Positions 1 through 64,000 of a stretch of DNA of 64,000 nucleotides are shown here, one piece after another. The notes under the pieces were generated by a model. It was given only the letters and a program-made list of their open reading frames with translations. It was not told the DNA's origin and did not search any database. The stretch comes from Tribonema minus (taxonomy: Eukaryota; Sar; Xanthophyceae; Tribonematales; Tribonemataceae). The translations under genes and the position numbers were made by a program. Each line of letters starts with the position of its first letter. Within the stretch, counting starts at the first letter, position 1. The stretch is taken from positions 310,001 through 374,000 of the forward strand of contig JAFCMP010000520.1 in assembly GCA_017506865.1 (NCBI GenBank), in the 5' to 3' direction.

Positions 1-126
1 TCCACGCGCATCAGCCGCAGCCGCAGCTAAAGAGCCACCTTGACAAGATTGCGAATGGCAGCAATGAGTCATTTTAGCATTGATAGCAATGACACAGGCG
101 GGATGGTAGGTATCAGGTCGCCTTAC

Positions 127-3100
127 CTTGCCCCAGTACTCTTCGGGCAGTCCTCCCGGGTGATCAACATAATCCAAGGGAGCGACCTCCGGGGCGATTT
201 CGGAGTCCTGCGGCGTGCAGCGCGGTGGCATGGCTCAGTTGTGTCAGCGCACGTCAGCGCACAGATCTGATGCTGAGCACTGCACCATTGCGGCGCGAAA
301 CTGCGACAGCACGGAGCGACCTCCATTATGAGAATTTTGCAAAGCAGCGCAATTGCATCGCTCTAAAGGCTATGGTAGCGTGTGTCAGCGTTCAAACATG
401 ACGCTGCGGACCATACAAACAGCGACGCCGAATACTGAGACGTGCGGCGTGAGCATGGTAGCAAACAGGGCCCGTCAGTGCTCAGCCAAAGGAGCAGTGC
501 CTAAATAAAAAAAAGTGGTGCACGAGCATGTGAACCGTCTGGTGGAGGCAGGCGCGCTGGCTGGGTTGGGTCCTCACCCAGACTCTTGATTCCATGAGTG
601 AGCGCTGCTGTCGTCTGCTGAGCGTGCAGGCAGTCTCGTCAGAAGGGATCATTGGGCTGCATGAGTCGCAATGGCATCTGAGCCAATCATATTGGCGTTG
701 ATGATGATGGTAGTGATTGACGCGTTGTTGAACCTGACTAAGGGGCAGCATTCCACTACTTCAACTCCACATTTGCTGACTTCAACTTTGTAAATGCGGC
801 ACCGCTGACTCACCTGGCTCTCCACCAGCACGACCTCGCCCGGGGAGTCCCCTGTAGTGGAGGACGCAAGGCGCAAAAAGTGGGGGTTGCGTCAGCGGGA
901 TGACAACCCAAATGGCGACTATGTGCCCAAATTACAGCCGTCACTCAGCAAAAATCATGATTTAGAAATATGCAGAAAGTAGTGAACGGTGAGTCCCATA
1001 CTGCAGAGCACTGCCACGTGTTAGCAGGTACATACCACGTTACATAAGCGCGACGCCATGTTCTTATTGCCATAGTTGAGGTGCTATGAACCATGCTGGA
1101 GAGTTTAGTAGAGCAGGGTGGTGCACGCGTAGCCTCAGCCGCAGCCCTAGCCCGATTGCCTGCATCTAGGTGTCACTGTCGCTGCGATTGCCGCTAGATG
1201 TTTCTTGATCATAGGTGGCTCAGCGAATGCCCTCGCATGCACGGCGCATTGAGGCACGTGGATTCGACAAGTTAGTAAACCAAAGGGGCTCCGGGCTTAT
1301 GCGCGGACTCTTACGGTGCCAGCGACAAGACCTCATGCGTCAGAGGGACGTCCACGCGAACGGAAGGTGCCATCATGAACCCGCACTTCGCTGCCCCCGT
1401 GGGCACTGCATACTGTGAATGCGGTCGTGCGCGATGGGTCAGTGCCATTATCCCCATGCGCTCGCCGTGCCTGAGCACATGCCGTAATCATGTCCTGCTG
1501 AGCGCAGCTGCGCCTGTAGAGGTGACGCATGTAGCCAATTGACACTTCAAGCGTGATCCACGTATCCAGCTCCATGGCGACCAGGTGTGTCGCCCTACGT
1601 ACCGCTAGCCCAAAATGCAACAAAACCTGCCAGAAAAATTTGTTTTACTAAAAAAATTTCGAAGCAGCATTTATACTGTGTTCTGATGGGTGCTTGCCTG
1701 GCATGGTGGTCGCAATGTCGTCGGGGATGAAGGTCTCAAATGGGCCGGGGTGCATCTGCGAGGCGCCGGACAATAAACACACAGCACAAAATGCACGTAA
1801 AAAACAACATCATACTTTGCAGTACTGTATGCGTTCGCGTCAGATGCCGTGGCTAGGCTCAAACGGCGTGACCGCAAAGCACGCACGTCAGCAGCATCCC
1901 CCACAAGCACAAAATAGAAAATGCCCCTCCTCCCCCCCTCCCCCCTGCGCTGTCAACCAGCATTCAATAGCATAAGATTTTGGGTCTTGATCTGTAGCGC
2001 TCGTTGGTTATGAATGTTGAACCGTGCAATAAACCTAGACTACACTTTATTGTACTCTTTGCGATTATTGCAACAAGAGTTTTTTTTGTTGCACGAGGCT
2101 GGTTTGAATATCCTATTAGGAGTGATACCAATTTTTTTCACTCTTCCAATTAAAATAGCTGTAAAAACGGAAAAATAATGTTTGAAATCAAATACTTCAA
2201 AAATCCAACGAAAATTCATGATCAAGCCAGAACGGAAAATGAAACAATGCATTTGCCCTCAAAATGCTATCAAGACAACACATAAAAGCATGTTTGAAGA
2301 ACACGATAACACAAGAAAAATCTTTGTGAACGAACTGAAAGTGCAAATACGTGCTGAAGCAGGATCTATCGATAGACATTTGCAGCCCCCAAAACCAAAG
2401 TTGTTCTTCAGGTCACGACTTATTTGATTTTTAAAGATAACACAGACAATTTCTTTTTTTGGAGTTCACTTTTGTTTACAAACAGATGCTCAACTGGAGA
2501 ACAGAAAAAAACCAATAATCTACTATGACAAGTTTGACTCTTTGATCCGTATCTTCAGAAAAGTGAGCAAAAAACGATAATCTAAGAGAGTGGCTACCTT
2601 TGCCTTGTACATGCATGCTATATTGTAGACTAGATCACCATTTTAAAAAACTTTGTGTTCATGACGATACCTGATCTAAACTTTTCATAGTGTGAAAAGA
2701 TTCATAAATACCTACATACCCAGCTAGCTCACCTTGACGTCGGCGTCCTCCCTGCGGCGCTGGCCGGGCTCCACGCGGCGCGCAAAGCGCTCGGCAAGGC
2801 GGCACCACTTCTCAAATGTGTGCGTGTAGCCCTTGACACAACCCTGCAGGGGGGTGGGTGGGGATTTGGGGGGGGGGTTAAAGCACTGATTGAGTGTCCG
2901 TGCGAAACAAACAATCCATAGCAACGGGTTTTGAGCAGCGCGCGACGCGGCGGCAACACTTCTTTAACGCGTGCATGTAGCCCTTAACGCTGCCCTGCCG
3001 GGCTCTGAAACCATGGTGTGTCAGCGCTCACATTATGGGTTGGTGGATGATAGACGTGCGTCGCGCTACGCAAGGCAGCACTACGTACTTCATAAATGTG

Positions 3101-6100
3101 TGCAGGTTTGCCCTGGTCGAAGTTTGCGGAGGGCCATCTGCAGTTTGTACAGAAAGATACAACACACACGGTATAAGCTCAGGTGATGTTTATGAAGAGT
3201 CTTCATCAAAGACGCCTGTTGCGCAGTTGTTTCAGTTACATGTGGCAACAGCACTCACAAACGCTAATGCACTACTTGTGCAGCATGAGCAGTGCTTGCG
3301 ATGGAGAGCGCGGTGGCTAGGCTGGTGGGCACACACTCAACTGTGCGCAGGCGTCTATGCTGCATCACTTATGCTCATGTACCGCGGTCACTTACTGCTG
3401 CTGCTGTACGGAAGGGTCACATCAGCTACATATGCGCATGTTGGCAGTGCTGACCGTAGAAAGCGCGTTACTAGGCGCACGAAGGTGCATGCCGCCGGTG
3501 CGCCCCAGGGCAGCAGCAACTACAGCAATTGCCATTACCATCGCCTGTTGCCGCGACGTCAAAGTTTTGAAAAAGCTGCGTTCAAACCTCTTCCTGTTGC
3601 ACACTGCATGGTGGCAGCGCTCACCACGGAGAGTGCGGCGGCAAGGTCGCTGGGCGTGCGGAAGTGCACGCCGCAGTGCAGCAGCAGCTACATGCTACCA
3701 TTATTACCAAGTGCTGCTGCTCTACAAGTATGTTCCCTAAAATGTGTATGGATCACTTCAAATCCAACCTTGCAGGCGTGTCTGCAGTGCTCACCACGGA
3801 GAGCGCGGCGGCAAGGTCGCTGGGCGCACGGAAGTGCACGCCGCAGTGCAGCTACAGCTACACTTGCCACCATAGCCGCCAAGTGCTGCTGTTCTATAAG
3901 TATGTTCCATGAAAATATATGAAGTAGTTGAAGTCCTAAGACTCAGAAACACTTTGAAGTATGCACAGCACGTCAGCAATGCTTACCACGGAGAGCGCAG
4001 CGGCGAGGTCGCTCGGCGCGCGAAAGTGCACGCCGCAGTGCAGGCGCACCGTCGTGCCGAAGCCGTCGAAGGACACGGCCCACTTGGCGATCACGCGGAA
4101 CCTGCGGTGGACACATGTGTGCAATGTCAAATGAAAATGAAATGAAGAGCCGGCAGTGAACCAGTCATCAATGGTGAGTACGGAAGACAAATGTATCGCA
4201 GCAAACTGAGTCTAAGGCTGCATAGAAAACATTCCAGAGAGAAGCAGCAGCGCACACTGCACGGACATGGTGTGCTGGCAGATTGAACGACACGGCCCAC
4301 TTGGCGATCCCGCGGAACCTGCGACGAGTGCGCACGCGCTTTGTCCGTGGAGCCAGGGCCGAAGATAGCAGTTGTTCACGTTGACCAATAAGAACGTCAC
4401 AGAAAACTCGGGCAAAAGGCTGCATACGATGAAACGTGTGAGTGCAATTTTAACATGAGTCACAGACGAGTCAGCAAAAGGTTGACATACATGTCCCTGG
4501 GTAAGCATATACGCACCGGAGCGAATTGATACTTTGGGGTCCCAAAGTGGTGCCGAAGCGGTGGTGGTGGAGAGGTCCTATGACAGGCAACTTGAGCAAA
4601 ATACACTGTTGAAATTCTGATGACTCACTTGTCGCCATCGACCAGATCGCGGAGGGCGCGGCGGACTTCAAGTGTTGCTCCCCCAAGCCTGCACGAGGAG
4701 GGAGGGCAGCACGTACACTTTTGTCATGTTATGCGACAGTAGCAACACTGGCAAAGGTGACACACTATAACAATCATTGCTACTGCAAGTACTTTTGTGC
4801 AGGTCGATTGGATCAGTGCTGGTAGCTGGAAGAGCATCAGGCGCATGCACCTGGTAAGCCAACAACGTCTCTGACGGCTTGGGCCAGTGAGAAACAGTAT
4901 GCAGCGGTGGAGCTGAACAGCATTCTCCAGGCGAACACAAGTGTGCACCGAATGTCATAGAGTGGTTGCGTTGCCTGCTGTGCTATCCCTACAACGGGAC
5001 GCAGTAGGGCCATTTCTTCATGGAGAACATCTAAGCCAGTGGTCAGCAATAAAGTAGCAGTGACCAAGCAGGACCAGAACTTTGGTAGCTACTAATGCGG
5101 TTGAAGTTGGCGTTGCCTTGTTGCTCCACCACACCTCAACATCATCAGCAGTGAATTCTGCCTATAACGTGGGATCCATGCGCACAATATTTAGACGCTT
5201 CACGTGGCATTCTTTGTCCTTCACATGCAAGTGTATCTGCAGCAACATCAGCTTCTCACTCTGGCGCAGGTACTGCTGAATGTTCTGTGCATTTTCACCA
5301 CGATGTTCTCAACACCACTATGCAAACGAGCTAGACTATGCCAGTCAACAAGTGCAAGACCACTGACCTGTTGGGCTTGGCGGTGAAGTGCTGCGCACAA
5401 TGACGCGGGTGCACGCAAGCACGGGCAGCAGCAGAAGTGCACAAATGAGAGGCAGTTGTGGGTGTGCTGGGCTGCCCTCTTCCAGGTGCTTTAAGGCAGT
5501 CAATGGCGCACCTACCAGTTCAGAAAGCCAGATTCACGGCGCACCTTGACCGGTCACTGGGCAAAGACACTGACGATGCAAACAAGTCACACATATGCCA
5601 TGGCAATGCCCGGCAGCATGATGTGCGAAGCTGGCAAAACCCGCTTGTAGCAGCGCTCAGGTAAGAAGTGCGCTGTTACATCTGGGCCAACAACATTAAC
5701 CCACGTGACTCGCATTAAGTGAGTATACCTTGATGTGAGCATGAAAGAGCTGCAGCAGCCATCTCAATTCTCAGGGTCGCCACTTAGGGCAGCCACAGCG
5801 AGGGTCGGCAGCGCTGCTCATCTGGGGGTCTTGTGCAGAGGTTATCGTCCACGACGGTGCGTCTCTAGTTTTCACGGTCACGCGCAAGCAACCGCGGGCA
5901 TCAACGCGCGCACGAGCTCCTGAACGGAGCGCTACTGCGGCGATGCGTCCCAAAGTCTCGGCCTACCATCTGGCACTCATACTCATTACTCATCGGCACG
6001 TGCCGACCTGTGAATGTGAGCGTCGAGGTCTTGCGTCTCTCTTACCGCGTTCCTGACCGCAGCACTCATTTCGGGTGTAACATACAAGTAACACTAATAA

Positions 6101-9100
6101 ACCTTACCATAACCTCAATCCGGATTCCTGACCTCACTCTTACCCCGTGACCCCTATACCCTGTATGATACTGTTCGGCTTCTTGCTCCTCCTCGACGCG
6201 CGTGAAGCTCCTGCAAATGTCCGCGCCCTTTTTCTGAATTGACTCTGAATTTCCCCGATATCCAGACAAACTACACCTGGAAGAACCTACCCCTCCAAAC
6301 CTAGCCCTAAACCTGATGTCAACCCTGACTCAAACCCTACTGCTGGGCGTACCTGCTCCTCCTCGACGCGCGTGAAAGCGCCTGCCGTTGTCTGCGCCCC
6401 ACACCAGCCTATTCTATACCGGGTATTCTGCTCGTCCCAAACCTAGCCCTAACCCTGATGTCAACCCTAATTCTAACCCTACTGCTGGGCAATTGCTCCT
6501 ACCCGACGTGCATGAAGCGCCTGCGATCGTCTGCGCACTCCATGTATTCCTGACTCTAACCCCTGAAATACCAACGTACCCCAGACCTGGCAGAACCTGC
6601 TCGTCCCAGCCCTAGCCCTAACCCTATTTCTAACCCTTACGGTACTTTGAAGTATGCTCTTTCTGGCATACCTGCTCCTCCTCGACGCGCGTGAAGCTCC
6701 GACGGTCATCTGCGCCCTCGTCAGACGTCGGCGCGCCGCGCACGGCGCTCTTGAAGTGCACGCGCCGCACCAGCCCCGCATACTGCATATGCGCAAGACA
6801 CGTCACGTGTCGTGTGGCGATGTCAATCAGAAGTAATTGTCAATGAGCATGAGCAACCTCGTGAATGTAGACTCTAGATATAGCCAGCCTGTATACTTTG
6901 ATGATAGGCTTTTCGTGCCCTGGAGCAAGAAGTTCAAATTCAACATACAATGCACATTCGGTTTCGCGACAAGATCTCAAGTCTCAGGCTCCTCTGATGG
7001 TTGACTTAAACCGATGGCATGTGACATGGCGGAAGTTGCACACCAAAGTGGCTGGCGGCAGCCGCATGCACCATGCTCTTCAGGTGCATGTGAGGCACCA
7101 TCCCCGCTTACTGCACATGCATACAATGCCGTCGCTTGTAGCGAAAGGATGCCATGACGTCATCAATATCCGATTCAACACAAATGCTAGCATCTAGGCA
7201 TATCCGACAACACCATCAATCCTCGCAAAATTGTGTCATGGCGCTGGTTGCATCCGCTCCAGCGCGACGCATGCAGCAAGATTCGAGCTGTGCAAGGCTG
7301 CGGTCTGCAGCAGCGGCAGTGCCAGCGCATGCGAGCGTGTCCAGCACTCGGCGCGCAGCTTGGTAGTTACAAAGGTCGAATAGTCGCAGACCATGCGAGC
7401 GCAGCCCCTTGTGTTGCAAAGCCAGCATCCCGCTCATGATAATGATAACTTTGACACCTGCAGGCGATAGCCCAGTGAAGCTCACATGGGACAGTCAACC
7501 TTCAACTGGCTAAACATCATGCTCACATGTCCTGCAGTACGCTGCAGCGATCATGCGTGTCACTCTTTCGATAAGACTTCAACTCAGTCAAAGTTCAACA
7601 ACGACTTCATCTCGAAGTGCAGCGTGACGCTCACCTGCTGATAGCCATCCTCCTGCCAGGGCTCCTCCCTCACGTCCCTGCTCCGCCGCAATGAGCAGCA
7701 GTGCACGAACCATCCGGCGTACACCATGATCAGCAGCACCAGCAGCAGCATCAGCAGCAGCCACAAATCCGTCGCCAGCAGCACCACCAGTGGCAGAAGG
7801 CAGGAAAATCCAGGCAGTGGTGACAGCGGTGATAGCACGCGCACGAACAGGAGCGGAGTGCATTAGCTTACGTGCAGGAACGCGACTTTAACATTGACTT
7901 AACTTGAATGCGGCCTGTAGCAATATGATGGTCGGCGTGGGAACTGCTGGCTGTGGCACCTGCAGTGCTAACATCGAGATGTTCATCTCAGTTCAAGGCC
8001 GCACTCAAGTTGAACAAATTGAGCACCAACATGGACCGTAGTATCAAAGATGAGAGTTGTGGAAATTGTCCCAATCGCGCAGCTTCACTGCGTTTTGGCA
8101 GCAGTATGATTTCAGGCTGCAGTGCGCGCTGACTCCGGCAGTGGGGCAGAAATAACCACTTTTTTGCTGCCGCTCGCCGCTGCGTCAGCGGCAGTATAGG
8201 ATGCGTTGCGCACTGCAGCGTTGCGCACTGCAATGGCAACAAATCCATGCCAGGGGACTACCAGAAGACTACGTCATCGACGTAGTCTTCAAGCAGACAT
8301 TATGGGACAGTGGTGAACAGAATCACGCCGTGCGATGCATTTCATTTAGATGACTGCTGTCAAGGTAATAAAAAAATTTAATTAAAAGTAGTCATGCCAT
8401 AAAGTATATATGTTTTTGGCATACTCCTGCATGTTTTATATGGGCCAGAAATATGAGGCCCAGCGTAAGTAGTCTACAGAACCGTCAGAGGCGGCCGCGT
8501 GTAGCCCGAGAGTCGAGAGTCGGCACCATTGCAGTCATTGACAGTGTGACGGCACCCACCGAACGGCCAACAGCCGCTGCAGCAGCAGCTGCACCAGCAA
8601 TTGTCATGTTCAAAATCCAGAGGTGACAAAGAGAGTACGTAGAAGCCAACTGTTTGCAGTCTGAGTACGCTGCACTGCAGCCGGTTTACATTGACTGGTG
8701 ACAGTCGCCACGATGGTGGCAGAGTTGCGGCTGCGTGGATGATGATATGAGTTGCTCATCAAAATGCAGTGCACACGCTCAGCCACCGCATAATGCATTG
8801 CTGCGAGCATTTCTTCAGCTGCACATATGAGCTGAGATGCTCAAGTCTTGCTGCCATGGCACTGAGAATTCCACAGCGAGCGTGGTGGGTTGCTACATCA
8901 TGTCGGCGTTTGCTGGGTGCAACCTCGAAACTCTCATCACAATCTCAGAGCGCAGACAACCTGTGATGCAGGATCTAGCACCTGCCATCCCACGCACGAC
9001 GTACAACCGTGATGAACACGGGCGGCAAATTGTCTCAATAGTTTGAAGTTGTGAAATCTCATCTCGTGCTGACAAAGAAGCTCAGCCGTAGCGAAGCACA

Positions 9101-9442
9101 ATCTCGTGAGACTGCTCATGATTCTGCTGCTTAAATAAGCTTTAATCAAAGGGGTGCAACGATTGCGAGCATCTCGTGCTAGACCACCTCTGTCGGCGAT
9201 GACTCTGGAGGTAGAACGCGCAGGATTTTTGGATCCACCGCAAGCGCCACGCACCTGTCGCCCAGCCCGCGGTGCACAGCGCCAGCAAATTCACTGCTGC
9301 TGGCCAGCAGCAGAGTGTAAAACTCGGATGGGCTTGTCACTCCCCGCACTCTGGCGCAACCTACGTCGCGCAGGCAGGCCTCCTCCGAGGCGCACAGGAA
9401 TGGCAGGAATTGAGTGGGTCCCGACATGGCGCAAATCGTCAC
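127..9442 (-). CDS. VASt-domain-like (sterol-transfer/GRAMD1-type) protein, partial at left edge
   Basis: Multi-exon gene read right to left. Supported exons: about 9442-9255 (donor gtgcgt; start uncertain), 6782-6672, 4688-4629, 4101-3987, 2843-2733, 851-814 and 207-127. Conceptual pieces fit the VASt fold in order: a VTSPSEFYTLLLASSSEF segment like the domain start, a central exon ending RVEEEQ, then LVDGD joined in phase to KFRVIAKWAVSF (compare DVPYGDxFxV in VASt), then GCVKGYTHTFEKW near the domain end. Phases join cleanly from 4688 through 2733. The joins at 6672/4688 and 2733/851 do not match, so at least one exon is missing from my model in each gap. VASt proteins move sterols at ER contact sites; that role is inferred. 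The last exons (851-814, 207-127) are not recognised. The 3' end lies outside the window. The family call is by motif resemblance only. Confidence 0.5.
1975..2715. other. AT-rich island inside an intron
   Basis: About 740 bases of clearly AT-rich sequence sit between the 2843-2733 and 851-814 exons of the VASt-like gene, in otherwise GC-rich DNA. Short reading frames occur on both strands (2040-2252 minus, 2182-2427 plus) but neither resembles a known family. No terminal inverted repeat or target duplication was seen. It may be an inserted element or organellar fragment. Nothing identifies it. Confidence 0.45.
2930..3135 (-). repeat. Two degenerate echoes of the 2843-2733 exon
   Basis: Two direct, decayed copies of the start of the neighbouring exon lie upstream of it in the intron, at about 2935-3000 and 3060-3130. 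Both keep recognisable stretches of the exon start (compare tctcaaatgtgtgcgtgtag in the exon with tcataaatgtgtgcaggttt in the farther copy). They no longer encode a long open frame. Confidence 0.65.
3445..4322 (-). repeat. Echo series of the 4101-3987 exon
   Basis: The 3' edge of the exon with its donor is repeated downstream at about 3788-3862, 3608-3685 and, more decayed, 3445-3500. The shared block accacggaga starts at 3985 in the exon and at 3793 and 3623 in the first two copies, with a weaker match at 3452. Offsets are therefore 192, 170 and 171 bases. The 5' part of the same exon is also copied upstream at about 4255-4322. All copies are direct repeats in the same gene. Confidence 0.8.
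6170..7120 (-). repeat. Echo series of the 6782-6672 exon, with telomere-like filler
   Basis: The exon end that reads RVEEEQ plus its donor recurs at about 6480-6530, 6345-6385 and 6175-6230. The shared plus-strand core is ctcctcctcgacgcgcgtga. The 5' side of the exon is copied upstream at about 7038-7120. Stretches between copies carry CCCTAACCC-like runs. Several copies still keep the GAG GAG CAG exon end. Confidence 0.75.
7894..8016. repeat. Short imperfect inverted repeat
   Basis: aacttgaatgcggcctg at about 7894-7910 is matched, inverted and with few differences, by the sequence around 7995-8016. The spacing is about 100 bases. No terminal motif or target duplication is visible, so it is noted only as local structure within the intron. 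Confidence 0.35.
8264..8290. repeat. Perfect 12-bp stem-loop
   Basis: gaagactacgtc (8264-8275) and gacgtagtcttc (8279-8290) are exact reverse complements with a 3-base loop. It lies in a long intron of the VASt-like gene. There is no T-run and no known regulatory context. It could be the centre of a decayed palindromic element. Confidence 0.6.
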
Positions 9443-9622
9443 GAGGCTCCGTTCTCGCTCCGCGCAGCTCCGATTGCCGACTTAGCCCAGCAACCATCGC
9501 CGTCGCGGCACCTCGTGGATCGGCCTGCGAGAGACTCTTAATGTCAGGTTTGCAGTTCAATTGCCAAGTTCAACTCTGATTCTGAGAAAAATTTGCAAAG
9601 GACACGCACAAACACGACGACG

Positions 9623-11979
9623 ATGGCAGCAAAGAGGGGGGCTTTCGCCAATCTGGTTTATGCCTGCCACCTAGTACTGGCACCGCAGCCGCAACACGAA
9701 GGTGATAACGTGATCACTTGCGGGGAATGTTAGCTACAGCCAAAGCGGGCCCCTGTGAGAGCAATTTGTCTTCCAGCTTCGTGAGTACCATCGGTATGAC
9801 TTCGTTGGTGCTGCTGCTGCTGTTCGAGCCGTCAACAGCCAACGCCCTTCTGGCGGTGCTGCTGCTTGTTCGCTACACTGCTTTCAAAGTTGAAAACAAA
9901 ATAACGCTACAGTAACGCACCGCTGTTGCGTACCGTAAATCACGGGGTATAAGACAGTGCCTCTGTATAAGAAACGGGTATCTTATACGGCGTATAAGAA
10001 ACCCGTTTCTTACAGCATTTTGACAAGCATGTACGTAAGATACTAGGTTTGCTGTATAAGTACTCCCTTTCTTACACGCGGCATAAGGAACTCTTGCGTG
10101 TAAGAAAGGGGGTTCCTTACGCGAAGGTATAAGAAACCTGTACCTTGTGCAGCAAGCAAGGCAACTAGCAAATTGTAGCAAAGAACCAATGACAGGCATG
10201 CAGCAAGCAGCACATCAGCCTCTGAGCTTGGCAGGCCCTCGCTTGCGCTTAGCAGAAGGCTCAGCTGCACTACCACCAGCGGCATTCATTGTTCAGCCGT
10301 ACTACCGCTCGCTCCATCCATCTCAACTTCAAGACCCCCCCAAAACCGTTTGTGACGCACGCACGTGATACGCCGTATAAGATACCTGTTTCTTATAGCA
10401 TGTTGACAGTTGTGTATGTAAGATACTAGGTTTGGTGTATAAGATACTCCCTTTCTTATACGCCGTATAAGAAACCCGTATCTAAGAGGGCCAAAGAGCT
10501 GGCGTTGTTAAGGAACGGGTATCTTATACCCCGTGATTTACGGTACTCTCCTGTGCAACGTACCATACTGTCGATGCCTTGCGCACAAAAGCGGATTGTT
10601 CTTCTTGCCGAAAACGTGCTTCTGTTTGTTCGTCGCGCGGAAAAATCAAATAATCATTGCCATGGCATACATTACACTGCATCCTGGCATGGGTGTCGTT
10701 GCACAGCCCATCGACTTCCGCTTCCATCTGCTGCTGCCCGCTCTCTCTTTCCTCTCTCTGCAGATGTCTGGTCAGCCGTTTTCGAGTTTCTGCCCCCAGG
10801 TCAATTCTTGCAGGTCGCTTCCGTGAGCTCTGCCTGGCGCGAGCTTTACACCAACAGCCTCCAGCACAGGGCCCTGGCGCAGCCGCATCACCTCACATCA
10901 TCCCACGTCGCCATCGCGTCCATGCCCCTGGCACAGTGGGCACTGGCGAGCGGATGCCCCAGAACGGAGGGTGTGCTTGCGCTCGCGGCGCGGCGCGGCG
11001 CGCTGGACGTGCTGCAGCACCTCCTCGGAAACAGCTGCGCGTGGCCCGGCGACCCGAGACACGTCTGCGCCGCCGCCGCAGGGGCGGGGCACCTGCACGT
11101 GCTGCGGTGGGTGCACGTCCGCAACCCCGGCTGGGAGAAGATAACCTGCGCAGCAGCGGCCAGGGGCGGTCACCTGGAGGTGCTGCAGTGGGCGCGGGCG
11201 CACGGCTGCGGCTGGGACACGTGCACGTGCGAGGCGGCGGCGCGCAACGGGCACCTGCGGGTGCTGCAGTGGGCGCGCGCCAACGGGTGCCCGTGGGGGT
11301 ACGACACGTGCAGGGAAGCCGCGCGCGGCGGTCACCTGGAGGTGCTGCAGTGGGCGCGTGCCAACAGGTGCCCGTGGAGGTCAGACACATGCGGGGAGGC
11401 GGCGCACGGCGGGCATATGGAGGTGCTGCAGTGGGCACATGCCAATGGCTGCCAATGGAGTTGGGATACGTGCTGGCATGCCGCTCAGGGCGGTCACTTG
11501 GATATGCTCCAGTTTGCGCATGCCAATGGTTGCCCCATTGACGCTATGGTAGTCTCCGGCGCTGCGTCTGGCGGCCACCTTCATGTGCTGCGGTGGCTGC
11601 ATGCCATACGCAGCTGCCCTTGGGACGCTTCACGTGCATGCGCGCAGCAGCTGCCGGGCAGCTTCAAACGCTGCAGTGGCTGCGGGCGCACGGCTGCCCG
11701 TGGGGTGAAGCGACCCTTACAGCGGCACTCAGGGCTGGACAGCTAGAGGTGCTGAAGTGGGCCCGTGCCGCTGGCTGCTCATGGGAGCCTAACGCCATCA
11801 CACATGCTCTACATCCTAGCCGCCTAGAGTTAATGAGGCCGATGGGGCCGACGCCAGCTGTGCTAGAAGCTGTAGAGTGGGCCATAGCCAACGATGCACC
11901 TTGCAATGACCTTGCCAAGCGTGCAATTTCGGCCTTCGAATCAGACCTCAGGTTGGGCGCGGATGTTTTTTTCATATAG
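9623..11979 (+). CDS. F-box/ankyrin-like repeat protein, copy 1 (frameshifted near 3' end)
   Basis: Exon 1 is 9623-9701 (ATG plus 78 nt, same 79-nt length and phase as copies 2 and 3). Intron 1 is 9702-10763 and exon 2 starts at 10764. Exon 2 begins with an F-box-like segment (VWSAVFEFLPPG, then VASVSSAWRELY). About eleven 27-aa ankyrin-like units of the GHLEVLQWARANGCPW type follow, two more than in the paralogues. Near 11620-11640 one base is missing relative to copies 2 and 3. The frame then stops at 11746 (353 aa with an unrelated tail), while the homologous frame continues to 11979. F-box/repeat proteins usually act as substrate receptors for SCF ubiquitin ligases; that role is inferred. 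Intron 1 carries a TIR element. It is either a recent pseudogene or a sequencing slip. Confidence 0.75.
9931..10545. mobile_element. MITE-like DNA transposon with perfect 24-bp TIRs, in intron 1 of F-box/ankyrin copy 1
   Basis: The first 24 bases (9931-9954, starting taccgtaaatcacggg) are exactly the reverse complement of 10522-10545. If TA is the target duplication, as in Tc1/mariner-type elements, the element is 9933-10543. Inside are two direct subterminal repeats of about 92 bp (about 9989-10080 and 10371-10463) rich in gtataaga motifs. No transposase frame is present, so it is non-autonomous. Without it, intron 1 of copy 1 would be about 447 bp, against 427 and 418 bp in the paralogues. 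That supports insertion after the gene duplication. Confidence 0.85.
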
Positions 11980-12761
11980 GTGTGCAAACAAGAGCGAGCG
12001 ACACAGAGAGAGCAAGCAAGAGAAGGAGAGCCCTCAAGAAGGAGAGAGACACAGAATGAGCGGTCGGCTTGTGCATGTCGATGACCTATGCATATTTCTG
12101 CGACTCTCTCCGCGCTTGTTGCTCTTGCACTTCTCTGCCAGTTGCATGTGCTGACATGGAACCACGTGTGCTTCATGTATACTGCAATTGATGCCCGGCC
12201 GCGTGCGCACCACAAGCGCACACATCTGATTCAAAACATGCGCAGCTTACACCGTGTGACACCGCCAGCATGAGGCAACGCAGCAGCATGCGCAACAGCA
12301 CTGAGTTGCTTTAGGCAGAGTGCAGTGTGTAATGAGGCATCAACTTGAAGGCCGATTGTCAGGGCCATCCAATGACCGACAGCTACTTGACTGTAGCGTG
12401 TCGATGGTCTGCTGGGTGATAATGTGTTGCGTAGTACGTGTGACTGTGTGCGTGTACTCGAGTGATCAGATACATAATGCATTCACCAGTCTGCAATGAG
12501 CGCGCAATGCAGATCCTGCTGCTCTTTCCACCACAGCCTGCTGCAGGTCACTCCTGCCAGGATGCTGTGCTCACCCGCCAGGGCACAGCCCTGCTTCCCG
12601 CCCACATGGCACGCATTCGCCCATATAGCGGTTCTGCACTTCATGGCTGTGCGCCTCTCGAGCCCCCCCCACGATCATGATGACAGCACGCTCCGTCCGC
12701 GCACACTTTGCTCAGAGGCGTGAGTAACTAGGAATAACTTCAGCCCCGCCCTCTTCCTGGG
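11980..12761. other. Spacer of tandem unit 1
   Basis: No coding gene seen. The stretch holds blocks homologous to the spacers after copies 2 and 3: the tgcatgtcgatga motif soon after each stop (12073, and near 15109 and 18959), and a block at about 12270-12440 that matches about 20010-20170. It is therefore part of the duplicated unit. Confidence 0.6.
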
Positions 12762-13100
12762 ATGGCAGCGTTACGTGACGGCGCGAGCAGCCGGGGTGCC
12801 CCGGCGGCACTGAACAAAAACCGCCTCAATCGTAGCCCACCTTCATGCGCGCCCAGGTTGGGCACGCGTCGTCGCGTGAGACAGCTAGCTGGCAAACGAA
12901 CGCGTGTTGCAACAGAAAAACGTATTAGAGAAACACTTAAACCCGCTCCTGGGCCGCGCATCGCACAGGTCATTCGCAAGGCCGAGCATGAGGCAAGAAG
13001 GTTGGTCGCTAGAATGATGAGCCCGCATTCAGGTCCAGGACGACGGTGCGCCAGCAAGTGCGTGATGCCAGCTCCACTCGTCAACTGCTGCCGATATAAC
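12762..13100 (-). pseudogene. Relic of the 3' end of the ChaN-like gene (unit 1/2 junction)
   Basis: Read on the minus strand, about 12890-12810 gives QLAVSRDD then ACPTWARMKVGYD and a stop. This matches the C-terminus of the intact ChaN-like gene (QLSHLMNADDAGPIWARIKLGYD at 20532 and upward). The flank at 12762 (atggcagcgttacgtgacgg) matches about 20468. The reading frame upstream is decayed. The relic is a by-product of tandem duplication of a unit that took in the last ChaN-like exon. Confidence 0.75.
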
Positions 13101-13503
13101 GCCTGACGTGCCAACGTTCTGCAGTAGGCGACTACCCAGGGGCAGTGGGGGAAGGTGAGGGGTTGTCGGTGAGCCGGTAGCCATCAGAACGGTCTCGACT
13201 CCGAGTGCAGACTTTCCAGCCACCGCGTGCTGCGCTGGCATGAAGGTGGCCGCCGCTGTCAGATCTTGCGCAGATGACGCGTGGCGAAGTGTTGCAGCGC
13301 CGCCCGCATGATGAGAGCAGAATGCCGCGCGAATCAGCGCCACTGCGCCGCATGCTGTGCGCTGCGTGCGGCTGCGCTGCGTACCTTACGAGTAACCTCC
13401 ACAGTGGAAATTAGGTCTCGGAAGTTGAAGTTATTTCTCACGCCAAAACAAAAAACCCCTCTCTTTTTAAAAAAGAATGGCGGAGGCCACTCTCGATGTA
13501 AGA

Positions 13504-15058
13504 ATGGCGGAGGCAAAGAGGGTCCGTGCCGCTCAGGTCCCTGCCCACCAGCCGACAGCGGAAGCGCCGCCGCAGCAGCAAGGTGAGTTGTGATCACTTA
13601 CGGATTAGATGTCTGTGCCTCAGACAAGAAAGGGTGTCCTGCTGCTGATGATGAGCACTTCCGCGCAAGCGTGTTCGTGTTTGTCTCCGTGAAGACCGTC
13701 TATGCGGCGTCGCTGCTGGTGCTGTTGCTTGCTGTCAACGGTCCTCCGCCTTATGCCTGACTTCAGCTTCGTACAATCGAAAGCTGCAGTCCTGCAACAT
13801 GTACTTTCCTTCACGCTTTCAGCCCACAAAACTGCAGCGTTTGTGCTTGCTGAACATATGGCATTGGCTCGTCAGTTGCAAGAACCAAGCACTTGTGAAA
13901 TTGCTTGCCAGGCATCCAGTCCATTATAGCATGGGTTTTGCAATGCCACCGAGCCCCGTTGACTGCTGCCTACGCTGCTGCCCGCTCTACACCTTTTCTC
14001 TTTCTGCAGATACCTGGACTGCCGTTTTCGAGTTTCTACCGCCAGGCCACTTCTTGCAGATCGCTTCGGTGAGCTCTGCCTGGCGCGCGCTTTACACCAA
14101 CAGCCTCCAGCGGAGGGCACTGGCGCAGCCTCATAAGCTCACGCTCTCCTACGTTGCCGTCATCTCTGTGTCCCTGGCACAGTGGGCACTAGCTAGTGGA
14201 TGCCCCAAGACGGAGGAGTTGCTTGTGTTCGCTGCGCGACGCGGTGCACTAGACGTGCTGCAGCACTTTGTCACTAATGGCTGCACGTGGCAAAGCGAAC
14301 CATGGCGCGTTTGCGCCGCTGCGGCGGAGGGGGGCCATCTGGAGGTACTGCAGTGGCTGCGGGCCCAGGGCTGCGAGTGGGGGATGCCCACATGCTCGGC
14401 AGCGGCGCGTGGCGGCCACCTGGAAGTGCTGCAGTGGGCACGGGCCCATGGCTGCGCATGGGGGACAAGCACCTGCTCGGAAGCGGCGCGCTGCGGCCAC
14501 CTGAGGGTGCTGCAGTGGGCACGGGCGCATGGGTGCAGGTGGGACTCACACACTTGCGCAGATGCGGCGGGCAGCGGCCACCTGAGGGTGCTGCAGTTTG
14601 CGTACGCCAATAATTGCCCTCGTGACTGGATGACAATCTATAAGGCTGCTTCTGGCGGCCACATTCATGTGCTGCAGTGGCTGCATGCCATCGGCTGCCC
14701 CTGGGGAAGCCTCCCGTGCATGTATGCAGCAGCTGCTGGGCAGCTTGATACACTGCAGTGGCTGCATGCGCACGGCTGCCCGTGGGGTGAAACGACCCTT
14801 ACAGCAGCGCTCAGGGCTGGCGAGTTGGATGCGGTCAAGTGGCTGCGGGCACACGGCTGCCCATGGGAGAATGACGTCGTCAAGCGTGCCCTCTATAGTG
14901 GCATGCTGTCTTGCCTGCCAGTGCCGACAACGCCTGCGCCGAAGGCGATCGTGCTGGCAGCCGTAAAGTGGGCCGTGGCCAATGGCGCGCCATATGATGC
15001 CCTTGAGAGGCGCTACATCTCATCCATTGAAGCAGCCGTGACAGGTGACTGTCTGTAG
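13504..15058 (+). CDS. F-box/ankyrin-like repeat protein, copy 2 (intact, 375 aa)
   Basis: Exon 1 is 13504-13582 (MAEAKRVRAAQ to QQQ, donor gtgagt). Exon 2 is 14010-15058 after a ctttctgcag acceptor. The phase-1 junction gives D27, and the total is 375 aa. Residues about 27-60 are F-box-like (DTWTAVFEFLPPGHF, then ASVSSAWRALY). About nine ankyrin-like units of 27 aa follow, with the signature GHLEVLQWARAHGCxW and a TC..AAR linker. This repeat style is common in algae, oomycetes and giant viruses. The likely role is a substrate adaptor of an SCF ubiquitin ligase, inferred from architecture. Exon lengths and phase match copies 1 and 3. A ttaggtctcggaagttgaag block 85-90 bp upstream of the ATG is also kept upstream of copy 3. 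Confidence 0.85.
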
Positions 15059-16786
15059 GGTTCTTGCGGTGTCAAGCAATTGAGGGACAGATATAGTGCC
15101 GTCAGCTGTGCATGTCAATGATGCATGCGTATTCAAGAATTCTGTCGTTCCATGCTTGTTGTGGTTTCAACACATGTGTTAGGCTTCCTGTTGCCAGGCT
15201 GTGTCAATGCGGCCATGTCCTCATGTACACTTGATGCCACAGTGTAGTCGGCTCCCGCTTGCGCTGAGCGAATTTGCATGGCTTTCTGCTGGTTTGCCGG
15301 CACATGGGCGCACTGCGTAGTACTGCTTAGGCCAGCAACCGCCCAGGCGTGCGCGCCGGGGGGGGGGGGGGGCAAGCAGGGGCGCGACCCCTCCCCTCAT
15401 CCTGTGGCGCAGGCGACTTGCGTGTAAGTATCATGCAAGATTAGTATGCATTGTTTGGCTGTGCCCTTCAAGTCCGTGAGTCACTCGGTAAGCTCATTCT
15501 GTGTGCAATGATTGTGCATGCTAGAAGGTCAGGTGCCCAGTGTGCTGTGTTGTGGCTCACTTCAAAATTGCATGTGCAACGCTGTGCCGTCAGGATCCTG
15601 GCTGACCTATTGAATGCCGCATCAGTATTTGTATCATATGGCTAGCGTACATGCTGATGACACTACATCCTACAGCTGTGATTTTCTCTAAAAGTGCAGC
15701 TGCATCAGATGCGCAGGGTACCGGGTTGTGGCCTCGCAGTCGATAGTGCACACACACCTCAAGGCATTGGCAGCAGCTTCCAGGCCTGGCCAGGAGCGTC
15801 TGAGCATGCCGTGAATTATGTCAGCATGCACACCTGATATTGCAGAGTGTAGGCTTCTGCACCGCTCCCGCTCACGCCATGGCTTTTCAGTCAAAACATC
15901 TGTTGCCAGTAACGTGCTTTCCCTACTGATAGTATGCACCAGTCAGGCTGTAAGCAATTTTGGCGATTTAATGTGTGTAACCTGGCCAATGCCGTATCAG
16001 AGGGCTCGTGCACACGGTACACATCCGTAATGCTGACACCAGCCTGAGACAAGGTGACCGCGGCCTGCACGCGCAATGGCACAGTCGTGATGTGCATGCG
16101 TGTCACTGCATATGCCTTCAGTGTGGTATCATCATCAGATAATGATGGAGGTCAAAGGTTGACGTTTCCCAGTAACCTATAGCTAGCGTGTCGACGGCCT
16201 GCTGTTTCAGAAATATATGCGGTGACTCTATGTCTCACATGTCATGACCCCCCCCCTCCCCCCACCCCACCCCCACCCCAACACACCCGGTCCAGCATGA
16301 CATTGTCACACGGTGAAGCGAGCTCTAGCTATAGACGCAGGCCCCGCTGCTCTTTGTACCGCTCGCTGCTACGGTAATACGACCTCCCGCCGCTGCACGA
16401 TTTGTCTAAATCAGCTTTTCGCACGCATTGATGCCAAGCAGCCGTCAAGCATTGCCCCACCTCCCTCTCTGCAACATCTGTCACTGTGCTTCCCAACTGC
16501 GCACTGCACGTGCCGCACCTGAAGCGTTGTTCTTCAAGCTGGAGGAGTTGTCCATCTCCCCATCTGATGTAGCTCACGTTGCTATGCAAGTCGCATTGGT
16601 TGTCGTGATGCACTCTGCAGTGACCTCTGGGCCCCAGCTCTCCCGCGAGCCCTGCGCGACAGGAGTGCTCCACAACGTTGAACCATGCGCCACTGGCTGG
16701 GCACTGAAAAAAAAGTCTCAGTCATAACCCAGCTGGATGGTGTGCCCAAATGGCCCTGCGTGTCCACGTTCCTTCAAGCGCAACAG
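15059..16786. other. Spacer of tandem unit 2
   Basis: No convincing gene. It contains a G run at about 15359-15373, a C-rich run at about 16245-16285, and blocks homologous to spacers 1 and 3 (for example about 16150-16215 with about 12370-12440). Short open frames in it have no recognisable family. Confidence 0.5.
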
Positions 16787-17050
16787 CTAATCAATGAGCA
16801 GGCATGCACCATACCACATGAAGTCGTCCGTGCGCCGCACGTACAGCGCCTGCGCTGCACCCGCAGGTAAGTAGGTGAGTATGGCGGCGCGAGAGGAGAG
16901 TGTGTCCACTTCAGGAGCAATGCTGCCTAGAGAGCGCGCGTTGCGCTGCGCACGCCCGCTACTGCCGATGTAAGGCCTAACGTGCCAAGGTCCTGCACAG
17001 TAGGCTATCACCTGGGGGCAGTGGGGAGAAGGTGAGGGGTTGTCGCCGAG
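16787..17050 (-). pseudogene. Second relic of the ChaN-like 3' exon (unit 2/3 junction)
   Basis: On the minus strand, 16870-16790 reads RRTDDFMWYGACLLID, matching RPLADFVWYSARPLAN of the intact ChaN-like protein. The following sequence up to about 17110 aligns with 13100-13250 (the ggcagtggggagaaggtgag block), upstream of copy 2. The relic is too decayed to code. It sits just before F-box/ankyrin copy 3. Confidence 0.7.
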
Positions 17051-17351
17051 GCGATAGCCACCATAACGATATCGACCGAGTGCATACTTCCGGCCACTGC
17101 GCGCTGCGCACTGGCACGGCGGCGGCCGCCGCTTTACCTTGTGCGTGCACCATTGACTCGCGTGGCAGAGCCAGACGGAGTGCTTTGGATTCCCAACGCC
17201 GTCCGCATGCGGCGCAGCGTCACTGCGCCGCATGCTGTGCGCTGCGTGAGGCGCACCTCCAAGCTGCGCTGCCTAGTCTCAAGGTCTCGGAAGTTGAAGT
17301 TCTCCGAGGCACTGCGCAAAGCTTTGCAAAGGCACTCTCTGCGGTGTAAGG

Positions 17352-18903
17352 ATGACGGAGGAAAAGAGGGCCCGTGCCGCTCTGGTTCATGCCCATCAGC
17401 TGCCAGCGGAAGCGCCGCCGCAGCAGCAAGGTGAGTTTGTGATAACTTTGCGGATTAGATCTGTGTGCCTGAGTCAAGAAAGCGTGTCTGCTGCTGCTGA
17501 TGAGCCCGTCCGCGCGAGCGTGTGCGTGTTTTATCTCCGTCAGCATCATCAACTTCGGCATCGCTGCTGGTGCTGGTGCTTGTCAACAGTCCTCAGCCTG
17601 ATGCCTGGTTTCAGCTTCGTAAATCAAACTTGCAGTCGTGCAACATATCCTTTCCTTGATGCTTTCAGCCCGCAACACCGCCGTGTTGTGCTTGCTGGAC
17701 ATATGGGATTGGCTCGTCAGGTGCATGAACCAAGCAGTTGCTTGCCACGCATCCAGTCCATTTTCGCATGGCGCTGATGCAATGCCACCGAGCCCTGTTG
17801 AATGTTGCCTACGCTGCTGCCCGCCCTACATCTCATCTCTTTCTGCAGATACCCGGACATCAGTGTTTGAGTTTTTGCCGCCAGGTCACTACCTACAGGT
17901 CGCTTCCGTGAGCACTGCCTGGCGCGCGCTTTACGCCAACAGCCTCCAGCGGAGGGCACTGGCGCAGCCGCATCTCACATTCTTTGATGTCGCCATCGCG
18001 TCTGTACCCCTGGCGCAGTGGGCACTAGCCAATGGATGCCCCAAGACGGAGAAGTTGCTTGAGCTTGCCGCGCGGCGCGGCGCACTCGACGTGCTGCAGC
18101 ATTTTGTCACTAACGGCTGCACGTGGCACAGCGAACCGTGGCTCGTTTGCGCCGCCGCAGCAGGGGGAGGGCATCTGGAGGTGCTGCGGTGGCTGCGGGG
18201 CCAGGGGTGCGAGTGGGGGATGGAGACATGCTCGGAAGCGGCGCGCGGCGGCCACCTGGAAGTGCTGCAGTGGGCACGGGCCCATGGCTGCAGGTGGAGC
18301 TGCATCACATGCGCAGAAGCGGCGGGCGGCGGCCACTTCAGGGTGCTGCAGTGGGCGTTCATGAACGGGTGCCCACGGGGTATAGATGTGCCCTGGCGTG
18401 CCGCCGAGGGCGGTCATTTGGATGTGCTGCAGTTTGTGCACGCCGATGGTTGCCCTATTGACTCCATAACAACATACAAGGCTGCTTCTGGCGGCCACAT
18501 TCATGTGCTGCAGTGGCTGCGTGCCATCGGCTGCCCCTGGGGAAACCTCCCGTGCACGTGCGCAGCAGCTTCTGGGCAGCTTCAAACGCTGCAGTGGCTG
18601 CATGCGCACGGCTGCCCATGGGGTGTGGGGACCCTCACAGCAGCGCTCAGGGCTGGTGAGCTGGACGTGCTGAAGTGGGCCTGTGCCGCTGGCTGCCCAT
18701 GGGAGCCTCACGCCATCACAGATGCTCTCTATCCCACCCATAGTTATCTCCTGCACGGGCCCACCGGATCGAAGGCGACTGTTCTAGCAGCTGTAGAGTG
18801 GGCCGTGGCTAACGGCGCCCTCTGCGACGCCAGTACTAGGCGTGCGATCGCAGCTTTTGAAGCCGATCTGAGGGTGGACGAGTCTGGCAACTATGTAGCG
18901 TAG
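17352..18903 (+). CDS. F-box/ankyrin-like repeat protein, copy 3 (intact, 377 aa)
   Basis: Exon 1 is 17352-17430 (MTEEKRARAAL to QQQ). Exon 2 is 17849-18903. The intron is 418 bp with gtgagt and ttctgcag. The F-box-like segment is at residues about 27-60 (DTRTSVFEFLPPGHY). About nine 27-aa ankyrin-like units follow, ending with a less regular AVEWAVANGALCDA unit and a charged tail. It is very close to copy 2 at the DNA level in exon 1 and in the repeats. Some units are shuffled or replaced, for example a FMNGCPRG unit in the middle. All three genes point the same way and have their own upstream regions, so each could be expressed independently. Confidence 0.85.
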
Positions 18904-20531
18904 GGACCGGGCGGGATCTAAGCAAGCAAGGAAGAGAGAGAAGGCACGGTCAGCTGGTGCATGTCGATGACACATGCGTCATCTACGGCTAGCGCCGGTT
19001 TGTCGTTGCTCTTGCCGATATGATCAGTTGTCTATGTCAGTGCAGGGACACATGTGCCTAAATAAGACCGCACCCACGCTGAGAGCACGTTCATGCATTG
19101 TCTGCCACTGCTGGCACAGGGGAGTGTCACTAGGGGCGGGGGCAGCAGGCAGCGCGGGGGGGGGGGGGGGGGTGTGATGGGGCGTCATATCCGCATCCTA
19201 CCCTTAATGGGGACGCACCCCTGGGGACGGCTTGAATATAGCATAGTTGCAACATACTTGTGTGCCACATGATGGCCAGCAACTGCATCGTGTCACCTGT
19301 GATGCTGCCTGCAAACCCATCTTGTTGGTGTTCGGGGAGTTTGGCTTCAGCAGTTCCGCATCTTATGGCAATGTCAGCGCAGCCAGGACCACCAGAGTTT
19401 TTGATGTGATCCCCAAGCACCACCTATGCCACCCCCCACAAAACAGATCAGGGCCGCATATGCATTGCAATGCCATGCACCCTGAGCTATTTATGTCATT
19501 ACCTATATAATATGGCATTCACCCGGGTCTGTGGAGTGAATGGCAAACTCAGATGGTAACAGCGTCATATGCCATGCTCGCTTCAATAGTGCAATACTAC
19601 CAGGGTGCTGCTGTTGTGGCTTTAGGGCGCTGCTGTTGTGGCTTTAGAGTCACTGGCAGTTGCCGCTGCACTTTTCAGCAGACGCATTGCCAGAACCAGC
19701 ACATGTGCTGCCCCTCGGTGCATGCCATCATCGTGATCGTGTCAGCCGGTGCGCCTGGCAGTGCAGAGCAGGCCTCGAGACAGCCCTTGGCCACGGCAGA
19801 GCCAAACGCGGTGCACTACGACCAAGCTCTCACAGAAACACGAAAGTTTTTCCTGCTTTGCAATGTACAAGCGTGCGCCTCGTGCGGCACACGCAGTCAG
19901 GTGTGCAGTGCTGTCGCGGGCAGCAGCAAGCCGCAGCATGCAAGTGGCACGCATGTGCGCACCAAAAAGCGTGCAAGCGTGCATTCGACTACATCTGCAG
20001 CGGGCACACCAGGCAATGCAGCAGCATGCACAACAGCTCTCAGTTCATGGGCAGAGTGCAGCTTGTGATGCGGCATTAAGGCCTTAAAGTCAATGCCATC
20101 CGGCTACCGATGGCTACAACTGTGGTGCGCGTCGCAGTCTGCTGGGTGATGATGTGTTGCTGTGACTCTATTTTGTGTGTACCCAGAATCACAATGCGCG
20201 CTTCTGTGCTACATGTGCTCGAAACGAAGACCCTGCCGCCCCTTTGCACCGTAATCTGCTGCGACTCGTTCCGGCGGCGTGCTGTGCTCGCCCGCTGCCA
20301 GATCACAGCCCGCCTTCTCCCGTGTGCACGCCTCAAGCGGCCTGGCTATGACGTTGCATCGCATCGCCCTTTGGCTTCCCCCTTGCTTCAAGATCCGGCC
20401 GTGCGCGCTTCGCTCAAAAGGCTGGGGGCTAGGGTAGCACCGAAAAAATGCCCCCCCCCCTCGTGCATGGCAGCGCTACGTGACGACGCGAGCAGCGTGG
20501 GGGGGGGGGGGGGCAACCTAAGCAAACGGCC
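18904..20531. other. Spacer of tandem unit 3
   Basis: Non-coding as far as seen. It shares blocks with spacers 1 and 2 (tgcatgtcgatga near 18959; 20010-20170 with 12270-12440) and leads directly into the intact ChaN-like gene's stop at 20532. G runs occur near 19157 and 20500. A 171-codon frame at 19553-20068 has no recognisable family. Confidence 0.5.
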
Positions 20532-23500
20532 TCAATCGTACCCCAGCTTGATGCGCGCCCAGATCGGCCCCGCGTCGTCTGCGTTCATGAGGTGCGACAG
20601 CTGGTTCGCGAGCGGGCGCGCGCTGTACCACACAAAGTCCGCCAGGGGGCGCCCATCATAGAGGTCCTCCGCGAGTCCCAGCGCGAGGCGTAGGTACGTG
20701 GTGCCCGACAGCGTGTCCGCCGCGGTGGGATTGAGGAGCACGGCGCGCACGCCCAGCGCGCCGCCGAGCGAGCGCGCGATTCGCTCCGCGCGCCCGCTGC
20801 TGCCGAAGCCAAACTTGACGCGGTCGAGGTCCTGCGGAGTGTACGTGGGCAGGGCATGGGGGGGGGGGGGAGGGGGGCGTTAGGGGTTGCCCCTGAGCCT
20901 GCGCAGCAAGAATTATAATAATATGATTTTATTATTGGGGGAGCAGCCTTGACGACGAGCACGCGGCCTTTGACGATCGCGCGCTGCGCTGGCAGGGCAG
21001 CAGCCACCAGCCGTCAATGTCAATTCTTATGCATGAACAATTCATTGTGCGGGGGCGCAAGACAGGGTGCTGAGGGTCAGCAGTGCCGTCGGCATGCGTG
21101 CAGATGCCGAATACGCCGATCAGCACCCCTGCGCGCTGTGCACTGGGCACTGCGTGCCACGCGCGTTGCGCTGCTGACGCTGACACTGGTGCGCTGAGCG
21201 CGTGCGGCGAGCGATGGCTGGAGGCCGCTCCCGTGGGCTGGGCACCCTAAATGTAGGAGCGTCGTCCCCCCACAGACCTGTAAAACCACCATCAAGTGGC
21301 CTACGGGCGCGCCGCGATGAACGCCACTGGCTGACACGACAGCGCTGGCCACTCTTAGCCCTCACCTAACAAATGGTCTCGTGGCATGTAATGACAGCCT
21401 CTACCCCCTGACCCTAACCCTCACCCTAACTCCTAGAAGCGTCGCCGCCCACTTGCCTGTAAAACCACCAGTGTTGTCCGCGGGCGCCGCCGCGATGGCG
21501 TTCGCGAGAGCGCTAGCTCCTCCTGCCTCTACCCCAACCAATTAGTCGTCATGATAAAGGTCGACAGTGCCAGGTACCTCTACCCCTACCCCTAACCCTA
21601 ACCGTAGGAGTGTACCCCCCCCCCCCCCCCCCCTACTTGCCTGCACCACCACCATCGTGCTGCCCGCGGGCGCCGCCGTGACGGCCTCTGCGGGCTGAGA
21701 CAACAGCGCCACCTACCCTTCACGCTAAACCCCACCGAAGAGTCTTCATAATACTTCTCTAGGTCAACAGCGCGTGGTGTTTGTACCCCAACCCTCATTT
21801 CAAGTAGAAGTAGTAGTCAGGCCCCCCACACACCTGCAGCACCACCATCGTGCTGCCCGCGGGCGCTGCAGTAATGGCCTCTACGGCGGCGCTCGCGACC
21901 GCCTCGTCGCGCAGGATGCGCGCCGCAAAGTAGTTGGCCTTGGACGGCGGCTCCGCGCCGAACGCGCCGCGCGCGACGCCGTCCGCGTACGCAGGGAAGA
22001 TCACCTCGTCCGCGTACGCGCGGTAGCCGGTCTGCCGCGCAAACTCGATGAACCTGGGGGTAGAGACATGTATGATAAAGCAGATATGGGGGGGGGGGGG
22101 TCAAGACTTCATCGGCGAACTGCGCGTCGCAGCGCAAGCGGTATAGCTGAATATTGGGGGAGAGGGGGGGGGGTGGGGCACAGCGTTGTCGGCGTATGCA
22201 GAAGCTGGTCTGCTGCCCCAGCTTGAAGTTGGGATTGCGGCACATGCAGTCAACGGCACGGGAGGAAAAGGGGCGGAGACACATTGCTCAAGGCGTAACA
22301 CCTGCGGGCCTGCGAGCACATGCAGTCAAGCGGGGGGACGGCGTGACAGGTCGCTGATAAAGTCGCCTGCATTCGCACAGAGCCTGGGGGGCTGCACAAT
22401 CCCAGCCCTTACCCTGCTGCACGGACGCGATGACCCTGGGACCGCGGCGCATGCCGCCAGGCAGGCCTGGGGAGGTGGCGGCACGCGCCTGGCAATGCCT
22501 AGCTCCCGTGCACACTCAACAACAAACTGCAATCGCAAACGTTCACCTCACCAGTTTTTGAAATGTCACAGCCGACCAGCAGTTCTGTACACGCGACCAC
22601 CACGCGGCGCGTCCGACTCCCGGCATCGCCGCCGCACCCTCCGTCACACTCACCCCTTGAGGTCGATCACGTACTGGTTCCGCTCGTCGGCGCTCAGGCC
22701 CTCGAGCCCCGCCGCCGCGACGCGCGCAAGCGCGCCCGCGTCCGGCGCCAGCGCAACGAGCGCCACGCCGCCGCCGCCGCGCGCGCGCGCCGCGCGCAGC
22801 GCCGGCAGGCACCCCTCGAAGGCCCCCTCCGCCCAGCCGCCGCTGTCGCGCAGCTGCAACTCCGCGGCGGCGGCGTCGCTCGCGGCGAGGTACGCGTCGA
22901 GCGCGGGCTGTAGGCGCTGCTGCACGTCCGCGAGGCCCAGAAGAAGCTTGCCCTTGCCCTGTGGGGGGGCGGGGGGGGGGGGGGAGTGCGAATGAGGGGG
23001 GAGGGGAAGGGGCGCGTGCGCGCGCAGCGGCGCCGCGCGCGCGGAGTCTCTGGCATTGTACTGAGCGCTGCCGCGGTGGCATAGCTGTGTGAATGCGTCA
23101 ATGATTTGTGGTGCTCTGCGCATGGGCGTACTACGGAGGACACTGCCTTCGGGCTGACGTGTGCTACGGGGTTTGAGTGTGAATGGTGAGCAATTGCAGT
23201 TTTGCGGCTTCGCAAATGTCATGAGCCAGATGTCTCAAGGTGAATAGGCAGCGCTTGGAGCGCAGCGCGGATGCATGACTGCCGTGTCCTCAGAGGAGGG
23301 CGCTGAGCGCGGTACGTGTGCCTGTTGCCGCTGCAAAGTGGTCACTGCGGTGACCTGCAGCCACACGGATTCGCACCACACTTGGCAAGAAGGTCTGCAA
23401 CGCATTCCGGATTATTGTCATTGAAGCAGACAATGATTGCCACGAACAGCATGCCGAGAGTTGAAATCGCGCAGCATGCAATGATGCGCGCGCCGTCAGC

Positions 23501-24116
23501 TGTGGTTGTTGCCTGGCTGCGACATGGCCCGGTCAACCCGCTACACATGCCTCTACAGCAGCTGACGGCTGCGATCCATTCACTTCTTTTCAGTATCAGC
23601 GTAGACTCGACATGCAAAACTCACCTTGCGCGCAGCGAGCCTGTCAACGATTCCCGCAGCCAGCGCTCCGTCCTCCGCGCTGCCAGTGTGAGCCCCCAGA
23701 AACACCAGCTGCTGCGATGCAAGCACCCCCTCCACCTTGCGCTCCGTGCCCTCTGGGTATGGCACCATCGTGGGAGGGTCTGTGTATTCTATTCTATACA
23801 GGAAGGGGCGAGGCGACCTGCGTCGTGCCTTGAGGTCAGCTTCGGATTCCGCTGCTGCTGCAGGGCCGCCGGAAGCGCCTAGAAGTGCACCTAGATACAC
23901 TGATCTGGCTGCAAGTGACTGCATGAAAGCTCGCCGATCCTCATGGGCTGCATCATCGCCATCAGCGCCCATACGCACTCTGCTGCTGCTGCTACATCTC
24001 GCTCGTAATGATGTGCTGGCAGTGAACCACGCGCTGCAGAGGTGTTGCTGCAAGAGCAGTGTCACCACTAGGCAGCGGCAACGATGGCGCCAACAGGCAA
24101 AATGCATAGAGCGCAT
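20532..24116 (-). CDS. ChaN-like (DUF399/Tiki superfamily) protein, predicted thylakoid-lumen targeted
   Basis: Four exons: 24116-23625, 22958-22654, 22053-21834 and 20831-20532. Phases join cleanly and give 438 aa. The N-terminus has a hydrophobic signal peptide ending LCSAWF, a basic transit region, then DRRAFMQSLAARSVYLGALL with a twin arginine and hydrophobic core before an AAAAE site. That is the layout of a protein crossing complex-plastid membranes into the thylakoid lumen. The mature part resembles ChaN/DUF399: VFLGAHTGSAED, LQPALDAYL, GLSADERNQYVIDLKG, then an FIEFARQTGYRAY segment. Family members are linked to haem binding or uptake. The usual LGExH motif reads LGAHT here, so the acidic residue is absent. 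The gene starts 204 bp from the stop of the SRP receptor gene on the same strand. Confidence 0.7.
21277..21710 (-). repeat. Three echoes of ChaN-like exon 3 3' edge
   Basis: The exon end with its donor (plus-strand core accatcgtgc at 21844) recurs at 21651, 21467 and 21288 with increasing decay. Offsets are 193, 184 and 179 bases. Each copy is preceded on its left by a variant of taggagcgtcg and a C run. A weaker pair, at about 22105-22150 and 22185-22240, repeats the acceptor side of the same exon in the upstream intron. Confidence 0.85.
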
Positions 24117-24320
24117 GCCTCAGGCTAGGTAGCAGCCAGAGCACAGAAAACATGAGCCCAGTACTTCAACTTCAAACAAATGTTGAAGTGTGACAGTTGT
24201 AGTTGACAAAATCAAAGCAAGCAGCAGCAACAGCACTCACAGCAACCCCACACACCACAGCCACATCCAGCGCGATCTCACTATGTTATTATGTGCAGCG
24301 AGCGCAGCCCGCCTATGTGA

Positions 24321-27300
24321 TCACGAGAAGAGCGCCTTGACCACGAACGACGCGTTCAGCCGCCGCAGGTGGCTGTACTTCTGGCCCGTGCCCACAAACA
24401 CGATCGGCTGCCCCGTGTGGTAGCACATGCTCAGCGCGGCGCCCACTTTCAGGTCCACCGTGTCAAATTTAGTAAGTATAATGCCATCGATCTGGCGCGT
24501 GTTCGCCGCGCCGGCGGCGCTCGCGCTCGCCAGCGCCTCGTTGAACATGGCCACCTGGTCGATGCCGTCGTTGCCGACGAGCGCCTCGCCGACAAAGAGG
24601 CACAGGTCGGGCGCGTTGTCCGCGACGAGGCGCCCGAGCGCCGTCATGAGCGGCTTGTTGTTCTGCATGCGCCCCTGCGCTTGCGCGCGCAGCGCGGCGG
24701 CGGCAGCAGCGGCGGCGGCGGCAGCGGCGGCGGCAGCAGCAGCGGTGGCGGCACGACAGCGGCAGAAGGAACGCAAGTGAGAAGGAGGTGCGCGTGCCGC
24801 CGTCATGTTTGTGCACAACGGGAGCGTTTGGGGAGCGTGTGTACGCTCGGTACAGCGAGGCCACGCAAGGGAGCGGAGTCCTTGTGCTGGTTCCTGCGCG
24901 CGCAGGGGATGCGTGGTCATGCGACCGCTCGCCGGCGTGTCGATGAGCGCGCGTGGCGCCGCGCTCGCGCGTGCATGCGGCGAATACCCGCAGCGACCCG
25001 AGAGATGCGACATCGGCGCGCACCGCTCGCGCACGGAAGCCCACACGACACGAGGATGGCGCCTGCTGGCACACGCGTTGCGACTCACCGCCGTGTCGAT
25101 GAGCACGCACTCGTGGCGCTGCTCGCGCGCGTGGCGCAGCGCCGCGGCGGCATCACGACCCGAGAGATGCGGCATCGCCCAGCACCGTACACTGCTAACA
25201 CGCGCACCGCTAACGCACGCAAGCCCCCACATAACATGTCCATGCCAGAGAGCGCATTCGCAATTGCACTCACCGCCGTGTCGATGAGGACGCACTCGTG
25301 GCGCTGCTCGCGCGCGTGGCGCAGCGCCGCGGCGGCGACGGCAGACGGGTCCTTGGCGTAGCCCATCTCGAAGAGCGGGACGCCGAGGCAGCGCGCGTGC
25401 ACGCGCAGCTGCTCCACGGCGCCGCTGCGGTACGTGTCGCACGCGGCGAGCATCACGTCCACGCCGCTGGTCTTGAGGTAGTAGGCGACCTTGGCGAGCG
25501 ACGTCGACTTGCCGACGCCGTTGATGCCCACGAAGACGGCGCTGTAGACGGTGCCGGCGTCGCGCGCCGCGAGCACCGCGCGCAGCAGGTCCGTGGATCT
25601 GCGGCGGCGGCGGCAGCGGCGGCGGCAGCGGCGGCGGCAGCGGCGGCGGCGGCGGCGCGGTCAGGCAACTGCGGCACGCGCACAGGACAGTTCGGGGTAC
25701 TGCAGGTAGGGCTGCGGGCGCCCTCTGAGCGTATACTACACATACACAGTCGGCTCAGTGTAGACGGCACCGGCGTCGCGCGCCGCGAGCACCGCGCGCA
25801 GCAGGTCTGTGGATCTGCGTCGGGCGGCAGCGGCGCGTGCAGTCTGGCAGTGTTGAGGTGTGCCGGCTCAAGAGGGTTCAACTTCCCAGGGCTGCTGCGC
25901 CTTTTGCCAAGTCACTGCACATGATAATAGAGACGGCGCCGGCGTCGTGCGCCGCGAGCATTGCGCGCAGCAGGTCCGTGGATCTGCGGCAGCGGCGGCG
26001 CGCGCAGCCTCGCAGTGTTAAGTTGTGCCGGCTCGAGAGCGTTCAGGGTGCTACAGGTAAAAGTCGGCAGGGCTGCAGCACCCTTTACTGGCATATACGT
26101 TGCACAGTCACAGCACATGCTGCTGTAGGCGGCGCCGGCGTCGCGTGCCGCGAGCACCGCGCGCAGCAGGTCCGTGGATCTGCGTCCGGCGGCGTCGGCG
26201 GCAGCGCGGTCAAGCGACGTATGGCACGCGTACGGGAGAGCACAGGGCACTGCCGGTACAGCTTCCGAGACGCCCTCTGAGCATCCGTTTGATGTTGCAC
26301 CGTCACAGCACATGCTACTGTAGACGGCGCCGGCGTCGCGCGCTGCGAGCACGCGCTGCCCAAACAAGAGAATGCCACGCGCTCGCGAGACGCACCAGTA
26401 CGATCCATCCATGCTTGGAGCGAAACCATCGCACAGCGCACGGGGAGCGCGCGCGGGCGCGGCGGCCACCAGCGGTGACGGCTCAGTCTAATCAACAGGT
26501 GCGATGTTTTTAGGCGACGGAGCGTCTCACACTGCTATCGGCTGCACGTGCAATGAGACGGCGCGCTCACTGTGCACTCACTTTTGCGGCATGAGGATGC
26601 GCATGATGGCCTCCTTCAGCGCCGCCTGCACCACCGTCTTCACCCTGAGAGGCAGGGCGGGGGGAGGGGCAGCGCACAGCACATGGCAGCAGCGATGATC
26701 AGCAATATGAATGTGTTGTTGCGCGTGAGCGCCGCTGACTGCGAGAGTGCGGCGCGCAGCCTGGAAACCGCCGCCGATCTTGGCAACTAGTGGGCCTGAG
26801 GCGAAAGCACATGTGGCGCTTCGGCCGCCGCTGCGAGACAGCCCTTGGCGGCCAGCGGCTGCGCAGGAGTGGATAGGAGCGTCACAATGCAGCTGAGCGG
26901 TGGGCACAAGCGCGCAAGCACGCGCAGCTGCCGCGGCGTGCACTTTTAGCCGCAACCCTGCGTGACCGCACTCTCAGCGCAGGGCGGGGTATCAGGTATT
27001 ACAACGCAACGACAATACGACGCACGTCGCTGATCGGGATGCACAGCTACACAAGATGGGAGTGCCACAAACCAGCTGAGCGGTGAGCACAAGCGCGCAA
27101 GGGCCCGCAGCTGTTGCGCCGTGCACTTCACATGCCACCAACTGAGACAGCCACCCTCTCAGCGCGGATCGGCTATGAGGTACAAATGGTCGGGCAAAGC
27201 AACATGCGACGCTTGTCGTGCAGCACTGGACAATGCTGCACAAACTGCAATGCGAGCACGCAATTCAGGCAGCACGCGAAACGGCTGGTCAGCACACGAG

Positions 27301-30189
27301 ACCGGGCTGATCAGCATGCAACACAGGCTGGTCAGCAAGCTGGGGTGGTACGTATGGTTGCGGCACTCGCGCACATGCGGTGAAGCGCCACACCGCCCCG
27401 CACGCCTACGCTCTGAGCACGTGAACAGTGTACACACAGCGTACATATGTGGGTAAAACGCTCACGAACCTCGTGAACGACACGCGCTTCTGGTCGTGCA
27501 GCGATGCGCCGACGGACCGTCAACCTATGTCGGCGACCTCTGCATGTACTTATATTTCATGGTATGGCACTCGCGTGGCTACAGAACGCGCCGCCCCGCA
27601 CGCCCTCGCTCTGAGCACGTGAACACACAGGGCACGTACTTCTATGCGGGCACAACACTCACGAACCTTGTGATCGACGCGCCCTTCTGACCTGAAGCGA
27701 TGGACTACTCTGCACGACCTGCACCCTGCGCACGCAACTCGGGGCCGTCAGCAGGCACGACACATGGTGCTACGTCCGGTCGCGGCACTCGCCTGGTGAA
27801 CGACGCGCGCTTCTGTTCGCGCAGCGACGCTCCGACGGAGCGGCAGATCTCGTCCGAGACCTCCGCATGCATATATGGTGTATGGTGCTCGCGTGATTAC
27901 TTCAAGGCGCCGCGGGATGCCCGGGGTCCAACAACGCCGCGTAACCTGCACCATCGGCGCAGAATGGGGCGGGCGCTCACCTCGTGAACGACGCGCGCTT
28001 CTGGTCGCGCAGCGACGCGCCGACGGACCGGCAGATCTCGTCCGCGACCTCCGCGGCGACGTTCCTATCCATCAGCCGCCGCCGCATGTCATCCAGCGCC
28101 GGCGCCAAATCCCCCTCGCTCAGCGCGCCCCCCCCCACCAGCGCCGACACCGCGCCCCCCAGCCACGTCCCGCGCCACCCCCCGCGCGCCGCCGCCGCCG
28201 CCGCGAGCACGGACGCCGCCGCGCCGTTGCCATCGTCGTCGCCATCGTCGCTGTCGCTGTCGTTTTCCGCCCACTGCGGCGTCTCGCCGTCTTCGGGGAC
28301 GTACGTGGCGGCGTCGCGCTGGAAGGCCGCCTCCTCGGCCGCCGCGGCGGCGCCGCCGTCGTCCTCTTTCTGCGCGCGCCGCAGCGGTGCGGGGGGACGG
28401 CGTTTGATGGTGAGGGGAGGGGTGGGCGCGGAGTCGATGCCGCAGAGATGTCGGTGTCCTTGGGTTGGGGTCAGGGTTAGGTGAAGAATGGACTTTGGGT
28501 TGGGGTCAGGCAAATGGACGCTTCCGCGTGAGGCGATCGTGCATGCGAACCGTGAGGCGCATGCCGCGGCCTCTGCGCCGCGCCCCCTGCTGGCGGCGAG
28601 GGCGCGACGAAGCGACCGCTGCAGCGCGCGCTCCAAGCCCTGACCCCACTCCCCGCCCTCACCCCTCCCCTACTGCTCCCACCACAGGAGGCGAGAGCGA
28701 CTGTCTACGCGCGACAACCCGACGGCGGCAGCGCTCCGCTCACCCGCGACCGGTCCAGCGCCGCCAGCTGCCGCCCCGTGGCGCGCCCGCCGCCCTTCGT
28801 CGGCGCCGCCATGCGCTTGCGCGACGCCTCCTCCGGCGCCGGTGTTGAAGTAGGCGTATTAGTGGGCGCCGCACTGCCGCCGGACGCGCGCCGCCGCCCG
28901 CCCTTATTGCCCGCGCGCGCCGCCAGCCGCGCGCGCGCCGCCTCCATCGCCGCCGCGTCGAGCGCACCGCCGCCGGTACTTGGTGCCGCTGCCGCTGCCG
29001 CAGCGTCTTCTTCGGCGGCAGCGTCCTGATGCCGGGCGGGGGCGGATGTGGTAGGGCGGGGTTACGTTGAATGTGCGCGTGGTTTGAGAACGGTGTCGTA
29101 GCTCAGCAGGGGGCTTCACGCGGCAACGCAGGCGGTTGCAGGTGCTGGGAGCCTGCGCCGGCTCCGCCTGCTGCCGCGCCGCGCCGCTGCGGCGCGATGC
29201 CGCACGTCAGCACTCCGCCTCGCAATCGCCGCAACTTGATGACGTCCACATACGTCACATGCAGTTGCGTACAGCAAATAAGCGGGGTGTAAGCGCTGCG
29301 CGCAGCCCTGGCACACACACACCTGCACGTCATCGCCGGCTTCCTCCTGCTGCGCAGGATGTTGCGCGCTGCGCTGCGGCCTGACATCGCGCGGAGGCGC
29401 CGGCGCTCCCTCCGCCTCCCTCAGCAGCTTGTCAAATTGCCGGTCAAAGTCCAGCTTCTCCGCGGCTGGCTGCCGCAGCTGAGAGCCGTAGCGCACCGTG
29501 AAGTCCTGCGAGAATAAAGTGATGTTGAAGTTGAAGTTTGTGCATGCGTGACAGCAGTTGCGTCACATGCTGCAGCACGCAGCAGATGAGGACTGCGAGG
29601 GTAGCGCTGCCAACACCACAACACCAAAAACATGCCATTGCACACAGTGCTTACGAGTGCAACCCATCTGTCGTAACACTTCAGCTGCTGTTTGGGCCAA
29701 CTACCTATACCTGCTGCTGGGTTTCAGCGCCAACACTCGCGAATTTCAGCTCTTTTTGGCAATCAGCAGCTAAGCCAGTGTTGCAGACGCAATGCAGAGC
29801 TCACAGCGGCGTCTGGAGGCGCCAGGTAACACACAGTGCCTTTGTGATCGAATCCACGTGTACGACACGTTGCAAGCGTACTTGAGAGTGGCGTTGCGTC
29901 GAGAGTCAATGCAAAATCAGCTCCTCACCCGCTTAATTTTGGCGAGCAGTCCCTCCACATACTGCAACGGCAGCACCTTCTGGTACACCGCCACCACCAC
30001 CAGGCCGAAGTCGTTGGCGAGAGACCATCGTACGGCGTAGTTGTCGTGCAGGAAGACGGAGCCGCCCGCTTTGCCCTCCAGCAGCACAGTGTGTATCAAC
30101 GCGTTGACGGGAGCTCCTTTAAGAGGTGTCAGCGTCCGCGACCACAACACCACTCCAGATGTGCTGAAGACCGCCACGTGATCTAGCAT
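24321..30189 (-). CDS. SRPRA: Signal recognition particle receptor subunit alpha (docking protein)
   Basis: Seven exons: 30189-29929, 29505-29323, 29025-28744, 28369-27981, 26644-26582, 25598-25274 and 24674-24321. All junction phases agree and give 618 aa, close to the usual length of about 640. Exon 1 encodes the SRX (longin-like) domain that binds SRP receptor beta ([20 protein letters not shown]). Exons 2-3 are a charged, low-complexity linker. Exons 4-5 are the N domain. Exon 6 holds GINGVGKS (P-loop, residues 417-424) and [15 protein letters not shown]. Exon 7 completes DTAGRMQ (499-505), then TKFD (569-572) and GTGQ (596-599). The protein is a GTPase at the ER that receives SRP with ribosome-nascent chains. 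The exon 4 start could shift slightly. It is divergent with eL13. Confidence 0.95.
24920..25160 (-). repeat. Two echoes of SRP receptor exon 6 3' edge
   Basis: The exon 6 end (reading HECVLIDTA plus donor) is copied at about 25084-25150 and more weakly at 24920-24980, inside intron 6. The nearer copy keeps the donor gtgagt and an almost intact core, tcgatgagcacgcactcgtg. Confidence 0.8.
25764..26365 (-). repeat. Four echoes of SRP receptor exon 6 5' edge
   Basis: Here the acceptor side is repeated: cag followed by the [15 protein letters not shown] coding start. The block ccgtggatct at 25591 recurs at 25807, 25976 and 26172. A fourth copy is recognised by gcgccggcgt at 26327 against 26132. 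Offsets are 216, 169, 196 and 195 bases. The copies together make up most of intron 5 next to exon 6. Confidence 0.85.
26890..27135 (-). repeat. Tandem intronic repeat, about 180-bp period
   Basis: A block that includes caagcgcgcaag and cgtgcactt occurs at about 26893-26945 and 27075-27133 in intron 4 of the SRP receptor gene. No exon match was found for it. Confidence 0.55.
27470..27872 (-). repeat. Echoes of SRP receptor exon 4 3' edge
   Basis: The exon 4 end (plus-strand core tcgtgaacgacgcgcgcttc at 27981) recurs at about 27796-27872, 27655-27700 (short) and 27470-27545. The outer two keep much of the 70-base coding edge. They lie in intron 4 downstream of the exon. Confidence 0.85.
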
Positions 30190-31171
30190 GGCTGCCGCTT
30201 CCTCGCTATTTGTCCCTCAAACGCTGAATCTGAAGTAAAGAAGCTGCGGTTTGAGGTGTCGACTGCCACACTGCTGGCGAAAGATGCGACAGGGTAGCGC
30301 ACGAGACGCTGCCGCTGGGACAATGGCGCACTGACAATGGGCTGGACTCTTCTGAGTGTATGGGGGCTCTTGCGCTTGTTATGCTTCTGCCGCCGCTCCT
30401 GCTGCAGCTATTGCCGTGCCGCCACCCTCTTCAGCAATTGTGGTTGCCGCTGATGTATGCTGACACAAAGCTGGTGAGCTGGCTGCCGACGCTTCGAAGC
30501 TACTTTGCTTTTGCTTCGCCCAACTCTGCCCAACTTCAAAGTCACCTCCAAACTTCCGCAGCCTTGTGGCGACCACAGGGCTTGGGGTTCCCGACACCGA
30601 CCTAGGTGCGTGCCAGGCAAGAGCGCCACGCTGGATAAATGTGCTGCGTAACGCTGGCACGATAGCGTTGGTGGCAGCACCAAATGTGGCGGGCGCATCA
30701 GCAAAAGCTGCAGAACAAAATACCAATGTCGACCTGGTGTGCTGGGCGTATGGCGTGGTGCAGTTGAGGAAGGGAGGAGCTGTAAAGCTGCAGCTAAGAT
30801 GCTGCAAGCTGCGCTGGAGCTGTCTCGTCGCAACTGTGTGTGCGCCGCGGGAGGTGCAGGGGCAGTTTGCCTGCACCTGAGCGTGTTTCGCTGGAGGCTT
30901 TCAGCATGCCTGCTTGCCAAAACTACCAACACTTTCATTGCATCAGCAACGGAAAGCAGCGATGCTGCTGACTGCATGCATTAGCTGTGCAAGCTGCAGT
31001 GGCAGCAGCCATCGAGTAGTGGATCATCGAAAGCGGCACTGAACCATAGCACCCAGGTTGCCCTCACATGTGGGATGCCAGAGCGGCTCCACAGCACATG
31101 CACAAAAACAACAATCTCATTGTATTCTTAGCTGCCCCCTTCTTAACTGCGCACAACCCCCCACAGGCACC
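30190..31171. promoter_or_regulatory. Divergent promoter region between SRP receptor alpha and eL13
   Basis: The two start codons (30189 minus, 31172 plus) face away from each other with 982 bp between them. A ccccccacag acceptor just before gcaccATGG at 31172 suggests eL13 has a 5' UTR intron and a non-coding first exon upstream. No TATA box stands out. Open frames in this region show no family resemblance. Confidence 0.55.
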
Positions 31172-34100
31172 ATGGTGAAGCACAACAACGTCATCCCCAA
31201 TGGCCACTTCCACAAGAAGTGGCAGACGCGCGTCAAGACATGGTTCGACCAGCCCATGAAGAAGAAGGCGCGGCGCATGCGGAGGGCCGCCAAGGCCGCC
31301 GCCGTCGCGCCGCGCCCGACGCAGCTGCTGCGCCCCGCTGTGCACTGCCCCACCATCAAGGCAAGCGCTCTTTTCAGTAGCGATCTATCTTGCAAAGCCT
31401 GAACACATCACGAAGTCGCTGCCCTCTCCGCGGTGCATTGCCCCACCATCAAGGCACGCTACTTTAACTGCGCGCTTTCAGCCTGTGTTGCAGAGCCTGC
31501 ACATTCCAGCTGTGAATGTGTCTCTCGCACCTATGAAGCCCTGCTGTGCACCCCAGTCCCTCCAGCGCGTTCCTTTGACACGCCACTCGCAACTTAAAAA
31601 AGAGCGCAACTTATCTTTGATGCACGAGCTGAGCCCCCGCTGTGCACTGCCCCACTGTAAAGGCGCGCTCGTGCTACTGGGTGCTCCAAGGCTTCCAACC
31701 GCTTTTACAGCGCATGTGAAGGATGTGGCCACTGTGCTGCGGCCACGTCGAAGCCATTGTGCAGTTCTCACCTTGGAAGCGGGGTGAGGGCGACAGTGCA
31801 TGGCGACGGCAGCGTGCGGCGGCGGCGGTGGCGCGGTGCCAAAGCGGCGACAGGCGTCGCTCTTTGGAGCTTAGCTCGTGCTGCGATGGTGGGGAGGAAA
31901 TCCAAGGGGCTAGTGGATGGGAGCCGCTTTGCGCCAAAGCACTGGGGGCAAGACTGCCAGCGGCGCTGCTGCTGCTGCTGCTGCTGCTGACAGTGCCACT
32001 GCCGCTGCTCCTGCATTGGCCGCTGCTGCTGCTGCCCCTTGCTGCCGTTCTAGCCACGGCATCATAGGCAGCGAGGCTCGGCTCCCGGAGGCTGGGCGCC
32101 ACTGCGATGCTAAATCCGTCTGTCTCACATTCGCAGCAGGCAGTAACAATCAAGTGCAATTCACAGCAGCTGACCCAGGCCAGCTTCCTCCCGCTCGCTC
32201 CCTCATGCGCGCAGTATAATATGAAGGTGCGCCTGGGGCGCGGCTTCACCCTGGCGGAGCTCAAGGTGAGACCTCTGCACACTTGATGTTTGTTCATTCG
32301 CTGCCACACTTGTTTGCACATGTGTGCAGTGTTACTTTGTTTTGCTTGCGTTCTCTGGTTTCAGACGCTTCTGCAGTCATTAGCGCTGAGCGTTGCTGGT
32401 CGTCATAGTGGCAGCATCATGTGGTTCATGTTACGAGCAGAGCGCAGGCCATGACCCCACGCTCCCCCCCGGGGGTAAGGGGGGGGTGGGGGGGCAGGGG
32501 GGAGGGGGGAGGGGGGGCGGCAGGGGGGAGGAGGCAGGGAGGGAGGGTCTAATGAAGGCGGCGACGGCGCACTCCAGCAGCTGTGCTGGGGCCCTTATGG
32601 AAAGGCGACCAACGCGCGGAAGCTGTTGGAGAAGCGTTGCGTGTGCGTCAGGAGGGGACGCTCGTGGCATTGGGGGGGGAGGGGGGGGGGGGGCTTGACA
32701 GGGCACTGCAACAAACCCTGTGGCATACGTTGGCAGGGCAGGACAGCAGCTGCAGCGGGGCTTGATGGCAGCGAGCATCGGAAGCGCTGCTGCCAGTCAG
32801 CCGACCCTGTGTGCCACTGCTCGGCTGCGTCGATTAGCGCTCGGCACCGTCGCGCGCCATCAACGACCATGCCCCGGGGGCGACAGCGATGCAGATTACT
32901 TGCTCCGGGCGCTTGCGGAGCGGTAGCGTCAGCTGCGGTTTGCAGCAGCGCTCTGCAGCTGCGCGCATCAGACGCCCGCCGTGTCATTTTCACACATCAC
33001 GGCAGCGAAGCGCTGCTGCCGACCACTCTCCACGAACTGTGCTCTGCCGTATCTGCTCCGATGCTCAACAGTGTTTGCCCCCCCCACCCCCCACCCCCCA
33101 CCCCTTGCTGCGCTTGCCACGAACATTGAAGGCAGGCATCTATTACTGTGTCTTCACCAGTGCGTCAAATGGTGCCCCCCCCCCCCCCTTGCTGTGCACT
33201 GCTGCGAGTGCAGGAGGCGGGCATCTCCAGGAAGGTGGCGCGGACCATCGGCATCTCCGTGGACCACAGGCGCACCAACCGTTCCGTGAGTGCCCTTGTG
33301 TTGTTTGAAGCATACCATACCTACGCGCCTCAACTTTCAAAAAAGCCCACAACCTTTTGTTGACAAAAAAGAGAATTGTGGAAGCTTGCAAGTGCCTGTA
33401 TGTTCATTGAAAATCACCTTGTGGGGTATGTTGGCTCATTGAGAAATGCTGTGCCGATGGGTGCATGTGGCGCTGTGACCGGAACCGGCGGGCAAGGGCC
33501 CAGGCGATGTTCGCCCCCAGCGTGCACTGAGGTCTTAAATTCCATGATTTCATATTGAACCCTCCGTGGACCACAGGCGCACCAACCGCTCCGTGAGTGC
33601 CCTTGATGACGTTTGTATCAAGCATACTACTGTACTTGACTTGAAATTTACGCGCGTGTCGCAGCATCTCTTGTCACTTTAGCAGGAATCGCTGCACACC
33701 CCTTGACGCCTCGCCACCGCGCCATACTCGACTCTCACAAATACCTCGCTGTAACCGCGCCTCCGCTGCTCTCGCTGCCGCTGCCGCCCCACAGCTGGCC
33801 ACCATGCAGAACAACGTCGCGCGCCTGAAGGAGTACCAGTCCAAGCTGATCATCTTCCCGCGCCGCTCCAACGCCAAGCCCAAGGCCGGCGACGCCGCGC
33901 CCGGGGACACCGCCGCCGCCGCGCAGGTCACGGGCGCCGTGATGCCGCTCACCAAGGCCGTGCCCGCAGTGGCGTTCGCCGCCGTCACGGACGAGATGAA
34001 GGCGTTCAAGGTACAGTTCTCTTGATGTGTTGTCATCTTCAAGTTGAAGTTTAGAACCCCGTACGCATCAGAACTTGAAGTTTGAAGTGTAGCCGCAGGT

Positions 34101-35343
34101 CACGGGCGCCGTGATGCCGCTCACCAAGGCGGCGCCCGCCGTGGCGTTCTCGGCCGTCACGGATGAGATGAAAGCGTGGGGGGGTTGAATGTGAAAGTCA
34201 ACATGAACTGCATTGAAAGTTCAGGTTTGATGTGTAGCAGTAGATCACGGACGCCGTGATGCTGCTCACCAAGGCCACGCCTGCGGTGGCATTCGCGGCT
34301 GTCACGGACGAGATGAAGGCATTCAAGGTAAACTCTTTTCTGTGTTTGTCATCTTGAAAATGAAGTTTGAGGCTTCAACCATGGAGCCGACACAGGATCT
34401 GCATTCACTTCATGTTTGAACTGTAGCCATGATGCCGCTTGCCAAGGCCGCGTCCGCCATGGCGTTTGCGGCTGTCACGGACGACATGGAGGCATTCAAG
34501 GTAAACTTCTTGGTTGATGTTTCTGTCATCTTCAAGTTCAAGTTTAAGACTCTAAATATGCATCTCTATTAGGGTTGCTGGACCAGGGCCCATCCAGTGC
34601 CAGTGTAATTCTGACATGCAGCGCCCTGACCAGGAGTGCTCGCTGCGGTGCTGGTACAAATTCAAGTTTCAAGTGTAGCCGTAAGGTCACAGGCGTCGTG
34701 TTGCCGCTCACCAAGGCCGTGCCCGTCGTGCAGTTTGCGGCCGTCATGGATTAGTTGAAGGCGTTCAAGGTGAAGGGGGAGGCTTTGTCATCGTTGTTAT
34801 TTTTAAATGGAAGGTTGTGAAGTGAACATCGACCTTCAAGGTTGGCACTTTTGGAGTTTCAACCTGCAATGTGCGGTAAATTTGAACTTCAAATATCAAA
34901 GAGGTAGAACTTTTAGTTATGTAGCCGCTGGCCACGGGCTACGTGAGGCTGCTCACCAAGGCCGCGCCTACATGTGCCGCCATGCAAGCAACGCAGCTGG
35001 GCAGGCTGCCCTTCTGGACCGTGGCTGACCTCTCTGTGTACTCCTTGTGCACTGGGTCCCGGGGCAGGCGCACGAGGCGCTGCGCATGGCCCGAGCTCTA
35101 AATGTACCGCCATGCAACGAATGCAGCTGGGCAGGCTGCCGCCCTTCTGGACCTTGGCTGAACCCTTCCGTTTCCCTCTGGACCTTGGCTGAACTCTTTG
35201 TGTACTCGTTTGTGCCCCTTCTCCTTGTGCACTGGTTTCTGAGACAGGCATACGAGGCGCTGCGCGTGGCTCGCTCGGACGCGCGCCTCGTGGGCATCCG
35301 CAAGAAGCAGGCTGCCGAGAAGAAGGACGCCGAGAAGGACGAG
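31172..35343 (+). CDS. RPL13: 60S ribosomal protein eL13
   Basis: Five coding exons, all phase 0: 31172-31360 ([20 protein letters not shown]..), 32215-32265 ([17 protein letters not shown]), 33214-33285 ([20 protein letters not shown]..), 33795-34010 ([18 protein letters not shown]..) and 35248-35343 ([20 protein letters not shown]..). They total 208 aa, against about 206-211 in other eukaryotes, so at most a few residues are missing. The stop was not placed: the last donor-like gtcagc may lead to a tiny terminal exon. Intron 1 uses a GC donor (AAG|gcaagc). eL13 is a structural protein of the large cytosolic ribosomal subunit. Exon edges are heavily echoed in the introns. Confidence 0.93.
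31415..31670 (+). repeat. Two echoes of eL13 exon 1 3' edge
   Basis: The exon end tgccccaccatcaag|gc at 31346-31362 recurs at about 31439-31455 and as tgccccactgtaaaggc near 31650. Both keep the GC at the donor position. Confidence 0.75.
33555..33640 (+). repeat. Echo of eL13 exon 3 3' edge and intron start
   Basis: ccgtggaccacaggcgcacc and the following caaccgctcc|gtgagtgccctt repeat the end of exon 3 (33258-33297) about 310 bases downstream. The similarity continues for some 40 bases into the intron. The copied unit therefore spans the splice site. Confidence 0.85.
34097..34980 (+). repeat. Five echoes of eL13 exon 4 3' edge
   Basis: The last 85 or so coding bases of exon 4 (from caggtcacgggcgccgtgat) recur at about 34097-34180, 34241-34329, 34424-34505, 34675-34772 and 34920-34980. 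The gagatgaa block is at 33993 in the exon and at 34165, 34310, about 34483 and about 34752 in the copies, giving offsets of 172, 145, 173 and 269. Most copies are preceded by a tgtag acceptor-like site. Copies 2-4 are followed by gta or gtg, so they look like cassette exons with both splice sites. Confidence 0.9.
35061..35100 (+). repeat. Echo of eL13 exon 5 5' edge
   Basis: gggcag|gcgcacgaggcgctgcgcat matches the exon 5 start cag|gcatacgaggcgctgcgcgt (35245 on) with its acceptor. Similarity also covers about 90 bases of intron before each, including gcagctgggcaggctgcc. This is one tandem duplication of an intron end plus exon start. Confidence 0.85.
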
Positions 35344-35710
35344 GTCAGCGCTCAACCTGCCTTCAAATTGTGTGTCGTTTGCAGTTCTGGTGTTACCGAA
35401 CATGTTGTGTTCGTGATCATTCGGATGCATGCTTCACGAGCAACCTCTGTTCAGCATGTGTGCCGTTGCATTTCTGATGCCACCAAACACGTACATGATT
35501 GTAATCATCCGAATGCATGCATTGCATGCAATCTCTGATCAGCATGCATTTCGTTTTCTGCTGCCCAACATGTTGCATTCGTAATCATGAGGAGGTGAGA
35601 CCACCGTACCTACATGCCCTGGTGCTAGGCCAGCGCTCAATCTCTGTTCAGCATGCGCTTCATTTCATGCTGCCAAACGCGTTGCTTTTGTAATTATGAG
35701 GGCGCGTTAT
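35344..35710 (+). repeat. Tandem repeats of about 100-120 bp after eL13 exon 5
   Basis: About four degenerate copies share elements such as ctctgttcagcatg, tgatgccaccaaac and gtaatcat. They occupy the last intron or 3' UTR of eL13. No coding meaning was found. Confidence 0.6.
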
Positions 35711-38700
35711 TTTCACGCGGAAGACCATCACACGGTCCGCTGTCGTGTTCCTCCTAGATGTTTTGTCACTGAAACCGCGTGCGGACATGTGTGCGTACCG
35801 CAAAAGAGGCTTACCGCAGGGCAGCAGGCTAAACTTCTTCTGTGTGTATGCTTGACTGCTCTCAACCCAGCGTCTGCAACTCGTGCCAGACAGTTGGATT
35901 GGGGCTGGTCCTGCACTTGAAGGCTAGAGATCTTTTGCAGCACTCACAATCCGGTGTTTACAGCGGGATCTCCTGCAAGTTATCATGTTATGACAGAACC
36001 TGTGAGGCACCTCGCATTAACCCAGGCCTGCTAGCCATCAGGAACCTTGTGGGTGGGCATCGGTGCGCTGTGACAATTGACTTGGGCAGTCAGACCGGAG
36101 AACTGCACGCAAACTTCATCATACTTGAAGTAGTATTAAATGAACACAAGGCAAACCTCTGCACCAGTGCCTTGGCATCAGGAGATCGCTGCACTTTTTT
36201 GGGATTAAATTCATCTCGATGCGGTGCTTTTTCTCTGCTTTGGCCTTGTTGCTGTGCGTTCCTCGCATGCGTGCTCATTTTCCGCTCGCGCTTCCCTCCG
36301 CTGGTCCCGCCTGCGCGCAGTAACCGGACGGTCGAACGCCCCTGCCTCCCCTGCCCGCGGTGTGACCGCAGCGCGCCTGCAGGCATCTGCAGCACGCCTC
36401 AGCACAGGCCTCGGTCAATACCAACCTACACCCTGGGCACATAACTGCAGCCGCCTGCATGCTCTCTTATTGCGTGCGCCCGCGCTTGCGTGCTGTGCTG
36501 CTGCTTGGGTGAGAGACTGTATGCAGCCGCCGCTCTCTGCTCGCAATATGAGCTGGCGCTCATTATGCTTTACCCGAGGCGTGAGCCACTTTGCTGTGAA
36601 CTTCAAGTTGGCACAGTGGTGCGCAAGGTATTTGACATGGCGATTGTTGGGCCAGGGATTCAATGGTGCTGCTCTGCGCTAGTGGTGCAAGTGAAGGTTT
36701 GGTTGCACAATTCACTTGCAGGGCAGTGCGCATTCAGCTCCGCAGTGTGCTTGTGTCATGCGTACACTCATGCGAGGAAGTTTTGCGGTTTCTCAAGCAG
36801 CGCAGGATTTTAAATACAAAGAGCAGGCGTACCATAGCACAATCGCTGTCCACGCTGCTTTGCAGCAAGGCCCCAGTTGCAGTAGCCTCGAGATATGGTT
36901 GATTCATCAACATGGATTTACAGTGTCGGGCAACACCCTATCGCGCCTGTGGCGACGTGTTGAGCAAGCGATCATGGCACAGACAGACAGTGGTCGGGCG
37001 GAGCCATTGCCAAGAGCGACGCTGGTACTTCAATTACATTGCCAATATTAGGCGAATTTTTTAATGCTTATGGACAGGGCCAGAATTAAATCCGAGCGCA
37101 GCGAGGGTTTGTGCGCGCGCGCGCGCGCGCGCGCAGTTGTAGCAGCTGAAACGAGGTGTTCTGCGACGTTTTCAGCCACCAAACACGATCATCACTTGCA
37201 GAAACCATAAGATGTTGTTTAAATTGCTTGCCGTAAGCTGTGCACGCTGTCAACTACATAATACACACTCATATTTGATGTGCACAGCCAGCTCATCATC
37301 TATTGAGTGATATTGGCTGCCGCGTGTTGTCAGTGGGGGCCAACTACAAGCCGTGACACATATTTCAGAGGCCAGGCAACTTGCACGTAGCAGAATCTAG
37401 CATACAATGAGCTCTGTTTTGTCCTTCTGGCTGTATTTTGCTTTGAGCATGCACAAGTCATAACTGTAGCACAAGCTGGTACACTTGCAGATGTATCCAC
37501 AGCCAAGCATGTGGGCGAATCTCACAAATTTAGCATATGGTGTAGCCTGTTCACACAGTGTCCGTGGTCCAGGAGCCTCACAACGCATAATCTGTACGCT
37601 AATTCTTTGTTTCGAGGCCATGGCAATGCATAATAATGCCCTTGTCATCTGTGGATGACAATGTCTTGTTACTCTGTGCTGCGGCATGCAATCCACGCAC
37701 AACGTAATTTAAACATTAAATGACTTTTGGTGCCTCGCACTCAAGGTGTTGTCGTCAAGATCACCCAGGCCCACACAGTAGCCCACCCCAAGAAGATATT
37801 CATGCATGTTATATGCGCAAGTGCCAAAGAGTAAGCAATGGCTGTCAACACGACTCAGCGGGACCGCTCGTGGGCAGAAGCATATGAATCACTGAGTACC
37901 ATTTACTCAATGCAGAAGAGAAGGGAAACTGCATTTTTTTTCGAAGTCCCAGACCTGTTGCCCCGTCAAACAAGTCCCACACTTTGGCCCATCCACGTAT
38001 GCCTACCTCTGCTTAGGTAGGCATGCTAAAAGTCCCCACACTAGCGCCGAAAGCGCAGGAATGTGCTGCTGTTGTCGTGTGCGCTGCGTGTGCACTAAGA
38101 TGACAGCACTGCTGCCACAGGCGCTGAGAGCGCGGCTGAAGTGCCAATTTTGCCATGCGTGCTGTCATCGCCAGCGCCGGCAGATGATGGTCCACCAGCG
38201 TACGCATCGCTGCCGCATGCGTGCATGAACAAAAAACGCTGCCGCTGCTAGCAGACATCACACGTGTGATGCGCTCGTATCGCCGCACGTGCCGGCATCA
38301 CACATTGCCATCGCATGCGCGTTACAACAGAAGACTTGGTGCCCTTGCCAGGACCGCGGCTCACATGCCGCCCTTGTCGTGCACGTCGTCAAGGCCCGTC
38401 TGCACCAATGGAGGCGCCACTGCTTGCAATACAAGTGCAGCTTCAGTGCCGTTGCTGTCACGGACACAACCGTGCTCAGCTACACTAAATTCACCCTACA
38501 GATGCCTGATGAATCAACTATCTACGGATCGCAGTTTGGATTGCTGCATAAGCAGCGGATGTTTTGTCAGCCGAGGACCCGCCCAATATTTGTCCCACAC
38601 AGGCAAGCGCAGTTTTCTGGGGCCCTGCAGCAGCGCTCTGCTGGCAGCTTTCGGACCACACACCTAACTTTGTGTTCAATTTTCAGATGAGCATGCGCAG

Positions 38701-39299
38701 CAGCCGATGACAAACGAGGCGCACTAGCAGCTGAGCGGACTCTCAGCCGCAGGATTTGATGCTGTGCTGATGTTCGACCATGCATTCCTGTAGTGGCGGT
38801 CATTTGCGTTGTCAAAGCTGAATTTACTGGCAACACGGACGTGTATTGCGTATGCACGTGCCATGCCACGGGTAGTACTTGTCATGAGTCACAGGGTGAG
38901 AGGCACAGGATCAGATCACACCGTCCCCCTCTGAAATGATAAAACGCCTTATTTCAGCGACGCTTGAACTGCAAGGTGACATGCCACGCGTACGTGCAAT
39001 GCCGCCGCGTTTGCGACTCAGGCCCATGATGCTCGCACGTGCCGTGCTGCAAGTGTGACGGCGGCTCCAAGCGCTGTACGTCCGTGAACGACTGAAGCCC
39101 CCCCCCCCCCCCCCCCCTGCTGGATCGCCCAAATATCCGCTCCGCTCCGCCCCCCCCCCCCGCACATACATTTCTGCAACGTCGTGCGCAAGCGTGACCA
39201 TTGACAGGTGGAAGCGCTGAGTGTCTCTGCGAATGACGCCGTCCAAAACACTGAATATGCCGTCTGCAAACGAGGGGACACACACACCCCCTCTCTGGC
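35711..39299. other. No recognisable gene
   Basis: Scattered short frames on both strands show no family resemblance and no phase-compatible exon chain. The stretch includes a (GC)n run at 37113-37134 and C runs near 39098 and 39151. The right end merges into the left arm of the inverted duplication. Confidence 0.5.
37113..37134. repeat. (GC)11 dinucleotide run
   Basis: A pure alternating GC tract in intergenic DNA; potentially Z-DNA-forming. Confidence 0.95.
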
Positions 39300-39423
39300 T
39301 TAGCTATTGCAGCCATTTCGTCCCGGAGCGTTCCCGGGACCCTTCCTCCAGGAATAAACCTGTGTGAATAAACATGAGCAAACACCACACCACCACTCCA
39401 GCGCTCACTACTGGACGCTGGTC

Positions 39424-39873
39424 ATGAGCGTATTGATGGGCGAAGAGCTGGAGCACGTCGAGCGGCAGGCCTGCCAGCAGCGTCCGAAGCCGCAAGAGCC
39501 AGTGCAGATTGTCCAGGAGGCACTGCAGAAAGCCACCAAGCAGCAGCGCCTGCTTGAAGGGCACCTGAGGGTGAACAACGAGATTCATCAGCAGCACCAG
39601 GATATACTGAAGGACAACCTGAAGCAGCAGCTCGAGCTTCAGCGACAGATGACCTCTGCGATTGAAAGTTTACTGGCTGCCCGTCCCGGTAGCGCAGGGA
39701 TGGGAGTTGGGCAAGCCGCGTTAAACGACATGGTGCAATCGCCGGAGGCCTATCGCCCACAGCCATTCGCAGGATCATTCGTCGGTGCCGTGGGATCCCA
39801 CCCGTTTGCGGCTTGTCTGGCAGGTACCGCTCCAACTACAACATGGCGTTGTCGGGCAGATTCGACTTGGTAG
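39424..39873 (+). CDS. Q-rich coiled-coil reading frame (left arm)
   Basis: Starts at the ATG reading MSVLMGEELEHVERQ and runs 149 codons. Residues about 15-85 are rich in Gln, Glu, Lys and Leu with heptad-like spacing (IVQEALQKATKQQRLLEGHL; LKQQLELQRQMTSAIESLL), typical of a coiled coil. The right arm has a homologue in the same relative position. It is either a small gene or the first exon of the p32-like gene downstream. The part after about residue 90 has no counterpart and may be read-through into an intron. Function unknown. Confidence 0.5.
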   Translation: MSVLMGEELEHVERQACQQRPKPQEPVQIVQEALQKATKQQRLLEGHLRVNNEIHQQHQDILKDNLKQQLELQRQMTSAIESLLAARPGSAGMGVGQAALNDMVQSPEAYRPQPFAGSFVGAVGSHPFAACLAGTAPTTTWRCRADSTW

Positions 39874-40206
39874 CATGCTAGCGCGCAACACCGCGTGATC
39901 GACAGTTTTGAGCCGTTTACCAGCCAACATTGGGCTGCGCAATGTACCGGGTAGCATACAATATAACCTGATACCTCATGCAGGTTCTGCAATTGAGTGG
40001 GCCCAAGTGTTCAGCTGGTACTGGCTGTGAGCCACGGCCCCAGTTGTGACGACGTCCGCACTCTTTCAAGGCTAGTCTTGCCGTGTCCTGAGCATAAACC
40101 TTGTGATATATAACCAGCGCCTTCAGAGTTCCATTCTTGCCGGACTCTATCAATGCACGCATGACGCTCGCAGTCAACTTCAATCCATAAGCACACTTCA
40201 ACAACC

Positions 40207-43200
40207 ATGATGGTGACCGCGTCCACGCGCTTTATCTATTGTCCGTCTGCCCTGTCGACTCCCTATACAGTCCTGGTGCTGGTCCTGATGATGACACTGG
40301 CGGACCACAAGAGAGGTGCAGCGAACAAATCAAAGGATGCCTCGAAGGCCGAGCCAACCCCGGCCGCTGATACTGTGCTGACCGACTTGATCAACCAAGC
40401 AAACACAACAGGTGCGTCGACCAGTTGCTGAGATTTGCCTTGGCAGTGCAAGTACGGTCGTAGAATTCACGATTGCTATCGATTGAGCTGTTTTTTTCAA
40501 ATTTACTGTGTGAGCATACATTACCATGAGAGTGGGTAGCCCCAACCCTAGCCCTGACCCAAGGTGGAGTACCAGCACTGAAACTGCCGCCTGCTCTGTG
40601 AGGCATAATGTTGCCCTGTCCCAATTTTGATGAGCAGGCTGTCAAGCTGACCGAGCCCTTGTGCCTACACTGTACCGCAAGCGGTGGAATTGGCAACACT
40701 GCCTCTCCAACAGTCAATTTGAAGGTGGCAGTGATAGTCCTGCGCTGCTGAGCCTTTGTTGGTTCAAGCACGTGAGTCCATGAGCATGCGCCTCAGCTGT
40801 GACCAGGCACAAGACGGCCTGCAGTAGCAGTCGACATTACCCCCCTGGCATTCCCAGTTGGGCACATCCTCATTGTCGTGTTCCGTTCGAAAGCTCACAC
40901 AGAGTGTCTGTCTGGCGCAGAGCAGCACTTTCATGAGCAACGCGACTGACGCTGCACTGCGGTCATGCAGGCTGGGATGCCTGCTGCTGCAGTCCCCTCT
41001 CTATCCGCTAGGCAGCGACTTGTACGCTTTCATCCACAGCTGTGCCGCTATGTCACGCTCGCTGGCATCACCCCCCATCTCTCCCCCTGCTATGCAGTGT
41101 TCCGAATCACTTTCACAGCGAGATTGCGAATCAACACCAAATGCTTTTGCAGTACACACTCTCAGGTGTGCAGGTTTGCTGTCGCGTCACGTGCGCGTCA
41201 TGCCCCCCTCGGTGCCCCCTCTGCAGATGCCTCCAAGGAGATCTCTGCGCTGAAGGTCATGGGCTATGAGGCAGGCATCATAGAGCTAGAGAAACACATG
41301 TGGTGTCAGTTTTAGGAATACAGGTGTGCTGTCGCATCACACGCATTATGCCCCCCCCCACCCCCCCACCCCTCCCGTGCCCCCTCTGCAGATGCCTCCA
41401 AGGAGATATCCGCGCTGCAGGCCATGGGCTACGAGGTCAGCGCCAGAGAGCAGGAGGACACCACGTGGCGTCTTCTGATCACGCTGACCGGGCCCGGCAG
41501 GGGCGGCGAGAGCATCGAGATTGCCTGGCAGGAGCGGGTGAGGCAACGCAGAGCACGCAGGCCGATTGCGCGACAAAGATTACTTCAACTACCACGACTG
41601 CTGTGCACAAGCGCACTTGAAGCACCACGACTGCAGGATTGCGCGCACACTTCAGAGGCAGAGAAGCGCGCAGGCAGTGTATGTAGGTTAGGGTTAGCAC
41701 TACGGTAACCCCCCTCTCTGCTTGTGCGTGCCGAACGGGACAGCTTTGAATGTGTGAGGCAGTACACTGGCAGTACACTGTACATACCGGCTGCTCAGGC
41801 TGGCTCTGTGTGTGTCGGTCCTTTATTTCCTTCTGATTGCGGGGCGGAACCCCCATCATAATGCAAGATGTGCAGCGCTTGTGATCGTGTCAAGCGTATG
41901 CTCACACGCATTTGTGAACGCAGCTGAGCACATGCGCTACATACACCAACTAAATGTCGGTACTAGATTGAAGTAGGTTGGGGTCAGACTGTAAGAAGAG
42001 GAGTGGAATTTGTGACAATGCTCCTGCAAACGCCCGTCTTCAATCCGCACTCTGGTTGATGTTCATCTTTGAGTTTGGGTTGCTGCATGGATGCAAGCAT
42101 AATTTGTGTACTTCATGTAAACAGGGGCTCGGACCTGAATGACCAGTACACTATGCTTTTCAGACACAAACAGTGCAAAGTGCCACACAGTAATGCGCTG
42201 CGCTAGTTCCAGCTAACGTCTGCTGTGCCGTGAGACAGGGGCTGTTACCCCTAACTCTTAATTTATTCAGTACAGACCTTCATGGCTGGCAACCGCAAGC
42301 AGCAGCAAGGCGTAAAACTTTTTAGCAAGAAGTTACAGGTGTCAATAACGATTAGCATGAAGTATCTGCCATGGCAGAATATGGTATCGAGTCAGGATGG
42401 CAGAACATGGCTAAATAGCCCGCATAACCCTATGGTCGCCTCACAACGCCTGTCAGCAAAGCAAACGCTCAGCTCTGTCTGACCTGCTTGCAGAATGAAG
42501 GTGATGCTCATTGGGTAGTCTTGTGCGTTCGTCTTTGCGCGTGTCACCACCGCCGCCCTGTTCCGGCCACGTTTTCTGGTTCATATGCTGCGCGTTGATA
42601 TGCTTGACGTTGCGTAACAGCCCGCACGAATTGCAAGAGTGTGGCTACGCACACGACAGAGACAGCAATGACGTTATGAACCGCTTCCGCTTGCCGGTGT
42701 TGTTATTTGTGCGCACCCTGATGCAGGGCTGCTACAATGCCAACCAGACAAGTGAGTCAGCAGGACGTGAGCTGAGCATTGCTGCTTGCAATGCGCTGTA
42801 CTCTGACCCGCTCGTGAAACTCCAATTCGTCTATTGGTCTCGTGCTATGCCCAGATAATGTTGCTAGAAGCGTTTTGTGAACGATGTCAGAATACAAGCT
42901 GCAGCCACATGTGGTACCGAAAAGTACCAAAAACATTCAAGGCAACTGATGCATGTTGCAGGACCCCATTCCTTCACGTACACCCCAGGATGCACGACTC
43001 TGTCAACCTCGGCAGCAGTGCTCGACTGCATGCCAGCGTGATGATGATGTATTACCTCAATGTGTGCGACCCTTACCAGCTGCGTGCACTATAACGGGCC
43101 CCCGCTTTCCACAGATATCAGAGGCTGTTGTCAAGTGTCGTGAAAGCAGGGGGCATGGGGGGGGGGTATCTGTGGTACCTGTCTACTTGTTGAAAATAAT

Positions 43201-46137
43201 GCAGCACACTGAGGTGCTGAGTGCCCATTGTCACCAATGTGGAATTCATGCCCACTTGTCTCTGAGTCTGGAGTCGCATGCGACTTTTTCCGCTCAGTGA
43301 AAGAAATACTGAGTACATTTTGCTGCGTTGACGCAAACATTTCGATTGCATAGGCAACCCGGCCTCCCTTGGGTCTTCACAAATACAAGTCCATACGTAC
43401 ATCCTTGATTGAGCACCGGTGCACGTTGTGAGGCTATGTCGCCCGTCATGTTGACCTGCGCACAGTTACGGCTATGTAGAGTTGGGATGAAGTTAGGGCT
43501 ATCTTGAGTCCGTGACAGCAAGTGTGCGCTGCACACTCTGAATGGGTTGCCAGACGCTGCACAAATTCAGGGTTTGATTTAGTTGAGTCAGTGCCACAAC
43601 AGTGGGCACATCAAGGACTGGGGCTAGGGCATGAGCAGCAGCATAGCTTGGGAGCACTGACGACACCGCCACCGTCACAACCGGCAGACAGCTGGCACCT
43701 CAAGCATGATCAAGTTTGCACAGTGCATAACCTCACCCCTTTTCCCCCCCTCGCCGTGACAAATCCGGCGGAAGGTTAGCATCTTGCTAGGGTGCCACTA
43801 TTAGTACTCTTGGTGACACAGAGCATTCATGGCGCTTACTGCTTCCGTGCGCGCTGGCCCTTTCAGTTTGCGAATCTACGTGGCGGTGACCAAGGGTTGC
43901 GAGGTGCTGTGCTTTGACATCTCTGCAGAGACCGGCAAACCGGTAAGCGTGGGGCACGCGTAACGGAGCTGATGCATACTTCAAGTACATGAAGAACGGT
44001 ACAGTCAATACGTTGCCATGACTGCACTACATGGAGTGCGTACTCTTTTGATGAAGCGCGACTCATGATGCGCCCATGACCAAGTTGAAGTGCAAGATTG
44101 AAGATATGCAGTGCTGAAGCCTTCACCCCCACAATGCCTGCGTCCACCTGCGCACGTACCTGATCTACATACCGTCGCTTACTGCGACCTACACCGACTG
44201 CGCGAGAGTCCGCCGCAGCAAACAAGATGTTCGAGAGAAGAATGCTTACTTGACGCTCAAAGCAGTACAAGGTAGCGAGAACCAAAGTATCAGGTTTATT
44301 CCAGCTGGCCCGTGTCCTGGCGGACTTGTTGCACATGGTAATGGCGCGCATACACGAGGCTGTGGCCGCACTCACAACGAGGCAAGTACAGTTTTAGGTA
44401 CCTACCTCGTAGGATTGCCGCCGGTCGAGCAGAAGTAAAATTATGAAGTATCTGCCTCATGTCTCTTCCTCGCAGACGTGCCACATCGACATGTACCTCT
44501 GGGGGGCTCTTGTTGTTGCTCTCAGCGGCACAGCATGCAGCAAATGGGGTCGCTATAATACCTAGAATCAGAACACAAAAATAGTACCAGACCCTTGGCC
44601 TGCCTTGGGGCCACTGTGAATGCAGGGCCATTGTTTTTCCTCGTAGCGGCATGGAGCAGATGATTTGATTACAGTATGTGAACGCTGGAAGCGCAGCGGC
44701 GGGTCACTCGGCCTCTCTTGGATCCACTGTTTTTTAAAAATCAACTTTACGAGTGCAAGTGCCACATGTGCGTGCCGTGAACTCCGCCAATATGTGCGGG
44801 TTCATTGTTTAAAAAGAAAAAGAAAATCTACATGTTCGGCTAATCTTTGTAGGTACAGCAAATCTTCACAATCATATCCTGCGTATACAGTGTCGTTTTT
44901 CTCACTTCGTTGTGAGACTTTACGGAGGTCCCCACCAGTTAATTGCATGCATACCTACCCCCCTGAGGAACGCTCGCCGCCTGCGCCGTTGCAGATGAGG
45001 CTGTGGCAGGTGGCCACGCTGGCCACACCGATACCTACCCTGGGCACAGACGAGTTCCGCCAGGCAATGGTTGAGAGTCCCACGCTACGTTGGCACATGT
45101 CGATACCGGCGCCCGTGTTAGACGGTTACAAGGTGTACCTGGCGCGGAGGTATGTGCGCGTGCGCGATCGAGCGCTGCTGCAATTCTGTCGAGCGTTCAA
45201 GTTGAAGTATGTCTTTAGAACCTGCCTTGCTGTAGTTTGAGACCAGATCTCGGCGGCGCATGGACCCTCAATGGTGTACAGCAGGCAGTACATATTAAAC
45301 CAGGTACATCAGCAACCTTGTGCTCTGTGCGACATTGCTATGTATTTTAAAGTGTATTCATTGCAGTATAGAAGTATGAAATTCAGAAGTACTTTGTACT
45401 CTGAGCAGGCCAAGTTGAAATACATTCTCAGCACCGCACTGACATGACACATGCGTTGCAAGACTCTGGAAAGCTGGAGGCCACCCGTTACCGACGTGAG
45501 GCAGTGTGCGATGCTCATCCTTGCACGGCTTGACTGCATGGCTGAATGTGGGCAGCAAAATGCGCGTGCACAGCGAGCGCGTGTAGGGCGCTCGCCATCG
45601 CCCGTATGCTTCGTATGCCCTGATGTTGAACAACGATGATTTCAATTTATGTGATGCAACAAGCTGTCTGCAGGCAGTGAAAGTGTACATTCAGGCGACT
45701 TCAAACCTGACCAGCAGCGCGCACCTGAAGGCAATCTTGAAGCCGATGCGCTTGCAGCGGAGTGCACACCTCCTTGCTCCTGCCCTACTGCGGTCTTGAG
45801 GTCAACGCAAGAAGTGCAAACATGAAGGCGACTTCAGAATCGACCTACCTGCAGTGGGCAGCACCATCTCTCTGCTTGCGTGATGCTGGTCCTGAGCCAG
45901 CGCTCAACTCTCTGCGCCTGCAGGAACATCACCGACGCCATGGTCGATGCTGTCTGGGCGTACACCAAGAGGCACAGGGTGGTCGCAGAAGCAAAACGCG
46001 AGGGGCAGTGGGCCGAGGCCACGCAGCGGTGGATACTGGAAGAGCCGCTGCGCGACGATGCTGTGAGCGCTGCCACGGGCGGCGACGGCGGCGACAACAT
46101 CGTGACGCCCGACTATGAGGTGGTGGACAGGCAGTGA
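40207..46137 (+). CDS. p32/MAM33 (mitochondrial glycoprotein) family protein A
   Basis: Exons seen: 40207-40411, 41392-41537, 43867-43942, 44995-45149 and 45924-46137 (stop). One short exon between 41537 and 43867 is required by phase and was not found; copy B has a 40-nt exon there. The first exon has a hydrophobic stretch (YTVLVLVLMMTL) and ends DTVLTDLINQANTT. The rest fits p32/MAM33: LQAMGYEV.. then LLITLTGPGRGG (strand region), YVAVTKGCEVLCFD (compare the VxxxDGKKALxLDC strand of p32), and a helical C-terminus NITDAMVDAVWAYTKRHR with GQWAEATQRWI. Family members form acidic doughnut trimers in mitochondria. The N-terminal hydrophobic segment could be a targeting signal. The acceptor side of the 41392 exon is echoed at 41225-41270. 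Confidence 0.7.
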
Positions 46138-48239
46138 GGCGCGCGTGCACGCCAGCGGCAGTTGCTTGAAGTTGAAGTTGCCCACGCCGTCAAAGATGCC
46201 CCTGCCGGTGGTGGGGGCGGCGCCGCAACACCGAGTTGCTTTCCCACGCACGGCGCCTCCGCGCATAAAGTCAGTGCTCAGTGCCCTGAGCACTGCTTCA
46301 ATGATGTATTCACACCCGGTAGGTAGCTGGCACCTGAGCCCAGAGGGACATGATTATCGCACGCTCAAAACGTAGCTGACAGCTGTGAAGCGGGGGACGC
46401 AAATGCCTTGTCGACAGAGGCGTGGCGCAAATATGACCAAGAAGATGCCGGGGAGGTGGGGGGGGTGGCCACGGGGGGGGGGGCGGGGGGTACACCAAGC
46501 ACATGTGTCAAAACTTGCAGATGCTAGGGGGTCAACATTGACTGTGGTGGACTGCGCTATACTTTGAAGAATGCTAGTACTGATTGCTTTTGTCTGATGC
46601 GCACTTTGTCTTCTGCATGTGTCAGCGTGCACAGGAAAGGACCAGCACTGACACTCCATCTCACTGCAAGCATTTAGCTGGGCGGCGTCATTAAATGCGT
46701 CCCCTTGCGCATCAGGACCCGCTACACAATACGCTATTTTGGTGGCCCTCAATTTATTTTAGCCACAATGGCTGCAGAGGCAGTTCCAAGGGTGACAAGA
46801 AAAATCTCTGATGCTTGCAGTGGACATTTTACTGCGAATTAGCAGCATTTGAAAATGCAAGGTTAAGTAATTGAGGACTTGCAATACTCACATCTGTGAG
46901 AGTCTATATACTTAGTCGGTGTTGGTACACGTGACATCAGCTGCATCGGTGGTCAGGATTGGTGATGCCAGCCATGCTGCAAACTAGCGCCTGCAATATT
47001 ATTATGTGCATATACATGTTCACATTAGCCAAGAACAGGCGCGCACTTTACAGGATAACTTTGTGTGTTTGGGCCATACCTTTCTTAAATGTCGATAGCG
47101 TGCTGCCTGTCAGCCACCTTTGGATTGCCTGCACCAAAGGTTGTCAATTGCACATGTTTCACAGTTGTTGAAGGCCATGGTGCAGGGTTTGAGGTGAGCA
47201 CTGCCACCTCAACATGGAACCCTAACCCTACTCACAATTGCAGTTTGGAGGTAGGGTAGGGCTTGAAGTTAGGGTTTGCTTAGGGTTAGGATTAGGGTTA
47301 GTACATGAACCATAGCTCGGACATGATGTGAACATCAGTGCGATCCCCGGAGTACATGTCAGCATGTCTATGTGCCCTCCTGGCTGATGCGGTGCACTAA
47401 ATCAGTTCTCATGTGGTGCACTATATCAGCATGGGGCATACAGCACATACACACAACACATAAACCAACCTGCCATAGGCAGCACATAATGGAACCCACA
47501 ACAGGGTACAAGAATACACAGTTGCAGGCCCTGATGCAAACACAAGTGGCGCATTGGAAAATAAAGAACACTTCAAGCTGCATCGGCACAGACACAAACA
47601 ATCAAAGGTCAGCATCGCTGACAAATGATCATGCCAGAGGCACCATGCCCGTGCCAATTTATTTACGCCAAATGGTTTGAATCATTTGTGCAAACAGCAT
47701 CATACCATCGAATCTCTCTGTCAGCAGAACACTACTGTATGTCATCACCCGACATTGTTCAAGCCACACTGCGCCATGCCTCTGTCGTTCATTGCCGTGC
47801 ATCGCCGTGCCTCTTTCACTTCTGCGACTTGGCTGTGTGAAACCTTACCGGCTTTGCTCTCCCAGCTGCACACCTATCACCTCCTAGTAAGCACCAGGCA
47901 ACGCAAGCGCCTCAGTGCGCAGCTACCCGCCAGCGGCCCTCACCGACTCACATCCACGACAGAGCTACGTGTGTCATAGTGCAGCGCCTCCGCGCGTTGA
48001 ACTTGAAATACGTCTCCGACGGCATGCAGAACCGTGTCACTCGCCGTGCGCCCGAGCGCCTTGAAGTTGGCACTGCTATGCGTCATCTGCCTGGAGCGGC
48101 CCTCACCGACCACATACTCTACAGTGTCAGTGCTCCGAGTGTCATAATTCGGCGCCTCTGCGCGTTGGACTTGAAGTGCGTCTCCGACGGCGTGCAGAAG
48201 CGTGTCATTCGCCGAGCGCCCGCTGTGGACGCGCGCGCT
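46138..48239. other. Centre of the inverted duplication
   Basis: No gene recognised. It holds G runs near 46456-46490, telomere-like AACCCTAACCC/TTAGGG runs at about 47216-47305, and a tandem repeat at about 47983-48235 (gcgcctcygcgcgttg, then acgtctccgacggc or gcgtctccgacggc). That repeat resembles the flank after stop codon A at about 46139-46190. The two p32-like genes run towards each other across it. Confidence 0.6.
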
Positions 48240-51200
48240 TCACTGACCGTCCACCATCTCGTAACCACTTGCCAGGGCGGCGTCGCACGCATCATCGCGC
48301 TTTTCGCCGCCGCCACCGCTGTCGTCTTTTGTCGCAGTGGCAGCGCTCGCAGCAACAACGAGGCTGGTGTCGGGCGCGCTAAGCTTTTTGCTGCCGTCTT
48401 TGGCGTCTCCTGTCACGGCGGCGGCGCTCGCGACGACCAGGGCAGTGTCGCACGCATTGACCTTCCCGTCGCTGCCGCTGTCGTCCCCTGTCACAGTGGC
48501 AGTGCTCACGGCATCTTGGCGCGGCGGCGCCGGCGCAATCCACTGCTGCAGGTCCTCGGCCCACTGCCCCTCGCGTTGCTTCTCCTTGACTAGCCGGCGC
48601 CTGTTCACGTACGCGCGAACGGCGTCCGCCGTGGCGCTGGTGATGTTCCTGGGTGACGCAGAGAGTGAGCACCTCGCTGTGAGACTGCAGTGCGACAGTT
48701 GAAGTTTGCAACAGTCGCGGTGTGCCGGCCGCTGCCGAGTGGCAAGGGCGTGTTGGTACCACAATTGATGTGTACTTGTCGTGCTTGACCGACCTTGACC
48801 CGCTATTGTGGTTTGTTGTTTGTGAAATTTTGCTTGGGTTATGGTGGGGCCTAGGGATGAGAACATGTCACATTGGGGCTGGTCATGTCACTTGCAGATG
48901 GGCGTTCACCTCATACTGTATGTATGCTTTGCCAACAATGGACCAGCGAGTCACTGCCAGCATTGTGTCTGTACTGCACACACTCTACATACTTCAAATC
49001 CTACAGGGTTTTCCGCTCCTCAAGCACAAATAATAGAAGTAACATACAACAGGCATGCATTGCATTTCCACAGTCCCAAGTGGAATTCGATAAAATCACA
49101 ACTGGACTGCGGAAACATTACTGTACTTTCAAATCTGTGAACTTTTGATTTGTTGTATGATTATCAATGTTCCACACACGGAGTGTTGGTGGACGCACCT
49201 TCATGACACAGGCTATATCTGCACGCATAGTTCATTGCCAACATTCAGCCATTCCGTGTTGCTGTGCAGACATCAGCATTCCACATGTGCGCTATTTATT
49301 CATGTCAACGAGAGATGTTCCGATGCCTTCATTAGCATTGGCCTTACACTTCTAGCAGATGGCTCCGAAAGACATACTTCAAGATGCTCACAGTTCCGCA
49401 GCTGTGCTCATGCATGCACATACCTCTGCGACAGAAATGCCCATAGCTCGGCCATGGTGGCAGCCGAAAGTTTGCATGGCAGCACTGCGGTACTCTCCGT
49501 CAGCGCGTCCAAATACTTCTGTGGTCCCAGCATGGGGACCGGGGTGGGCAGCGTGCCCACCAGTGACATGATCATCTGCAACGGGAGGAGACAACGCCAC
49601 AAGGGGTGAGAGTATCTATATACGTAGGTCGGGCGACACCGATGCCATGCGCGGCATGCGCTCATAGTGGCAAGAAAGAAATACTTTGCACTTGGGAGTT
49701 ACGAGAGAGGAGGAGCGACTTGCCTGAGCTATCGGGTGTGTGCGGCGGCTGTTGCAAAAATTGAGGCCACAAACCCTGCAGTCGTTACATAACAAACTTT
49801 GAACACGCTGTTTTGGCTGCAGTCAGCAAAGCGCGCACGCGCACGCTGACACATGCCTCGGGGGTCAGCGCCACGCCTGGGTACTGGCACCGGTGCAACA
49901 CGAGCAACACACAGTTGTAATCATTACTTCCGGGTGTTCCGGCCCTGCCCCAACAAGTGCACCAGCTGCGCACGTCTAGCACCATTGCGTACCAAACAGC
50001 GACTTGGTCACAACCGTGATGAAATTGGGCCGCGCCTAAGGCAAGCTTGCGACAGCATCGGCTGATGAGACCCCCTGGTGCAGTGCCCCCTTTTCTCCAC
50101 TTGCAAGGACACGCACACTTTGGGGGGGGAAATGTTGGCAGCACCCCCCAGCGTTGTCGCGCCATAAGCGAGAATTAAATCAACCCCCCCCCCCCCCTTA
50201 TCGTGCCATAAAAAAGAATCAAATCAATAAATTATACCCCTTCCGTTTCATTTCAGGCACCTGCAGGTGAGACCGGGGGGGGGAGGTCACCATAATATAC
50301 ATAACCACGCTGAGTTGAATTTCCTGCAAAAACATTTCAGTTTGTATACGGCTTAGCTCGCCAGACCTTGCTTGGTGACAGAGCACCAAGGAACACGTCG
50401 TTGACATGGAAGAATAGTACACTTTTTCTTGCATCTGTCAGTTTCACGCAGTTCGTTGACATGGGAATATGGCACACTTTTGTTTTGCATCTGTCAGTTC
50501 AGGCAGTCCACATGGCTCACAGGAGGTGCTGATGTGCAATGCACGCGTGCCATATCTGCTATCTGCACTTTGTGATCCTGAGCGCTTGTGGTGTACAATG
50601 AAGCAGGCGTGAAACGATGCTGCTGCCAAGGCTGCCAGTTGCTCTGCCGACACCAAAGCACCTTTGCATGGGGTTAACTGGCTTGCCATGACGCCAGCCA
50701 AATTCCCCTCCAGTGTGCGCACAGCCGCAGTGGTCACGGATTTACCTGTTTTTGCCTGCTGCAGTGATACTAGAAATTATTCCACAAAAGCTATTGTAAA
50801 CAGCTGCAGCTTCACATTGGCACACTGGTCTGCTCATGCCCATTATCCTGAGAATGTGCATTCCGGCAGTGTTCTTGCAGTACCCCCTAGGCACCTCATT
50901 GGGAGACAAGGGGAGCGGTGCCCACAACAGGCTTTTGCTGGGCTTGAAACGTGCCTACATGGTACCCAAGAAGAGAGCTTGAGCAATATCACCTTCAAAG
51001 TGCGTCAAGGATTGGTGTGCGAGTTCTGTCTTGAGTGGCAGTGGTCATATTGAGGTTCACGTACCCCAACTTTGCGCAGTAGGTAGCGCTAATGTAGTCG
51101 ATATTGTGTGCCGTCTGTGCAGTTGTTCAGGGTGTATGCTCAATGCGCGCACCCAACCTACCTTGTGATCGTCTGTGTTGATGAACTTGAAGCACAACGC

Positions 51201-54200
51201 CTTGCCATCCCTGCCAACTGCCGCATTGACGATGTCGCCTGAGGTGATCGGCGCACACGGAGGAAGGTGATAAGCTTATTGTGTAAGCCATGCAAGTTGT
51301 GCAGCTTTTGACACACAGAAAGGCCGGGCGCTGGGGTGGCGCAAGAATGGGGAGGTCAGCTGCTCATACCTTCTCTTTGACAAACGTTCTCAATTGCGCA
51401 TCGAAGTATCAGGCAAGGGTTGACGCATGGCAGACAAACAGCAAGGAGCATGCTGAACGAACTGCATTGCAGTTGGTGTGGAGTTCAGTAAATGCAGTTG
51501 AAGGGCATGGTGTTAAATCGAGCTCTGCTGTGGTGGTATGCAGCGATGTGCCCACTGGGGTACACTCATTCTTTCCGGCAGTTTTGGCCCTATATTTAGG
51601 CAACTTTGGTACAAAACTGAGGCCAAAGAACAGGAAGCAGGCAGGGGACACAGAGAGGGGGGGGGGGGGGGGGAGGGGGGGGGGGGCGCACCGACAAATC
51701 TCTCAACTCTCACGTGCTGAGCTGTGTCCAAACGAGTCGTGTGCACTCCTAGCGGCTGTGTCAGTGAGTCTTGACGATTGACCCATGTCTGTATTTACAA
51801 ACCGTTGAAGGTTGAAGTGATCGTGAATTGATTGATGATACTGATCGGCAGCTCTTTCTCCTGCACAGCTGATACGGCCTGCGCATTCCGTTTGAGGGGC
51901 AAAACCCCCAGCAATATGCAAGGCATGCGGCTCTGATGTCTTTGCAACGCGTGAGACTTCAAGCACCAAGGCGAAGCAGCGCGCCTATGAAGCAGCGGTC
52001 ACCCAGGTGCGTTCTGATCTCAGCAGTGCTCAGATCTGATGTCTCACCATAGTACCACTCGTTCCGGACCCGGGCACTGTCCTGCACCTGCGGCGCACAC
52101 AGACAAAGCGCAGACGCGAGAGCAGGTTATCGCGTCTTGTGCCGCCGTTCATGTGCATGGTCATATGTGTGGCTGGATCACGGCGGGGTTGGGGTTTTAA
52201 AATCAACTCAGGGTTGGGGGCGGTCACTCAGTACGTGGACCTAGCGACGAACCCGCAGAGAGCGCAAGCGCGTCACAAGAAAGTGGCAGTCATCACATGA
52301 TTTATAAATGTGCACGACATCGCCGTCAACCTTCAAATGTGCTCTCTTGAAGCTGGAGAATGACGTGATATGCACGAACTGTGCCATACATTGCAGCGTA
52401 TGGATTGGATTTTCTGGTTGCCTGACACCAGCAGCATGACTTTGACTTGCTCAAGAGCCAGGCCTCGCCCCTATCCTAGGCTCTGCCAACACTTTGGGCA
52501 AAGGGGAGAATGCCTGAATGAGCTAGGGTGAGGCGGGGGCTGGCAGCGTGAAGAGTTTGCATGTCACTACAGGAAACTTATGGCATAATGTTTTTTTTCT
52601 GCCCCGTGATGTGCTGTGCAAACTGTTCCACTCCGAGAATTCAGGTCGACCCCTTCCCCACTAATCAGGCCAGGGGGGGGCTCACATTCACACATTTCAA
52701 AGTACCTCAAAGTACTTCATAGTACAGCAGTACTTTTGGCGCCCAGACACGCAACCAAACCTGAAGGTGGGTCTTGTACAGCAGAAATATGCGTGCAGGA
52801 CCGTAGGGGATGTGATGACATCAACCAATGTTTTATAGTCCTTCTTGACCCCGCTTACATCAAGGATTGACAAGGACTGAGCGCACTTCTAGCAAACTTG
52901 AAGCCTACATGAGCCGCCCGCACACAATACCGCATTGCGTGTGCACACATGCGCTCCATTCCGAAGGAGCTGTGCGTGTGTAGGGCCGGGAGGAGGGGGA
53001 CGTCAAGCGCAAACAGTAACACAAGCCTGCAATTACGGACGGCCTGCAATTATATGAACCTAAATTGTTTAGCTTTTACCTGGCATGACTTTCAGGGGTT
53101 ATTAGGGTCAGGTTCTGGGGTTGAGGTTAGGATGAGGGGCAGGGTATAGGCCAGGGCTAGGGTTAGGGTGAGGCATGAGGCGACATTGTCCTCACCGACT
53201 CCAGGAACAGCAGCTTGATGAACTCGCCGCTGCTTCCATGCCCAACGAGGATGGTCACAGGCTGCGGCGGCTCAAACCGGTCCACTGCGCTCACTTCAAA
53301 CCCCAGGGCGTCCAATCTGGATATCTTCTGCAAAGCGGGAGACGGGGGGGGCGGGGGGGGGGGGGGGGGCGTCGTGTGTGCATGGTGCCGCAGCAAAGCG
53401 CTGAAGCAGTGTTTCCGCAGCGAACCTCTGCAGCAGTGTTTTCCGCAGCAGAGCGCTGAAGCAGTGTTTCAGCGAAGAGGTGAAGCAGTGTTTCGAAGAC
53501 AGCGTTGCTCAAGGTATGGTGTGCGGTCGAGGGGAGTGAGGCAATGCGACACTGGCCTGCGCATCAAGGCCGGGCGCCAGCTTGCTTCAACTGTGAGGCA
53601 TCTCTGCTCAGCTTCGTGTCAGTGCTCAGCAGCAGCCTGTCATAGGACCATGCAGAAGTAGATGGCTCTAGACCGGCGACACGACTGAGGCTATGGAGCA
53701 GGCGGGTCAATTATGCTGCAAAGTTCATGCTTATGTGCAAGTGTGACGTGCCAGCGTGCCGATGTTGACCTCCGCTGCGCGCCGCCGCATGCGGATACAA
53801 CTGCGGTGCACTGTCACGCATCCGGAAAGCCGCTGGCAGCAACAATGGAGTAGTGCATCTGTCAAAGCAGGAGCCAGCACGACAGCGCGCCGACGCGTAG
53901 ACTGTAACGGAGGAATGATGTCTGCCGCTCACCAGCTGGTATACCATGGTTCTTGGAGGCAAAACGTGCGATTCTTCAACTGAAGTTACCAGCTGTGGTG
54001 CTGGCTGTCTCTGGCTGTCCCTGTTCAACCCGCCAAAAAAAGGCAGCAGAGCTAACAGCTGCGCGTACTTTTCATACGTCAAGTACATCATTTGATGCAA
54101 ATGCTGCTGGTTTGGTGGCAGCCTAACTCAAGAGCCCCAGCTGCAACTCTATTGAAGGAAGTCAGCGGAGCAGAGTATTCAGAGCTCATCTTTGGCACTG

Positions 54201-54473
54201 CACAGCTATTCCTCCCCTGCCGAAGAGAGTCGCTCCAGCCCACCTGTTGTCTTGGCGCAGTTGATCAGATCGGACAGGGTGGTATCTGCGCTGGAGGCGG
54301 GAGCGGTCGACTTGTTGTTCGACCTGGTGCTTGTTGACGAAGTCGGTGCGGCACTCTTGTGGCGCCACAGCGCCATTGCCAGCAACAGGAGCAGCACTGC
54401 AGCCAGAGTCGGCAAGGCAGACGGCACGGCGCAGCGCACAGTGGACGGGCACGGGCGTTGTCATGGTCGTTGA
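48240..54473 (-). CDS. p32/MAM33 (mitochondrial glycoprotein) family protein B, inverted paralogue of A
   Basis: Exons (minus): N-terminal exon ending 54244, then 53327-53196, 52087-52048, 51238-51162, 49575-49424 and 48648-48240 (stop). From 53327 on, all phases agree. Key matches: DALGFEV..VTILVGHGSSGEF, NAAVGRDGKALCFKF (very close to the p32 core strand), ELWAFLSQRNITSATADAVR, and KQREGQWAEDLQQWI. The C-terminus is longer than in A and carries about three repeats of an acidic/alanine unit (CDTALVVASAAAVTGD). In the first exon, the hydrophobic stretch homologous to A (AAVLLLLLAMALW) is one frame off from the ATG at 54473. The 54244/53327 join also does not match in phase. The 5' end therefore differs from A or is damaged; the domain exons look maintained. 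Confidence 0.7.
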
Positions 54474-55090
54474 GGTGTATGCACTGACACGCGCGCTCAT
54501 ATGACGCGTCTCATGATGAATGTTGCTCAAGCCTCAGTGGCATGTCAGCAGAGTCTGTGCACAAGTGCATAGTGGTAGTCCCTGCATTGCAACAGTGCAA
54601 AAAACCGTCAAATTCGCTGTCTTGGCGACTCCTATGCATCGCAGTGTCGCTGCCGTTCCTCAAAAACTGCCAATAGCGCAGGGATGGGAGAAGCCGTTGC
54701 ATGCAGGGTGCGATCACACTGCCATACTCGCAAAGTCTGATGCTGACTTACTAAGTCTTCCTGTCTGCTGATCACAATTTTTGCGTGCTAGCAATTTGAG
54801 ATAATTGCCAGCTGAGTCTCGGTGCTTCTTGTTAGTTCTCGCTTAGGTGACGAAAAAAGTCTTGTGCTTCAACCAAGGACACTGGACGCCTTTCGAATGC
54901 CAGATAAACACCAGCACACTCCGAAGCGGGTGTAATGATCTGTTCTGGCTTATCTCTGTCGCACCTCTGCTGCAGTCAGTAGCCACAAAGTCAGTAGTAC
55001 CCAAGCAAGCAAGCAATATGCTCCTTGTTGAATGTGTCGCAGCTTTGTAAATTCTAATCAAGATGCAAAGTATTTAATAATGTAAAATAT

Positions 55091-55533
55091 TTAATTGAAG
55101 TGGTGAAAAGACGTCCGCCATTGTGTGCAAGCTTCAATGAAGACTGAAGAGTCAACAGTAGCAGCGTAGCATTTGTGCATTGTGGCTGACTTACCAGTCG
55201 CAACAGGGTGACATGTCACGACACGTGTGAAGGACCTCGCCTCCGTTCCCTCCGCCATGGCCTGGGCAGCCTCGAAGCTTTCAAAGGCAGAGGCTACCTG
55301 CCACCGGAGCTGCTTGTGTGTCAGCAAGTGCTGCTCCAATAGATCCTCGTGCTGTCTGTAGGTCTGGCGCAGTGCTCGTTGAGGTCCGCTTCCACCAAGC
55401 GCTGCATCATGATGGCGCTCTGCAGCGCCTCCTGAAATTGCTGCGCTGGGTCTGGCGCCTCCTGTTGCACCTCCTGTTGCTGCTGGGACTCATGACCCTC
55501 TACCAGTATCTCGTCGCCGCCCATCACTGTCAT
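55091..55533 (-). CDS. Q-rich coiled-coil reading frame (right arm), frame-split
   Basis: Begins MTVMGGDEILVEGHESQQQQ and is homologous to the left-arm frame. Near 55385 the homologous reading shifts from one frame (QRLVEADLNEH) to another (LRQTYRQHEDLLEQHLL). It continues VASAFESFEAAQAMAEGTE, which aligns with MTSAIESLLAARPGS. Either a short indel has split the gene or an unrecognised tiny intron lies there. A Gln/Glu-rich coiled coil is visible. Function unknown. Confidence 0.4.
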
Positions 55534-55850
55534 CGTGTGCCAATGGCCAGCTGTGTGGTATAGGTGAACTGAACCATCACCATCACCTCACCCAGTTTAT
55601 TCTGCTCCCTCCCGGAGTTTATTCCTTTTCACCGAAAAAAAATAAATAAATGATGTTGAAGTACGGTGCACGGCACATGATGTGATGATCTTGTGCACCA
55701 GCACCAGCGTTCCACCTGCCTGCTGCTTGTCTGTACCGTGATTGCTAGCTCAACACGTTGCCACTGTGTATACGCAAATAATTCAGGGCAAGCTAGAGGG
55801 GCGAATACTGTGAAAGCTGTTTGATCTTTCAGCACAAGTACACAAGTCCG

Positions 55851-58800
55851 CGGGAGCCAGATTCCGCAGGGCGGGTGCAGCGACTGCAAAGATCCACGAT
55901 TCTACACCACCTCATGCCATCACTCATCACCTCCACCGATGGCGCACCTGGCATCACTCGCTCCGACAGAATCAGAATGTTGGCACGCGGTGAGCTTGAC
56001 CGGTTGGTGCCAGCGCTCCTCGCACACGCGCGTGCGCACCGGCGCTGGCGCGCGCGCCAGCAAACGGAGGCAGCGATCAACGCCTACGTCCTACAGTGCA
56101 TGGGCAAACGGGGGGGGCTACAGCAGGCAGCGCGTTTCCTTCAGCCCAAAACGGTGGCGATACCTGATGATGACTGCTTTGCCGCCATGCAGTCCAAACA
56201 CCCCCCCGCTGCGCCAGGGGAACAACTCCATGAGCTATCCGGCATGGTTGATCAGCTTGTGGCGAAAGCAGCCGACATGCCAGCAGAACTCAGCCTGTTA
56301 CAGGGGGAGGGAATTGAGCCAGAGACGGTTGCCAAGCTCATCCAGCGAGCAAGCCCTTACAGTGGAGCAGGCCCATCGGGGCTGCGCTACAGCCACCTGC
56401 AGGATGCGCTACGCACAAGCTGGGGACGGCATGAGTTTGCTGCTGTCCTCACACGGTGGCTTCAGACCGTTATGCGGGAGGCTGCGCGGCTGCCGGATGC
56501 CTTCTGGCAGTTGCATGGCGCGGGGCGCCTGACGCCACTTGCAGAACAACAGGAAGATGGTACAGCTAAGCAGCGGCCCATCGTTTGCGGCGAGGTGCTG
56601 CAGCGACTATGCACTTCGGTGTACGTGGCAGACCGCAAAGACTTCCTGGCGGAGCTCCTTGAGCCAGACGGGCAGTATGGGGTAGCCGTCTCAGCAGGAG
56701 CGGAGAAAGCGGCCATGGCCGGCAAACTCGCGTATGAGCTCGGTCACTGGCAGTTCATGCTGGACCTCAAGAATGCCTTCAACATGGTGTTCGTCCTGGC
56801 GGCAGCGGAATGGGTAGCAGCACAGCTGCCGGACTTCCTCGACTACTTCATCGGCACATACGTTCGCACTCGGCCACGCCTGCTGTTCCAGCACGTCGAC
56901 GGCTCCACGCGCATCATCATGTCTCAGCGCGGGTTTAAGCAGGGGGACCCCGCGGCACCGATGCTCTTCTGCGGCGCCATTGCTCAGTGCTTGAAACAGT
57001 TCAATGAGGCGGCGGCCGCGCAGCGCGCGCGGAGGCGGATGGGCGCCTACATGGACGATGCCAACGTCCGAACAGGCGCTTGCACGCTGACTCAGGATGA
57101 CATACAGGCGGTGGCGCAGCTCAACAACATTTTGCGGAGGTGGGGCTGGAGCTAAACCTCACCAAGTCACGCGCGCTGCCTGGCAGGGGGCATGTGGTGA
57201 CAGACCACGAGCGGCAACTGTTGCAGCAGCTGGGCGTTCAGCTAGTGGGGGATACGGATGAAAATCAGAACCGTGGAGCTGTGTTGCTGGGGGTGCCGGT
57301 GGGCCACAGCAGCTTTGTGGACGCATGGCTGCGCAGGGAAGCGGGTGCAGGCGGGGCAGGGGCTCCATTTGCAGAGTGATGCGCGCGCCTGACATCTCCG
57401 AGGGCTATGTTCAGGTTACTGCGCTACTGCGTGGTGCCTCGCATGACGTACTGCCTGCGCACCATTCCCACTACGCAGACAGCGCCAGCCGCCAAGGAGT
57501 GGGATCGGGTCACGCAGTGGGTGCTTGAGCACTTAATGGGCCTGCAGCCACCAGGCCAGACCTGGCGCCAGTTTGAGCAAAGTGGGGCCCACTTCCATCT
57601 GGCAGCGCACGGCCCAGCCTTACAGCAAGCGCGACTCCCAACACGGCATGGCGGCCTTGGCATTACCAGCGCCTGCGACATCGCTGATGCTGCGTATGTG
57701 GCGGGCACGTTGCAAGCGCTGCAACCAGCACTCTCTGGATGGGCGGGGGTGCTGCAGCAGGCGGCTCCTCAAGCGGCTGCAGACAACGCTGCTGAGGATG
57801 CGGCAACACAAGCGGCACCGGCAGCAGCGGCAGCAGCACCAGCACCAGCAGCATCAGCAGCGGCAACTGTTACAGCGGCAGCGGCGGTTGCCAGTGGAGG
57901 CGCGACCGCTCCGGCAGCGGCAACTGCATCAGCGGCTGGCCGCGCTTATGGCGCAGCCATTCCGGCAACACACGACGCAGCTGCCGCTGGATCAGGGGCC
58001 GCGGCGGCAGCACAGGCGGCACCAGCGGCAGCAGCAGCAGCGGCGGCGCACGGCGCAACTACTCCGGCGGCAGCAGCAGCGGCGGCAGCAGCAGCTGCTC
58101 CAGCATCAGAGGCTGCTGCAGCAGCGGCAGCACATGTTGCACCTCAAGTGGCCTCGGCGGCATCACTAACTGCAGCATCAACAGCAGCGGCTGCGGGCAT
58201 AGGCAACACAGCTGCTACAGGCCCTACTAGCCTAAGGGCTGCTGCAGCACCTGCAACAGGAGCAGCGTCGGCAGGCGGCGCCGCAACCGTGCCGGCTGCG
58301 ACAGCGGCAATGGCGGTGGCAGCGGCCAATGCGGCAGGTGCTGCACCAACACCTGCGGCAGCAGCAACACCACTGGCAGCAGCAGCAACGGCAGGCGGCG
58401 CAGCTGCAGCACCAGCGCACGCAGCAGCGGCAGCCGTCAATGCAGGCGCTGCGCGTTCCACACCAGCAATGCTACAAGGCGCAGCAGCAGCAGAGGTGGC
58501 GCGCCTGCCCCTCATGCGGACGATCGCCACAGCTGCCACATCTCTACGTGCAGCAACAGGTGACAAGCTGGAACATATACTGCCACCAGCGCTAACGCCA
58601 CTGCAGCAGCAACCACCTACGCAGCAGCCGCCGCTGCGGCCGACAGCAGGTGGTGGCACTGGTGCGGATGCTGCTTGCGTACTTGACGCCAGTGCTCTGC
58701 AGTTGCAGTGTAGCCTGAAGCGCCCCAATCAGAGTGCGCTTGCAGATGCCGTCGCTACCGAGCTTGCAGATAAGGTGGAGGCGGACCTGCAACAGCTGCC

Positions 58801-59806
58801 GCAGGGCACGCAACGCACGCAAGCACTTGCTCGATTCCGGTCGCAGCGCCACATGCACTCGATCGGCATGGCATTCCTCAACCAGCCCATGTACTCCACA
58901 ACCGTCACGCCGTCACGTTACGGCTTCGTTCGATGGCCTATCCTGGCAGCTGGCCGTCAAACGCGCCATCGGAGTAGAGCAGCAGACGGCAGGCTGCAAG
59001 CTGTGCGGGAAGTCGCCGGGCGGCACCCTGCATGCACGGCTGTGTCAAGCGCCACGTCAAGGCGCACGACACCATCGTCCACAATAGCGTCAAGAGGGCC
59101 ACGCAGCGCATCCTGCGGCAATACCTCAAAACGGGACTGGTGGACGAGGACTACACGCCGTTTCTGGGGTCCGCCGGGCCGCCGGGGAGTCGCAGGATGG
59201 ACATCGTGCTGCCTGCCGACGCCTTCCCGGTGACCGGCTACGACGACCCGACACGCCACCTACCGCTCATGGTGGACGTTACCTGCTTCGAGGCACAGGT
59301 GGCGTCGCGGGCGGCGAAGACTGCAGCAGACCCCGAGCGATGCTGCCGCGACCAAGAGGCCGCCAAGACTACCCACTATTCTGGTCATTATGATCAGAAT
59401 TGCTACAAACTTGCCACTTTGGCAATAGGGTCATTTGGCAGCATCGGGGAGCAGGGGCGGAAGCTGCTGGAGGCTGTGGCGACGGAGTATGCCAGCAGGA
59501 TGTCAGTGCCCGGAGGAGCGCGCCCTAAAGCTCTCAAGGGCATCGCCCTGGCGCGCTTACGCTCGGCACTGTCGGCAGCGCTCCACATGGCGTACTCTGG
59601 CCGTGTCATGGCACACATGGCAGAATCCAGGGGGGGGGGGCACATGGAGGAGGACGTAGGGGAAGACCCCGAGATGCCATTTGGCGGCGGCGGCGTTTGA
59701 GTGGTTGTCGTTGCGACACTCTCAGACTGTCATACGACATGTAGATTCCTTACAGCTAGATGCCAATCATCTGGGCTTTTTCGCGCCTTGAGCGAGAATT
59801 AATAAA
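55851..59806 (+). mobile_element. LINE (non-LTR retrotransposon) with RT and restriction-like endonuclease, several frame breaks
   Basis: Reverse transcriptase motifs are clear: GPSGLRYSHL (near 56374), LDLKNAFN (motif A, near 56759), RGFKQGDPAAPM (motif B, near 56930) and YMDD (57049-57060), followed by LNLTKS and LLGVPVG. A thumb-like region (LLRYCVVPRMTYCLRT; LPTRHGGLGI) follows, then an alanine-rich tract of about 250 residues (57780-58530). Next come a zinc-knuckle-like CKLCGKSP..LHARLC (58995-59040) and an endonuclease-like block RRMDIVLP..LMVDVTC (59191-59290). This order fits LINEs with a C-terminal restriction-like endonuclease (R2-like). The frame changes about four times (stop near 57155, a stop near 57379, and shifts near 58900-59030), so this copy is inactive. 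aagtacacaagtccg flanks both ends (55836 and 59807), a likely 15-bp target duplication. Confidence 0.85.
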
Positions 59807-60060
59807 AAGTACACAAGTCCGTACGTACACAAGCCGTGTCATGACACACATGGCAGAACCAGGGGGGGGGGCACATGGAGGAGGACGTAGGGGAGGATCC
59901 CGAGATGCCATTTGGCGGCGGCGGCGTTTGAGTGGTTGTCATTACGACACTTTCAGACTGTCAAACGACATGTAGATTCCGTACAGCTAGATGCCAATCA
60001 TCTGGGCTTTTTCGCGCCCTGAGCGAGAATTAAAAAAAAGTACACAAGCCTTTCATTTCT
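59807..60060 (+). mobile_element. Second copy of the LINE 3' end, in tandem
   Basis: From atggcagaaccagggggg (59850 region) through cacatggaggaggacgtagg, ggcggcggcgtttgagtggt and ctgggctttttcgcgcc to attaaaaaaaagtacacaag. It repeats 59615-59820 with few changes. It is a 5'-truncated insertion or a tandem duplication, and ends in a short A-run like the first copy. Confidence 0.85.
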
Positions 60061-60756
60061 CGACACGGCTCACTACAACTTAGCCTTGCCGCAAAGCAGC
60101 GGCTGTGAACAGTGAGTGTCCCGTGGTGCGGGGGAAAACAAAAAGAGTGCCAACTCAGCAATGTGTGCGAGGAACAACGCCTGCACATGGTCTCTCACAA
60201 AACAGCACCACAGCACACAAGCAGAGCCGCACACAAGAAGAAAGGGCTGAAGCAGTGCGTTGCTATTCCGCGCCATCATCAAGGGCTGCTCACTCTGTGG
60301 GTGAGCAACGTTGAAGTTTGTGTTCTGCAAATGTGCCACCTTACATTTGACGGTCATGACTGGCTGCAATGAAGTAGGTTGCTGCAGATGCAAAATGTTT
60401 TGCAGCACATCGCCTTGCTCACGCCATCATGAAGGACCTCACCAATCCGCTGCTCGCGGCCAGTGTGCGCCATTGAAGTTGAAGTTCATGGCTGGTTGGA
60501 AAGTAATCTGTTGTACACACACAAGGCAGCAGCAATGCATTGCCATCGCGTGCGTAATGTTCAAGGACCCAGCCCTTCCTGTTGCGGTGAGCGCGTCGGC
60601 TCGCCTCGGCGCGTGCTGTCAGATAGAAGTATCATGACTGTGGTTTGGGCGAGATGTGCTTGCTGTGTAAGCGCTGGTTGTGGCAATTGGGAGTGAGCAC
60701 ATTACGCTGCGGCTGCTTGGTAGCGACGTGTACTGCGTGGACCCGACTGTAACACA

Positions 60757-60990
60757 ATGTGCAGTGCCGCAGCAGGTGCTGTATGCGTAGATACCTCATG
60801 GGCGGATATGCTGTCGGTACCCTGTCGGTATCCGGAGCAGCCAGTCACCCATGTAGCCTTAGAAGGCGTAGTACTGACGCGCATGCGCCCAGCTCTGTCT
60901 GTAGCGCTCCACATGGCGTACTCCTTCTGTTGTGACACATATGGCAAACTCTAGGGGGGGACAGATGCACGAACACCTTGCGCATTGAGA
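60757..60990 (+). mobile_element. Older 5'-truncated LINE 3' fragment
   Basis: gcgctccacatggcgtactc at about 60903 and neighbouring blocks match 59578-59600 of the LINE. Alignment extends back to about 60757 and forward through gacacatatggcaaactctaggggggg. It is more diverged than the tandem copy, hence older. Confidence 0.75.
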
Positions 60991-61772
60991 CACTTTCAAG
61001 GTGTATAGGAGGGCATTCTCCAGTGGGCACTAATGACACAAGAATTCTGGTGAACCTTTTGCAGTCTGAGACAATAGTCTCCTTGGAACCCCTGAATGCA
61101 TGGTACATGTGGTGGCGACAGCGCATATGCGACAGTACAGCAGGGAGCAATGGCGCAGCGCACGAGTGAACGATCTCTGTTATGTATGCCAATGCCTCAC
61201 TACCCAACAAAAACATTAAATAAACACGGGCGCCGCCGGCAGCGGCTGCACACAGCCGCCCCCCGCCCCCCCCTCCCACCCCTACAGCTCAACACCATGT
61301 AAATAATGTGCGCGCTGCTGCGCGGGTGCGCGCGCTCGCATGTGTGGATGTGTGTGCGTGCTTCACGCATGCAGTGTCTGCCCTGCGCACCGACGGCAGA
61401 CTGTGCCTAAAACCGGGCGCTCGCTTTACGCGCGCCACGGCAGCGGCATGCGCGGTGTACGCCGAGTGGCCCCCCGAAAGCCCCCCTGTCAAGCTTCGCA
61501 CCCCCTTCCCCCCCCCAAACGCCACCCCCCACACGAGCCGCACAACGCACGCGCAGCTGCAGCGAGCGCGGATGCCCCGCGCGGCCTGCGCCGGCGGCGC
61601 GCATCGTGTGAACAGCGCAATCAACTCTCAGCAGCGTCAGTCACGCCAGCGCTCAGCAAGAAAGTGATCGCACCGATACGTCCATTTGACGCTGTCACAG
61701 CTGCAGCCGGAGTGTCTGTCGGGTCGCGGCGGCGGCAGCGCGCTGTAGTCTGAGCGCCGCAGCTCGAGCGCT

Positions 61773-61896
61773 GCTGCTGCAGCCGCTGCTGGTGCTGCTG
61801 CTGCTGCTGCTGCTGCTGCCGCAGCCGCCGCCGCCGCCGCCGCCGCCACCCTACTGCTGCTGCGCCGCCGCCGCCGTCGCTGCTGTAGCAGCCGCC

Positions 61897-61931
<35 letters not shown>

Positions 61932-61935
61932 GAGC
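61773..61935. repeat. CTG/CCG trinucleotide repeats
   Basis: Runs of ctg, then ccg, then ctg units downstream of the LETM1-like stop codon (61959-61961), so probably in its 3' UTR. On the transcript strand they read CAG and CGG. Confidence 0.9.
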
Positions 61936-61958
61936 GCTGCTGTTGCGAGAGGCGCGGC

Positions 61959-64000
61959 TTACGCGTCGGTGTTGGTGAGCGTCGCAATGAACTTCTTGCG
62001 CAGCTTCTCGAGCGCGTCGTCCGTGTCCTCGTCGTCGCCCTTCTGCTCCACCTTCTCCACCTCCTCGTACATCTGCGCGCGCGGACGAGTAGACCAAGGG
62101 TGTACGTCATCAGCGCTGCGGCTGCACGGCGAGCGCTGCACATGGGATTTCAATCATAGAACAGGTTCCATTTCATCAAAACCACTGCGCATGGAGACTT
62201 CCAACAGGGCCCATATCAACAGGTACAAAACAGGCTCTATTTAATCAAAACCTCGCTGCAAGTGTCCTGGTGCATCTGTGGGCAAGCACACACAGCACGG
62301 GGGCGCTTCGTCGGCGCTGCGCTTGCAGTACTGTGCATGTGGCGACTTCAACTGCGGCCACACAACGGGTGTTTGGCGGGCCCAAAAAACAAGGTTTGAG
62401 CGGTCTGCGCTGCATCCACGAAAATTGAAGTTATGCACGTCCGCTCCGTCAACGTGCTTGCGATGAAGTCCGCGAGGTAGCGCTGGATGAAGGAGGACGT
62501 TGCGTACTTCAACAGCAGACGCATGCGCCACCGCACCCTCTGAGCTGGCAGCAACCCAGCACGCAGACACGGATACGCGCATGTACATACCTTGAGAAGG
62601 TTCTGGCGCGCTCCGTGAGTGTGCTCAGAGACAAGTCCGGAAAGCAGAGCCGGATGAACGGGGACAGACACTACCTTGACAGGGACATGTGCACTTGGCC
62701 AACCGATGCAGCATCCGCAGCAACGCGTACGCACCTTGAAAAAATTCAGGCGCCGCTCCGTGAACGTGCTCGAGAAGAAGTGGGGGAGATAGCGCTAAAC
62801 AATAAAGAGGGTGTTTACCTACTTTAACAGGTGATGCACGCGCTCCAACACCCCCTCAGCTGGCAGCGACCGACGCGGTAAAAAAATCCGCACACACACG
62901 ATGCGTCTACGCACCTTGAGCAGGTTCTGGCGCCGCTCCGTGAATGTGCTCGGGAAGAAGTCGGGGAAGTAGCGCTGGATGAAGGAGAAGACGAGGACGT
63001 GCCCCACGGGGCTCAGCGGCAGGATGAGGATGATGATGGTGGGGATGAGCGTCAGCAGGTCCTTGCCGCTGCGGCGCAGCGTGCGCACCTCGCGCGGCTT
63101 GAGCGTGTAGCCCTGTATGGCCTTGCCGACGAGCGCGAGCGCGTACTGGATGTCCTGACCCAGGAGCTGCAGGGTTTGGCGGCGCGGGGGGGGGGGGGGG
63201 GGGGGGGGGGGGCATGGTCAGTAATTGGGGGGGGGGGGGGGGGGGGGGGGGGCATGGTCAGTACTTCTGCACTGTGCGTACTGGATGTCCTGGCCCAGGA
63301 GCTGTGCACAGTTTGGTGAGGAGGGCCGGGGGGGCGAGAGAGGGGAGAGAGGGAGGGGGAGAGGGGGTGAGAAAGGGGGAGGGGGGGGCTAGGCAGGAGG
63401 GGGAAGTGGAGTGTGAGTGAGCAACTTTGTCCCATAACTTGTCCATGTAAGAACATTGAAGACCACTGCGACCGTGGCTCAGGCTTGCGAAAGAGGTGGC
63501 TGTGCGTGTGAACTTTACAATAATGACTGCGTTTGGCACGCGCTGACAAAGGCAGCAAGCAGCGCTGCATTGGATGCTCGTACTATTCATACCATCACCA
63601 TCAGTGGAAGCGCTCACTGTAACAGCCGAGCTGTGCTGCGCAGCTTGTTGAGTGCCTCGTGTGCGCCGTCGCTGCAGACGCCGACGTTGTCACGACAGGC
63701 AGATGCGCAGGCTAAAAAGCACGCTGGCACAATCGCAGCCGCTTCGTGGGCTGCGCACCCGCACATGCAGAGAGCGTGTACGTACGTGAAAGATGTACCT
63801 TAAAGTGCACGTATATGCGATTGCGTTCCTTGGTCCCTGTGACGTAGAAGTCAAGTGCGATGCGCAGCTTCTCGAGTCTGCACTATTTAGAATACTTCTT
63901 AAAAGTGTGTACACATGGAGTGTACATCAACAGGGCCACGCACCTTGGTCCCCGTGACAGAAGTCGAGCGCGTTGCGCAGCTTCGCAACCGTCTGGCGCA
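61959..64000 (-). CDS. LETM1-family inner-membrane protein, 3' part (partial at right edge)
   Basis: Exons: about 64000-63945 (KLRNALDF.., donor gtgcgt), 63166-62915 (84 aa) and 62072-61959 (MYEEVEKVEQKGDDEDTDDA to LTNTDA, stop). The 84-aa exon is the LETM1 core: GYTLKPREVRTLRRSGKDLL, then a membrane-like TLIPTIIILILPLSPVGHV, then FIQRYFPDFFPSTFTERRQN. This is closest in style to plant/algal LETM1-like proteins. Such proteins act in mitochondrial (or plastid) K+/H+ balance and membrane shape. The C-terminus ends soon after the core, so the ribosome-binding and coiled-coil tail of animal LETM1 is largely absent. At the edge exon the frame is 2 nt short relative to its own echo at 63877-63799 (LRIALDFYVTGTK). 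Either there is an error or the exon edge is damaged. Confidence 0.8.
62425..62810 (-). repeat. Three echoes of the LETM1 core exon 3' edge
   Basis: The plus-strand block ctccgtgaatgtgctc, ending at 62941-62951 in the exon, recurs 180 bases away at 62761 (tgaacgtgct), then at 62616 and 62449. Offsets are 180, 145 and 167. Copies keep the donor side (gcaccttga) and about 80 coding bases. All lie in the intron before the terminal exon. Confidence 0.9.
63181..63320 (-). repeat. Long G runs and echo of the LETM1 exon acceptor side
   Basis: Two G runs (about 63186-63212 and 63228-63252) are C runs on the gene strand just upstream of the exon acceptor at 63167. actggatgtcctggcccagg at about 63280 is an echo of the exon start (63146-63165). 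Confidence 0.85.
63799..63877 (-). repeat. Echo exon of the LETM1-like gene, still open
   Basis: Acceptor-like tgcag, then 79 bases reading LEKLRIALDFYVTGTK and ten more residues, then donor gtacat. Its phase (2 in, 0 out) would splice correctly to the 63166 exon. It could be a usable alternative exon rather than a dead copy. Confidence 0.55.

Follow-up and report, generated by a model that had tools for sequence, protein, structure and literature searches.

Direct copies of exon edges within the adjoining introns of several genes in a Tribonema minus contig

Results

Genes and exon-edge copies in the window

The window, i.e., the whole 64,000-nt stretch of contig JAFCMP010000520.1 that was analysed, contains several multi-exon genes in which the edge of an exon recurs as direct copies (here referred to as echoes) within the neighbouring intron. 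In a Pfam scan covering parts of the window, eL13 and SRP receptor alpha were clear matches, while LETM1 (25.3 bits) and ChaN (27.7 bits) lay exactly at their cut-offs. Two further names given by the sequence-only reading were not confirmed, namely VASt for gene A (12.6 bits against a cut-off of 27) and p32, for which a 48-aa exon was scanned and no family exceeded its cut-off. The genes and their arrays are as follows.

33795..34010, + strand: eL13 exon 4 (Pfam PF01294, PDB eL13 alignments); the final ~86 nt (33925-34010) serve as master for a donor-side array
34011..35247, + strand: eL13 intron 4, 86% of its length inside array spans; donor-side echoes 34099-34179, 34242-34327, 34426-34500, 34684-34769 and, truncated, 34926-34969; acceptor-side echo of exon 5, 35068-35093
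33286..33794, + strand: eL13 intron 3; one donor-side echo of exon 3, 33562-33592
31361..32214, + strand: eL13 intron 1, with a GC donor; donor-side echoes of exon 1, 31427-31453 and 31635-31662
26645..27980, - strand: SRP receptor alpha intron a; three echoes from the donor side of the N-domain exon, 27866-27793, 27689-27667 and 27543-27470; apparently intron-only duplication, 27128-27055 / 26945-26872, offset 183
25599..26581, - strand: SRP receptor alpha intron b; four acceptor-side echoes derived from the following exon, 26355-26317, 26179-26122, 25983-25931 and 25814-25759
24675..25273, - strand: SRP receptor alpha intron c; donor-side echoes 25151-25089 and 24978-24933
21278..21886, - strand: region of the ChaN-domain gene (Pfam PF04187, exactly at cut-off); donor edge of exon 3 at 21886-21834, with three echoes of it ending at 21641, 21457 and 21278
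62441..63301, - strand: LETM1-like region (Pfam PF07766, exactly at cut-off) with exon 63166-62915; donor-side echoes ending at 62735 and 62591 and, truncated, 62495-62441; acceptor-side echo 63301-63276
2733..4688, - strand: gene A (VASt-like in the sequence-only reading) exons V3-V5, an open spliced frame; donor-side echoes of V4 ending at 3795, 3625, 3455 and 3300; acceptor-side echoes of V4 (4318-4285) and V5 (2988-2937)
5391..7111, - strand: region of gene A exon V1 (6782-6672); donor-side echoes ending at 6493, 6353 and 6183; acceptor-side echo starting at 7110
41227..41538, + strand: region of the exon named p32-like A in the sequence-only reading ('p32-A', 41392-41538); acceptor-side echo from 41227

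Many exon edges resemble their own introns and not those of other genes

Exon edges of up to 60 nt were aligned (Smith-Waterman) to 12 introns with supported exons from eL13, SRP receptor alpha, the ChaN-domain gene and gene A, and an edge was counted as positive if it beat 200 of 200 dinucleotide shuffles of its own intron. Sense-direction echoes within the own intron were found for 11 of the 24 edges, ten of them with a score of at least 38 and the eleventh with 34, whereas none of 204 comparisons of an edge with introns of other genes reached 38 (top score 32). On the antisense strand, no edge comparison reached 38 either (top score 25). Similarity to the own intron is thus higher than to introns of other genes in these 12 introns of the contig, which bears out the earlier claim that exon edges are repeated directly in the neighbouring intron. 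At least one echo was present in 9 of the 12 introns, a biased estimate of the genome frequency, as all 12 come from genes that had been flagged beforehand (four of the six flagged). The three echo-less introns in this test were gene A intron 2-3, eL13 intron 2 and ChaN intron 1-2, whose acceptor was placed one base off.

Five further edges (both LETM1 edges, the ChaN exon 3 donor, the gene A V1 acceptor and the 'p32-A' exon acceptor) were spotted by eye or by self-comparison and therefore have no denominator; with these, the total is 16 edge families and 34 aligned copies, a count that leaves out the truncated copies 34926-34969 and 62495-62441. The tested introns total 10.7 kb, half of which falls within array spans, taken to run from the junction to 60 nt past the outermost echo. 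A self-blastn of the window (E<=1e-3) gave 64 direct pairs at most 3 kb apart, some of them within ankyrin-repeat ORFs. The copies found by the edge test and self-blastn are local, direct and gene-specific, as in internal tandem gene duplication.

A mobile introner-like or other dispersed element could in principle have made the repeats, since introners, in algae as well as other eukaryotes, are known to generate introns and to insert between nucleosomes (PMC9860276). Genomic-scale intron building and a link to nucleosomes would be common to both. Unlike introners as described there, however, the copies here are the gene's own exon edge and no sequence common to the genes was found: in addition to the absence of cross-gene edge matches at 38, only 1 of 1161 intron-flank pairs across families reached that score, and no single element recurs in many unrelated introns among those compared. 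This agrees with the earlier statement that the repeated unit is gene-specific and not a shared transposon, and a dispersed origin is highly improbable.

Copies retain splice sites

As had been noted from the sequence, the copies mostly retain the splice site: 21 of 24 donor-side copies carry GT (14) or GC (7), and 9 of 10 acceptor-side copies carry AG. In eight of nine donor families, the best echo donor equals or exceeds the real donor in its fit to the MAG|GTRAGT consensus. These splice sites (30 of 34 copies), the donor fits and the apparently better conservation of exon-derived than of intron parts would suit functional echoes, i.e., alternative, mutually exclusive or decoy exons under selection; some copies, on the other hand, are truncated, frame-shifted or stop-interrupted, and the pattern of changes described below argues against this reading as well.

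Several exonic breakpoints resembled AG|G at first sight, and a route through RNA or reverse splicing was therefore considered; it was rejected, as the measured extents show no consistent AG or AGGT by inspection. Most exonic breakpoints lack AGGT (likewise by inspection), the sites close to eL13 exon 4 and to the N exon of the SRP receptor being exceptions.

Copies have decayed from a constrained exon

The divergence between echo and exon ranges from 2% to 38%; for example, echo 25151-25089 in SRP receptor alpha intron c is identical to the exon at 62 of 63 positions. The loss of similarity with distance that had been described earlier is present, although modest: 21 copy pairs agree, 8 disagree and 1 is tied (permutation p 0.028, 9 families).

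Changes were divided into those private to one echo and those common to at least two echoes, using 24 of the 27 echoes of nine families (three echoes below 70% identity were dropped, and seven single-echo families were unusable). Private changes are spread evenly over codon positions (42/33/47; chi-square p 0.28), and 42 of 121 are synonymous versus 30% expected (p 0.23). Shared changes, in contrast, fall at 4/1/19 over the codon positions and 20 of 24 are synonymous (Fisher p 0.0003 for private versus shared). As private changes are codon-blind and shared ones mostly lie at third positions, the copies are dead snapshots, of different ages, of an exon that serves as constrained master: changes private to copies are neutral, the master is under constraint, and the copies were born at different times. 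Coding constraint on the copies themselves, as expected for alternative or mutually exclusive tandem exons, was not seen in these 24 echoes, and functional echoes are very unlikely. That the copies are assembly artefacts has a practically negligible probability, as they differ by the above percentages from the exon and do so in a pattern that separates constrained from neutral changes.

Two observations that might be taken for selection on echoes did not hold up as such. The third-position bias in echo-versus-exon differences (82/58/141) is placed on the exon lineage by the private/shared split. The raw echo-echo identity of 80% in exon parts versus 58% in intron parts (8 families listed, 3 without an end anchor) was followed up by a junction-anchored comparison and simulation, in which a two-fold neutral clock, with the exon master static, the intron moving and divergence doubled in intron parts, explains the substitutions (predicted intron identity 0.72-0.73, observed 0.722) but not the indels: gap openings in intron flanks amount to 8.2 per 100 nt versus 2.3-3.9 predicted. 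This misfit indicates that intron parts have excess indels or exon parts have fewer. The nearest relative of an echo is the master in 12 of 24 cases, another echo in 7, and tied in 5, so that some echoes may be mosaic or stem from another echo.

If the functional edge and its echoes underwent gene conversion or unequal exchange, with the exon parts of the copies continually rewritten, this could account for the rarity of indels in exon parts beyond the neutral clock, and for the echoes closest to another echo. It is nevertheless unnecessary for explaining the substitutions, and both the drop in similarity with distance and the unequal divergence among copies speak against it. We regard conversion as unlikely.

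The probable duplication unit has a preferred length and in many cases includes intron sequence

Echo spacings lie within 140-200 nt in 25 of 34 cases, with a median of 177.5. A similar length emerges from intron sequence itself: in 12.95 kb of intron (the 12 introns plus five further stretches) with exon-derived and low-complexity parts masked, 8-mer matches at lags of 140-200 occur at 4.9x the rate of other lags (7-mers 3.4x), and bins near 300 and 480 are raised as well. The periodicity is weak or absent in some echo-bearing masked introns, with 7-mer matches (observed/expected) of 0/2.7 in eL13_3, 2/1.4 in A3-4, 4/2.2 in eL13_1 and 23/16.7 in eL13_4. The intron flank beside the junction exceeds the 99% null level in 14 of 34 real-echo pairs (about 0.3 expected), the other 20 being below it, and together with the pooled periodicity this points to block copying across the junction. 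On average the excess is modest, with a flank identity of 72% versus 65% for unrelated introns and an approximately equal gap rate.

Exon parts reach the detection score in 27 of 34 real-echo pairs and the adjacent intron flanks in a single one, so the focus on exon edges is partly an effect of observability. This would fit a process in which tandem duplications of ~175 nt arise anywhere in introns, and mainly those catching an edge stay legible because the exon master is static. At least one clear duplication of similar length that seems confined to intron sequence (offset 183, SRP receptor alpha intron a) points in the same direction. However, the 140-200 excess is absent from the three echo-less introns pooled (5 8-mer matches, ratio 0.95, with little power) and from a further 28.2 kb of non-coding or unassigned sequence (ratio 0.69 for 8-mers, 0.90 for 7-mers). 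We consider border-independent duplication somewhat improbable. The lack of an excess elsewhere in non-coding sequence also counts against duplication at junctions, as it is unlike what would be expected of a purely general process. So do the echo-less introns, the weak periodicity in some echo-bearing ones, the modest flank excess, the indel misfit and the echoes closest to another echo.

Discussion

Intron growth is usually ascribed to transposons or unspecified drift. Here, the copies are local, in direct orientation and gene-specific, the intron flank was co-duplicated in many of them, and they derive from the exon at different times; for these reasons, the earlier proposal that introns lengthen by repeated local tandem duplication across exon/intron borders remains the best reading of the flagged genes. 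Near-neutral tandem duplications across splice junctions, occurring again and again, have probably lengthened the echo-bearing introns of this contig. In such a process, the duplicated unit, mostly 140-200 nt, would straddle the junction with 26-86 nt of exon edge and the remainder intron. The exon body would retain a single functional, selected edge, the master, while each duplication would leave an extra edge and splice site inside the intron, free to decay, and the intron would become a stack of dead exon-edge snapshots. Splicing would presumably skip the echo copies. The unit length may correspond to one nucleosome repeat or one Okazaki fragment, and one conceivable route is that a displaced or unprocessed lagging-strand flap is re-joined one nucleosome away, with unequal exchange later adding units.

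The earlier view that no standard element class explains the pattern was too strong, as tandem duplications that extend over exon and intron are already known as a mutation class. In the potato RdRp gene, a tandem genomic duplication spanning intron and exon created one new intron in a single event, as reported in PMC4974935, which cites Gao and Lynch 2009 and Knowles and McLysaght 2006 on intron-exon tandem duplication. Both cases involve local, direct intron-exon duplication with splicing signals taken from the parental structure, but the potato case is one event in one gene, whereas the copies here lie within introns, are repeated, affect several genes and have a preferred length, and homology gives no sign of a change in the encoded protein. 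In the AGGT exon-duplication model of Rogers (1989), as outlined in PMC4974935, a new intron is an exon copy between duplicated AGGT. That model likewise involves tandem duplication with the encoded peptide unchanged; unlike in it, many units here carry intron sequence (the flank is co-copied in at least 14 of 34), they enlarge introns, and most exonic breakpoints are without AGGT, so units bounded by AGGT and free of an earlier intron are not what was found. The Tetrahymena LRR 90-bp exon/intron arrays (PMC6564038) are also tandem exon-intron units of characteristic length spread in genes, but the copied exons there are coding, while the copies here look dead and lie in introns. The pattern is best explained as a variant of internal tandem duplication that is recurrent, near-neutral, nucleosome-length and across splice junctions. 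No paper describing exon-edge echo introns was among the matches listed (titles and abstract starts, with most subscription papers outside their scope).

For dating, a paralogous gene pair in the window was judged too diverged. Scans of viral contigs with SRP receptor, eL13, the RVT ORF and the ankyrin ORF gave no relatives, and a scan of genome contigs gave one match, to a planctomycete MAG at 35% identity, not useful as a relative.

Half of the tested intron sequence sits in arrays assigned to a single mutational process with a preferred length, and the array copies can be ordered in time. As a dead copy adjoins the constrained exon edge from which it derives, the arrays allow neutral and selected change to be told apart within one genome. 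A wider reading is possible but doubtful, namely that the introns of this lineage were largely written by recurrent, junction-centred copying of about nucleosome length, each such intron preserving, in order of time, the fossil history of its own exon edge; if so, splicing would pick among equally good, near-identical sites by exon continuity and not by site sequence. Judging from the donor motifs, with the best copy at least equal to the real donor in nearly all donor families, the arrays may serve as natural tests of splice-site choice.

Gene identities

The DNA of the window is eukaryotic, to judge by its spliced genes, with 57.4% G+C over 64,000 bases. Pfam searches covered parts of the window and returned the matches listed below, while the names VASt and p32, proposed earlier in a sequence-only reading, fell below the Pfam cut-offs. 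The VASt-like gene is here referred to as gene A, and its five exons (V1 to V5) splice into a single open frame.

Pfam matches of named genes
eL13: PF01294, supported by Pfam
SRP receptor alpha: PF00448 and PF02881, supported by Pfam and by PDB matches
LETM1-like: PF07766, score exactly at the Pfam cut-off
ChaN: PF04187, score exactly at the Pfam cut-off

Exon edges recur in their own introns

Self-comparison of the window yielded 64 direct pairs at most 3 kb apart (E<=1e-3), some of which fall in ORFs with ankyrin repeats. For the 12 introns flanked by two supported exons, 24 exon edges of up to 60 nt each were compared with their own intron, with 200 shuffles of that intron, its antisense strand, and introns of other genes as controls. 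Eleven of the 24 edges outscored all 200 shuffles, which bears out, in the flagged genes, the earlier claim that exon edges are repeated directly in their own intron (copies here called echoes). The own- versus other-intron comparison suggested with that claim, run on these 12 introns, gave a score of at least 38 for 10/24 edges in their own intron and for 0/204 in introns of other genes, so that the repeated unit is indeed gene-specific; on the antisense strand, none of the 24 edges reached 38. Echoes were present in 9/12 introns (all but gene A intron 2-3, ChaN intron 1-2, and eL13 intron 2), a fraction that is uninformative on unflagged genes since all 12 introns come from genes flagged beforehand.

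Five further edges were chosen for showing copies, namely, both LETM1 edges, the ChaN exon 3 donor, the gene A V1 acceptor, and the "p32-A" acceptor. Together with the tested edges they make up 16 families, nine donor-side and seven acceptor-side, with 34 aligned copies in all, and both kinds of edge are thus used, as had been proposed. The exon edge within the longest ungapped match measures 26-86 nt and reaches the splice site (15/16 families; gene A V5 is left out, as the ungapped walk gave no extent there).

Spacing and periodicity

Successive junction copies gave 34 spacings of 93 to 328 nt (median 177.5), of which 25 lie in 140-200 and 31 below 250 (mean 171.3, SD 26.6). Half (50%) of 10,697 intron nucleotides lie in array spans, i.e., from the junction to the outermost echo plus 60 nt. 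After masking of exon-derived parts and low-complexity sequence, 8-mers in 12.95 kb of intron, made up of the 12 introns plus five further stretches, recurred 4.9 times as often at lags 140-200 as at other lags, and bins 300-319 and 480-499 were also raised. Inside visible arrays the ratio stood at 3.8. Outside arrays, the same 12 introns gave 3.2 (31 matches), and the three introns lacking echoes gave 0.95, on 5 matches. In 7-mers, gene A intron 1-2 (61 vs 11 expected) and SRP receptor intron a (26645..27980, minus strand; 54 vs 7) contributed most, and eL13 introns 1 and 3 and gene A intron 3-4 showed little or no periodicity.

No excess at lags 140-200 was found across 28.2 kb of further sequence, non-coding or unassigned (ratio 0.69), suggesting that the process does not simply act evenly across the genome. 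The sole clearly raised bin beyond lag 60 there, 220-239, is compatible with a recent 231-nt tandem duplication at 59600-60048, about 94% identical and outside the genes annotated here. The detection score was passed by exon parts in 27/34 pairs and by junction-adjoining intron flanks in 1/34; the apparent focus on exon edges thus arises partly because the yardstick is fixed there alone.

Up to 40 nt from the junction, identity to the exon is 85.5% in exon parts, at 1.3 gap openings per 100, versus 72.2% and 8.2 for intron parts, and 65% and 8.65 for unrelated introns. With the exon static and the intron moving, intron parts would be expected to diverge twice as fast, and a simulated two-fold clock gave an identity of 72-73% at a gap rate of 2.3-3.9 per 100. 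The substitutions fit this clock and the indels exceed its modelled prediction, an excess that may come from fragile introns of low complexity, from conversion of exon parts, or from the two together.

Source and order of copying

The functional copy was taken to be the one that runs on into the exon body. Where copies differ from the exon, third positions are overrepresented (82/58/141 by codon position), a bias that might point to coding selection on the copies. However, splitting private from shared changes (nine families, 24 of 27 echoes) speaks against this: changes confined to a single echo were distributed 42/33/47 (p 0.28), with 42/121 synonymous vs 30% expected (p 0.23), whereas sites at which at least two echoes share a base absent from the exon were distributed 4/1/19, with 20/24 synonymous (Fisher p 0.0003 between the two distributions). 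Most shared changes therefore arose in the exon, which is under constraint, once older echoes had already branched off, and private changes built up in dead copies that evolve freely. Similarity to the exon tends to be higher in the echoes closer to it (21 vs 8 pairs, 1 tie, p 0.028), consistent with the loss of similarity with distance noticed before, and echo divergence spans 2% to 38%; this trend and range indicate that copies were made successively, largely from the same living exon edge. The closest relative of the 24 echoes was the exon in 12 cases, another echo in seven, and tied in five.

Splice sites of the echoes

Against the textbook donor consensus (MAG/GTRAGT), 15/24 echo donors match as well as or better than the real donor, and in 8/9 donor families the best echo donor at least equals it. 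Should RNA show the echoes to be skipped, splicing here is not decided by donor strength alone. Exon 1 of eL13 appears to have a real donor of the GC type (31361; AAG/GCAAGC). GC is also found in 7/24 echo donors, so that introns of the GC-AG kind may be frequent in this genome. In the SRP receptor gene, two introns have long GCC/GCT trinucleotide runs ahead of the real acceptor (25599-25660 and 24690-24760), and in intron b (25599..26581, minus strand) the runs are shorter before echo acceptors than before the real one.

Possible mechanism and known systems

Most likely, the introns grow by tandem duplication of segments of roughly one nucleosome repeat. Within an exon, such an event would alter the protein and be lost; over a splice junction, it would be tolerated while splicing keeps the edge joined to the exon body, each event adding some 175 nt and a spare splice site to the intron. 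The unit length points to chromatin, e.g., lagging-strand flaps or breaks between nucleosomes, and unequal exchange between exon edge and first echo could add further units of similar length. In the cited part of PMC12633238, duplications are among the mutations caused by a FEN1 inhibitor in a cultured cell line, and no statement on a ~175-nt duplication length was found there.

Internal tandem duplication over exon and intron is already known, as passages of PMC4974935 state. Going by the cited passages, introners (PMC9860276) differ from echoes in sequence sharing, and Tetrahymena LRR exon arrays (PMC6564038) in coding use. Among the titles and abstract openings listed, a literature search found no gene set with most tested introns so built at a preferred length.

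Other features of the window

6150-6640 and 21250-21600: telomere-like TTAGGG/TAGGG runs in the intron units of two genes, gene A and ChaN
9930-10546: clustered near-perfect palindromes and inverted repeats with TCTTATACGGCGTATAAGAAA-like units
10430-18900: 81-nt repeat of ankyrin type in each of three ORFs
45902-46076 (plus) and 48670-48496 (minus): diverged paralogous gene pair in inverted orientation, 75% over 178 nt
47932-48513: direct repeats of 163-165 nt adjoining one member of this pair
55797-57152 and 57380-59230: reverse transcriptase ORF (PF00078), then a long repeat-rich ORF without Pfam match

The last two ORFs look like a retroelement. The ankyrin-type ORFs look like a local gene family; two of them were scanned and hit ankyrin families, and one of the two also gave a weak F-box hit that stayed under the cut-off.
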